NCBI GenBank assembly: GCA_026874595.1
Contig: CM049320.1
Coordinates: 30,490,714-30,554,713 of the forward strand
Length of the DNA: 64,000 nucleotides
Direction: 5' to 3'
Origin: Sipunculus nudus
Lineage: Eukaryota; Annelida; Sipuncula; Golfingiida; Sipunculidae
The notes beneath the pieces are model-generated. The model was not told where the DNA came from and made no database searches. It saw nothing but the letters and a program-made list of their open reading frames with translations. Made by a program: the position numbers and the translations under genes. Shown here one piece after another: positions 1-64,000 of this stretch (position 1 is the stretch's first letter; each line of letters starts with the position of its first letter).

Positions 1-839
1 GTCAGTCCCAAATTTTCAGGAGAGAATACAATTAACATGCATTACTAGATCTAAGTTGTTGATAAAATTCAGTCCATGTATTTCATGTGTACCAGCCAAT
101 AAAATCAGGGCAAAGTCTGGGATCTGGATGAAATCCTCCATTCACAAAACAAACGCACGTGAAATAGGTTTACTTAACCTCAAATAAAACTTGCAAAATC
201 TGACGTTTATCCGTAAATTAAAGACCATGTGTAGCTTAGCCCTGAATCATTTAGCGAGTCCGTTGATACAAGATAAAGTTCTAATCTAATGCAATATGTC
301 ACATACTACGTAAGTCAATGTACTACGTACTGCATGATAAACTCACTTAGGCCTATAACAATCCCCCCCCCCCCCCCGCCGCTATGAGAGGGGTAGGGAT
401 TTTCTTTGTCCAAGCCAAGCACGGGTGGTCGGTTTGCTCGCTTATCCCTATTACTATATTATAGTACCGGTACATGCCCGGTTTACTGACCACGATCGAC
501 CAAAATAACATAACAGCACGATCATAATTTTCTCTGTTATCATATCTATGGTCAAACATGGTGTCTGTATGTCCAGCTGTTATAATAAATGAGGCCTGCT
601 CCTGGAACGGACCTGACTTTGTTTCAGTGTTTTCTTATAGTACTGAACAAGCTGCTCAATGATCACTTGAAATGTAAGGTTAATTCATGCACATCTATTG
701 CAGATCTATACCGAATAAATTTTATAATTTATTCAAATTTAAACTACAGTGGCTTGTTTTCACACTTGCAAAATCAGATGTCTCCGCCGATTGCATATAG
801 GTTGTAAAAATAAAGATATGGTGAGAAATATGAAGCGCT
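1..839. other. No gene recognised
   Basis: AT-rich, a C-run at 362-377, no coding or repeat signature that I can support. Confidence 0.5.
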
Positions 840-1860
840 TCAAAAGTTATTGGATTCCCTTCAATTTTACATTTCGGCAGATTTGACCTTGAAGATGAAA
901 GCCAAGGTCACCGGTTTTCGAACTCGTCCGGGCTTTTGGTAGGAACAATTCAAGCCTTTCAAAAGTTCTCACGTTCACAAGGCAATAAGTTATTCGGCTG
1001 ATTTGACCTTGAAGATCCTGATCAAGGTTACCGGTTTTTGAACTTGGCGAAAAAAATGGTAGGAATAATTTGTGTTCTCAATTTGAGGAACAATGTGAAT
1101 GGCTTCAAAAGTGATGGTTCACAAAAAAAAAATTACATCCCAGCAGATTTGACCTTGAAGATGAAGGCCGAGGTAACCGGTTTTCGAACTCGTCCGAGCT
1201 TTTGGTAGGAAATAATGAGTGTATAAAATTTTGAAGGAAAATATGCAGCCCTTCAAAAGTTCTCACGTTCAAAAGACAATACCACAATTCGGCTGATTTG
1301 ACCTTGAAGATCCTGGGCAAGGTCATCGGTTTTTGAACTGTATGAAGAACTTGGTAGGAAAAAGTGTATATCGGATTTGAGAACCAAATGTAAAGCGGTT
1401 CAAAACCTATTGGGTTCACAATAATTTAACATTTTGGCAGATTTGACCTTGAAGATGAGGGTCAAGGTCACAGGATTTCAAACTTGGCCAAGAATTTGGT
1501 AGGAACAATTTTTGTACAGAAACTGAGGACAAACTGTGTATCGCTTCCAAAGTTATCGCGTTTACAAGAATTTTACATTTCAACAGATTTGATCTAGAAG
1601 ATGATAAAAGTCAGCGGATTTCGAACTCGTCCGGATGTTTTATGTGAGAGTCATGAGTGTTATAAATTTCGGAAGAAAATATCCTGCCCTTCAAAAGTAA
1701 TCTTGTTCACAAGATAACCAACAAAAATTTTGTATTTCGCAAGATGAATATCAAGGTCACGGGTTTTCGAACTCTTCCGAGTTTTTGGTAGGAACCACGA
1801 GTGTATTAAATTTCGGAGGAAAATATGCAGCCCTTTAAAAGTTATCGCGTTCACAACCAC
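840..1860. repeat. Tandem array, about seven ~145-bp units
   Basis: The phrase ATTTGACCTTGAAGAT recurs at 881, 1001, 1146, about 1295, 1441, 1586 (degenerate) and about 1738, mostly 145-150 bp apart. Each is followed by 'CAAGGTCACCGGTTTTCGAAC' variants and 'TTTGGTAGGAA'. Open frames across the array are by-products of the repeat. Confidence 0.8.
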
Positions 1861-3011
1861 TATTTAACAGCGTTTTAAGTTTTCAGACTCTCACAAATCA
1901 TATTATTTTCCATGTTTTTCTGAATATCCTCCTATTTTAGCCTTAGAAAAAGACACTTTTTAGAACACATATTTTAACAACTACATATATTAAATATGCT
2001 ATGCTGTAGACAAAGTAATTACCTTCTACCTTAAACCTTTAAAATAATTTACTCCATAGATATAGCTCAAATCTGGCCGGCAAATTAACATGACATCTCA
2101 AACCCTATTGCATATATGATCCCCCCTCCTTTTTCTGTCGCCGCAACTTAAAAAAAACAAGGGCTTTAGACGAATAGTTGGGGAGCATTTGTCACCGAGT
2201 ATTTTTTTCTTTGTAAAAAGTAGACACCATACTTTTTTGTGATCCTTAGGCTTTGGCCTTTGAAAAAAAAATATGGTGTTAATGTTTCTACAGAGGTTTG
2301 GTCATTTTTTTTCAGGCCAAATTTAATTAGTGGGACAATATAGTCAATATGTCCAAATATTTACTTAGGAGGAAAACCTTGCCACATAACACCTCAAAAT
2401 GGTCAGTGTAATACATTAACTCATAATGACTTGGACTGAATTCATAAAGACTTCGTTAACACGTTTATAATAAATTAAGAGAACAGTTATAGGGCGCATA
2501 CCTCCGCTAACATCTGGATCCGCATACACATCCACTTAACAATTAACAGCCTGACAATGAAAAATGAATCAGTTCTTCGTTGACCAATGGTCCATTGTTC
2601 CACAAAATTTAATTGAAATCCATAAAACAATTTACGTATATGGACAACAAGGTATTCTTCGGTATTTTGTGACATAAGTATGGCGGACCAAATGCCCATT
2701 TCAGGTAACCTGTACCGTATACAGTATAGCTCCGTGATCCCTGGTTCTCACTAGTAGATAAATATCTAGCTTTATTTAAACGGAACAAATGTAAATGACC
2801 CCGTTATACTTCCATTATGAATTTGCAAATTTGTCAAACTGTCATCACCGACATCATTATCTCACTCGCTGATAGTGAAGGCAAAGAAGCCTATCTTTTT
2901 CGGCTAGTTTATCCAAAAAGTATATCTAAATGTTCTTAAAGAAATTTAAGGAATTTTGTGGATATTTGATCATGAGTAAAGAAAGAAATGATAAAGGTTT
3001 TAGGAGGATAA

Positions 3012-3072
<61 letters not shown>

Positions 3073-5164
3073 GAAGAATAAACAGCAGACCAAAGGAGCA
3101 ACTTAGGCCGTTTATAGTGCCAGATCCTCTCTCACATCTCACTGATCCATCACAAAATTTAAGGAAAAGTTCCCTGGTCCACAATTCACAGTGTAACTTT
3201 TGGAAGTGTAATACTAAATCTAATCAAAATTCATTCCAGAGTGTCACATTGAGTTATATCACTTGCATATGATTTTCTATCAATTTTTAAAATGATTTTT
3301 TATTTACATTTCTAGGTATATGAAATCGAAGCATTTGGGCAACACCAATGCAAAAATTAAAACAAACAAAAAATCTTAACAGAAATAAGACAGAACAATG
3401 ATAAAATGTTAAATATTGATTATTATTTAATTCTTTTCCAATTTTTCATTATCCTTAAATTGCTTAAAAGGTATATAAACAATTTGCGTCAGTTTTTGCC
3501 AAGAAATCCAACTCAACAGAAATTTAATTTAGAAATCGCACAATGGCAAGAGAAGCTGTTCCATTTCAACAGGCACGATCATTGGAACAACATTTTTTTT
3601 AAAGAAAACAGTAATTCATATAGTGAATTGAGTATTTCACTCTCTGTATAATGCAGGCTAAACTTTAGGATTCAGGTAAGAATGAAGATTACCTATTTTG
3701 ATATTTTTATGATAGTTTAGGGAATATGACATGGCTGCGACTGAATATGCTTTTAAGGGCCAAAAAAAAAAACACAGCATGTCAGATGCAGAAACTGAAT
3801 GTACATGATTGATTCGAGCCAATTTTTTTTATATTTGTTTTTTTTTATCGGATAACTGTACACAAATAATGTTCCGTCGGAGGCCTGCTTAACTGATGCT
3901 CATTTCTCTTACACCGTGATCCGAAATAAGTTTGGAGTTGACGCACAAGGTAAATGATGTGCATTTTTTGTAAAAAATAAATTACGCCTTAAATGTAATT
4001 AAAAGTTTCCATTTTTTCCCCGAATTCAGTCAGATTTTCCCATATTATTATTGTAATTTTAAAAAATGTAATATAAACAATAACAAAATTGTTGGCTTTA
4101 TAGTGAGAGGATCGACATGGAGAAAGTCAGTACTGAGGTTGAGGAGCACACTCAAATTTCCTTTAAATTAGATTTAACTTTTCTTAACTTTTGTGCTGGA
4201 AAAAATCATGTGTCTTATATTCCACAAAGCCTTCTTGGTTGTCAGCATTCGTATCTAAATGTCAAGTGACTGAGGTTCAAAGGATCTGAACTTAGTTTGT
4301 CTTACATACTGCTCTTTCCAATAAAGACATGAAAAATTGTTTAAATTTACGTGAGTATAATTGAATCATTTTATCCAGTTTTGGCAAATATTGAATTTAA
4401 ATATTATGACCTGTCATATGAAACACTATTTTATTTACAATGTTTTAATGACTATGGAAGAAATTACAGCTGTTTATGCATGCCATAGAGGTCATACCCT
4501 GCAAAACCTGTAATTATCATGGTTTCGTCCTTTTAACTTAAATAAATATTACGTAACTCTTAAATGATCTTTACTGGCTTCATGTATTTCCCGAACCCAT
4601 ATGTTGTAAGAAATAAAACACTAAGCTCAGATTAAGATTACCAAAAAATATCTTGATTGTTAAGTGAATTGGAATACCGGTAACTGTACCTTGCAAACAT
4701 GCACCTTTCTATACAACTCAGGAAAGCGTGTATCATTCCTCTATGGAATGTAAAAAGGGAGTAAATGTACAGCTATGCAAAGTAATTATAAGATAATAAA
4801 ACCTGTATTAGGGCCCTGACAATTGTTATTGTGGCTTTACCTTGATTCCCGATTCCTAAGGCCAAGAATTCGGTACTTGTATGAAGTTTGATATTAATTG
4901 CCGTTCCCATAATAAATCATCATTGATTTAAATGTCCAATCCATTTGTTATGACTCAAGAGCTCAAGTGCTCTTTGCTTTTAGTAAAAAAAAAACAACAC
5001 TTTAACTCGTATCGCCAATTGGCCTGTTTTATACGTTGTTGTGATTTTGTATGCGAGTAAACAAAGTCTCCGTGTGTTTGTTTACCATGAGCAGACTGCA
5101 TGACCACAGTTCCGATCTTGAGCATGCTAAACTCAAATTCAAGGAGAAGTACCGATTAGTTGCT
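1861..5164. other. AT-rich non-coding stretch
   Basis: Only the TA microsatellite stands out. An 81-codon frame at 3406-3651 is Asn/Phe-rich and not convincing. A few ATTTAAAT-type runs. Confidence 0.5.
3016..3069. repeat. (TA)n microsatellite
   Basis: About 27 uninterrupted TA dinucleotides. Confidence 0.95.
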
Positions 5165-6045
5165 TGAAACAAATGACCAATGGGTCATGACGCTCAGCCG
5201 AACGGGAGGAGATTCGCAAAATGAAATTTTATGATCGGAATGGTAGTATATACCCATTCAACTGAAGCATCAAACAGATTGACCAACAGGAAAAGATAGT
5301 GTCTGTATTTATATATCTCAAAAATTGAGAAAAAATGCGTAAACATAAAAAAAAAAATTCAGATGGCTCCACCAGTCTGCAGAAACTAATAGAAACACAT
5401 ATTGGTCAATATCCATGCAAAGATTCATTGTGATCTCTGCATTAGTTGTTCAGATACCTCTGCTTTTGTATCAAATTTTCCATTATTCTGAGGGATACTT
5501 TGGAGTCCTATAACTTGAAGGATATCGGTAACAGTGACCTAATTTCAGGTTTCCATAAGGACTTTTCATGGGTCTCCCTGTGTGTCAAGAATGAAGATTC
5601 TAGGTCCAGTTGTTATGATTTGTGCCCTGTTAACAGATGTTCATATCTTTAAAGGTCTAAAAAAATAGAGAAAAAATTCAAAAAAAAAAAAACCCAAACA
5701 AATACAGGTGGTGCCACCAGTCAATATGTATGCCAAAAATCATGACCATCAGTGATGTAGTTAATGAGATATTGAAGTTTTTGTATGAAATTTTTTACTA
5801 TTCTGGGGGGTACTTTGGGGCCCTATGGCCCAAAGGATATGAGTAACAGAGACCTAAATTCTGGTTTCAAAGAATATTTTTCATCGACCTCTCAGAATGT
5901 AAAGTTACAAGATTCTAGGTCCAGTGGTTACAATTTGTGCCTGGTTAACGGACAGACGGACGGACAGACGGACGGACAGACAGACAGACGGACAAAGAGT
6001 GATCGCTATAGCTCAGCATGACTGAAAGTCAGCTGAGCTAAAAAT
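5165..6045 (+). mobile_element. Family-1 palindrome-ended element (pearl/HINE-like)
   Basis: Begins near 'GACCAATGGGTC' and 'CGCTCAGCCG', contains two monomers of a ~350-bp core (5446-5700 and 5785-5960), a GGAC/AGAC tetranucleotide run at 5949-5993, and ends in the hairpin TAGCTCAG...CAGCTGAGCTA. Other copies are at 13803-14780 (inverted), 47876-49327, 55398 onward and 59400-59960. Confidence 0.65.
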
Positions 6046-6984
6046 TGATTTGTGAAGTCATGCAGTACAGCCACCAGGTGGCTTGTCCGCTATGTATATA
6101 TTTAATTGGTGCCACTGATCTCGCATTTCATGATCGCGCATGAAAACTTCTCACTATTAGTATACAGGAGTATAAGCAAACGGATTCGAATGAATTATTG
6201 GCAGATACCATCATATTCAAAGGGAGATCCCATATGTGTATATAGCATGGAATACTATGGGTGTATATAAAACATATCTGGAATGGGAATAGGTCCCTTC
6301 AATTTAAACCCAAAATATAAATTTAGACAATCCAAAACTGTTCAAATAAAACAATTTGTGCGTTTAGCATGTAAATGCATTAAAAGAATACCCGTTCTTA
6401 TGCTATTGTCCCTGTTTACTTTCTTTTATGTTTCAGTCGCATTTTTTTAAACCATTTTAACATCAGCTGAAAGGAATTTCAAAACTGGATAAAAAAATCG
6501 ACACCATGCTGTTTAGGCTTCATAGGAAGTCGAAGAAGAAAAATGCATAGGGTGTCACATTTATACAAACAAAATTTACGCAGAACGAATTTGTTACATA
6601 ATATTATGCTCCTACACTACCAATTTAACGGCTTGGGCCCCCCCCCCTTTCCAGACCCTTGGACCAATTTTTAGGATTTTTATGAGTCCCCCAGGGTTAA
6701 ACCTCCAACCTTCCTTAAACCTGGATCCGCCCCTGCCCCCCCCCCCCCCCCTCTTAGATCCGCCCCTTTATCTACAGTGATGTACACATAAATCTCCCGG
6801 TTGTTACCCCCATACAAGATGTAACCTGCTTAGGCTATCCATCACACTGCAGGTTCCCTCCCCTGTTTGATTAAGCTACAGCCGACCATTCTCGTGTGGT
6901 TGCAACCAAGCGTAACATCCAATAATATACACAAAGCAAGATCGATTGTAATTTACTCTAAAATATTGATTCTTGTATACTTAC

Positions 6985-7100
6985 CCGGGTGCTGGCTCGC
7001 TGACACACGTGTTGTCAATACTGAACGCTGTGTTAGTTGTGAAGAAAAGCGGCCACCGAAGCAGGGCTCACGTGGTAAATCCAATGAGCGCGCGTCTCAA
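6985..7100 (-). promoter_or_regulatory. Possible first exon/promoter with strong splice donor
   Basis: On the minus strand a CpG-rich stretch with CACGTG (about 7069) and ACACGTGT sites ends at CCCGG|GTAAGTATAC (6978-6990), a near-perfect donor. No downstream exon was identified in 1-6980. Confidence 0.25.
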
Positions 7101-8454
7101 CTGAGTAGTGTGATAACAAAATCAGCCTTTACTCTACCTGCAGATCTGACCTATTGATATATATATACACACACACAGAGCCAGCTATAAACAACCCACA
7201 TGAGTCTGATAGGCCTTCTTAACCCGTGATAGTGACGTGCTGTATACTGTAAATGGAGAGGTTGCCTGCACTTTATGTTAATCCGTAACGCTATTTATTG
7301 CAGCAAAAATAAAGTAAAGAGACCAAGCGGTCACGCTGCTCAGCCATAAACTATTTCAAGCACATTAAAAATTTTACTTCTTGAAAGAGCTGTAATTACG
7401 TATGGTATTTATTAACGCTATCATTAAGAAAACCTGCCCATAAAAAAAATTGTTGTAGCGACAGATTGGAGGAGCGATAGATAATTTTAATCAGACTGAA
7501 GTTTATTAGGTTAATTAATATAAATTTTAATGTGATTTGATTTTTCACACATTTATCTTCTTCATGGGTCAACCAATACTTTAATCAGTACCCTTTGCTA
7601 TTTATATTTCTTACATCTCAAAACACTGCGGGCAGGGTTTCATGCGGCATAAAATTTGAAACTGAGAAGCACTTGTATGAATACACCAGATGTATACCAA
7701 TAATTTCGATATCCGACATGAGACAACCGTTTTGTAAGTGTGTACGCCAAATAACAGCCCCATGAGCCATTTTTCAAAACGGTTAAAATACGCCTGCATG
7801 ACAAAGTTTGATAAGGGCGCGGGCATGCGACACGAAAGTACTTAGAGGACAGCGCCCATACGAGAATGTATCTGCGGATAGAGTTTGGTGGCAAGGGGAC
7901 GTGTCTCGGAAAATGTAAAGCGGAATAACTCTTATTGATCCTCAAAATTATAGTATGTCTCCTACAGAAAAGGGACTTTCTGTCTGTGTCTCTGTTTTCA
8001 GAAAGCACTGCTACCAATGCTACATCTCGTGAAGGACTTTTGGCGCGTTATCACTGGTTATATCAATGGAGACTTGATTAAGTGTAAAGAGTTGATAAGC
8101 GTAAAATTTACCCGGCGTTGGCGGAGGTATGCGCTCTTTTGGCACTAATTGGTTAAGATCTGTAGATCAAAAGACGACTCTATATAATGGACTAACATAC
8201 TATTATATACTGTAGTACTGGTTGTGGGAACGTGTTAAATCACAATTTTTACTGTAACAGTGTATACGGTTCAGATTAGTGTTAGATATTGGAAAATTCT
8301 TGAACGTGTTGCACTTTCAAATAAAACAGAAGCATTTTTGCAAAATTTCAACATTTACTAAAGAGAGGGTTTGCTTAAGGCTTCTCTAACTGGTCAAAAT
8401 AGAAAATCATTCTGCAATATATGTATATGTGATCTTAGAAACTTGAAAGCCAAA

Positions 8455-8790
8455 CCGGTCTCTGTAGCTCAGGGGTTGAACATAGGACTCCAAGCCGGGA
8501 GATCGAATCTCACCCGAGGCGGTGACAATTTCCACAGTGCACCCAAACTAAGCGTTAGCGCTCTGCAGGCTTAATGGGAAGGTCGTGCCAAACGGCCTTG
8601 CTTCACTCACAAACGAGTGTGCCTTTCGGGTATTCCTCGGTGTTATGACCCAGCAATGGGGACGATTACACAACAAGGGACCATAGGTGCAGTATAAACC
8701 GCGCCTAGTTAACACGAGGATATAAAATGAGAGGAAGCGTGTGATACTGCCCTGGCATGTAGTCCGAAAACGGAATGGAATTCTTAAGTT
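8455..8790 (+). mobile_element. tRNA-derived SINE
   Basis: An internal RNA polymerase III promoter is visible: A box TAGCTCAGGGG at 8465-8475 and B box GATCGAATC at 8501-8509, in a tRNA-like head (GGTCTCTGTAGCTCAG... to ...CCCGAGGC). A roughly 250-bp non-tRNA body follows. The head lacks a full cloverleaf, so it is not a tRNA gene. Family not assigned, and the 3' boundary is approximate. Confidence 0.65.
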
Positions 8791-9379
8791 ATACATATAC
8801 AAAGTTAAGCAAGCATTCAAAACGGAGGCAGTTACCTACAACAAACCAAGCTCATAGCCAAATGAGGCAGATCTGTACAGGTGTAAAACTTGAGTGGTCT
8901 GAGTTTGGTCATAAGGCTCCAGGCGTCATCGATAACAAAATAATTTGATAGAACATAAAAACACTTAAATCACAAGACAAAACAGACCGCCTAAGAGTCA
9001 CTCATTTGCTATAGCTCATCATGTAATGGATCGACCTTCATTTAGCAGGTCAAAGGTGACCTTTGCATTTTGAAAGTACACCCCGTTCACACATTCATGA
9101 GACTTCAATGATATCGATAAGTGGCCTCGTTTATCGGAAGTAAAAAGTAACAGATAGGAGACAGATAGTGTAAGGTTACGCTCTTTACACAGCGCTTTAC
9201 CTATAGGGCTACTTCCTATATCGTAAGGCGCTGTTTGTTATGACCCCGTATCCTGCTTTGCAACACCAGAGGGGAACACTGTATTTTTGTCCAATTAGAT
9301 GACACTTTCTGCTGGAAGACAACGCCAAGCGAGGAATACACTGAGCCAATCATATTCATTTCTTTTTGAGTGACAGCTC

Positions 9380-9800
9380 ATCCCCCAGCGTAACCGTCTG
9401 AAAAGGCCACAGACTCACAGAGAATTGCCCCTGACGTGGTTTGCTTAGGGCCTTGGGCGCATAGGATGCTCGGGCGGTGAGCTGTAATTCAAACGAAACG
9501 TAACAACAAAGACTGCTTGCACACTTCGCTGTCTGGTTTCAGTTCTGCAGACAACAGATACATGGCTCCGCTAACACAGTCATAATGTCATAATCGAATC
9601 GGTCGATGATGCGAGAATGCAGAGGGAGCAATTTAAATTCGACCGGAAACTCATCAAACGGCGCTTAAAGCGCGGCAATGGGCGGAGCCAGGATGCCTGT
9701 CGAGTGTTTGTTTATTGGCCTCTGATTGGCTGCTTGTCACATCGTACGCACGTTTATTTCAGTGGACAACAAACCGCCATCTGGTGTCTAAATATATCAT
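9380..9800. promoter_or_regulatory. Promoter-like GC-richer island
   Basis: Contains GGGCGGAGCC (GC box, about 9678), two inverted CCAAT boxes (TATTGGCC and GATTGGCTG, about 9713-9732), GCCATCTGG, and more CpG than its AT-rich surroundings. No coding exon was recognised on either side. Confidence 0.3.
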
Positions 9801-9908
9801 AAACGGTCAAAGCTGGCAGCGTGAAAATCAGTTGCTTCTTTAGAAGCGCAAGATTTCCACTGCCTCGGGAGCGTAGTGTAAGGTTTAAATGTGTATTTGC
9901 CCCCCCCC

Positions 9909-9910
<2 letters not shown>

Positions 9911-9959
<49 letters not shown>
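9911..9959. repeat. (AT)n microsatellite after poly-C
   Basis: A C10 run followed by about 24 AT dinucleotides; abuts the pogo-like end. Confidence 0.95.
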
Positions 9960-9962
<3 letters not shown>

Positions 9963-10160
9963 TCTAACCTCTTTCATTCGCCCCTTTTTCATCCGCCAAC
10001 CTCGCCTGTCGCCAACAAATGACAAAGTCCCGATTTCCATACTACTTATTTACCTCGTTCATTTGCCAGCCTCGCTATTCGCCATCCGCAAACAAATCCT
10101 TCCGCTTCTACAACGAGTGATAGATTGCCTCGGGATTGACCGATCAGAATATAAGAAACT
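9960..10160 (+). mobile_element. pogo/Tigger-like DNA transposon end (fragment)
   Basis: Starts CAGTCTAACCTC directly after a TA, like the CAGTnnAACCTC inverted-repeat start of pogo/Tigger elements. A related inner repeat 'ACCTCGTTCATTTGCCAGCC' follows at about 10052. No matching inverted end was found, so it is a fragment. The adjacent TA microsatellite could reflect insertion in TA-rich DNA. Confidence 0.45.
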
Positions 10161-10259
10161 GCACAACTTGTATATTTGTTATTTTGATTGGGAACTGACC
10201 AGCATGAACAACTATAAACCTTACTCAAGCTTTATATGAATGGCCTGAGTTGGACGATT

Positions 10260-11229
10260 GGGACAGCACTTAGGTACAAAAGTTGACAGGACAAAAAAGC
10301 ACAGATTCTGGGAAATAAAAGCAGACCACACTCAAAGCTGGGTCATGTGGTAAGTAAACTTTTTGGTGTGACCAACACGGATTCTGAGAGAGGACTCTGA
10401 GAAAGTCTGCTTTGGAAATTTTGGCCGAAATTTGTGGAGAAAGGTACTGAAATAGAACACACACATACACACACACACGCACATAAACTTAAGTAGGTTT
10501 TTTTTAAGGTATATCCCTATAGATGATATTTTGGTATGATAACTGATCCAGAGTGGTAGCTTAGTCATAGTTATCCGCTGTTGAATGTATTGCCCCTACA
10601 TGAAAATTTGAACTTGAAACCGCATCGACATTTCCATAGTATTTAGTTAATAACTTTATGAATACAAAAGATATCATAGCAGTTTTATAAAGTAACTATC
10701 AGTCTAAAAAAAAATTTGGAGTGATTCCCATTGATGTTATGTGTGAAGATCCTCTTCTGAGCCAGACACTGGGTCCGTTTGACTGCATAATATGCAGCCT
10801 GCACCAGCTTGGAGTATTTTTAAATAAGCAATAAAGAACGCGATTAAGTATCTGAAGCCTAATGATCACTTCTGCCATATAACTTTTATATCAGATGAAT
10901 GTTATTTTGCTAGAGACACATTATTTGACACATTAAGTTGAACCTGAGATGAGTTGAACAAGCTCTCGTCAAGAGCGGTCTCAGAACTTTGCTTTAGGAA
11001 GAAAGGAACATCGGACTTTGGACCAGAAATTGCTTTTTTTTTGCTCAACCAGAGTTGAGCAAAGCATCCGGTGTTTTTAATTCATTTCATAAACTCAAAA
11101 AATAAGGAAGTAGGTGATATCATATCCCACACATTGACGAAGAGGCAAAATTATTGTTAGAATACGAAAGTGTTATTCCTCCCCGTGTCGCAATCGTTAT
11201 ATATATATATATATATTTATAAATCTCTC

Positions 11230-11320
<91 letters not shown>

Positions 11321-12440
11321 GGTAGAGTTACTCTCCGTTGTAAAGTGCTCAATGGCCTACAGACTAAGCCAGAGCGGTATAACACACTGTAAATTCACAA
11401 CAGTCTGTTTCACGGATAGTTGTGAATTTAAGGACTGTTGTGAATTTACAGGGTTGTTTTTCTTCAGCGAGTATAATATGTAATCGAATCTTTAATATTT
11501 GTAGGTGTTTTTTTTTACCTTAGAGATGACGCAATAACAATCATTCACACAGCTTTTATATTAACCATCGAAGAATGTTCTGACGTATGGCTAGCCATTT
11601 GCATAATATAAGACTCGTATGGTTACTTTACGACTGGACTACACTAAATCTCAGAAAATCTGGTATATACCCGGTATAAATTGTTTTATGAGTGCAATTT
11701 ACGTTTACAACTTGATACAAAACGTCTGATCAGGCAGATCGCATAACATCCTATACGAATAGCATGTTGCATATCAATCGGAAACCTATTCAGTTGCCGT
11801 TGACCTTTCTGTGTAAAATTAACATATGTGTTGAAGACAGCACTCTCATCCTACAAAATATTATTTCCCCGATACAATATTTCTACGCAGGACGCCAATT
11901 TCCTTCTACCTTGACGGTATATAGGCTCTATATAGTTAAAAGAGAAAAGTGCTCACGTATTTTTTTTTTCATTCTTTTGCTATAATATCTTTTACATCGC
12001 TGTTAGCCCTGTCTATACTGCAACCAGAAATGACCATTGCGGCAGAATTGGATAGAAAGTAAACAGCTAGAACTCATCTTGCTGTTTACTGGTGTCCAGT
12101 GCATTCATTGCCCAGGAACATCTGTTTGCACATGTTGGATCCATGACTTTCAGACGATTCCCCGTTGAAGATAAAATACAGACTCGGATTACCGATCTAA
12201 CTTATGAATGTAAGCATCATGTTATTAACTCACACTAATACGCAGTGAGACTACTTTTTTACCATCCATATTTGAAGTGGTCCATGCGCATACTGCTGAT
12301 GCATGTACTAATTACTGACGTTATAATCTAATGAAACATTTTAAGATATCTTAAACCATGGAGAGAATGACTCCCAGTATGCCCAAATTTAGTCTTTTAG
12401 CCCATTAGTCTTAAATAATTAGTAAGAAAAAATTAGAAGT
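10260..12440. other. No gene recognised
   Basis: Short CA run at 10458-10483, the compound microsatellite, and an inverted pair 'CTGTAAATTCACAACAGTCT' (11388) / 'GACTGTTGTGAATTTACAG' (11432), a possible small hairpin of about 19-bp arms. Confidence 0.5.
11198..11317. repeat. Compound TA / CT / TA microsatellite
   Basis: (TA)n, then about 50 bp of (CT)n, then (TA)n again; purine-pyrimidine asymmetry flips across the tract. Confidence 0.95.
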
Positions 12441-12950
12441 TTCTACGTTTAAATTCTACAACTTGTGCCCGTCGGACGAATAGGGTGCTAAAATCATGTA
12501 CTGTACAGAATATAGATGACAGTAACATAATTTTAGGTTTTCAAGAAATGTTTACAATAACTTTCCTGGGTCTTAATCAAGTTAGAAACTCCTGGGTCTA
12601 ACAGTAACAAATCGTCTTATAGGATGCTTAAATCATGTATTTTTTCACATATCTTCAACATATAGGTCGCAGTGACGTTACTTCAGTTGTCCAAAGAGAC
12701 TTTATAATGATCTCCCTTTACAAGAAGAAAGACGGTTCTAAATGCAGCAGTTAAGAAATGAGCCTGTCTCACTTTCAGATTTCAATGGAGATTTGCTCCA
12801 GACTATCGGATACAGATTGTACTATGTCTTGCCTTTCTAGCGATCATAATCATACTTTGGCCAGTCGTGCAAAGAATATAGTTCACCATGACCTAGCTTC
12901 AGGTTTCCAACCTGCCTGGATAATGTTTAAGAAATGTTAGGTCCTTTTTT
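12440..12950. repeat. Degenerate family-1 monomers
   Basis: Phrases such as 'TAAAATCATGTA', 'AGGTTTTCAAGAAATG', 'CATGACCTAGCTTCAGGTTT' and 'AGGTCC' match the monomer theme of the 13.8-14.8 kb element. Termini not found. Confidence 0.45.
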
Positions 12951-13802
12951 ATTTTCTTTTGGGGGAAGGGGCAGTCTCTGAGGATGAAGCTGTTGTTTTC
13001 TTTAAATTATGCTTTGCTTATAAATCATCATCGACTCCCCCATAGAAAAAAATGCATACACTTAGAATACAACATTTGATATTGTGCTACACAAAGAAAG
13101 AAGTATTCTCTGCCGCGAGTCATTTTCTATAATACTTCAGTTTTGCTACATTTTTCTATATGTAGATATATACTTACCTTTCCCAACTTCACCAGGTTCT
13201 AGCTTTTCCTTGTCTGCAAAAATATTGATATATGTTTATAGTAACGGGACTTTACTCTCGATATCTAAATACTGTAAACTTTCAAAACAGCAACAGAGCA
13301 TCTTTAATTTGTGGTGTCTTTTGGACACCCATCATAAAAATATGACGCTAATGCCGGCATGTAAACTCCAGCAGCTTTTGTCCACATTACAATATTCAAG
13401 TACAATGATCTGACCATGTAACATTCACAAAAAAAATGTTATACAATCCCTTTTCAAAATAACAAAAGGAACACTTATAAGAATTATAAAATATTATGGA
13501 GAATCCTAAATTAGAACTGAATTCAAAATATGTCATTTTTTTATACATACACTGTACAGTATCCTTCCAGCTTAGGTTTAGTATATTTGCTTGTCGAAGT
13601 ATTATTTTTCTGATTGGTTGTTTGACCTGTATTTGTGAATTCAGGTTTTTAGGAGCATCCTCTTGAAGTATATGGTAGACATATTTTTCTACGTTTGGAA
13701 ATATTTAGAGTAGACAGATGAATTCCATTTGCTTGGTGTTTGGCTTAACTGAAGCATATGGCTTCATGCCTTAAAGCAGTGATAATCGAAATTCGGTAGT
13801 TT

Positions 13803-14780
13803 TTAACTCAGCACAGTCATCTGAGCTATAGCGATAACCCTTTGTCCGTCGTCCGTCAGGCCGTTAACAGGGCACAGGAAACCTATATTTTGAGACCTAT
13901 GGGCCGAAAACATGATTTTGAGCACTCAAGCAGTCAGTCGGGGCACAAATTGTATCTATTAGGCCTAGACTCTTCTGATGTAACATTCAGGGATATCCTA
14001 AGCAAATGTCCTTGGAAACCTAAAATAGGCCATGGTGATCTATATTCTGCGACGTATAAGAAAAGGATGTTATTTGGAAACGTTCAGATGGGCACAAACC
14101 GTATCTGTTAGGCCTAGAATCTTCTAAAGCAATATCCAGACAGGTTCTGGGCAAATAACACTCAAACCCTGAAATTAGATCATGGTGACTTATAATGTGC
14201 GACCTATGGGCCGAAAAAGTGATTTTGAGCACCAAGCCAGTCAGGCGGGGCACAAATCCTATCCTTTAGGCTTAGAATCTTCTAAAGTCACATTCTTTGA
14301 AGTCCCAGGCGAATGTCATAGGACACATGAAATTTCTTCCCTATATCCTGCAACCTTTAGGAAAAGGATGAACACACTGAATATCAGGTGGGCACACATC
14401 GTATCAGTTGGGCTTAGAACCTTCTATTGCACTATCCAGGGAGGCTCCAAGCAAATATACTGGGAAACCTTAAATTAGATCATAATGACCTATATTTTGC
14501 AACCTACCGACAAAAACGTGCTTTTGAACACCTTGAATGTCAGATGGGCACACATCGTAAATGAAAGGTTTATAACCTTTTTATGCAACATCCATGTAGG
14601 TTCTTGAAAAAATATCCTTAGAAATATAGATCATGGTGATCTAATAAGCTACATTCTGTGAGTTATGGGCCATAAATATGAATCTGGACCCCCAGCCAGA
14701 CATGGTACAAATTGTATCAATTTTTCTTGGAATCTCCTATGTTAAAATCCAAGGAGGTCCTTGGCAAGTATCCTTTGAAT
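13803..14780 (-). mobile_element. Family-1 element, inverted, ~155-bp monomers
   Basis: The reverse-oriented hairpin end (ACTCAG...CTGAGCTATAGCGAT) at 13806-13835 precedes about six degenerate ~155-bp monomers carrying 'TAGGCCTAGA..CTTCT' and 'GGGCACAAAT'. Several short open frames here are repeat products. Confidence 0.6.
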
Positions 14781-15234
14781 CCTAAAATTACGTCACTTAA
14801 TTCTTATAATAACTGGCAAATTCAGCCCCTGAGCCGATTGTTTAGACATACAGTCTTTCGTTAATTTAGTTGATTTACAGGTAAGTCCATCGTTATGCCG
14901 CATATAAAAATTTGGTATTACTGTACATTTTACATTCGTTATCTTTTTCATCAAAATTATCCTCTGACTTTCTATAATTATATCCAAGTCTCGTTCACGT
15001 ATCAGTGCTTCATATTTAGTTTGGCTTCCTTACGTTCCATTTAAAATCAGTTATACAGCTCTATATGTTCTTAATAATAATAATAATATAGTTTATTGCA
15101 GTCCTTATATGATGTATAGATAGAATGAAATGAATGTAAAAAAATATATAACAAATGCTGTTCATTTTACATGAGAATACACATGTAAAATCTATACATA
15201 TGCACCCATATACATATACATACACATACATCCA

Positions 15235-15236
<2 letters not shown>

Positions 15237-15281
<45 letters not shown>
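15237..15281. repeat. (TA)n microsatellite
   Basis: Uninterrupted TA run, preceded by an imperfect ACATAC-rich stretch from about 15195. Confidence 0.95.
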
Positions 15282-15283
<2 letters not shown>

Positions 15284-15686
15284 TTCAAATGGTATTAAGT
15301 GAGCCCGTTCTCATCGTAGTTTTATTACCTCTGGCGACATGGCGAGAGTTCTTGTCTATTCCAGAAAAAAAGCCCAAAAGTTGTCATCCTTAATCGCTGA
15401 AATAAGTTAATGTTCTCCTCCAAAACACTCCTCCAATGGACTCGCCTCCTTTTTTTTGCCAAAGTTATAAATGTATACCACGTGCCGTATTCATGTTTAT
15501 ATTTAAAAGAAAACAGATGAATATTATTTCGAATATTATAGTTCCGGTCGAAGGGTACTTGGGTATTTTCAGTTAAAGCCGAAACTGTAAATGTAACTTT
15601 CTCAAATAAACATACCGATAATAATAATGTGAATTTTATAATTTTGAGTCTGGATTTACGTCTCTTCTTAGCCTTGTTTTTCCACT

Positions 15687-15687
<1 letters not shown>

Positions 15688-15726
<39 letters not shown>
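15688..15726. repeat. (TA)n(TG)n microsatellite
   Basis: A TA run passes directly into about ten TG dinucleotides. Confidence 0.9.
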
Positions 15727-17698
15727 AATTACATATATATGTAAATTACATTTATATGTGTAAATTACATATATAAAATATATTTATAAAATAATTTACA
15801 ATTTATCTGTATCTTTTTCCGATTTTCTGCTTCTAGCTCCCCTAGCTGAAAAAGCCTGGATCCGCCCCTGGTTATACTGACTGACAGTCAACTGGATCGA
15901 CCATAACACTGATAACGTCATACTTATAAATGTCGATATTTGAAATTGACATATTTAACTATACAGCTACCTTATGAACCATATTTGTGTGGTACTTGCA
16001 CTGCTAGTATGTTAGTCTTGTGTTAATTCAAGCCCCCTTTCCCCATATGTGTCATAACGTGTATAACCAAAATGTTGCATTTCATGCAGTGACAAGCAAA
16101 CATTACTTAAATATATGGGAGCAATCGTGCATAAATTTCGTTCAATCCAAACAATTACTTACCTCAGTGGACCTGATTCATAACAATTTGCGTATGTCGA
16201 CATACATGTGACTAAGCGTCCTATTTTCCCAGAAATAATGACGTCACGCGGTTGTGAACGTTCGACTCCAACAAACGTGCACTTGGGTACATGTGTAGGC
16301 TAGACATATTTAGTACTTCTGTGCAGTAGGCCTACATGTGTACTGAAGTTTATCTATGTTAGTCACGAAAATAGCAACAGGAGGGAAAGAAAATTTGATC
16401 GGAGGCGCCTTACAACATCTTCATACATCTTCACAACTATAAATAATTTGCAGAGGGAGCAGGTAAAAGCAGCTGTCATATGTCTATCAGCGATTTTGAA
16501 AGTGTGTGTGTGTTTGGGGGGGGGGTGCATTATAGCCATAAACCGTGGGTACGTAAGCGCCTGGTAGGGGGTGGATGTGGGAGGGGTGAGCTCCTCACGC
16601 AGTATAAAAATTGTGAAGATATGAAAACAAAAAATGATTTTTTATGTAGTGGTTTTACTTATTTTATACATTTTTAATCACATGCTGCACCACACAAAAG
16701 AAACTAACAATCATCGAATTAACAGTATCATGCGTGCAAATAAATCCATTTATATCCTCATATGCAGCCTTCTTTGCTTCACGGTGTTTTAACTTAACTG
16801 AAAACCATAACGTGCATGGTATTTGGAGCATGAAACAAACACATTTAGTGGCAATGGATAAACATTTCAAACGCCACCCTCTAAAAAGAACCCACTGTTA
16901 AGCGAAGCTGAGTCATAAAACACGTTTTGTCAATCTAAGAATGACCATAGACCTCGAACATTAATAAACAACAGGTGGCACGACATGTTGCGTTCGCTCC
17001 AGCAATATATTGAATATCAATACATATAGAACATTTTATGAGAATCCATGCGCCGAGATATTTTTATACATATCTCACAAAATGAAGCAAATACAATGAA
17101 ATTTCACATTTGTAAATTTTATTTTTCAAGCTCGGATTCAGCCGACTTTATTCAAAATGTCCATGGTTACTAGAAACTTGTCAAAATATAAAACATCTAA
17201 ATCATATTAAGCCAATTATGCACAAAGTCTAAAATTCGCCCTCAAACTTGCTTAAATAATATTTAAATCTATAGGTCTCACCACGTACTAGTCCTATGCA
17301 ACATAATTCTCCACACATCGGTTTATCTAGGTCATGCCAATGATAATCCTCTGCCCGTAGTCATGCGCACTGCACGTTTTAAATCGAAGTATGTCGGACG
17401 AGAATTACACTAATGAATTAAAAACTTCAAAATCACATAACAAAATTAAGTATTAATAGATGAATATATTGTAATACATTTGCCAAACCCTTTTGTCCAC
17501 TTTGCGGTGTCACCGTGACGTAGCATTGGAAATAAGCATACTTTTGCATCTGTTTGCATGGCGATATTAGATGATTTAAATGTTTCCAGAACTTTTTATT
17601 TCAATGATAAGCAACATGATCATCGGAATGACTATAACCTGCCGACACGACAAGCGAGGCCCTAGGGATAGGTAGGTCGTTCACAGTAGTGAAAATGA

Positions 17699-17902
17699 AC
17701 AGAGAACAATTTGACCAACAATGTTAATCAAGTCAGTCATAATAGAGTCCATAATCTTCTACAGGGGCATAATATTTCCCCAATAGACCTTGCCTCTATA
17801 GGGAGGCTGCTACAACATAAAGCTATCCAAGCTGAAATTTCAAAACAATTTAATTTTCAAGGCAATCCATGTACATACGTTATTGAGAAACGGGAGCTTT
17901 AA
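17699..17902 (+). other. Unidentified short open frame
   Basis: About 67 codons including VHNLLQGHNISPIDLASIGR and FNFQGNPCTYVIEKREL. Protein-like composition, no convincing start codon and no recognised family. Could be a transposon or gene remnant. Confidence 0.2.
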
Positions 17903-18245
17903 TTTGCATTTAAACAAAATTTGGACGGATCACAGAGAAATTTCTTTATATAATATATTTAAAGAAATAATACATATATGTCGATGTTATTAGAAAATGT
18001 AAGATATATAAGTGCAGAATTAAAATTACCATTAGGTTGTCAGCGGTCGGTTTCAAAATCGATCCTGGACTCGCCTTGAAATTATAAAATTTATATATGG
18101 CGAAACTTAAATCCGCAGGAGAAAGGAATAAGGAGCTTGCGTCTCTTAAAAAGGTGCAATATGAAACTGGATGTAAAATTTGTTAAGGATTTGGGTGAGC
18201 CAAAGGGTCTCCTATTTAGCATCCTATGAGGGATATATATGAGTA

Positions 18246-18251
18246 TTTATT
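18246..18251 (-). terminator. Candidate poly(A) signal for eIF4G copy 1
   Basis: A minus-strand AATAAA lies about 260 nt beyond the copy 1 stop codon. It is the nearest canonical hexamer I noticed. The sequence is AT-rich, so chance occurrence is possible. Confidence 0.4.
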
Positions 18252-18510
18252 ATATAAGTATATCAGTACATAATATTGTATCTCTGTCAGAAAAAAAGTA
18301 TGTTCTTTTCCTGGCTGGTTTGTTCGTCAGCTAGGAACTTTGTTAAAACATCTAGAAGATTTTTATGGGTATATCTAGGGTACCACAAAAGGAACAATCC
18401 ATTAAGTTTTGGAGGTAATATGAATCAAACGTATGTTTTTTCTTTTATCGATTTTTGAAAATTACAAAAGCGGGAAAAGTCCTTATCCCGACCATCGAGT
18501 CCGCCGGAAA

Positions 18511-18602
18511 TCATTGGTACGCATTGAGAGCCCACTGGTTGAAGACATCTTCGGAAATCATTTCCTCTTCATAAAGGGAATCGAAAAACTGTCGTAACAA
18601 CC
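18511..18602 (-). CDS. EIF4G: eIF4G copy 1, terminal exon 21 (truncated W2)
   Basis: Reads [23 protein letters not shown], aligned with copy 2 up to NQW, then LNAYQ-type divergent residues and a TGA at 18513-18511. The copy 2 continuation (QEPAEQ...[13 protein letters not shown]) has no counterpart downstream. Homology breaks abruptly at the Trp codon, as at a deletion or rearrangement junction rather than gradual decay. Confidence 0.85.
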
Positions 18603-21600
18603 CTGGAAAGACAAACTTAGAAATCCTAATCTAATCCTGGCAAAAGTAACGAGATTACTATGGGCTTAAAGGACAGTAATTTATGAAACCCGATAAATCA
18701 AGAGTTTTGACCTTGTTGGCTAATTTTCCCCTTAAGTGCGGTTGTTTTACGAAAATACTTGTAGGTACCTGGCGGATCTTCCAGTTTATATACCAATGCT
18801 TGTAGTGCACAGAGTGCCTCCAGCTCAAGCTCAGCCTTATGGTCTAGGTACTTCTGCAACAGCACAAATCTCTTCTGGAATAGAGCTTTCTCCATTTTAC
18901 AGGTCCTATCTTCACCACTTTCTGAAACTACAAGAAGCATTGCAGGTACTTTAGCTCAGTGTAACAAACATAAAAACAACCGTAAAGGATGCATCAGGTG
19001 TCAGAATAAACTTCTTAATATACATCCCGAGAAAATGAAAAGAATTTTATTTTATTCATTTATTGAATTCAGGAAAATACAATCGTTTTTCTGTCAATTA
19101 AATCTTTTAATTAATGTTTCAAATGTCTGCATTCATGCAACGCTCGGCACCAAGTTCAAATTTAAGAACTCACTTTTTATTGCACTGTTACATACTGAGG
19201 TCATAAGAGCTTTAATAAATGCTGGTTCATTGACCTGAGAATCTGAGACATTGGCCTGCAAAGAAAAAGAAATTCATATGTAGAATATATACTTTTTGGT
19301 CGTTTAAGTTGCTGATTTTAAGTTATTAAGACAATGAACTTTTACTTCAAATTGAGTGTTTTCAGGCACTGATGAGTCACAATCATTAACATTTGCCAAT
19401 ATGTAAAATGAAAATCACTTGCACTGTAAAATTATTTTAAATGAATATTTAGTTCTTGAATATTTTTTTAATATTCTAGTCAACAGATAAATTAACCTTT
19501 ATTTTTTTAAGTACAAATGACGCCTATTTCATTATAAGTTTTCATTTTTTTAACTACACGTTAACTGTATTTTCTCACATTTGTCGCACTAAGTAAGATG
19601 CAGGAAATATGCTTGTTATTAAAATTAAAGAATTCTATAAGATCTTAATCATGAACCTGCTGTCATGTTACATATAAACCGAACAAAATATGAGTACTAA
19701 GATCGGGGCAACCGTGCATAACACGCCTGTTTATTATTAGTGTGATATGAGACCTTATTAATCATATTCAAATTTTGTCAGTTATGATATGACTGGCCTA
19801 AAAGCAAACATACTGCTATCCAGTAAAATATGTCTTCATTGTCCATCCCCCTCTCTACGATCAGCCGTTCAAGGTGAATAGAAACCTTCTGCATGGGCAT
19901 GGCCATACTGGGATCAGGTGAGCGCGGTACCATGCAGACTGTAAATTCTACTTGCTAAAACATTCACCAGATAACTTATTAATAGAAGCAATGCATACCG
20001 TGGATCATTTAGTTTATAGTTCTCACAAACATACCTCTACTTATCGACACTTATGGTTTCCTTCGTAAGGGCACTCAACTCAAAGCCAGAAAGTGCTTAA
20101 TTATCAAGATATAATTATAATTACTTATAGCTTAGGTTATATGTGACATATCAAATAAGATTTCCTTGCATAAGCTCTCACAAATGCTACTCTTTCGTTT
20201 CAAAGGCAAGTAGTATGATATATAAGTTGGCTTTCTTACCTTAGCTTTAACAAATGCCTGCACATTTTCGCTTGGAGAAAGGAAATCTGACCACTTTAAT
20301 CCTGATGCCTTCCACTGTTTACCAACTTTTATATGACCCTGAAATACAAATTCAGTAATACAGGAAATTAATTTAGCACACGCACATTAAACAGAACACA
20401 TAACCAAAGAATCCTTTCAGTCAGCTAATCAGCGGAGCCTGTCACTATGAATTAATTACACATTGGAATGTCCAGATTACATGGGAGCCAGATATTGAGA
20501 CAATATAAACATAACGAAACACAAGCAGCGAAACTATCAAAAGCATTCTGAGGAAGATTATCTAGATGTAAAAGTTTGCAAAATGTTATAATTTGTAACA
20601 TGTTGAGGACCAAACAAACCGAATTTACAGCTCGGCCTGTTTTCAACTGTCTCCTGTTCATCTGCTGGCCCAAAATTTTCGATATTGCTTAATGTGCTCA
20701 TTAAGACGACACGAGTTATCAATATTATACCTTCTTAAATTGTGGGTTCCTGTTCTTGAACTCATTGTGGTGTGTCTCAAATACGACATATGATATATAC
20801 CAACTAGGCATGCCATGTGAGAAAAAGATAATACTGCATATTTACACAACTCACCATATTATGTGCCATATTGTGCAAGACGAATGCGATGACTTCACCA
20901 GCTTTATAACCGAGTACCGAGTGATTAAGTGAACCCTTTAACGATTCAAGTGGCACAGTGTTATCATACACCATGTTGCCAATGAGTTCTCCGAGGTCTT
21001 TCCAAACACAAGGTATATTTACAGCAAACTTCAGGATCTCATTCAACCTACAATTATTAAAATTAATAAAAGAGGTGATTTTGAATTTAAAATGCAATCA
21101 ATCCGAATTAAAAAAATACATGATTAGCATGTTAGTTATCCCACGATCTTGTTTTTAACTACACGTTTTGTAAGAGAGCCAAAGATCATTGACTTAAACA
21201 GTAAAATTGAAAACACCATAACATTTTATATCTTAAAAGTGGCTCATATATTTGTGGGTGTGAAATACTCTTGTAAACTCTTATGCTGACAGTTACTGCT
21301 GTTGGTGGGATTTTTGGAACTAGCATTTACATTAGAAATTAACACTACATTTGCATTATAAACAAACAAAAATTGATATGTAACATCTCTGTAGTAGCAG
21401 AGGTTAGTGATATTTAAAAAAAAAGAAACAGGAAGGACTGACGGGTTTCTTTATTATTCCGCCCTCCTATGAAGGGATCCAGTTACTTAAGTAAAATATG
21501 TGTGGGATAATAAATTTTTGCAGTTAATGGGCCAATGATGCACTGCCAGTCATCCTAGCACGCCGCTGACTCTTACACTCCCTGTCTTTACCACAGCCAC

Positions 21601-22614
21601 CGAGGAGACGGTAAAAGTGAGACTGCGCATACAAGTGTCCTGACATGGTTGGATAAAAAAAGAGTTATTAAAATTAAATGAATATATATTTTTGTAGTCT
21701 CGATTTCAGTTAATTCAAGTTTCCAAGGAGATTTTACAAGGACTTCCCTGAAATTTGAGTAAGAAAATTCTAGCTTCGACATTAATGATTTGCATCAAGT
21801 CTGGCTTTTTAGGATGTCTAAAATGATCTTTTATCAAAGGTTCCAAGAATAAGGGTCACAGTAAGGTTAAAAAAATTTAGATCACAGTGTCCTATTTTCT
21901 GGTTACCGAGAACATTTCCAAAGACCTCTTAGGATGGTACAAATCCTATGACCAAAACATTCATGTTTACCTGCCAAATATAAAAAAATGCCTTCCTGGA
22001 AAGATCAGGAAAACTTGTATAGCGCCATGTGGCCGATTTTCTCAGGGCTGGTGGTGGATTGTCACGACAGCCCGGGAGTTGATTCGACAGTCCCGTATTA
22101 AATTGATAGCTGTATACTATGGCACAAATCAGTGCTGCCAGTTCCAGATGGAAAGATTTGATTCCCCTTCCGGACAGATCAGACTATGCGACCGGAGGCA
22201 AGGTATGTATGCTTGTCATTCAGTGAAAAAGGAATCAGCTTACTAGCCCTGGTCTATTGAAGCATTTACTGACTTTTCCTAAAGAAAGGGAGAGAGAAAA
22301 TACGAGAGATGACCACTGCTCCCCGTTATATTGTGTAAAAGGTTTCTATGTTTATCAATCTTTGTGTTTGCCTAGTCAGATCTTCTGGTTGCTAAAATAC
22401 TGTGTGCCCATAATTCACAAAAATTATGTCACAGTATAAGTTTAACCAGGACTTTCTTTTATATTACGTTTAAAATTTCTATTACCAATTTTTACAAATT
22501 TTGCCCATATGACTTTCAGGAAGCTAAATAGAATTTTATTTAAACAGTAACGTGTTTGATATGGTTCTCTAACGTTAGGTTTGCTAATTTTCTTCGTTAT
22601 TTGCAGGATGGCAG

Positions 22615-22646
<32 letters not shown>

Positions 22647-25600
22647 TAATATATATTTATATATTTATATATTTATATGGATATGATGCATATGCTTTCG
22701 TTGTTTGGATAAGATACACCATTTCTGCAAAAAAGTCACACAAATTTGCATGACGTGTAGGGAGTGAGACAAATTTTGGCATGTGGCTCATTTGCCTCAT
22801 TATATACATATATTCACAATTTTGGGAATCTGATTAGCAATGGCTGAGAAGCTCCGTTTTGGTTCACAACAGATGACGGACGACAGATGATGAATAAAAG
22901 TCGTTAAAAAATCTGTGCAGCAATGACATCATAAAACATATTTAAATTACTGTATATATTTAACATGTTTCTAAAATCTTACCCCCTCAGATAATGCTCA
23001 GTTGTGAGATGGCCTTGTCTGACCAGGTCGTGGAGTAAATGAGGAACTTGTTTGCGAGCCTTATGGGAGCTTTTTAGGACCTTATTCATAGCATGGTACA
23101 CAAATAAATGTAAAGAATTAGGCGACTCCAGGTCTCTGACATTGTGGATTGCTTCCTGTAAAACAAATTTCAAATGTAAGCTTATATTTAAAAGTGCCCA
23201 TTCACCCACCTCTTTAACAGGAATTTTTTTATAAATGGCTTCCTTTGTGTATATATTAATGATCTCAAGGTAATTTTGGTTGTGAAAAGTTCTTACAACA
23301 CCTTTGTGAAAGGTGTATTAACTTGTTTATCAACATGTTTGTAAACACAGCAATGTTGACAAATGGGAAAACAATGTAACCTGAGGTGGTAGGTTGCATA
23401 TATGCAAGGAAGAAAGGTCACTTGTTGCAAATTGCCATTTGTAAAGCTCTGGCTTATCCGACTTGCTGCCAGATGCCCTTGTTGAATTTGTTTTGATTAT
23501 TTTGGCGGGCCCCCACATATAATAAACATATTGACATTAACAAAACAAGCAGCCTGTTTTTGGTGATATCCAAGTTATCTGGATTGTTTTTGTAAAAGCT
23601 CCAAGGGATTATCTTTAGTTTATAAAGGTATGATAGGTGATTTGGACCCTTTAAACAATTTATACCAAACACCTCGATATATTGATCCTTATGGTTAAAA
23701 TGCTTTTCTCCTATTTATGTATGAACAAAATATAATAAAGGTCAACCATTTTAGAGTAAATTTTCCGTCCAGAAAATCAATAGATTGATAACATTCTATT
23801 GGCATAAACATGAATAAATGCATATTTTATCACAAGATCTATTTGCATATCCTATTAAAGAAGACAAACACATTGTGATAATTCAGTTGTAAACATCTAC
23901 ATATTATCAGTACCCTAAACAATAAATTCCCACTATCACCATGAAACAATAGAAAATAATCAATTCATCATCCGGTCGACCAAACATTTATCTCTATAAA
24001 AAGATAAATTTTTCCCTGATATGATTACATTTAACATGATAACATGTTGATGCAATGACTAGATTTGTGGAGAAATTTCTTTACATTCAGATCATTAACA
24101 TGGAGGTATTCCTCCAACAATGAATTTGATTGCTGTTCAATCTCTGATGGAGACAATTCTTTAGCTGCGGGTTTCTCGAGTTGAATTCTCAGGCTTCGAC
24201 TAATTTGTCGGCTCGATGGGGTGGGTGTACGTAGGTCCTGAAGACGTCTGAAAGTAAAAAAAACCTCTTATAATACAGTGCTGACTTCCTATTAAATGTA
24301 ATATTTAGATACATGTGAATGATGGATGCCACAACTGAGTTCTGATTGTTTTCGCACAACATATTGTAATATCTGCAAATATGTTTGCACTAAGTTCGGA
24401 TTTGGATTTATACGTTGTCATTATAAATGTAGTGATTGGACCTGATGAGACTACCAACAAAAGCTACTTTTAAAGTTTCAACATTTTCAACATCCATCTT
24501 TTGATATTTTAGTGCTATGCAAAACCTAGATAACATTTCATAAGATCATTAATATATATTTGCCCAAGAAGTAACCAAAAAATCAGGAAACCATCTATCA
24601 TTTTTGCCAATTAAAGAATTCACTAACAAATACAAGGTTAATATAAGTTTTATAACATATGTAGGTTTAGTGGATGCAATCCCAACTTGTTGGAAAAGAG
24701 AGTTAAAGAATAATCCTTGTTTAGAAGTACAAGAATATACGGTGGACAAAATAATAAATATGAAAAATACAACTCAGTTTGTATACTTAAATATTATTAA
24801 TTCTGTCTCTTCGAAACCAGAAGAGCAAATAGAGAAATGGATTGGTGAACTAAGGCTACAAAATAAAGGAAAAATATTTAAAGCATTCAAGAATATTGTT
24901 AAAATTACTATTTCAGAGAAATTAAGAATTTTCCAATTCAAATTATTACATAGAATTTTACCACTTAATCCTCTTTTATATAAAATGAAGAAAAGCGAAA
25001 CTGAACTCTGTTCATTCTGTAAAAAACAAAAGGAAACTTATCTACATGTATTTTACCACTGTGAAGTAACCAATAAATTGTTAATAGCTTTTGAAAATTG
25101 GTCAAAAGACCTGGAACAATCTTTAAACTTAGGCAATGTAACAGGAACAGTATTAATATTAAACATCTCAGGTGACAGCCTACTTGATACCTTATTACTA
25201 TTATTAAAACATTATATATATATCTGCAAATGTAGAGAGAAATTACCAACATTCTCTGTGTTTAAAAGTTATGTCACACAGATTTATAAAATGGAAAAAC
25301 AAATTGCGAGTGCAAAGTGTAAAATAGAGAAACATAAACAAAAGTGGAAGAACTTTCAAAACATACATATTGAAAACGAATAAAACAACATAAAGATAAA
25401 AACCCATTTAACCCACATTTTGAATTAGAACAACAGTTTTATCTCTGTTATTTACCTATGTTATTTGTATCTGTTTTGTATGTATGACTTTCAATTGTCT
25501 TTGTCTACAAATTGTCTTTATGTACAATGTACCTTATTGTTTGTACTATTTGTTTGGAATAAAAAAAAAAAGAAGAAGTAATTCGTGAAATATTGAAATA

Positions 25601-28600
25601 TATCGCAAATTTAGATTTAGACTGTTATAGGTAATAACTCCTAAACAATAGAAGAAACATTAAGAAGGAACACTGAAGAAACATCTGTTGGGAGCTTGAG
25701 AAAGCTTGACCTGTGAAGTTCAGCGGAACGGCTATCAGCTTGTTTTGCCCCAGGGGTCCTGCTCATTGTTTCTATTTTCGCTTTTGTAACGGATTAATTC
25801 GTTGGCATTGTGTCGAATTATTGGAAAATAGCAACATATTTGAGACAAGAGCATCGAAATGGTGCATGGTACGCCCGTTGAATATTTTGTGACCTCTGAC
25901 CTCATTAAATATGCGTGAATTTGCTGAGAATGAAATTCACGTAAGAAACTGTATGGGTTAATACTCCTCATGAGTAATATGATAATCCATTAGATTGTAG
26001 GTAAGCCTGGGTGGTGCCACAAAGGTGTGGTGACCTCTGACCTGGTTTAATATGCATGGATTTTTCTGAGAATTGACGGACAAAAAACGGACGGACACTG
26101 GGTATGCTATAAAACGTCACCTCATAGAGAAGGGTATCACAACTATATTTTGTCTTAATTTAATATAATTGGTATGCGAAAAGGTCTCTTTAACATCTCC
26201 TAGTAATTTTACCCGAATCTGGGTGAATGATCACACTTCTGTGGCGAAAACGAAAATACTTTTGCAGATATGCTATTTCCCCAGAATCCTCCACCTGTCT
26301 TGTGAGGTCTATGTTGACCGATGTTTTCATCGACAATGCCATCCTATAGCAAAGAAGAAAAACAATTACAATCAGATCGTTCACATTAATTTGATCTGAA
26401 AATTTTGTTCACGTAGTAAATTGTTCATGAATCCTCCGCCTGCCTTTGGAGACCCAAGTTGAATGTTGTGCTCATCCACTTGAACTGGCAAAAGCAAAGA
26501 ACACAGTTGTGTGTATTTTCACTGAATCTTCAAAAATAAAGGTACATTTTCATTCATCAAAATAGTCAACAATCTGCAATTACATTTTCACATATCTAAA
26601 ATATTTTATTTTTGCATTTTCGATAAAATTGGCATCTCATTTTCAAAGTTGCCACTAAATATACGAATAAAACATGAATTTGGAAACACAGGAATTCAAT
26701 CTGAACTTCTAGACGTATATTTTATCCCTTTATGCTATATAGAATAAGAATTTCTGTTTTTATACTATCAGACTTACATGGGTAAGCTTCATCTTGCTTG
26801 GATCTATAGACAGCGGACAAGCTTTTCCTACAGATTGCCAGCCGTCCATTCCTTTTGGTGGCTGGTAACCCTGGTAGCGTGCACCTGATGAAAAGAAAGC
26901 AATAACTGCATTACAAAGTGCAATACAATAAAACATAGGCACTGTAATGTGACAACAATAATACCAGCTTGGTGTTAATCATATTTAGAATGCAAAATAT
27001 CAGCCAAGTCCAAATGCTCAGACAGACCAGTAGACCCTTAAACTTCATCTCATGTTTCATTGGTGAAAAGAGAAATATAATATAATCTCAATCTCAGTCT
27101 TATCCTGACAAGGTGCAGGGAAAAGAAAGATACAATGCTCATGCACCACAGACTGCGAGCTTCTGGTTATCTTCAACTTGCAAGGTCAGGAAAAATAACT
27201 TTATTTTTCTGGAACTGACAAAGATCAATCCTGGCTCTCAAATGCTGACGTAAATTGCTAACATTTATTTAAGGGGCCTTTTCCAATATCTGAGTGTTTT
27301 TTTTTAAATTAAGATATCTCCTTGCACCTTTCATAGTAATAGACCAGGAAACACCAATAAAAAAAACAAAAAATCAAAACTTCTACAGATAAGACAGGTA
27401 AATAGCTAACGGAGCTCAACAATCACCGACAAGATTTTAATCTCTTTTGTAAAATCTAGTAGAATGAAGTTTGGGTATATCACATCTGGGAGTGTGTCTG
27501 TGGGGAGAAATTGTTGGCACGATCAATCTCATAAATAATATCATATCATCACTGGACATGACCAGTTGGTCGGGATAGGGGGGATGTTTGTAATCGCGTG
27601 GGTAGTTCTTGAATATCATATGACGTGTGTAGTCTGATCTCTGTTTTGTTTCTTGTGAGTAAATTCTTGTTGAGCCTCACGCTGAGCCTCTCTGTGAATC
27701 TCTTCTATAAGCCTTGGACTGTTGTCTGCTCTCTGTTGTCTGCTTCGAAGCCAGTTGTTCTGGAATGTCATTAAACATCAAGACCACTCATCATGATTAA
27801 GTTCACACCACAAGAATTTACATTACCCTGAAGAAATACACTTTGCTAACATCTAATGTAAACTCATAGTTGGCGGACAATACAAGGTATGTATATTTAC
27901 AAAGCAAAGTTTGTTCCTACGAATCACAACCAAACTACACTTTAAAAAAAAGTATTTTCCCTGTTTGCCACTCTGTTTAAATATTTTATACTCTTAAATT
28001 TATTTTCAGAAGATGATATGACACTAATTGTGCTTTGGAGAGATGTGACACTTATTAACTATTGGATGACACAGTCAATGAAATTAAAAACATATTGATA
28101 CAGGATTATATGACAATACTCATATAGTATTTGGCTATGTATTATAATAATTTACACTGCATCACAATGTATCGGTGAACTTTTACATCATTACAACCCA
28201 ACCATTCCCATATATCAATGGCTATTAATGAGAAATTTGTCGGAGATTTACTGTATTGTATTTTTTGTCATTGATATAACTGTATCATAAGGATATATTG
28301 GCTGATTATTATGTTCCTGTAAAATGTTCATACCAGTCTGAGTTCAATGATATCCATCAGCAGGAAGCGAACCCTGGAACACGTCCTTTTCTGGTCAACA
28401 ATCTTCTGCATATGTGCAAAGTACTGGTCCATCCTTTGCTGTAACATTAGAATTTATTTTGGCTGGTCAAGTGATACAATTTGATATTATTAAATTGTTT
28501 TATACAATAATGTGTCAATTCACTACTTCAGAACAACTCCTAAGGTGAACAGGGTGTTCAGTTCATTATGACTTTCGGTTTTTATAAAAGGGCACTAAAT

Positions 28601-31600
28601 CAACGTCGATATTAGTATTTGTTATAGAATATTTTGAAAGAGTGCTTAAGTCTTTACAGTTACAACCAACATACATAATTACTGTCTTGGAATTTAGTGA
28701 TATATAAGTACTGTTGTATTGGGTGTTTTAACTACAGTTGGAAGGTTACCTTGGCCTTTTCATGGTCCAGCTCTTTGCCAGTCGTAGTTAGAAGGCGACA
28801 TAAACATTCCAAGTTGTCTTCGTCATTCGACCGAATTAGTTTCATCATACAGCTGTGCATGATGGCTTCCGTCAACATTTTTAATTTAAACAATTCTCCC
28901 AAAAAACTGGAGGAACAGATCAAATAGGCTAATGATAATAATTTACACTTCGTGTGAGAGTAATGTTTAACTGTCCCTTGATCTGATTAATTACAAATGC
29001 ACAAGATTATAAGAAAATAAGCACTAACTAGACCCGCAAGAGATTACATGCTGCATAATTTTGTAAGTTGGATAACATTTTTTTATATAATCTTCAGTGA
29101 GATATTGTTGTATTAGCCTTTTACTGGTATCTAGACTTCTGAAAATTATTTAATAATCATAACTCATAATTGTATGACAATTTACAACTCATGATAAACA
29201 AAACACTAAAACACAAGAAGCTTGATTAATTTGATATTCATTTGTTCAACAGATATTAACTTCTTCATCAACTTGTGTATATCAACAGACAAAATGGTTT
29301 TATTAAGTTATCATTACTCTTACAGACTACGAAGCAAGCAATGCCTTAACCTACAACACACAAAAACCAGGGATATGAACAATATAATTGATTGTGGTCT
29401 GGGGAGTAAAATATAAATGATCTTAAACAGATCTTACTTTAGAATTCCTAATTTCCTCCTCTTCGCCTTTATTTCGGCTAACATTTGTTCCTTTTCTAAC
29501 ACTTTTTTCCTCTCCTTCTGCCAATCAATAATGGTTATGCATAAGATTTCTGTTTTTTATACTACTGCTCAGGTGAGAAAATCATTTTCCTTTCAAGTTT
29601 CAAATTTAATATCTCACTGATTATTACAACTGATCGTACATTACAAATCACTTTGAGATATCATTTAATACACGAGTACGTCCAGTTTCAAGGTATAATA
29701 GAATTGCTAAAAAGGGAAAAACAATCTGCAGTGTATTCTCATTTTGAATTCTTAAATGCTTGTGTTTCAAATGATTCTGCAGCGAATTTGACATTTTCAC
29801 ATTATGTAAGTCGTGTTCTTATCTCACTTCTTCATTCTCATATATGATTCTTTTATCAAATAAAAAAATTATTTATTCATTAAACTAATCCCAAGTTTTA
29901 ATATCACATTCTGGTGCCAGTGTCCAATAATATCAAGGTTAGGGTAATTACAGGTAACCAGGTTAAGCCATCTACTCATTGTTATTATTAGATACTCACT
30001 GGTGCATCATCAATTTCTTGCTGCATCTTTTCCAGATCCAGCTGGGTAGTTTTGTCTTTCTCAAACTCCTTTTGACATCGATTCAGCAGAATCTTTCTAA
30101 ATGTAACAAACTCATCGGGTTTGTCTTCTCTCGGTACCTTTGCCTGTAATAGAAAACAAATGTAATTAAAAAAATGCAGCTGGCACTTCTAATGAACAAT
30201 TTAATAATATTAATTACTGGTAATCACTTGTTTACGATAGTTGTACATTGTTGGCAATTAATTTTCTTTCCCAAGACCGGATAATATGTTCAGTAAACCA
30301 CTAAATGTGAAGATGTATATGAAAAACTCATAACACTCCATTATCTTGTTGAAAGGCCGGTTTTATATGAATTTTGCTGAGCGGCAGATTTCTACACAGA
30401 ATCCAACTCCTTTACACTCCAACCTGTTTTACTAAGGCTTATAAAGCACAACTGTTTGAGGTATAAGTAATAATACTTTTTGCACCAATATCAACACAAG
30501 GATATCCGCCTGGCAGATTACAGATTTTTCGCATCATCAAATTAATTTCGTGTAATCACTAAACTGCCAATGCAAAGACCAGCAACGAGGAATTCGTTTG
30601 TTTAACAGCAATATGCAGATAACTTAAATGATCATCAGTTGTCAGTCATCTGTACAATCCGTTTAACTCGGACTCAATGCCTGGCTTCCATACTTAAATT
30701 TATTTCAATTATAAAAATTAAATGACAAGAAGAGAAAGGCCACTTACCCCACTCATGCATTTGCACACATTTGCATATACGACAGCGTAGTTAGGTGCAT
30801 CAACAGCCTGAAATATAATAGACCTAAAGAGAAAGCTGGTTTAACGGACACCTCACTTAGGTGGATAACTCGCTATAACGGACGAGATATCAAAGTCCCT
30901 TCAAAATTCCATATACTTTAAGTATAATGGGAACCTCTGTTAGACGGACACCTAACTACCGAGGACTACGGACAAGAGACAAGTCAGGTGAACATTATCA
31001 GAGAAATAAACCTGAAAAATACGGACACGGCACTCTTCCATGGCCCGGCGGACACTAATCAATCAGCCCAGGCACCATCAAAGGCCGCCAGTACCGTAGT
31101 TATTGGTCCCGTTATAGAGGAAAAATTATTATGCAATCCCCAGTTGATACCGTAAAGAGTATACGTGCTCATGTAACGTTGGGATATGCTCACAAGGCAA
31201 ATCAATCGTGAAGCTTTAAACACCGTGTCACTTTATTTCACGCTTATACGTTCATCAATAGCAAAGCCGTGGGGTTATTATTTAGATTATACGGTTGCCG
31301 ATTACCGATGCATTCAATCTCAAATGCATTATTTAAATTTAAACTGAGTCACTTTGTTATAAATGGTTATTTGATATTAATTAATCAGTTTTACTCAAAC
31401 TGTCAAACAGTTTGCTCTCTCCGCAGTTATGTTTATACTGTATTATTCGCAGTTTGTGCAAATTCTCCAGCGGGTGTCCTTTAACCTCGTGGCTTTGAAA
31501 TACATACAGTATTACCGTACAACTTGCAACATTTAATGGCAGGGTAAATTAACATTGTTTTCAGGGGCCTCATAGACTTTACTCGTTACATTGTCTAATA

Positions 31601-34600
31601 CATGAGATAACAGGTAAAATAATTACAGGTTGTATATAACTACTGAATACATGTTGAGTGCATGGATATGTTGTACATGTGAATGAAATGTAATATAATT
31701 AACACTTATTCCAGCTGTTCAAAGTATTAATTTTTAATCCCTCATGTATCAACAAGGGTCAACCTGCCTTTGGACACCGCACTATTAAATACAAATTGAT
31801 TCAGTCCCTAGACTATAAATATATTATAAACCTTGCTGTTATACTGTAAGACAAATATGACAAGTGAAGAATTATCAAGTAGGTTCTACTTGTAGCTCTT
31901 CTTCTTTTCCTTTGTTTTAAATTATTTTGTTAAACAATTGCAGCATTCAGAAATGTTAAGACTAACCGTTTCAACGATTAGATTGGTAGTGGCTATAAGT
32001 CGATCCTGTGTGTCCATGTCCATACGAAGATCAATCATCTGCTGCATCAATTTCTTGAACTTCTGGGGTGTTAGCTTGTTTAATATACTACGCACTTTCT
32101 TGAGCAGCTCCTACAATAGTAACTCTTGAAAGTCTCAAAATGGCTGACATATTAAACAGAAAAATTGCCCAAATGCTCACACCAACGACAACGCCCAGTT
32201 CTCCAGATGACACATGGCTGACACCCAGTCAACAGTGTAAACGTTTACCTTTTACAAATTCTGAAAGACCACCTATAGAGAAAAATTAACAATAAAGAGT
32301 GAAAATAAGAATAAACAGTTTTTGGCCAACATAGCAAAATATAAATGTTACAAAAATGCTCAAAAACGTCCAGTTTTACAGATTACAGAATATTGGTTGA
32401 TTTACCCTTAATCAATCATCCATCAGGTTGATCAATTGATGAAAGAGCAACAATTTATAATCATAAGGGCAAGATAACACAAAACATGGCACAAGCTGAA
32501 TAATGTTATGAAGGAACAGTGGGAAAATGCAGATAATTTCATATTTAATCTGAATATGTTGAAAATGTGAGGTTTTGCATTGATCCTAATAATCTAGACA
32601 CAAGGTATCTGTAAAAATTACTTACATCATTTTTATCCAGTTTATTGCCCTGATCTTTGTGTGATGGCTTCCAGGCCTGCTCCGCTGTGTGTAGCTTGAC
32701 GTCTTCCTGCTGACTGCTTTGTTTACCTCGGCCACTTCTGTCTCCCTGTCTTCTGTCTGGCTGTAATAAAGGTTACCACATAGTATTATAATTCTAACGG
32801 ACTTCAAATTTCAATTTCTGCATATTAAATATTAAATTAACTTAATTTTTATCACATCAATGTTAAAAATATGTTAAAATAATATTGCACTGTTAACACA
32901 TTTCTGACCACTGGATGGATAAAAAATAATAATTTCTCGCACGTGTTAGTACAAAGGTATGTTTAAAAAATCCCTTGTTATAAACAAATCATTAACGCAT
33001 TTATAAAACAAGTAAAATTTGTATTTTTCTCAACTAGATACAGTCCCTATTTATTCATTCTTTTACCAATCAAAGGTAAGTAATCACTGATTGCATCATA
33101 CTGACAATACTGCAATGCAAGAATGAATTCATTACAAGTTGGTATCAAACTTTCATCATAATAGGAAAGGAATATGAAGTCAGCATGGAGCAATCGCACC
33201 ATGGAATTTTCAACGAATAATGCAAACTTCAGCAACAAGGATTTTATTTTTTTCACACTTATTCAGACTAACATCATCATCAACATCAACAATCTCCAAA
33301 TAACAAGGCTTATAACTCGAAACTTTACCGATAAAAGCCTAATAAACATCCATCCAGCTGACAAATGTATATATATACAGTCACCCTTGCTATGAGAAAC
33401 CACTATATCTGCATTAGGAAAAGAGTAACTGCAAGGAGTCGTCACTTCAAAGAATTTTAAACTTAAAGAATACCATTTGCATCATGTTCAAGTATGATGA
33501 GCAGAAAAGGATCCAAGACGAAAAAGACTGTATGACTGTTGTTTAAGTCAAATGTGTGGTATTAAAATTAATCAATATAATTCCATATTAGGTACAACTT
33601 GACAGTATATGTCAGACCCTCTGAAAGGCAAGGTGTCACTGTCACTTACGATACAGATTTTATTGATACAGCTGTTATTGAACGCATGACGAGAGCGCAG
33701 TCCATCGCCCTTTGTGATCACCATGATTCTGAACAAATGCCATTATTGCCTATTACAACTCCCTTTAAGGTCTTGTAGTCTCGCGGTTTTAAAATGGTTT
33801 TACAAGGTTGGTGAAATTATGAATATTGGCAACATTTTGGCTGTCAATGATTGTGCATGCAGGTAGCTACATGATCTAGGTACATTTTAACTGCACAACT
33901 GTCGAAAGGAGAAAGGCAGTGCCCGGACCTCTGTATTCCAGGGACTTCTGTAATTAAACCGGAGACATTCCTTAGAGTTGACTGGTTTGATGAAGCCTGG
34001 CCTGAAGTCCGGAACATTGCACTGTCTCATGTGCGGCTCCATGTGTGAAGAGCATCCAGGGACTAAAGGCTGAAAGTAAAGGACTCTCTCCTAGTGAACA
34101 CTATCAAGGGATATGCTGCAGAAATTACTATTAGAGATTTTACAATCATCATCACGCTTTATATAATCTAGCGATATAAATTGTTTCAATAAAATTCAGA
34201 AACAATAGGAAGTGTATCCTGGTTCACAGAAAATAAATCAACAATAAATGTCTGGCATTTAGGGATGCTAAAACATCCTCCGACATTGGCCATACAAAAT
34301 ATGCTTATATAAAGCCATCAAGTGAAGGTTGTTATCAAGACAATGAACATACCCAATTTATATAATTTAAATTAATTACACTTTATACAGTAGAAGTGGT
34401 GGGTAGACAAAGAAACGGAAAAGGATGCAGGTAGCACAAGTGTATTTCTTTATGTTAAAAAAAACATTTGAAATACTGGAAACCAAACTTAGGCAATACA
34501 TGTATAAAATGTCCTCTTGACTGTTCAAATAAATTATTTACATCCTTTGATTAGAATCTTAGTAAACAGGCCCCTACGTTTATAAGAATAACGTCTTGGA

Positions 34601-37569
34601 GGACAGGTAGTCCTTCTGGTTCTGTGACAGAATCATTCACATATTGTAGGTTTAATAAGAAATTTCTGTCGTACTGTTTCTTCCCCTCAGGATTCAACAG
34701 ACTCCATTGATCTGAAAGAGGAAAGCATTACATGGGACGGAATGTCACCCTAGGGTTTTGACATTGCAATTCTCAGTTGATATCTCCTCTTTGATCCCCC
34801 TCCCAAGTGTATACTTTGAGTTTTCAACTGAAACTGGCTTCATTATAGTAGTTATGGTACTGTTACCCTAAGCTGTATCCCTACTAGTATCTGCATAGCA
34901 AAATTCTAAAATCTAGACAGAGATCGGCCAATATTTTGTAACATAATTGGATTATACCTAGTACTATGTATCAAAACAGCTTAAACGCACGTCTTAACCA
35001 AACATTCTTTTCTGGAAGTTATTTTCATATCAACATACAGTGGCACCTACAGGCCAAGAACCTATCTTTAGTTATGCTTAAGGCAGCGAGAAAAAGAACC
35101 TTACTGAATATCATAGTTAACACAATCATGCGCTCATCTTTTCCAGGCAACATGTATATTTTAAACCCCTGCCCCCATGCTTTAACAAACAATTTTCAGC
35201 TGTGTTATAATCGGTTCCTAACACTAACAGAAAAAAAACTCATCCTTACATAAATTATGTTACTGGATAAACTGGTCACAATACCTTCTTTGTATTCATA
35301 TTTGAGTTCCAGTTCCTTGGGTTCACCATCACAAAGGCCAATATGCTTTCCTCCGGCGTGGAACTGCTGTAATGATTAAGCACTGCAGAATATATATAGA
35401 ATTAATAGCTGCTTAAGCACTGCAGATTAAAAACCGTTAGTAAGTTTAAAATCTCCCGAGCATAACAACTAGTTAAAATGACTAATACGAGGCACTCTCA
35501 ATTGCATGGATGGTAGCGTTAGGTAATCTGTAGAGTTGGAGGAACTGGAAGACCTTGAGTAAACCACCGACCTTGGACGGGCCACTAAACCTACTCTCCA
35601 GTAGGGCACTTGTCATTGCATACACTTAAATTAATATAAGGGAGTCCTGTGATAAAACCTAAAAGCTTAACTTAACATTCATTTTAAATAATTGATTTAA
35701 TTGAATTTTAGTTGATTTCTTAATGAAGATATGTCAATCGAAAAGATAAAAACAATTCAAGCTGAAGTCACGTCTGGCCCTCTCACAATCTTATATAAAA
35801 TACAAGGGCAGAGCATTTTGCAGGTCAGCAGACAATTCTGGCATAAATATGGTATTGCCAACCATACATCTTTAACAAATCATATTTCCCACATTATCAA
35901 ATCCTCAACCCCCCCCCCCCCCCCGGATGCGCACATCTTGCTGACATACAAGGCTAAATAAAGTGCATATATGTTTTAAGACAACGGACGACATTTTATG
36001 CCTCCGTCAATTATAATATAGATTTACTGACAACATAGATACACTGACATCCCTGTCCTCCAAACGAATGTGTTGACCTCGGCGATGTCTGTGATACTTT
36101 TCAGCAAATAAACACTGCATTTTTATTTTTTATTAATACTATACGTTATTCAATACAATAATGATCTAAAGTGTTTTAATTACTTCAAATTTATGTTTAT
36201 TAAGTTTGAATATATATCATCAAAGAAACAGTTTATGGAAAATAACGCTCAGCTCGTCTTTTTCATATTACTTGAGACATCACATAATTTTGATGAAGAT
36301 AAAGGTAATTCTGGCTCATAGTAAGGTCAATAAAGGTGACGCTATAATGGATCTATAAATTTTGAATGACAAATGTGGTGGACTGTATGTCATTGCAGAC
36401 AATGGGCATTCACAGTTTCCTAACCGGAAGGTACGAGGTATATCACCAAAATCTAACCAAGTCTAAAAAAGAAATTAACTAAGAAAACGTTTGCGATGTA
36501 AATACCATCGCCATTGTTCTTGAACGCCAGTGTTGTTTTGTAATTAAGTTCAATAAAATATAATCAAATAAAATGTTACATTTCATGATAGTCTATTCAG
36601 TCTTTCCAGGCAAGATCAATTTAAATTAACGCGAAGAAGCTATGTTCTCTGAAATTTTCACAGATAAAAATCTTAATATATCCAATGGAAACCCATCAGG
36701 ATCAGTCTTGATATGAAACTAGAGATATGTCCTTTGGGGAATATAAGAATGGTAATTGTTGTATTAAAAAGTTATCAAAACGTATTAACATAAACGAACA
36801 CATTACAAGATAATACAAAAGGTAATACGTCATATTCAGGCATTAGAAAGGGGCACAGGGTCAATACCTATCTCTTGACTGAATGTTTAGACTTAAAGAC
36901 TCAAAAGTCATTAATATATCTCATCTATATTATCGCCCTCTAACAGGGAAAATAACAAAAAAAAATCAGACATTAAGACCAAAAAAGGACGGCGTAAAGA
37001 CCTCCTAGCAAACCCGAAAGAAACGGATTAACTGTTGGAACCATTAATAAATAGAGGACATACAAGACCCAGTCCTGTATGATATGCAAAGGAGACAACT
37101 AGTGTGACGTAAGGTTAAACATTTTTGAAAATTTAGTATAGTCTTTTTAGATCACAATGACACCAATTCGGTTCTCTGGGGATCGGTCAGCATTCTACCT
37201 TTCAACTTCCTAGTTTTGTACCATTAACATACGGCCAGAAGACATTACAGGGACGTCGGGAAAGGGTTATTAACAGTCTAGAGAACTTTCTGTGATTTGA
37301 GGATCTGAACTTTCTTAAACAGGTCAGATAACTATCTGTCATTTGAGTATCTTATATATCTTTAACGCCATTTGAAAGCAGGCCAATCCAATATGGCCTA
37401 AGCGTAGGTTTTCTGTTTAATTTCGAAAGTAAATATCTTCATTTGAGACAAATATCTATATCTATTTTCTGCACATTTCTGCACAAATCTATATTCCCGT
37501 GTCTAAGCGTAATAAATCTCTGACAAGCTCATTATTTTAACATACCTCAGAGTCGTTTTTGACACTCAT
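18511..37569 (-). CDS. EIF4G: eIF4G paralogue, copy 1 (21 coding exons, complete short form)
   Basis: Scaffold of the cap-binding complex eIF4F; the family bridges eIF4E, eIF4A and eIF3 in the cytoplasm. Joining 21 exons with GT-AG introns gives 2478 nt (825 codons plus stop) with every phase matching. Domains by residue: start peptide 1-8; eIF4E-binding motif YDRNFLL at 49-55; [12 protein letters not shown] in exon 4, just before MIF4G; MIF4G (eIF4A/eIF3 binding) about 126-355; linker 356-490; MA3 about 491-670; W2 about 680-825. Vertebrate eIF4G1/3 are near 1600 residues with a PABP-binding N-terminus. Here an 8-residue first exon splices directly to the eIF4E-binding exons, so that N-terminus is absent or lies on unrecognised exons. 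The C-terminus stops after [10 protein letters not shown], losing the last W2 helices and the acidic tail kept in copy 2. An eIF4G2/DAP5 identity is unlikely because the eIF4E motif is present. It could be a functional paralogue or an early pseudogene; the intact 825-codon frame favours function. Confidence 0.85.
18769..18921 (-). CDS. EIF4G: eIF4G copy 1, exon 20 (W2)
   Basis: 153 nt, same length as copy 2. Contains [20 protein letters not shown] and [15 protein letters not shown], the core W2 helices. Phase 1 out. Confidence 0.93.
19174..19255 (-). CDS. EIF4G: eIF4G copy 1, exon 19 (W2 start)
   Basis: 82 nt, same length and phase as copy 2. Reads [20 protein letters not shown] and VCNSAIK, the 'lvRALMTaVc.sAi' helix of the W2/HEAT-3 domain. 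Donor AAAA|GTGAGT. Confidence 0.92.
19814..19954 (-). CDS. EIF4G: eIF4G copy 1, exon 18 (MA3-W2 junction)
   Basis: 141 nt, phase 0 on both sides, same length as copy 2. Contains [20 protein letters not shown]. The usual DWI is YWI here (Asp to Tyr). Confidence 0.92.
20240..20338 (-). CDS. EIF4G: eIF4G copy 1, exon 17 (MA3 end)
   Basis: 99 nt, phase 0 on both sides. Encodes [20 protein letters not shown] and [13 protein letters not shown]; 29 of 33 residues match copy 2 by my count. Confidence 0.95.
20855..21047 (-). CDS. EIF4G: eIF4G copy 1, exon 16 (MA3)
   Basis: 193 nt. Reads [20 protein letters not shown] and ends with VLHNMAHNM. It is 12 nt shorter than the copy 2 exon, which has [15 protein letters not shown]. 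The loss of about four residues falls in a helix conserved as 'LELAEDm.IDiPhvW' in the family. Confidence 0.93.
22614..22680. repeat. TA-rich microsatellite in eIF4G intron
   Basis: (TA)n, (TG)n and imperfect TTTATA repeats in the copy 1 intron between exons 15 and 16. Confidence 0.85.
22983..23155 (-). CDS. EIF4G: eIF4G copy 1, exon 15 (MA3)
   Basis: 173 nt, identical in length to the copy 2 exon. Contains [20 protein letters not shown] and [20 protein letters not shown], typical MA3 helices. By my count about 47 of 58 residues match copy 2. Confidence 0.95.
24085..24247 (-). CDS. EIF4G: eIF4G copy 1, exon 14 (MA3 start)
   Basis: 163 nt, phase 0 out. A serine/arginine-rich linker leads into [20 protein letters not shown] and HVNDLN, the first MA3 helix. 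It is 24 nt shorter than its copy 2 counterpart, the difference falling in the linker. Confidence 0.92.
24566..25581 (+). mobile_element. 5'-truncated LINE 3' end, antisense in an eIF4G intron
   Basis: A fragment of a non-LTR retrotransposon inserted in the copy 1 intron between exons 13 and 14, opposite to the gene. It carries the C-terminus of ORF2, a short 3' UTR and an A-rich tail at about 25560-25572. The 9-bp sequence AAGAAGTAA occurs at 24566-24574 and again at 25573-25581, a plausible target-site duplication. The intact frame and perfect repeat suggest a fairly young insertion. Confidence 0.8.
24575..25383 (+). pseudogene. LINE ORF2 C-terminal fragment (zf-RVT-like)
   Basis: About 269 codons open to a TAA at 25381. 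The part before the zinc motif reads [20 protein letters not shown], followed by [20 protein letters not shown], the CxxC...H...C motif found after the reverse transcriptase in L1/Tx1-type LINEs. Reverse transcriptase and endonuclease domains are absent through 5' truncation. The C-terminus is Lys-rich ([20 protein letters not shown]). Confidence 0.8.
25735..26125. mobile_element. Family-3 element copy in eIF4G intron
   Basis: Two monomers ('GTGACCTCTGACCTCATTAA', 'AATATGCATGGATTTTTCTG') end in GGACGGACAC and 'GGTATGCTATAAAACGTC'. Located in the copy 1 intron between exons 13 and 14, next to the LINE. Confidence 0.55.
26213..26343 (-). CDS. EIF4G: eIF4G copy 1, exon 13 (linker)
   Basis: 131 nt, phase 0 in, phase 2 out (GG| plus A of exon 14 gives Gly). 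A strong polypyrimidine tract precedes the acceptor. Reads [13 protein letters not shown] then [10 protein letters not shown]. This exon is required to connect exon 12 to exon 14 in frame. A related relic lies immediately upstream at 26401-26488. Confidence 0.75.
26401..26488 (-). pseudogene. Relic duplicate of eIF4G exon 13
   Basis: The minus strand reads [20 protein letters not shown], parallel to exon 13 ([20 protein letters not shown]), after a good acceptor tract ending in ccag at about 26489. In phase 0, which exon 12 demands, it meets a stop. Its coding frame needs one carried nucleotide. It looks like a tandemly duplicated exon broken by a small indel, although its residues resemble the canonical eIF4G linker more than exon 13 does. 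Confidence 0.55.
26778..26884 (-). CDS. EIF4G: eIF4G copy 1, exon 12 (linker)
   Basis: 107 nt; a long pyrimidine-rich acceptor, two nucleotides finishing a split codon, phase 0 out. Encodes [20 protein letters not shown] and [12 protein letters not shown], equivalent to the 'dGWntVp...iDtsrl.K.tK' motif after MIF4G. Confidence 0.85.
27681..27759 (-). CDS. EIF4G: eIF4G copy 1, exon 11 (post-MIF4G linker)
   Basis: 79 nt. Begins [20 protein letters not shown] and continues IHREAQ, matching the 'nWvpRr...tIdqIHkEAe' block. The donor C|GTGAGG is weak, with a C at the last exon base. It is the only site I found that leaves phase 1, as exon 12 requires. The frame stays open to a stop about 70 nt further, so the 3' edge is less certain than the others. 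Confidence 0.75.
28334..28438 (-). CDS. EIF4G: eIF4G copy 1, exon 10 (MIF4G end)
   Basis: 105 nt, phase 0 on both sides. Reads [19 protein letters not shown] through [14 protein letters not shown], the final MIF4G helices ('SRiRFmLqDvldLR' in relatives). Confidence 0.95.
28750..28906 (-). CDS. EIF4G: eIF4G copy 1, exon 9 (MIF4G core)
   Basis: 157 nt, ending in phase 0. Encodes [19 protein letters not shown] and [20 protein letters not shown], the best conserved part of the eIF4A-binding HEAT domain. Confidence 0.95.
29438..29517 (-). CDS. EIF4G: eIF4G copy 1, exon 8 (MIF4G)
   Basis: 80 nt, phase 0 in and phase 2 out. A highly charged helix ends in [11 protein letters not shown], corresponding to 'kArRRslGNikF' of the family. 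Confidence 0.9.
30000..30143 (-). CDS. EIF4G: eIF4G copy 1, exon 7 (MIF4G)
   Basis: 144 nt, phase 0 on both sides. Contains [18 protein letters not shown], the MIF4G '[16 protein letters not shown]' signature. Donor CCA|GTGAGT. Confidence 0.95.
30748..30807 (-). CDS. EIF4G: eIF4G copy 1, exon 6 (MIF4G)
   Basis: 60 nt, phase 0 on both sides. Encodes [20 protein letters not shown], equivalent to the family's 'EPNF..aYANmC' helix. The repeat fragment of the upstream intron ends close to its acceptor. Confidence 0.92.
30828..31110. mobile_element. pogo/Tigger-like repeat fragment in eIF4G intron
   Basis: Repeated 'TTAACGGACACCTCACTTAG' and 'AACCTCTGTTAGACGGACAC' phrases, with several 'ACGGACA' words, resemble the ends of pogo/Tigger-like elements. 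It lies in the copy 1 intron just 5' of exon 6, with no coding capacity. Confidence 0.45.
31967..32110 (-). CDS. EIF4G: eIF4G copy 1, exon 5 (MIF4G start)
   Basis: 144 nt, phase 0 on both sides. Reads [20 protein letters not shown] and continues through the first HEAT helices of MIF4G, strongly matching the RSILNKLTP signature. Confidence 0.95.
32626..32760 (-). CDS. EIF4G: eIF4G copy 1, exon 4 (pre-MIF4G linker)
   Basis: 135 nt, phase 0 on both sides. A basic, low-complexity start leads to [15 protein letters not shown], the conserved 'lh.aE.AWKP' block before MIF4G. Donor GAT|GTAAGT. Confidence 0.9.
33650..33728 (-). other. Candidate alternative first exon of eIF4G copy 1
   Basis: An ATG at 33724-33722 opens 25 codons ([19 protein letters not shown]...) ending at a perfect donor GTATC|GTAAGT in phase 0, which fits exon 4. 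An initiating transcript here would make a form without the eIF4E-binding motif. As an internal exon (79 nt) it would break the frame. Confidence 0.3.
34190..34440. repeat. Intronic segment duplicated at 38560-38820
   Basis: Shared phrases in order: 'AATCAACAATAAAT.TCTGGC', 'GATGCTA.AACAT.CTCC', 'TATAAAGCCAT', 'AATGAACAT.CCC.ATTTA', 'AGAAG.GG.GGG', 'ATGCAGGT'. It sits in the copy 1 intron just 3' of the eIF4E-binding exon; the copy lies in the 5' flank. Confidence 0.7.
34578..34711 (-). CDS. EIF4G: eIF4G copy 1, exon 3 (eIF4E-binding motif)
   Basis: 134 nt. It begins [20 protein letters not shown], which contains the canonical YxxxxL-phi eIF4E-binding motif, followed by [13 protein letters not shown] as in other eIF4Gs. 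The donor ATAAAC|GTAGGG leaves phase 0, which fits exon 4. Confidence 0.9.
35285..35366 (-). CDS. EIF4G: eIF4G copy 1, exon 2
   Basis: 82 nt, phase 0 in and phase 1 out. The end reads [10 protein letters not shown], matching the conserved stretch just before the eIF4E-binding site of metazoan eIF4G1/3. Confidence 0.8.
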
Positions 37570-37616
37570 TTTCCATTCACTCGTTTAATGGCGACAGTTC
37601 TCACAAAACAGTGAAT
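37546..37616 (-). CDS. EIF4G: eIF4G copy 1, exon 1A (5'UTR plus first 8 codons)
   Basis: The acceptor (ttatttgcag) opens this exon at 37616. ATG lies at 37569-37567 and the frame reads MSVKNDSE before a GTATG donor, leaving phase 0. Exon 2 starts in phase 0, so the join is in frame. An upstream acceptor implies at least one more 5' noncoding exon. A near-copy lies at 41439-41519. Start choice rests on phase agreement and on conservation between the two copies. Confidence 0.55.
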
Positions 37617-38324
37617 CTGCAAATAAAGATATAGTAATTATCGCCCACCTGATCAAAATGTTAGATCAAGCATTTCTATAACTAATTGACTCTCGAGTAT
37701 ATAGGAATAGTTCTGAATTTATCCCTTTTCTTCACACATATTTAGAACATTTGGGTGTATTTTTTTTTTTATTTTGCAAAGGATAATGCGCCTGGTTTCA
37801 TTGATACTACAAAAGGGCACTCATACCCTGTTCGAAGATTCATTTTTGGTGATTTCTTTAAAATGATTTTAAATAAATACATAGAGCTTCCAGTCGTTTA
37901 TATATGTTTGAAGCATATGTTCATGTAAAGACATAAGAACAATTTCAAAAGTATAACAACATTATATAAAATATTTACAAGACAACCCCTTTCCGCCGTT
38001 GGCAACATCAATGAAACCATTTGGTACCTCTGTAATATAACAAGAGAAGTGCTGAAATATTTACGTTGTATATGATTGTGGAAGGTCATCAAATAGAACA
38101 GTGAAAATGATGGTGCCATCTGTTACGTGTGTCCCTCTATCAGCCACATAATCATTTATTTCAATTAATGATTCCATGGACGATTGGTGACAGCAGTGAC
38201 ACAATCCATTTTGATAACTTATGCAACCCTTTTTGGAGAGAAGGTCTAGAAGCATGGTGTAAATATAACTTCAAGAATGTTTACACTCCTGATGAAAGTT
38301 TAAGTCTCACGCATGTTTACATAC

Positions 38325-38327
<3 letters not shown>

Positions 38328-38369
<42 letters not shown>
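38328..38369. repeat. (TA)n microsatellite
   Basis: About 20 TA dinucleotides, lying between duplicated segment A and the 38.4 kb duplicated block. Confidence 0.95.
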
Positions 38370-38372
<3 letters not shown>

Positions 38373-38559
38373 TAAATTGGATTCACACCTTGTTATGAAT
38401 TTAGGTTTTAATGAAATATGTAATCCCTGGATAACACCACAATACACCAGTGATTCACAACTGTTTTATAAAAAATCCTCATCTACGGACATGGCAGTTT
38501 TTTTAAGCTGCATGCTACAACATGAGATATATACTTACTCAATTCAATGGGTATAGGCA

Positions 38560-38820
38560 AGTAAAAAATGATAGGGAGTATATTCTGGTTCAAAGAAAAA
38601 AATCAACAATAAATTTCTGGCGTTAAGAGATGCTACAACATACTCCCACATTGGCAATGTTCTTTGTAAAATAGGCCCCTTATCTTAAGTTGTATAAAGC
38701 CATGAGGCACATGATTAATGAACATGCCCTATTTACATAAATCAATTACTCATTGAACAATAGAAGGGGCGGGCATGCAGATACAGAAACAGAAAAATGT
38801 GCAGGTTTCGCCACCAGTGT
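38560..38820. repeat. Copy of intronic segment 34190-34440
   Basis: Same order and orientation as the 34.2 kb block. No convincing eIF4E-binding exon follows at 38.85-39.05 kb, so the duplication stopped short of the exon or the exon decayed. Confidence 0.65.
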
Positions 38821-39575
38821 TCCATAAAGTTGTCAAAATTGTTCGTCATACAAAATTGCAAGGCAATCTCTCCATCTACTGTTGAAAAAGCTGATGTTTT
38901 ATTAGACCTTCACCCGATATGGAAACTCTGTTATGACTCTAATTTAAATAGGCTACATCCTAGGAAACAAGGCTGATGAACATTTGAACTCATACCTTAA
39001 ACATAAAAGCAACTACTAAAATACCACATATCCAACATAACAAATGAAAGAGACCTGATTTAATTCGACAGATTAACTGGTCCGCCAGCAGAGCGACTGA
39101 ATCTCTTTGACACGAATTTTTTTCACCAGTCAAATGAAATAGAGCAACAATTTTCTATTAAGCTGAAGATTTCGCAACAACTTTTTTATAATTATACAGT
39201 ACTTTTTAAATGCCGACATATTACTGAACTTTTTAAATATACCTGTATATCTTTCTTGTGCAGTCTCCTGGGTACAATATTGAGGATAAAATGAAGAAAT
39301 TAAAATTTCATTGGACTAGTTCAAGATCAAATATCATGTGAAAGACTGTCTATGTTTATCTCCGAAATCTGCCCTATTATGACTTTTCACTATATAAATC
39401 CATTGTATTCCAATCAGAATTTGGTCGTATTATAAAACTAGAAATTTGCACTCATTCAGAGCAGATCTCAGCCAATTCAGTTCATTACTATCATATGGCA
39501 TTGTTTTAATGCAGCATTTTTCTTTAAAGTAATCCTGTATCCAGATGGTGAACCGGATCACCCCTGAAATGATCC

Positions 39576-40091
39576 TTGTATCATAGCCAAGCTATCATTA
39601 AAATTTCATCAAAATCCGTTAAGACCTTTTTGAGTATTATTTCTAAAGGAACGGGCAAACAAACGCATTATCCCCATAATAAAACTAATAGAACCAACCG
39701 AGCACGAACAAAGAATCCCAAAGGTAATACCTTATTAAGGCAGTTGAGAGAGACGCGGGGGTCTTGCCTTTCGAACTTCACAGAAATGATCAGGAAATCG
39801 GCAATATATCAATGGAATTACCTATCTATTGTTACACCATGGAGTTTTAACAAATGGGGTTTCAACTCTGAGAGTACTGCCAGGTCTCGCGTGTCAGTCG
39901 TGCACTTGTTGCAATTAAGACATGATTTGGGGATTGTCACGCTCTATCAATTAGCACCGGGCTTATCAGCGACATCTCTTTTTGCCTTTCAGCAGCGAGT
40001 TTCATCCCCGTCAGCAACATCTGATACGGCCAGTCTTCGAGTTGAAACTGCATTTGTTATAAACTCCCTGGATACACATTTGCCTTGGTAA
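39576..40091 (+). other. 171-codon open frame over repeat, probably non-genic
   Basis: The longest open frame between the eIF4G copies. Its first third is a repeat phrase ('TTTCATCAAAATCCGTTAAG', 'GGGCAAACAAACGCATTA') common to non-coding elements. The remainder is not recognised. Composition is not clearly protein-like. Confidence 0.2.
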
Positions 40092-40259
40092 AGGATTTAC
40101 AGGCAGCTTTAACCTTTCTCTCTGCAAATAAATGTGTAAGAAGTGAAGACTTATTTGAAAGTGGCACGAGTCTTGTCAGATTGTTTGTGTCAGGCTTTTT
40201 CGGGAACGATGGCTTCACAAAATTTATAGCAATCATCCATTCTTTTCTTTAGAAATCTA

Positions 40260-42120
40260 ACTCTATCTATGAATGTCCAGACTTAAAATAGTCCCAAGTC
40301 ATGAATAGCTCACATCTATATGTTTTTCCGCCTCATCATATATAAAGAGCAAAAACGGACCGGGGAAAGCCCTACGAGCAGAACCAGAATGAAATAGATT
40401 TAACAAATGGGACAATATATAAAAAGAGGATGTATATAATCGAACATTGAACGATATTCAAGAGACATGGACAATTTGGTGCAAGGTTAAAATCTTGGAA
40501 AACGAAGATCAAAGTGGCACCAAATGAACTTAACCATCACAGCCCTTACGCGTTGCAACTTTGACTTAATTTTGCTAATGAGCCCATAAATGCGCCAACA
40601 CAACGATTCCATATCTTTTGTTACGTGAACTGTTATAAGACTATAGAAACGTCACAAGGACGTCACAAAGTTTGGTCGCGTATGATTGTGCATTGACAGA
40701 TGTCATCGGCTGTTATCGGTTCTAAAGTGATGCATATATCGCAATTATTGTGAAGTATTTTGTTACATATTGGATGATTTGTCTCGCACGAATTCCGTGC
40801 AAAGTAAGACTTAAGTTTTATACTGTCTCTTTTGTAAAACAATATTTTCCGGGAATAAACATGCGGACAGGGGTACCGGTATAGATCGCATCAGTACATG
40901 TGTTCTGTTTGGAAGAGTCGCCCAAATTTTGCGCTTAATGAGTGATTGACAACATTGCTAACGATTACCTGATTGGTTGATTGTCACAGTTCTGTCCACC
41001 TATAATTATTCATTGAATGAATATGCGCTTATGGTAACACAAATTTCGTGGTTAGGTCAATTGGTTGTCCGGGGAGTGTTCCGCATGTTACCTTTAAAAT
41101 CTCTAATTGTGTGCCCCTTAACATACGGAGGGAAGACTACACATAAAAAGGGAGACAGAAAACAGGCAATAAATAGATAACATTCCGTAATTTGTGGCTC
41201 TCGTATTTCTTAAACATTTCTGATAACCTTTCGTCATTTGAATTTCTAATATATCTTTAACGCCGCATGAAAGCAGGCCTGATCAATGTGGCCGTAGGAG
41301 AAGAGTTTTTCTCTTTTATTTTTAAAGTTAATTTCCTCATTTGAGACAACTGTCTAAACTTTCTGCACGTTTCTGCACAAATCAATATTTCCTTCTCTAA
41401 GCGGGGTTATTCTCAAACCAACTCAATTTTTAACCTACCTCAGAGCCATTTATGTCACTCATTTTTCTTCCACTTGTTTAATGACTCCAGTTCTCACAAA
41501 ACAGTGAACCTTCAATTAAAGTTATAATAATTGTCGCCCGTCTAATAAAAACGTAAGGTCAAGCATGTGAATAATTGATAAACGCTTGCATATATAACCA
41601 GCCTCGAACCCTTTTCTTGTTCTTGGCTAAAATTACACAAACATACACGTAGTTAGAACATCTAGGTGTGAAGTTTATTTCAAAAGATCCTGTGCATAAG
41701 TTTCTTGATACAATAAACATTCACTCATACTCTGTTCCAACATCTATCTTTCGTGATTTATGAGAAATCAATTTGAACAAATACAGTAAAGCTTGCAGGA
41801 ATATGTTTGATGCATCTGTGCATGTTATGGACATAAGAATACCTTCAGAACTTTAGCAACATTATATTAATATTATATTTTCAAGAGGACCTCTTTAAAA
41901 TGAATCGTGACAGAAAAAAAACTAGAACTCTGCTTTCTAATTAATGCAAGCCTACGTCATTCACTTATTGGTCAATATTCCAAGTTCCTCCGTGCAAACA
42001 TGACTGTACATCTGCGAATATTCCTTGGTGATGTTCTGGATACGGATCGTTTGATGGTAGTGCCATCAGCTACCATCAGCTACTTGCATGAGCAACGTCT
42101 GTTTATCAGCCCAATAATGA
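40260..42120. repeat. Duplicated segment B (copy of 36840-38250)
   Basis: Matching blocks include 'AGACTTAAA' at 36890/40275, 'TAACATACGG' at 37226/41119, 'ATATCTTTAACGCC' at 37358/41250, the first exon at 37.55/41.44 kb, and 'GACATAAGAA' at 37930/41833. About 500 bp (40570-41110) is extra in this copy. Confidence 0.75.
41439..41519 (-). CDS. EIF4G: Duplicate first exon 1B of eIF4G copy 1 (MSDINGSE)
   Basis: Homologous to exon 1A. The sequence GAGAACT...ATTAAAC precedes an ATG (41462-41460), the frame reads MSDINGSE, and a GTAGG donor leaves phase 0, compatible with exon 2. The acceptor (aattgaag) is weaker than that of 1A. It may be an alternative first exon or a relic of a local duplication. 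Confidence 0.45.
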
Positions 42121-42269
42121 CTAATCCCCACCATTAAAGAGATAGTCACTGACAACATTTAATTTATTATTTAACTTTATAACTGTGTATACCCCAATTT
42201 CCCTGTATTGACGCCCCTCATCAATAAAGTAGGCCTTTAGTACATGTATTACAGTTTTCATTGAATGCT

Positions 42270-42840
42270 GTTTGCACAAGCAGAGCTTATGACCACCTGG
42301 TGGCCTATAACACACTCATAAGAAGAATACCTGCGGCTTTGAGCGGAATCTATCAAATCGCCTAAAAATTATAGTCAGATGTCGCCATGTAGTGGTTTAA
42401 CAGATCACAAGTAATCATACTGGCGCTTGAGTATTGGCCCTGATATTGAATACATGTGTCTTGCCAGAAGTACAGGGCCGAAACGTCCATATAAATCCTT
42501 CCATTCATTTGTACCGCAGAAACCGGCACCATGAAAACATGTTACTCGCCTCGCCCGCATATTCCAGCCCATATCCGCTCCAGGGGCCTATTGTGGCCCA
42601 ATTCTACTACAGAACACCTCTTTTTAATGTTGGCTGTATATTTAAGTGGGAAAACGACATTTAACATATCTAAATCCTGTTTTTCCTTACCTTGTTATAT
42701 GTTTGTACTGTATGTGAGTGTGACAGACTCCAAACAATCTTGGAAAGAATGACGTCATGCTTTTGCAGACGTTAAACACACTAAATATTTAAGAGCGCGA
42801 GCGCTAGAATGTTCTCCATACGTAGGTCATAGTCAAATCT
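42270..42840 (-). promoter_or_regulatory. Candidate promoter/5'UTR block B with CRE-like site
   Basis: Conserved with 49360-49830. Contains palindromic TGACGTCA at 42750-42757 and, about 60 nt further in the minus direction, a consensus donor AACAAG|GTAAGG near 42690-42700. This would suit a noncoding first exon of eIF4G copy 1. Inference from sequence conservation and motif order only. Confidence 0.4.
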
Positions 42841-45800
42841 TGTCCCCCACACATACAGATTGCAAAGCAAGCGTACAGGGGGTTTTATCAACAACGCCTT
42901 GGGAAGTAAACACTTAAAGGGACGATTTAGTTTGTACTCATTATATTAAAACATACAGGGGCGTTAATGCAGGAGGTCAATATCCCCCCCCATCCCACAC
43001 ATAAACATTCTTTTAGCTACATGGGATAACATTCCCCCCGCTTTTAAGAGAATAAGATATACTGGGTATAAAATATATAAATAGTTAGCAAGATAGCAAG
43101 AACCCCCCCCCCCCCTTGCTCTCGACCAACATCTTTTTTTTAGACAAATCTTATGCATGGCAGGGGGGTGTGGGGGACGTGACCCCCCCCCCCCCCCCGC
43201 TCTTAACCAATGACCTTTTTTAAGGCATGTTTGCATACATTGTTTTCGTGCTCCAAACCTTCTTGATATTGGAATTTAAGGATTTGCGCATCTTTTGATC
43301 CAAAATTCATGTAAATCGAGATTACCAATTCGGAGTATTCTGTAATCAAAAGTCTGCATTTGTTTATAACACGTGAATGAAATATCTATTGTGTGATCAT
43401 CAAGGCTGACCAGTATATCGGACAATGATGCGATTTTCATTCAAACCCAAGTTAAGTGATACATCATTGTAAAAGCTTAAAAGAGGCTGGTCATTGTCAT
43501 AATTGCTTTCTTGAAGTTGCTGGCAGATAGGTTTTTATAATCTAACAAAAAATAATACAGTAGCATGCTAATGAATCTGGCAGATTTTCTCCGTGTAATT
43601 TTAAAACAGGATTTGCTTACCCAATAACGTACATTATATCAGGCACTCAAAATACACAATACATATACTTAAAGACAGGGGCGGGTGGCTGATCATGAGC
43701 AACTTAATAAATGCAAGAATTTTCGGGTTTAGGGCATGTCACTATGGAAGTAACAGTAGCTCTTATGTATATTAATTTATTGCGTGGCAATGTGTGTGCT
43801 AAAAATCAGGTAGTTCTTTTATCACTTCGCCGCACAGAGACGTTACTTTTTTTATATTTCAGACGGTATACCTAGTAGCCTTGTATTTCTTGTGAGGTTT
43901 TTTTTTTACTGTCCTTTATCCTGGCTATTTACTTTTGGTGAAATTTGTCTAGTGACCTGAGACAAGTATAGCTGACTTTGTTGATTTAGTTGATTTAGTC
44001 ACAATCAAAATAAATTCGCAGCAAGGTTGTTCTCTTTTCAGGACATGGACGATAGAATTGTGGTCAGGGATAGGCACAGATGCTGGGATGTTTTCTATTC
44101 CAAGAGTATCTTATGTGACATCTGCAAATTGATAACTATGTTACACTCCTCCGAATTAATGTAACGTTGATTAGATTAAGTGGAAGAATTAAAAATTTAG
44201 GAGAACCCATACTGGACCCATCCTGTAAAGAGTGCATAAATATATAGGGGGAGCAAAAAAAACGGATCAGAGCTCATGTAATGTTTAAAAATGGGGTACT
44301 TGGGTTCAGAGGCTAGCAAGAGGTTGACAGGTTGTCCCTGCAGTGGTTTCGTTTTGTTTCATGAGTCACAGGTGCAGTCTGTTTCGTTGAAGTATTCAGT
44401 GATCAGATAAGCAGGTCGCCAAACTCTCAAGATTGGTGGGATGCAATAATAGACTATATTTGGGCGGCAGAATTATTGAATGTATGCTCAAATTGTGGGT
44501 ATTTTGGGCAATTTGTGCTTTACGGTTTCAAAGATATCTTTGGCTATTTGCACTGATTATGAGTGACATGGTATGTTTAACATAAACTTTAAAAACTCAT
44601 ATCCATATGTTCAGTATCCTTGTCGGCACCTTCTCATGACTCAACCATGGCTGACACTCGCAGTGTACATATATCAGTGCCGGCAGTCCTTGCAACATGA
44701 TAATTTAGTCTATGAACAAAGTCTTACTTGGTTACAATCAGTGTCGCCTCAGTGCGAGATCTGCAACATTCAGCCTATTCGACTAGGGCCTCACAGAAGG
44801 ACGGAAAATTTTGTGAATGACATGTCAGGTAATTTATATGTTTGCATACCACGTTTAATTAGAAGTCTGATTGACTGTCAATCAAACGACAATTCATAGG
44901 GTTAAGTCAATCAGTTTCATTGGAGTCCTTTGGAAATCCATTTTTGAACGTATGACTGTGGCGGGAATGGCAATGCTATTTATGAGAGCTGAGGTTATAC
45001 CCCTCGCTGAACAACAAGCAAACGCACTTTGAAGAACAGGAGTCGAATCAAGAAGTGACAGGGTGACTGATGCAAGTCATATGCGTTTATGGAGCTCCTT
45101 GATGGAGTCATCCCTGTACTGTGGCAAGGAACAGAACTGAAAATGTTTTAAACTGATATACGTTGGTAACTGATACTCTTTTGATGTAAATCAACTCCCA
45201 ACTGTTGACACAGGGCCAGTGGACTAAAGACCATTCGCATCATTGATGTCATGTGATTGCACGTTCTGATTCCTTAGGAAACAGCTGGTTTATCAAACTT
45301 TTTTTTATTTACCTAAATGCGAAGCCATTTAATAAAAGTATGTAAAAGTGGAAAACAGTGCACACTATAATAATCATACTTGTATTATTGTGAACCCTCA
45401 TTAGCTGACCGTGGAAAGCTGGGTGACCGCATATTCTCTTCATAATTACAGTGAGTCCCAGTGAAATACGGAGGTGCAGTATGTTCTTCCTTGTTCTGAA
45501 GTTGATAAAACCTAGTTATATAGGATATTTATTATAAAGTTGCTAAAATCTAAACTATAATATATACCTTTGAATTGTGATAGACCAACAGCACATTTTG
45601 GAGGAGGCTGATTTTTATATGTTGCGGAATTGTATTAAGATATTAACAGAGGAATAATATAACCCCTGTGCATTTCGGAAATTTATGTAGATTTAGAAAA
45701 GAAGGGATGTGCAGGTAGCCTTTATATCAACTGGTGAAGGTTTTAAGAAATGGGGCTTTTTCAATGTGTCTTTCCACAGGAGACCTTCATCAATGGATCG

Positions 45801-46039
45801 ATACACAAAATAAATAAAGTTCTTCCAGAATGCATATTTCCTTTCTATTTACAAAATTCTGTATGGGGGGGGGGGGGGGGGGGTAACCAATGCTTTGTAT
45901 TTTGTTTAATATTTCTACAGGGGTCTTTCATTAATTTACAGTTTAAGCAAAATGCAAATGATCGGTTACTCTTCCAAAGGTAATATTTTGAAAATTTAGA
46001 GGAAATATGTATTCTCATTTAAATACTTTTTTATACTTT
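42841..46039. other. No gene recognised between blocks B and C
   Basis: Poly-C/G tracts, a 108-codon frame at 44573-44899 without family resemblance, and no clear splice-linked exon. Confidence 0.5.
43085..43200. repeat. Short direct repeat with poly-C runs
   Basis: Two units reading poly-C, then '(T)TGCTCTCGACCAACATC' or 'GCTCTTAACCAATGACC', then poly-T, about 90 bp apart. Other C or G runs lie at 362-377, 6727-6750, 35911-35925, 45865-45882 and 47107-47121. Confidence 0.7.
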
Positions 46040-46260
46040 AATTGGATTCGTACCTTTGTTTTGAATTTATGTTTAAAAAAGTAGTAATTCCTGAAAAAGG
46101 GATACTTTGGGGGGATGGGGGAAGGGGTTGGGTTGTGCAGCTACTCGCAATAATACACAAGTGGTTAACAACTAATTAATAAAGGAAATGCCCTTAGCTA
46201 CGGGCATGGCAGTTTTCTGGAAGCTATGTGTTACAACGTGAATATTATGAAAGAAAAATA
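46040..46260. repeat. Copy of segment 38380-38535
   Basis: 'ATTGGATTC..ACCTT.GTT.TGAATTTA' and 'CTACGG.CATGGCAGTTTT' followed by 'AAGCT' and 'TACAAC.TGA' are shared. Extends the mosaic duplication of the copy 1 5' flank to about 46 kb. Confidence 0.55.
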
Positions 46261-46350
46261 TATCTTATAGATCGCTGGTTTTAGATATGCTTATTTTTTT
46301 TTTAAGGTGGCTTTTAGGAACAAGGTGATACACACTAAGAACTACCATCG

Positions 46351-46787
46351 ATGCAATGCGATCACATGTTTTCTACTGTAAAAATATTTTCCTTGTACGC
46401 AATTGCCTTGTGGCCAACATGTCGGGGTCTTGCTCCTGGTCTAATTGTATTTTCGGAGCGTTTCAGAACCTCCATGGCGGAGGTCACTGCGCTCGTTTTA
46501 AAAACCTTCTCTCTGATTTTTGGTTTGAAATATTCCTCCAGATATACTGGACAAAGAAACTCAGATGTACAAGCTTCTATAGAGTGCGTCTCTTGATTTT
46601 GCCTTTGAGAAGGAAGGCGGGTCACATAATTAATACGGTATTTTCCCCAATGACCAGACCAACAAAAATGAAAGTGACGGATGCGAAGAAAAGCAATACC
46701 ATCACCAATGTAAAACATCTGGACAAAGTTACAACAGTCCAACATCGTGTTCTCGCGCAGAGAAAGGTTCCCGTTGGAGCTAAATGA
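46351..46787. other. Overlapping open frames on both strands
   Basis: A 143-codon plus-strand frame and a 127-codon minus-strand frame overlap. The minus strand includes YLEEYFKPKIREKVFKTSA, and another minus frame has a hydrophobic run (LVMVLLFFASVTFIFVGLVI). It may be a decayed exon of a membrane protein; the family is not recognised. Confidence 0.2.
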
Positions 46788-47875
46788 CCTCAGTCAGACA
46801 CTACTGAACTACATCAGACAATTAGGCCTACTAGTGGACAGAAATATGAAGATAACACAAGTTAACATTCTCAAGAGCATAGTCACCAAACAATACACCT
46901 AGAGAATAAGCTTATATTTACTAGGCCTAGGCTAATTACGCTCTGCGGGAAAACATTTTTCAATTCCAACAAAAAGGACAACTCTATTTTGAATACTACT
47001 AAGGACCTCCGGACCCTACTGCAAAGTCAGCTAAATCTATAGACTCCTTATGATGCGGGTCAAGCAGTGTAATGTAATGCTTACAGATGCTGTCACTGCC
47101 AAGGTCCCCCCCCCCCCCCCCGGTACGGCTTACAACGGTTATGACACATGTCGGTTAAAAGGAAAACAAAACCGGAATGTACCAATGTGACAGCCCTCAC
47201 TGAATCCTGCTTTGCCCAAGCAAAGCTTTTGTCCATCCTGTTGCCAACAACCGATTCATAATGAACATACTTGTGGCCTTTTGCAGAACCGAGCTTGTCT
47301 TATTTAATGCCAGGTGTACCCAGTGGGGGCTTTTAAATAATTACAGGCGAGTCGGGTGAACATGCTGGTGCTCGACTCGCAGCGTAACAGTGGTTCAGGA
47401 AGGAGGGACCAGAGGGCGCTACTGCCTCCCATATATAAATATTGAGGGTTGGGCAGAGATATGTCATTCTGCCCCCCTCCCCAATGTTTTGTGCGAATAA
47501 AAAGTAAATTAGCCTGGCTATCATATTATTAAATATGATTAAAATACGATTAGCTAAGCGTTTAAACTATACTTATACTAAAAAAAAGTCTAATTAATGA
47601 CACTTCTGAAAACACACAAGTACAATATTATTATTAGGGTCTAGCTATACCCTAGTTTATTCTAGTTATCAGTATATTTGTTCATAACGGATGATCGACT
47701 AACCCGCCCCCTCCCCTTCCCCCGACAGTCTAGGGCAGAGTAGTCTATATACATCCTGCCCAGGTGCCTTTGTACATAATAACGACTAGAAGACACTGCA
47801 CATGAAAACTTTTATCACAATTGAGAGAATTTAATTTCCCAAGTGCAGTAGCTAGCTAATATACAAGATGATCCC

Positions 47876-49327
47876 TCTTGAAACAAGTGACCCGTGGGTC
47901 ATTACGCTCAGCCGACTGACATGTTGACAATATGTCCTTGCACAGACAGCTAATTAAGATAATGTAGGTGGCATCATTGTTCATGCATATTAGCTTATGT
48001 TCTTCAAGACCCATGAGCACAACAAATTTGATGACAAACCAACCGGTCTTTCATGAGAAACCTGGTAATTTGTGTGTATTTTGCATTATTTCTAGGGTGC
48101 TCCAACATACCCTAAAACTCTGAGAATTTAGGTCAATGTGACCCATTTTAAGGTTTCTTTTGAGGAACTCTGAGGATGTCAAGTTAGAAGATTCTGGAGC
48201 CAAAGGTTATGATTTGTGCCCTACTTTGGTATCAAATTTTCAATTTTTCTGAGGGGTGCTTATAAGCCCAAAAGCTCAGAATGTATGGGCAACAGAACCC
48301 TAAATTAACGTTTCCGAGGGGATTTTCATAGACCTCCCTGGATTTAGGTTAGCAGATGCCAGGTCCAATGTTTATGATTTGTGCCCTGCTTTGGTATCAA
48401 ATTTTTAATTATGATGGGGGTTGCTTATAAGCCCAATAGCTCAGAGAATATGGAAAACAGAGACCTAATTTCAGGTTTCCATGGAAACTTTTCATGTACC
48501 TCTCTGGGTGTTAAGAAAGAATATTCTAGGTTCAGTCGTTATATTTGGGCCCTGTTAACAGATGATCGCATCTTTAAAGGTCTCTAAAATAGAGATAAAA
48601 ATCGTAAAAAAAAAATGAAAAATACAGGTAGTGCCACCAGTCTGCAAAAACTGATGTAAAATTCCATGGCCAATATCCGCGCAAAGAATCATGGTGATCA
48701 ATGCATAAGTTTTTCAGATACTTGAGCTTTTGTATCAAATGTTTCATTATTCTTTGGGATACTTCGGAGCCCCATAGCTTGAAGAATATGGGTAACAGAG
48801 ACCAAATGTTAGGTTTCCAAGGTGACTTTTTTCATGGACCTCTCTGGGTGTAAAGTGAGAAGATTCGAGGTCCAGCGGATACGATTTGTGCCGTGTTAAT
48901 AGATCACCACATCTTTTAAGGTCTCAAAAATAGAGAAAAAAATCGTAAAATATTGAAAAAAATACAGGTGGCGCCACAAGTCTGCAGAAAATGATCGTAC
49001 TCACCATGATCAATATATCAATGCAAGATATCATGGTGATCAATGCATTAGTTGTTCAGATAATTGAGCTTTTGTATCAAATTTTACATTATTCTGGGGG
49101 GTACTTTGGAGCCCCATAGCTTGAAGAATACGGGTAACAGAGACCTAATTCCAGGTTTCCAAGGAGATTTTTCATGGACCTCTCTGGATGTGAAGTAAAA
49201 AGATTCCAGGTCCAGCGGTTACGATTTGTGCCTTGTTAACGGACAAACGCCCGGATGGCCAGACGGCCGGACGGACAAAGAGTGATCGCTATAGCTCAGA
49301 TGACTTACAGTCAGCTGAGCTAAAAAG
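47876..49327 (+). mobile_element. Family-1 element, most complete copy (~1.45 kb)
   Basis: Starts with the palindrome GACCCGTGGGTC followed by CGCTCAGCCG. It contains about four monomers of 200-370 bp, each with 'TTTTGTATCAAATTTT', 'GGTTTCCAAGG' and 'AGATTCTAGGTCCAG'. It ends in a GGACGG run and the hairpin TAGCTCAG...CAGCTGAGCTA at about 49294-49324. No coding capacity. It sits inside the duplicated promoter block C, splitting it. Confidence 0.7.
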
Positions 49328-49359
49328 CAAAGAATTGATGAATATATGATGCACACAGG

Positions 49360-49830
49360 CCTATTAATTAAAGTTTCTCCGTCACGTTTACTAAGGTTTT
49401 TGGCCCGCAGAAACATTCACTATGAAAATATGTAGGCTTATAACTAGCCCTGCCCGCATATGCCAACATCCGCTCCACAGTCTAAATAAATCATTGAGAC
49501 ACAATCAGCAAACTCGCGGGCCGGCGGTTGGACATGTAGCCTGAGCGGCCGATTATGGCCCTCAACTGCTAAAGCATATCTCTGTTAATAATTTATGTAG
49601 TTCACGTACATCTAACTTGGTAACCGGCATTTAACATATTTAAATCGCATTAATCCTTACCTTGCTAGGTTTTCGCTTTGCAAGTGAGCGAGACAGGCAC
49701 CACACTTTCTGGGAAAGAATGATGTCATGCTTTTGCACACGTTACATCTACCATAAGGTAAAGGTGTTATAACGGTGTTCATGAGCGAGAGGGCGTGAAT
49801 GTGCTGCCATGCATGCTGCTAGTTACGTTT
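49360..49830 (-). promoter_or_regulatory. Candidate promoter/5'UTR block C
   Basis: Aligned to block B across 'CCCGCAGAAAC', 'CCCGCATAT.CCA', 'CATTTAACATAT.TAAATC' and 'GAAAGAATGA.GTCATGCTTTTGCA'. The CRE is changed to TGATGTCA at 49720-49727 and the donor GCAAG|GTAAGG is retained. The outer part of the block continues at 47230-47310, separated by the family-1 insertion. Confidence 0.35.
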
Positions 49831-50559
49831 GACTACATGGTACAAATTAATTATGGTTCGTGATTGTGGAGACGGCACGTGTCCCAAATCCCTATTTATT
49901 TATCTAAGGAAATTTTATAATCACAATTCTTGTACCGGCGATGTTTTCACTTGTGTCCCCGAGTAGTGACCGACGGGTTTTTTGTTTTTTACGGTTTTTT
50001 TTTGTCTGATGAGCCTGATACTGTCTTTTTATATAAAAGTCGACCTTAAATAGAAGCTGGCCTTGTTTAGACGCCGGGTGAAAGCAGCGTCTGAAAAAAA
50101 AAATAATACGCCTGGGCGTATATTCAAGGAAATGTGGTATATAAGAGAACATTAGCTAAGGAACAGAAAATCATCTTTCTTTTGATGAGAAAGAGCCTCA
50201 AAATGTCCTGTTACATTAAATATTTAAAAATATGGTGGGTGTTGGTGTTTTTCCTTTGAAAGTGAATAGGCACTTGCAGGCCCGGGTTCCCACACCTTGA
50301 CAAAACCAGTTTTTTTTCAAGAATTTTTCAAGGATTTTTCAGGTGAATAATCTCAATTTGCCAGGAGTCTACGTGTATATGGAGAGTTTTATTTTTCAAC
50401 ATCATATTAACTTTACTTTTTCAGAGCTCTCTTTAGGACTGGCTGCAATGGGCATGTATATAGTGTGTGTTAAATCCAATTCTCTTACCATTAATTTAAA
50501 TGTATGTGAATCCCATGTATCTGAGTACAACAGCTTCCAATAAACTGAATATTTATTGC

Positions 50560-50560
<1 letters not shown>

Positions 50561-50625
<65 letters not shown>
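50561..50625. repeat. (TA)n microsatellite, one of the two longest
   Basis: About 32 TA dinucleotides. Confidence 0.95.
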
Positions 50626-50627
<2 letters not shown>

Positions 50628-51059
50628 CAAATTGACGAGGATTATTCATTCTAGGCATGAACTCTCATTTACCGTCGGGTGCAAATGAATACAAACATGT
50701 ACAAAAATTACCGAAAACTATTGAAAGGTTACTGAATAGACGAAAAGAATTACTGAAATTTGTATTCGATTATCATAAACTTAGGAAATAGTGGAAATTT
50801 ATCACTCTGATCACTCTTCATAAAAGATGAGTGAAATAAGTGAACATCATATACTTACTAAGCACCAGAACTGGTTGTGCCTGAATTAATTAATCTGTAA
50901 AAGAGGTTAACTAATAGTATTGAAAGCCCCGATCGTCAGCAGCATATATTGACACTTGGCAAGCGACCATGGTTTCTTCCATCTATCAACTTGAGAAACA
51001 ATATTATTCACCAAATATAGAGGCCAATACGGTGAATCACTCTTGAGAAAAGCGGATTA

Positions 51060-51560
51060 ATTTATACTATAAAAATGATAAGGTAGGTGGCGCCACCTGT
51101 CTGGTTGACAAAAACCTCTCCATGATGTATGTACAAGCCAAATTGCAGACCAAAACATTGAATGACTCTTCAGATAGAAGCAATTTTTGCCTAAAACAAA
51201 GCAAAGGTACGGATGGACGCCACAAAAATTAATGAAGATGGCGCCACCAGTCTTGAATATAAGATGGGAGTATCCAGGTTTAATGGACGTGCCTAATTTC
51301 AGCCATTTCTGTCAGTTTTTGACCTATAATGCTCACGGTACTGTCAAGTGGCAATATTGGGGTATTAAAAGGTACAAAAACAAGAAAAGGACAAGTGGTG
51401 CCAGCAGTCTTCCGTAGAAGCTATCCAAGACCTATGATAAATTTGATTTTTCGACCACTCCATGCTTCCCTTATTGATATTTTTTTTTATTTTGTGGGAT
51501 TTTCACCATATGTGGCAACATTCAAGGTCAAGGTCACTCTCATAGGCCAGGTCATGACCC
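51060..51560. repeat. Family-1-related monomers with GGCGCCACC motif
   Basis: 'GGTGGCGCCACCTGTCTG', 'TGGCGCCACCAGTCTT' and 'GTGGTGCCAGCAGTCTT' recur about 150 bp apart. The same motif occurs in family-1 monomers at 5706, 48626 and 48967. No ends seen. Confidence 0.5.
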
Positions 51561-52619
51561 CAATTTAATAATACATCATCTAATAACAAAAATACATCAT
51601 CCCATAACTCATGTTTATGCATATGCATAATATGAAAGAAATCTATTAGTTTTTTTTTTACTTATAATGCTCACAGTACTTTCAAGTTGCAATGATGGGG
51701 GTATTTAACAGCACAAATACAATAAATACTGGAATTCCCAAATGCAAGTGCACTGAGATTGCATTACAAAACATCTGTAAACCTCCCAATGAAGAAAACC
51801 CTGGTAAACTATCAACCACTTTCAGTGAGGGCTAAAATTTAAAATGTTTATTCTTGAACAAAATCTTTCAGAAAGAGCATAAATTTCTAACTTCATGACA
51901 ACTGAAGACACGATTTTGATATTTATTTTGGTCTTTCAGTAACTGTTGATACCTATCGTAAACTACTATAACAGGTTATTATTAAATGCCGATAGTAATT
52001 CATTCAGCGAGGGTTCAGACTGAATTTTTTCATTCTAGAACATTTTGAAAGAGTGATAAACTGCACACAATTCACCAATTTTATGATGGTATAATCAACT
52101 TTTCTGTTATTTTTCGGTGAACTCAGTATATTTTGTATATATTTACTTTCATTTCAAAGGTTACTGAGAAGACCAAAAAAGTTATTTTGCTTCTCAGCAA
52201 CTTCTTGGTCTCATAGGTATTTTGGGTAAATTTTGGAATTTTTCAGTGTCTAGCAAGACCTAAACATTTGCCTGACAATGCTGTCCATATCAAAGCCAGG
52301 AATGCATTAACAGCAAATGTGGTAAAAAAGGGTAAATAAAAAAGAAAATTTAATTCATTCTGAATCTCCAGTGAGATTTAAGGAGCTAGTTTTTCATATC
52401 CGGCAGTCTTTCCATTTCTCTGGTGGCATAGTTTTTGTAAGTAATATGCATCTCACGGGAACAAGTCACGAACTCGGATACCAAACCAAACCCCATATGG
52501 ACAAGCAAGCTAATTAGAGGCCAGCTTTCCTAAATAACATAACTACAAGTAACTAAAAGTCAATATGACAGACTAGTCTGTCAGTTCATCGGCCAGGATT
52601 TTAAAGAATGGATGTAAAG

Positions 52620-53115
52620 GAATGCATAATACACCTGTTGAACATTTTGTGATCTCGGACCTCATTTAATATGCATGGATTTTCCTGGAAATAGAACTTA
52701 GGCGAGATATTATATTAATATTTCTGATGAGTTTCATCAAAATTCGTTATATTCCTTGAACGTTATTGTGGCTACACCAAGAATTAGCCAGTACATAACA
52801 GCCTGAAAATCTCATTAAATATGCGTGAATTTTGCTGAGGTGGGAAACTATTGGTAAATATGCAAGAGTTTCATGAAAATCCACAGGAGTTTTGGAAAGT
52901 AACCACGGTGCCACAAAAGCGCGGCGCCCTTCGACCTTATTAAATACGTGTGGATTTTGCCCATAATCGAACTCGGGTGAGATAAATCTATTGGTAAGCA
53001 GTTATGGCGGTTTTCGTGAAAATCCATCAAAGCTACAGCAAGTTATCCCGGCGACACATTTCATGGACGGCAGTAGGTATACCATAATACGTGCCGTCTT
53101 AGACGGGCGTATAAA
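52620..53115. mobile_element. Family-3 element, ~150-bp monomers
   Basis: Monomers carry 'TTTGTGATCTCGGACCTCAT', 'AATATGCATGGATTTT', 'GGTGAGATA' and 'TTTCATGAAAATCCA'. The 3' end has 'GGTATACCATAATACGTGCC' and 'GACGGGCGTATAA', which can pair. A second copy lies at 25735-26125. Confidence 0.55.
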
Positions 53116-53225
53116 AAAGAGGGGACACGTGTACATTTCCAACCATTTATTATTTACAAGCTCAGGTATATATTTGACACAATCGCCTGCTCAAAGACAT
53201 CACAAAATGACTGCAGGATGCATAT

Positions 53226-53474
53226 TCATAGACCTACTGGATCCATGGTAACAGTCTCCATGGCAATGTTCATGGCCTTAACCACATCCTTGGCAACAGG
53301 TTGCCATTGGGTACACAGCAAGCGTTTCTGTGTCCACATAAAGCTCAGAAAGCTGGGTATCGCCTGGTAGGGAGTGTCCTCGAAATTCACAAATACCCCA
53401 GCTATTCTTTTCCTATTTGGTGAAAGAATTATAAATCCATCAGCTGGGTCCTGCTCCAAAATTAGCTTGCACAA
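53226..53474 (-). other. Unidentified open frame, possible exon
   Basis: 82 codons containing GFIILSPNRKRIAGVFVNFE and WQPVAKDVVKAMNIAMETV. Composition is protein-like and non-repetitive. I do not recognise the family. An in-frame stop 8 codons upstream means it would need splicing or is a relic. It lies downstream of the copy 2 stop on the same strand. Confidence 0.3.
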
Positions 53475-53634
53475 GGGAATTTTTTACAACTCCAGCATTT
53501 TCAATTCAGTAAGGTACATAATCCAAGTTTCATCCACACATTATCGAAGAGTAACAATTTTTTGTATAACATACTCGACTTTCACAAGATGCATGTTACA
53601 GTATCCTCTTGCGAATTCTCCGTTTAGTCTTTTC

Positions 53635-53844
53635 TCACTGTCGTACTCGTGAAACTCTATAGAGCCAAGTACATTTTGAAGTGATACTTGTAAATCCACG
53701 AAATGATGAAATCGTCAAATTTTGCGTTTCATATGCAAGTTTGCTGGCAGGCCAGCAGTTGCCATGGCCATTTGGGTGGCCAAGGCGTTTACAAATGTCC
53801 CCACAGGCGTATAAAAATAAAGTATACTCTCTGGGACCACACAA
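53635..53844 (-). other. Unidentified Cys-rich open frame, possible exon
   Basis: 69 codons containing YTLFLYACGDICKRLGHPN and NCWPASKLAYE. The 'Y..F..CGD.C' look is faintly like MRH/lectin folds, but I would not assign it. An upstream AG at about 53891 and a GTAAGT donor at 53916-53921 allow a preceding exon. Confidence 0.3.
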
Positions 53845-53914
53845 TGAAAATGATTACATAGCTCAGATATCCCCAATAGTGACACTATCTGTGTGTCAAC
53901 AGTATGTGTAGAGA

Positions 53915-54055
53915 CTTACCCCACTGCATACAATCCTAATCTTAACTGTACAAGGAAATACAGCTATATATTTATATCCGCGGCTGTGGAATGTATTAGG
54001 GGTGTAGTATTTTACCTGCCAAGCACTGTAGCACCAATCCAAGATGGCGGGAAAA
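53915..54055 (-). promoter_or_regulatory. Candidate compact promoter and first exon
   Basis: In minus orientation: CCGCCATCTTGGATTGG (a YY1-type site overlapping an inverted CCAAT box) at about 54035-54051, then GGATATAAATATATAG about 60-75 nt later, then a GGG|GTAAGTC donor at about 53921. Order and spacing suit a small transcription unit including the two open frames below it. Confidence 0.3.
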
Positions 54056-54631
54056 ATAATTATAATATGGCCAGACCTATAAATTTCCTAAAGTTTACCT
54101 TTTCAGGTAAAGTTCGCAAATAATACAACATCTAATAGTGACAGATAGGTGTGTAAATTGTGTGCCATTTGGTTTTGACAAAAATGGTTATACAAAGCAA
54201 TGTGCTTGTAATTCCATGCTTCTCCTCAGAATCATTCCAAACAGATTCACAGGCACACACATTCCAGTGTTTTTGTTGTGAATTCATTTTTCATGTTTTT
54301 GCTTCTGCAATGTGATTTTTTCCTTGTCCCCAACCCCTTCCAATATTTTGGCTTGACTGGTAAGTCCTTATCTTACTAAGCTGGATACAATTTGAGGTCA
54401 TGCAAATTATTCAACTTGTTTCCTTTTAAAGCACTGAAGAAACTAATAGGAAGTGATACAGCATTGCATGTGCTTGTGTATGTGTGTTGTGACAAAAAAA
54501 ATCGTAAAAAATAACAAGGAAATGCAATGAAACCATCCACTGCCAGGTTCCCCACAGCCAATAAATAGTTGCTAGATCTCCTAGGTACTACAGTATCCAA
54601 TTTGAAATGAGAGCTAATTCTTTTGTGGGTA

Positions 54632-54807
54632 TCAACTCTCCTCTTCATCAGCTTCTCTTAGCCATGTGAAAAACTGCACAACAGACTTCTGGGCCAGTGC
54701 TTTGCCAGCCTGCTCAGCAGGCTCTTGGCTCGCCTCCCACTGGTTGAAGGCATCTTCAGAAATCACATCCTCATCATAAAGGGTATCGAAAAACTGACGT
54801 AACAAAC
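54632..54807 (-). CDS. EIF4G: eIF4G copy 2, terminal exon (W2 end)
   Basis: 176 nt to TGA at 54634-54632. Reads [20 protein letters not shown], then [19 protein letters not shown] and [11 protein letters not shown], the complete W2 C-terminus. Confidence 0.95.
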
Positions 54808-57800
54808 CTGAAAAGAGCAAAGTGGATATTATCTGCTACAGTTAAGTTGGCCTAAGAAGAATGTAAAATACATGAAGATAAATATAACATTCAAATAATT
54901 TTCAAGGCGACTTTGTGAAGAACAAGTGCAAATCTTCCATGAAGGACTTTAGGGGACATGCTTAATACAACCCTGAAACACTGATCATATTGTCAAAATT
55001 TAACATGGTTAATATGGATCTACAACAATTTCAGAAAAGGACGTATCAATGCTTATTACTTTAAACCAAGGCAGAGAAACATGAAACTTAGCTGGCTGGT
55101 TATCAGTCAAGGTAATGTTATGACAAAATTAGTATATACCTGGCGGGTGCTCCAATTTATGTACCAATGCTTGTAGTGCGTAGAGGGCCTGCAGTTCCAG
55201 CTCAGCCTTATGATCAAGGTACTTCTGTAACAGCACGGATCTCTTCTGGATATGAGCTTCATCCATTTTACAGTTCCTACTACCACTGCCGTCTGAAACC
55301 ATGATTAAATGCCAGGTCTTATACCTCAAGTAGTATTTCAACACACAAAACACATTGGAATAAGATGCATAAGGTATCTTCGTAAACTTCTTTCATTACA
55401 AGTGGCCCATGGGCCATGATGCAGCTGTATTTGACTGGGTGCTCATTTCTTTTATTAATGTAATATATATTGTCTGTTAGAATAGCCTATGGCTAATGTT
55501 ACCATGTTGTAAAACAGAGAAAAATTTCAGGATTCAAAGAAAACTTGCTAAGGTCCCCCATGGATTTTACAATAGAAAGTTCCAAGTAAAATGGATACAT
55601 TTTGAACTGTTTGTCGGAGTGCTCAAAATCATGTTTCTGGTCCATAGCTTGCCGATTAAATGTTACCATGACCTAATTTTTAAAAGGAGATTTGCCAAGG
55701 ACCTCCCTCAATGTTCATTGAAGAGTCTAGGGCTAATGAATACATTTTGTGCCCTGTCTAATTGCACGAAATAATGCTTCTGGCCAGTAGGTTGCAGAAT
55801 GTAGGTCACCATGACCTTATTTAAATTTCAAAGAAGGATACGGCCAGGACCTAGGCCATATGCATATAACTTTACCCATCTAACTTTAAAGGTGCTCAAA
55901 TCATGTTTTCAACCCACAGCCTAGTTTGCAAAATATGATCACCATACCTAATTTCAGGTTTCAAGGGAGACTTCCTTTGAACCTCCCTGAATATTTGGTT
56001 AAAAAATTCTAGGTTTAGGAGATACGATTTGTGCCCATCTGACTTTATTGGTGCTTATATGACATCTTTTCCTATAGGTCACAAAATATAGGTGACAGTG
56101 TCTTAATTTCATGTTTCTAAGGACATTTGCCCTCGACGTCCGAGAATATTATTAGAAGATTCTAGGCCTTATAGATTCAATTTATGCTCAGTCTGATGGT
56201 TTGGGTGCTCATATGACACTTTTCCCAATACATCCCAGAATATTATATTAGAAGATTCTAGGCCTAATGGAAACAAGGGGACCCACGGGTCACGGCGCTC
56301 AGCTGTTATATATGATAAACTAGATGTGTCGGAACGACACGAATGCCCCCCCGCCTGGGGCAAATTAGAAACATTTGTAAAATTTTGAAAAATTTTTTAA
56401 GTTCAGGAGGTGTCGTATGGTCAAAAGTAGGTGAACAAGGGCAAAATGCAAACTCGATCTGTAACGGGTCATTATCAAGCAACACACCAAAAATCATGCC
56501 ATTACATGCAGGCATTGTGAAAAAAAGTCCATACATGTGCATTTTTCATAAAAATTTCTGTCTTTCATGAAATTTTCTCTGTTTAGGAGCTGTAAAACAA
56601 TCAAAAGTAGGTCAACCGGGACAAAACGTGAACTCAATCTGTAACTGCTCTATATCTGCCTTCACAACAAAAATCAAGCCCGTATCTGCAGGCACTGCGA
56701 AAAAAAAGTCCACACATGTGCACTTTTTTTTATGAAATTTTCTTATTAGAGCACCGTCAATCGGTCAAAAGTAGGTCAACTGGGAGAAAACGTGAACTCG
56801 ATCTGTAACTGGTCATTATCTGCCCACACACCAAAAATCTGGCCAATATCTGCAGGCATTGCGAAGAAAAGTCCGTACATGTGTATTTGTCATGAAAATT
56901 TCTATTTTCTAAGTTTAGGAGCCGTAAATCAGTCAAAAGTAGGTCAACTGGGACGAAATGCGAACTCGATCTGTAACTGGTCATTATCTGCCTACACACC
57001 AAAAATCAGGCCAATATCTGCAGGCATCCCTAAAAAAAGTCTGTACATGTGTATTTGTCATGAAAATTTCTATTTTTCATGAAATTTTTTTTAAGTTTAG
57101 GAGCCGTAAAACGGTCAAAAGTAGGTCAACTGGGACAAAACGCGAACTCGATCTGTAACTGGTCTATATCTGCCCACACACCAAAAATCAGGCCAATATC
57201 TGCAGGCATTGCGAAAAAAAGTCCGTACAACTGTGATTTCCAAAGGACGGAAGGACGGACATGGGTATAACTATATGCCCTGGCCACTTTGTGGCGGGGG
57301 CATAAAAATATGATTTGGGAAAGAGGCACATGCTGGTTTTGTGTGGTATTAAATATAAGCTTTATTATGAGTTGTTGTTTAGCTTGTGTATGATTTTGAT
57401 AGTATCTTTTGAGACAGGGAAGAAGATCGATTCCATTTATTTTAATAACAAATGGAGTGCTTTTGTCACACAGATTTTGACTTGGCCATATAACGTATAA
57501 GCAGCACATATAATAAAAGAGTTTAACTATTTATTAAAATTTAATAACAAATATTGTGCCAATATAATTTTTATTTTAAAAAAATAATAAGAAAATCATA
57601 TGATTTTATAAAATAAAATATAACCGAAATGATTATTGAAATAATATTATAGAATATATTCATGAATGCATGCATGAATACGTTTTGAAAGTATCTGCAC
57701 TGATATTCAAATACTTCAATTTTTACCTGAATTCCCATTCTCACGCAATAAAATTTTTTGATGCTGTATATATTCATATTCAAATACATTTGCAAAGAAT

Positions 57801-60800
57801 TTGCACCATGTCTAGCCAAACAATGATGTTGAGAATCCAGAATATACAAAATTCACAAATTTAAATAATGATCATAAGTACCTGGTTTTATGGCTTTTAT
57901 TTATATTAAAAAAAAATAAATGTAATATATTCACTTTGGACTTCTTTCACATCAGTCTACACACTAGACACAGTAGGAATCTAGATTAATATTATCAACT
58001 GCATCTTTGTCTATCATTAATTTCCTTCAAATGATCCCTAATGATTAGTAATGAATAATATGATTTTTTGTCATTAAAATTTCACTGAAAAATACCATAG
58101 GTGACTGCATGGTGTTATTTGGAATAACATTGACACTGACATTCTATCCATCCATACAAGATTTTTACATCATCAGTAACTGCAAGTTAATTTCCTTTTA
58201 GTCATCAACTAACAAATTCCTTTTCTTTTAATTTTTCTTTAATTTGTTATTAAAAAACAATAACAAATTATTAATTGTTTATTGTTATGTTGTTTTTCAA
58301 AACAACTACTAGATAAGTTGGGTTGGACACCTGTATCAACTGTTGCTGGGCATTAACTGCCTGGCTGCCCCAGTGTATGCTTTGCTCAAGCGTGCATAAT
58401 CTGATGAAAGGTCAACAAGGTCAACATACAGGTGGCTCAAGAGGGGCTGTATTGAGCCTGGGTCTGACATGGTCTCATAAAAACATTAATAAAAGCTACA
58501 ATATTTGGCCAATTTCTTTCAGCTTTCTAAACTACAAAGATGAAATCCTTATGTGTGCATGATATGAAAATTATATCAACAGTGCTCTCAGGAAACAAAC
58601 GTGCCATGGTCAACGTTGGGCAAAATTTAAGGTACTAATTTTATATTTATACTAATAACTTATAAAATTTTTAAAATTCATAATTTTTGGTATTCAATTG
58701 AATCTTGATTAAATAATGTTACATCCCTGACAAAAAATCTCTCGCTTCCAACAAGCTTCAGCAATCCTCTTGTTAAGGGAGTAAATAAATTTCTTGATTT
58801 TTAAAAAAGTGCATTATGTTTGGGCCCATAACTTAAAACAATTACGCAATACTGACATCATTTCTGGCATGTGCATAGCGAATGTATAGAAAAATATGTA
58901 TATTATATATGATCAAAGTCAGATCAGTGGTTTTGATATTAGGCAGTCTTACAGTGTAACAATGGGATTTAATGGGAAAAATAAAGGGAAAAAACGTGCC
59001 ATGGTCAAACTTGGGCAAAATTTAAGGTACCATTTTTATATTTTTGCCAGTATTTAAAAAAATTTAACAGATTTTGATCTAATTTTTGGTATACAATTAA
59101 ATTTTGATCAATTAAAGTTGTATTACTGAATAAAAAGTCCCTACCTTTAACACTTTTGGTCTTAAGTGACCAAATATCTTTCCTGATTTTTTAACAGTCC
59201 ATTATGTTTGGGCCCATAACTTTTTTAAAATTAAATAATACTGACTTAATTTCTGGCATGTACATAGGAACTATATAGAGGAATATTTATGGTAAATATG
59301 AAGAAAACAAAATGAGTGGTTTTGATATTAGGCAGTCCTGAAGTGTGAAAAAAGATTTCTAATAAAAAATTGAGGTTTTTCCTTAATATCTCAAAGGAAC
59401 AAAGTCCTATTGACCCAATTTTCGGCATGGTAGGAGATTTTGGGGACATCTAACTGTATGCCGAATTTCAGATTCGTAGGTCCAATGGTGTCGAATTGTG
59501 CCAGTCTTACGGACGACGGACAATGGACCACGACTATAGCTCAGATGACTTATAGTCAGCTGAGCTAAAAATTGTGCCCTGTCTGTCTGGGTGCGCAAAA
59601 ACCATTTTTTGGCCCATAGGTCGCAAAATATGTCAGCATGACCTTTTAAAAAGGACATCTGCCTAGGACCTCTGAATATTATGTCAAAAGATTCTAGGCC
59701 GGATGGATACAATTTGTGCCCAATCTATCTGGGTGTTTAAAAACCCTTTTTTTGGCCTGTAGGTCACAAAATATAGGTCACAATGACCTAATTTTGGTTT
59801 TCAAGGGGTTTTGTCTAAGATCTCCCTGGCTGTACAGTAACAAGTTTCTAGGTCTAAGGGTTATGATTTATGCCCTGTTAATGGCCAGACAACCAGACGG
59901 CCAGACAACAAAGGGTTTTCAGGATAGCTCACATGACTTACAGTCAGCTGAGCTAAAAATGGGGAGATTTCCTCCAGTTGATCTTAAGTCTCCTGCTGCA
60001 AAATTAAGAATATATTATTCCTAAGACATTGATATGTCTACATTTTAATCATTTACTGTGCAGAGGAAAAAAAAGAACCATCTCTAACCACTGACAAGTT
60101 TCTTTAAGGCTTTTGAGTGCCTGCTTTGATGTAATAGTCTGGCAACCTGTAATGTTTAGAGAGAACTCACTTTTTATTGCACTTGTACACACTGAGGTCA
60201 TCAGGGCTCTTATAAATGCTGGCTCCTTTGCCCGAGAATCTGGGACATTTGCCTGCAAAGAAAAAGTAATTCTCTTATTAGATAATTGTCATACTTCCCA
60301 GTTTCAAGTTAATGAAGAGTTACTGTAACTTCAAAATGGACAACAATTATGAAACAGAGTCACTCACAACTACGATACTTGCAAAATGTAAAACACAAAA
60401 TGCTTCAACTTCACTTACTCACCAATTTATGTTTAATGCATATTTTGTATTATATGACTTGTTTCATACTTGTCCATGAAGGTACTATTGTTCATATACT
60501 ATTCAGTCCATGAAGGTACTATTGTTCATATACTATTCAATGGATAGGTTAATATGAAAAGTACATTCATATTAATGATTCATATTTCATGATTAATTTT
60601 CTAAGTTTTTCAAACCTTTTTCTTATTTTTCAGGAAGGCTAGTAGAAGTGTTTGAACGCTCATACTATACAAAACAAAAACTATACATACATCAGCCAGT
60701 CATCTAAGATACTAAGCAAGAATGGTTTTCCTTCAAACCATATCTTATGTATAAACGCAAATATACAAATGAAAATAGGAATAGTCAGTAGTAAACATAC

Positions 60801-61380
60801 TGCAATCCAGTCAAATATATCTTCATTCTCCATCCCCCTCTCAACAATCAGCTGGTCGAGGTGCCACGAAATCTTTTCCATGGGCATAGCTGTGTTGGCA
60901 TCAGGCGAGCGTGGCTCCGGATCTAGTGTAAATTCTAATTTCTGAAATATAGACCAGTTTACCTATAAATAGCAACAAAACAAATATCAGATCAGTCAAC
61001 TTTTGTATTACACAAACCCCTCAACTTGGGGGACTTCTGTATCACAGGCACCAGTCTATTATGGAATCAAGATTGTCCCATCAAAATTTATTCTAGATAA
61101 TTATAAATGTGAATGTCCAGACAAATCCATATTACAGGTATATCATGAGAATATCTCTATCATAGACACTTTATCACAGTAATGAGTAGAAGCGGAATCA
61201 ATGATCGGAGTGGAATGTTTATCCGCAACTGCACCACTTTCAAAAAGTAGATAATCTTTCTCTATATAATCACTGATTTAATCATTCCACACAACTTGGT
61301 GGGAGGCAATCACAAAATTTCAACATGGTGAACATTCCACCTAACCCTTTTTGGTAACAGTTATTAAGACTGATCATAAT

Positions 61381-61450
<70 letters not shown>

Positions 61451-63788
61451 CAAGGTAGTTAGGCAATTATAAGGACATTGTTATATTTAACTTATTTAGA
61501 TAACAAAATTTGGTTTCGCTACATTAACTCCGACAAATGCTTTAGACCTATTCTCTCATATGATACCAGGTATTATGGTATACCACCCTTTAAAATTTTG
61601 GTTTTCTTACCTTAGCGCTGACAAATGCCTGTACATTTTCACTCGGAGGAAGGAAATCTGACCATTTTAATCCTGATGCCTTCCACAGGTCACCAACTTT
61701 GATATGGCCCTGCAAAGAAGATTCAGTAACATTTGAAGAAAACCATAGTAGTATACACAGTATATATTGAATAATTTCTGTCAGCTGATCAGCAGCATCT
61801 CTGCCTTTGAATTTATATCAAACTTTAATGTAATTTTGATCTCAAGACAGAGAATATTAAACAAGACAAGCTGCGCAGCCTCAATGGCATTCTGAAAAAG
61901 ATTAGGTTAACCAAGTCTTCGAAGAGTTAAAGATCAAAGAAATTTACAGCCCACCCTCCTTTCAACAGTCTCTAGCTCAACTAGAAAACCTCACTATTCA
62001 CAAACAAACCTACAAAGCTCAGTTCCTCAAAAAGTTATTTTCATATCAATGCAAATTCAGACGACAGAACATCAGTATTATAATATTATAAATTTTGGAG
62101 TGCCCTGTCCAGTAACTCATTATGATCTCACTCACATTGCACAAATGGTTTCTGCCGATCAGGCCATGCCAAGTGAAAAAGGTAATACTGGATGTTAATG
62201 ACTTACCATATTGTGTGCCACATTGTGCAAGACGAATGCCATGACATCACCGGCTTTGTTACACTGTACCAAGTGACTCAATGAGTCCTTTAATGACCGG
62301 AGCGGCACAGTGTTATCATACACCATATTGCCAATGAGATCACCCAGATATTTCCAAATACAAGGTACATCAATTGCTATATCCTCAGCAAACTCCAGGA
62401 TCTCCTTCAATCTGCAATCAACAAGAGTGGCCATTTTAAAAATGTGTGAATTTATCAGACACAATATAATGAAATATATGACCTTGATAAAAGATTATAA
62501 AATGTTTGTAGGTAACGGGGCCAAAGATACACTACAGGTCATCCCGGCACGAAGCCTACACTTAATGTTCCTGTCTTTATCATTGCGAGAAGACAGCAAA
62601 ATCGCGTCTGCTCACACAAGTGTCCTGACAGGGGTGGATCGTAAACCAACTTTGAAAATGATTTAAATATTTCTGTGGTCCTTCTCAACTAGAGTTCATT
62701 CCTCTGCATTTCATAGGTACTTTATAAAAGCTACCTTTAACTGGAATGGTTATTATACTAATCAGGAAAATAAGAACACATGGCACCTAATAAAGTAATT
62801 TCTACCATAAAAAATATGAATGTGTGCTAACCATGTAACAACATCTTCATCACTAAAAACTTGTTTTTTACTTTTGGCACAAACAATCTGAATAAAAAAA
62901 TTCTAAGGCTGAATTAAGAAATCTGATGATCTTAGATCTAATAACTAAATATAACATGGGTTGAAACAAAATACTGATAAACCCTACATATTCAATCAAT
63001 AACATTTTCAAAATATATAATGGTCTTACCCCTTCAGATAATGCTCAACAGTGAGATGGCCCTGTTTGACCAGGTCGTGGAGTAAATGAGCAACTTGTTT
63101 TCGAGCCTTATCAGAGCGTTCTATGACCTTATTCAAAGCATGGTACACAAATAAGTGTAAAGAGTTTGGCGACTCCAGGTCTCTGACACAGTTAATTGCT
63201 TCCTGTAAAACAATAAATTTTCAATATGAACACAAAGAATGAGAAAAATTACCCATTTTCCTTAAAAGGAACAAAGTATCTGTGAAAATGTCTGAAAGGA
63301 CCATCTAATCCTGAAGTGATTTAATTATACATGGAAAGGGAGTTAAGCTGAAATATGAGTAAAATTTGCTGTCCTAACATTAATAGCTTGATATTATACA
63401 ATTAGCATAACTATTTACAAGATTAGTAGATTGGTCTTAAATGAAAAACATACTAAGAAATAACATAAAAGCCATAACAGAAAGGAAAGAATGTCTTTTT
63501 TCAAAAGAATGTTACTTTATGTACCTTGTGACTAAGTGTTTGTTGAATGTATAGAAATTTGAAGAAAGAATGATAAATACAATTATGTGGGAATTCTTTA
63601 CCTTCAGATCATTAACATGGAGGTATTCATCCAACAATGAATTGGATTTCTGTTCCATCTCTGCTGGTGACAGTTCTTTAGCTGCTGGCAGTGCTGGTTT
63701 CTCAGGAGGCATTTCTCGGTTTCGACTACTTTCTCTGCTCTGGTTTCTAGACCCAGATGGAGTTTGCCGACCTGGGGTCTGAAGACTT
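54632..63788 (-). CDS. EIF4G: eIF4G, copy 2 (3' half; 5' part beyond the window)
   Basis: Eight exons cover about 404 residues: the linker end, the MA3 domain and a full-length W2 domain of a canonical eIF4G1/3-type scaffold. Exons: 63602-63788, 63030-63202, 62207-62411, 61611-61709, 60801-60941, 60171-60252, 55140-55292 and 54632-54807. All junctions are GT-AG with matching phases. The C-terminus ends [18 protein letters not shown], the acidic/aromatic tail typical of W2; in vertebrate eIF4G this domain binds eIF4A and Mnk kinases. The eIF4E-binding and MIF4G parts lie right of the window and could not be examined. It lies upstream of copy 1 on the same strand. Because it retains the family's usual C-terminus, it is probably the ancestral, fully functional gene. 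Confidence 0.93.
55140..55292 (-). CDS. EIF4G: eIF4G copy 2, W2 exon
   Basis: 153 nt; [20 protein letters not shown] and [15 protein letters not shown]. The preceding intron is almost 4.9 kb, expanded by repeats. Confidence 0.95.
55398..56310 (+). mobile_element. Family-1 element, interrupted
   Basis: Starts with GGCCCATGGGCC and runs through about five monomers ('TAGGTCACAAAATATAGGT', 'AGATTCTAGGCC'). It is followed at 56283-56305 by another palindromic start (GACCCACGGGTC..CGCTCAGCTG), which is cut by the family-2 element. Lies in the long copy 2 intron between the 60171-60252 and 55140-55292 exons. Confidence 0.6.
56331..57305 (+). mobile_element. Family-2 element, five ~170-bp tandem units
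   Basis: Opens with GTGTCGGAACGACAC, a palindrome, then CCCCCC. The phrase 'GTCAAAAGTAGGT' recurs at about 56419, 56600, 56763, 56932 and 57111. It ends with GGACGGAC, 'TATATGCCC' and 'GGCGGGGGCATAAAA', where GCCC...GGGC can form a terminal stem. Non-coding; intronic in copy 2. Confidence 0.65.
57306..58597. other. AT-rich intronic DNA of eIF4G copy 2
   Basis: Contains A/T-rich inverted stretches such as 'AATTTGTTATT...AATAACAAATT' near 58239-58270. No coding feature seen. Confidence 0.5.
58598..59390. repeat. Two ~395-bp direct repeats
   Basis: 'CGTGCCATGGTCAA' occurs at about 58600 and 58995, and each copy runs through 'GGTACTAATTTTATA' or a variant, 'TTATGTTTGGGCCCATAACTT', 'TTTCTGGCATGT' and 'AGTGGTTTTGATATTAGGCA'. 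The second unit leads into a family-1 hairpin end at about 59535-59570. Confidence 0.7.
59395..59960 (+). mobile_element. Family-1 ends, two nested copies
   Basis: The hairpin TAGCTCAG...CAGCTGAGCTA occurs at about 59537-59568 and again, degenerated, at about 59926-59957. The monomer sequence between the two ends reads 'AGATTCTAGGCC', 'AGGTCACAAAATATAGGTC'. Two elements of the same family are adjacent or nested. Confidence 0.6.
60171..60252 (-). CDS. EIF4G: eIF4G copy 2, W2 start exon
   Basis: 82 nt; [27 protein letters not shown], with the same split Asn codon at the donor (AAAA|GTGAGT) as copy 1. Confidence 0.93.
60801..60941 (-). CDS. EIF4G: eIF4G copy 2, MA3-W2 junction exon
   Basis: 141 nt; [20 protein letters not shown] through [10 protein letters not shown]. 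Retains the DWI motif changed to YWI in copy 1. Confidence 0.93.
61383..61443. repeat. (TA)n microsatellite in eIF4G copy 2 intron
   Basis: About 30 TA dinucleotides, in the intron between the 61611-61709 and 60801-60941 exons. Confidence 0.95.
61611..61709 (-). CDS. EIF4G: eIF4G copy 2, MA3 end exon
   Basis: 99 nt; [20 protein letters not shown] and [13 protein letters not shown], phase 0 on both sides. Confidence 0.95.
62207..62411 (-). CDS. EIF4G: eIF4G copy 2, MA3 exon
   Basis: 205 nt; [20 protein letters not shown] through [10 protein letters not shown]. Keeps the AEDxxIDVP helix that is shortened in copy 1. Confidence 0.95.
63030..63202 (-). CDS. EIF4G: eIF4G copy 2, MA3 exon
   Basis: 173 nt; [20 protein letters not shown] through [20 protein letters not shown]. 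Same length and phases as copy 1 exon 15. Confidence 0.95.
63602..63788 (-). CDS. EIF4G: eIF4G copy 2, exon with linker and MA3 start
   Basis: 187 nt; a Ser/Arg-rich linker ([20 protein letters not shown]) leads to [20 protein letters not shown] and HVNDLK. An alternative acceptor at about 63835 would add an in-frame RSRLDDNKQFTSIN segment. Confidence 0.92.
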
Positions 63789-64000
63789 CTGTTTATAGAA
63801 GTAAACTGTTTGTTATCATCAAGTCTTGACCTGCTATAAATGTAAAACAAATTGCCATGCATGAAAATTAGGGATGTGATAAAAGCAAAATTGCTGGACA
63901 GTCTACAAAATATTCATTTTCTTTTTATAAATTCTTGGGACTAATGCATCTAAATTTTAAATTTATTTTACTTTCAACACTTGTAATGCATTCTATGACA

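What the first reader, a model, noticed from the sequence alone, without database searches (positions are those of the whole stretch)
18511..63788. Tandem eIF4G paralogues on one strand
Two eIF4G genes lie head-to-tail. All eight exons shared in the window have the same order and phases, and five are identical in length (173, 99, 141, 82 and 153 nt). Many invertebrates have a single eIF4G1/3-type gene plus DAP5, so a lineage-specific tandem pair that keeps long open frames suggests subfunctionalisation.
Basis: partly seen in the sequence, partly recalled or inferred. Interest (0 to 1): 0.75.

Follow-up and report, generated by a model that had tools for sequence, protein, structure and literature searches.

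The report
Tandem cluster of domain-trimmed eIF4G genes
One animal chromosome carries an intact gene for the translation scaffold eIF4G next to several rearranged copies that each lack different working parts, so the reported pair is part of a larger cluster and its second copy is a fast-changing, damaged or slimmed-down version.

Summary
In detail: eight homologous exons, same order and phase, five of identical length; both copies are eIF4G1/3-type, not DAP5. They are not alleles (dS 0.41 over 788 codons). The interpretation changes. B is an ordinary complete eIF4G whose 5' half lies outside the window. A keeps an eIF4E-binding exon and MIF4G but has a 4-residue MA3 deletion, half a W2 and one lost splice donor, and changes faster than B (21 against 3 lineage-specific residues in MIF4G). 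More eIF4G-derived loci follow on the same strand: C has MIF4G and two W2 modules but no MA3 or eIF4E exon found; D has an eIF4E-binding exon and W2 but no MIF4G or MA3 found. The two D-type W2 modules look constrained (omega 0.16, interval 0.08-0.26). A divergent second group lies about 0.7 Mb away. Most likely this is a lineage-specific expansion: one housekeeping eIF4G plus domain-trimmed derivatives, some under selection. Expression is untested; A may be a recent pseudogene.

The parts
34578..34711 (-). Copy A, eIF4E-binding exon ([19 protein letters not shown]...)
   Evidence: tblastn with recalled human eIF4G1; boundaries; 82% DNA identity to the B exon at 81548-81681
33939..34155 (-). 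Copy A, probable exon with ...[14 protein letters not shown] (boundaries not fixed)
   Evidence: 81.5% DNA identity to B 79832-80053; frames
32626..32760 (-). Copy A, linker exon ([14 protein letters not shown])
31967..32110 (-). Copy A, MIF4G exon m1
   Evidence: Pfam MIF4G 169 bits for spliced m1-m6
30748..30807 (-). Copy A, MIF4G exon m2
30000..30143 (-). Copy A, MIF4G exon m3
29438..29517 (-). Copy A, MIF4G exon m3b
28750..28906 (-). Copy A, MIF4G exon m4 ([17 protein letters not shown])
28334..28438 (-). Copy A, MIF4G exon m5
27639..27759 (-). Copy A, exon m6; its donor reads AT where B and C read GT (27638-27637)
   Evidence: A GAG|atcagac, B and C GAG|gtcagtg
26778..26884 (-). Copy A, linker exon l1
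26213..26343 (-). Copy A, linker exon l2 (degraded relative to B)
24085..24247 (-). Copy A, exon e1 (163 nt)
22983..23155 (-). Copy A, exon e2, MA3 (173 nt)
20855..21047 (-). Copy A, exon e3, MA3 (193 nt; 12 nt fewer than B)
20240..20338 (-). Copy A, exon e4 (99 nt)
19814..19954 (-). Copy A, exon e5 (141 nt)
19174..19255 (-). Copy A, exon e6 (82 nt)
18769..18921 (-). Copy A, exon e7 (153 nt)
18511..18602 (-). Copy A, exon e8, truncated W2 (92 nt, ends ...NQWALNAYQ stop)
   Evidence: similarity to B stops at 18531
63602..63830 (-). Copy B, exon e1 (229 nt; alternative acceptor at 63788)
63030..63202 (-). Copy B, exon e2, MA3 (173 nt)
62207..62411 (-). Copy B, exon e3, MA3 (205 nt)
61611..61709 (-). 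Copy B, exon e4 (99 nt)
60801..60941 (-). Copy B, exon e5 (141 nt)
60171..60252 (-). Copy B, exon e6 (82 nt)
55140..55292 (-). Copy B, exon e7 (153 nt)
54632..54807 (-). Copy B, exon e8, complete W2 end (176 nt, stop included)

Best explanation
This is a tandem expansion, most likely lineage-specific, of the animal eIF4G1/3 gene. B is the working housekeeping eIF4G: it binds eIF4E through its YDRSFLL exon, eIF4A through MIF4G and MA3, and Mnk kinases through W2. Shown: the domains are present. Inferred from the family: what they bind. A is a tandem copy that kept eIF4E-binding, MIF4G and MA3 but lost the end of W2. If it is expressed it would build an eIF4F complex that cannot dock Mnk, so that its eIF4E would be phosphorylated less (inferred). 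Its broken donor after exon m6 can be bypassed in frame by skipping m6 and l1 (228 nt), which leaves MIF4G and MA3 whole (shown on paper, not in RNA). C (MIF4G plus W2, no eIF4E site and no MA3 found) and D (eIF4E-binding plus W2, no MIF4G or MA3 found) arose by further partial duplication and fusion of the same units (inferred).
For: Exon anatomy and phases. No internal stop in 62 of 62 modelled exons of B, A, C, D' and D; AG at 62 of 62 acceptors and GT at 58 of 59 donors, the exception being A m6 (boundaries were chosen by hand at homologous positions). Domains. B is the slow copy: A/B specific changes 28/10 in MA3-W2, 21/3 in MIF4G with human and 31/4 with C as outgroup. Pairwise omega A-B 0.33 (0.26-0.41), C-B 0.28 (0.21-0.37), D-D' 0.16 (0.08-0.26). 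In neutral simulations zero stops came in at most 0.2% of 2000 runs for D, D', A and C. Exon profiles over 254 kb (204 kb around the window, 50 kb of the second group): clear eIF4E-exon matches only in B, A and D; MIF4G exons clear in B, A and C and weaker in E; MA3 e2 clear only in B, A and E; W2 exons in B, A, C, D', D, E and F (the profiles were built from these copies, so the absences are the test). Genome-wide, 34 of 34 listed MA3-W2 matches lie on the same chromosome (whose counts are lower bounds).
Against: No transcript or protein evidence. A's lost donor and cut last exon are what a young pseudogene would show. C's own W2 is less constrained than its MIF4G (omega 0.43 against 0.17; exon e7 0.76, interval 0.34-2.00) and takes 14 against B's 3 specific changes. 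D-B and D'-B comparisons are saturated at synonymous sites, and D's eIF4E-binding match is under Pfam's cut-off (21.9 against 27 bits). That D's eIF4E exon and W2 exons form one gene is inferred from phase and distance. Spliced models are hand-built. One genome only, so the duplications cannot be placed on a tree of species. The Mnk consequence rests on what a review says of mammalian proteins (PMC9977666, passages read). DNA beyond the fetched stretches was not read, so missing exons of D, E or F could lie outside.
Confidence: 0.62

Rival explanations
1. Copy A is a recent pseudogene. It was functional for most of its history and was lately broken by the donor mutation after MIF4G and by the rearrangement that cut its last exon.
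For: Donor GT to AT; W2 end missing and not found downstream; 4-residue MA3 deletion; fast change; degraded linker exon l2.
Against: No stop in 19 of 19 modelled exons against about 17 expected in simulations of 776 codons if neutral since duplication; constraint is similar 5' and 3' of the broken donor (omega 0.34 in MIF4G, 0.30 in MA3, 0.28 in W2), although this does not exclude very recent loss; in-frame skipping is possible.
Confidence: 0.33
2. Subfunctionalised pair: A and B divide the ancestral eIF4G tasks, for example by tissue, as the first reader proposed and in the manner of Drosophila eIF4G and eIF4G2.
For: Drosophila eIF4G2 has a poorly conserved N-terminus, lacks a typical eIF5-CTD (W2) domain and is needed in spermatogenesis (PMC4388691, passages read): a precedent for an extra eIF4G without W2.
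Against: B has lost nothing that was tested, so a division of tasks is not visible in the coding sequence; a one-sided rate excess fits relaxation or new function better. Expression was not testable.
Confidence: 0.2
3. Assembly artefact: allelic haplotypes or collapsed repeats placed in series.
For: None found; read depth could not be examined.
Against: dS A-B 0.41 and C-B 0.26, introns alignable only in part and at 66-84% identity, different gene structures, no N in the 204 kb read.
Confidence: 0.03

Closest known systems
Animal eIF4G1/eIF4G3 (eIF4GI/eIF4GII)
   Same: B has the eIF4E-binding motif, MIF4G, MA3 and W2 in the same order. Best solved relatives are eIF4G1 (6zmw, 8oz0) and 1ug3 for B's MA3-W2, and eIF4GII 1hu3 for A's MIF4G.
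   Different: Here the gene is followed on the same strand by partial derivatives; vertebrate eIF4G1 and eIF4G3 are complete and unlinked (recalled).
Drosophila eIF4G2 (testis factor)
   Different: No tandem cluster is mentioned in the passages read; A keeps half of W2; nothing is known of A's expression.
DAP5/p97/NAT1 (vertebrate eIF4G2)
   Same: Lacks eIF4E binding and keeps MIF4G (PMC9977666, passages), like copy C.
   Different: C has no MA3 found and its MIF4G is 92% identical to B's; a separate DAP5 match lies on another chromosome (L004, E 1e-23 to eIF4G2 4iul_A).
4E-BP-type eIF4E-binding proteins (recalled)
   Same: Locus D has an eIF4E-binding motif without MIF4G, so it could compete with eIF4G for eIF4E.
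   Different: D also carries a W2 domain of eIF4G type (57 bits), which 4E-BPs lack (recalled).

Membership tests
eIF4G1/3 (copies A and B) | eIF4E-binding motif Y-x4-L-hydrophobic (motif form recalled) | tested here: met
   B YDRSFLL (outside window), A YDRNFLL. For comparison: D YDRMFLL (eIF4G1 5t46_B at 3.6e-4; Pfam 21.9 bits, under cut-off); none found for C
eIF4G1/3 (copies A and B) | MIF4G (HEAT-1) domain | tested here: met
   A 169 bits, B 189 bits. For comparison: C 178 bits; none found in D
eIF4G1/3 (copies A and B) | MA3 (HEAT-2) domain | tested here: met
   B 84, A 56 bits, cut-off 23.2. None found in C or D
eIF4G1/3 (copy B) | complete W2 (HEAT-3, Mnk-docking) domain | tested here: met
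   B profile 2-77 of 79
eIF4G1/3 (copy A) | complete W2 (HEAT-3, Mnk-docking) domain | tested here: not met
   A profile 2-45 of 79, 30.6 bits against cut-off 30; A is a W2-truncated derivative of the family
eIF4G1/3 | PABP-binding region in the N-terminus | not tested
   N-terminal exons of B at about 103-107 kb were seen, but no PABP site was sought
DAP5/eIF4G2 | closer to DAP5 than to eIF4G1/3 | tested here: not met
   A MIF4G: eIF4GII 294 bits against eIF4G2 138 bits; B MA3-W2: eIF4G1 347 bits against eIF4G2 81 bits
Drosophila-type testis eIF4G2 | male-germline expression and role | not testable with these tools
   no RNA data
Pseudogene (copy A) | frame or splice damage | tested here: inconclusive
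   0 of 19 exons with an internal stop and introns kept (so not a processed copy), but 1 of 18 donors lost and the last exon cut

The most novel reading that the evidence does not exclude
The cluster is a natural series of eIF4G with domains subtracted, kept by selection. In particular, locus D encodes a small protein that joins an eIF4E-binding motif directly to a Mnk-docking W2 domain with no MIF4G or MA3. It would bring Mnk to cap-bound eIF4E (or act as a 4E-BP-like inhibitor) without recruiting eIF4A or the ribosome. A would be the converse: a scaffold that recruits eIF4A but not Mnk. Together they would uncouple eIF4E phosphorylation from initiation.
Probability: 0.27. Interest if true: 0.72.

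Novelty: new variant of a known kind. Interest (0 to 1): 0.46.

Why it matters
eIF4G is usually seen as a scaffold whose domains must work together. A cluster in which one intact gene sits beside copies lacking MA3, lacking the end of W2, or keeping only eIF4E-binding and W2 would let the separate roles of eIF4A recruitment and Mnk docking be studied in one animal. It also matters for annotation: automatic pipelines would probably call these loci separate eIF4G1 and eIF4G3 genes, or fuse them (inference).

Tried and rejected
A single gene with two alternative 3' modules (A as an alternative terminal block of B): rejected, because A has its own eIF4E exon, linker and MIF4G and B has its own upstream. 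Allelic haplotypes: rejected on sequence (dS; structure). DAP5: rejected. The intron block B 62500-62639 / A 21512-21654 as a hidden exon or RNA gene: no shared open frame, fold z-scores from -1.75 to +1.68 on the two strands, and one sub-threshold Rfam match elsewhere in the stretch searched; it is best read as leftover ancestral intron. Missing end of A's W2 looked for downstream: no similarity found. Rfam (gathering thresholds) and tRNA scans of the window gave nothing. A viral-contig scan with a 90-residue piece of A's MIF4G confirmed no relative. Tree of W2: only the D plus D' pair is a resolved grouping (100/100), so the order of duplication of A, B, C, E and F stays open. The placement of E, F and a plus-strand MA3 fragment (29.738 Mb) rests on tblastn and profile hits only; for E, m1, m4 and e2-e8 are clear and m3 and m5 are weak.

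Genome-wide searches with a MIF4G protein and with the D-type W2 did not complete; 'on one chromosome' therefore rests on the B MA3-W2 query. The Pfam MIF4G search listed 9 matches: A one, B two, C one, E one, and four elsewhere. Of these four, pieces were identified by PDB search as DAP5 (L004), PAIP1 (L007) and UPF2 (a peptide read from L005 at the place of the L008 match; the neighbouring L005 match is taken to be the same gene and was not searched on its own).
Full report
What was claimed and what is there. The finding names two eIF4G genes head-to-tail on one strand. I modelled both by hand from splice-site sequence. Eight exons are shared in the window, with the same order and the same phases; five lengths are identical (173, 99, 141, 82, 153 nt), two differ by multiples of three, and the last is truncated in A. 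Pfam and PDB comparisons put both with eIF4G1/3 and well away from DAP5.

More of copy A is in the window than was reported. Upstream of the eight exons A has linker exons, a full MIF4G domain in seven exons (32110-27639; Pfam 169 bits) and an eIF4E-binding exon with YDRNFLL at 34711-34578. A is therefore not a 3' fragment of B.

Copy A is changed in three ways that B is not. Exon e3 has lost 12 nt, four residues of MA3 that B and eIF4G1 keep. The last exon stops matching B at 18531 and ends after six unrelated residues, so that W2 covers only profile positions 2-45 of 79. The donor of exon m6 reads AT where B and C read GT. If m6 and l1 were both skipped (228 nt), the frame would be kept and MIF4G and MA3 would be whole; I have no RNA to show that this happens. 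Copy A also takes most of the amino-acid change: 28 against 10 in MA3-W2, and in MIF4G exons m1-m5 21 against 3 relative to B, or 18 against 6 relative to C, with recalled human eIF4G1 as outgroup, and 31 against 4 relative to B with C as outgroup.

The haplotype reading is excluded as far as sequence can exclude it. A-B dS is 0.41 over 788 codons (0.54 for the 364 codons of the eight exons alone). Introns align only in part: short blocks in the MA3-W2 half, longer ones in the MIF4G half, at 66-84% identity across the comparisons with B.

The wider genome. After several busy answers the window's own genome could be searched: 1.43 Gb in 153 contigs, window at C15:30490714-30554713. I read 204 kb including the window. 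B's 5' half lies at window positions 65.3-81.7 kb and beyond, with eIF4E exon, linkers and MIF4G open; N-terminal exons lie near 103-107 kb. To the left of the window on the same strand lie copy C (-26.8 to -44.6 kb) and locus D (-54.0 to -61.0 kb).

Copy C is close to B (92% identical in MIF4G, dS 0.24, omega 0.17), but no exon for MA3 and no eIF4E-binding exon was found for it. DNA similarity to B runs to about 165 nt past e1 and then stops, apart from a 25-nt match, a dispersed repeat and the W2 exons. In place of e2-e4 it carries a second set of W2 exons, called D' here, followed by its own e5-e8. Exon e1 ends in phase 0, D' e5 and C e5 both start in phase 0, and the D' e8 donor is in phase 0. 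Three spliced forms are therefore open on paper: e1 to e5, e1 to D' (no stop before the donor), and e1 to D' to e5. The last would carry two W2 domains (107.8 bits in two stretches). Against function of C's own W2: omega to B is 0.43 (0.26-0.65) there, with exon e7 at 0.76 (0.34-2.00), higher than in its MIF4G, and C has 14 specific changes in W2 against B's 3.

Locus D has an eIF4E-binding exon (YDRMFLL; matches eIF4G1 chain 5t46_B at 3.6e-4; Pfam eIF4E-binding 21.9 bits, under its cut-off of 27) and, 1.5 kb on and in phase, four W2 exons (57 bits). No MIF4G or MA3 exon was found in D by exon profiles with all filters off. D and D' form a well-supported pair (100/100) with dN 0.18, dS 1.12 and omega 0.16 (0.08-0.26; single exons 0.06-0.30, of which e8 has a saturated dS of 2.9), at similar rates in the two (15 against 11 with B as outgroup, 8 against 13 with human). 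D-B and D'-B are saturated at synonymous sites. In 2000 neutral simulations each, zero stops came in 0.2% of runs for D and 0.1% for D'. This is the best evidence that at least some derivatives are functional.

A second group lies about 0.7 Mb away at 29.738-29.785 Mb: a divergent copy E with weak MIF4G exons, MA3 and W2; a W2-only stretch F; and a plus-strand MA3 fragment. All 34 of 34 listed matches to B's MA3-W2 in the genome (E up to 10; the tool calls such counts lower bounds) are on this chromosome. Pieces of DAP5, PAIP1 and UPF2 are present elsewhere.

How it most likely works. B does the ordinary work. A, if used, is an eIF4F scaffold without the Mnk-docking end: in human eIF4GI and DAP5 the second C-terminal HEAT domain binds Mnk1 through two aromatic/acidic boxes (review PMC9977666, passages read). 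D, if one gene, joins the eIF4E site to W2 and nothing else. C lacks the eIF4E site and MA3. These roles are inferred from domain content; none is shown here.

Known or new. The closest described parallel is Drosophila eIF4G2, an extra eIF4G that lacks a typical eIF5-CTD and serves spermatogenesis (PMC4388691, passages read). Searches of the paper library for eIF4G duplication, mollusc or bivalve eIF4G, and eIF4E-motif plus W2 proteins returned no listing that describes such a cluster (only the listed titles and abstract starts were seen, and one search returned no paper).

Limits. Exon boundaries were chosen by hand at homologous positions, so the canonical splice sites (62 of 62 acceptors, 58 of 59 donors) are partly by construction; the absence of stops in 62 of 62 exons and the phase agreement are less so. 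dN/dS is by the Nei-Gojobori method with Jukes-Cantor correction, and the intervals quoted are from codon bootstraps of up to 300 draws. One genome, no RNA.

Noticed in passing
window coordinates -13995 to -10541 (C15:30476718-30480172; L013): Seven head-to-tail copies, about 526 bp apart, of an eIF4G N-terminal exon (peptide with NEIAARFAAQVAA) that occurs once in copy B near 104 kb. They lie between A and C; whether they are used as repeated or alternative exons is open.
   Followed up: partly
window 24553-25380 +: Open frame of 276 aa with a zf-RVT domain (35 bits), read as a retrotransposon remnant in the intron of A between l2 and e1.
   Followed up: yes
window 62500-62639 and 21512-21654: Non-coding block about 73% identical between the introns that follow exon e2 in B and A; no shared frame and no clear fold, best read as ancestral intron.
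   Followed up: yes
window 56392-57270 and 48388-49240: Tandem arrays of about 168-bp and 340-bp units in the B e6-e7 intron and between B and A.
   Followed up: no
L043-L047 (C15:29736001-29786000): Second group of divergent eIF4G-derived exons: E, F and a plus-strand MA3 fragment; E's MIF4G is very diverged (m1 31 bits, m4 59 bits).
   Followed up: partly
window 26213-26490 -: Copy A has two partial versions of linker exon l2 in a row; the first lacks the acceptor position used in B.
   Followed up: partly
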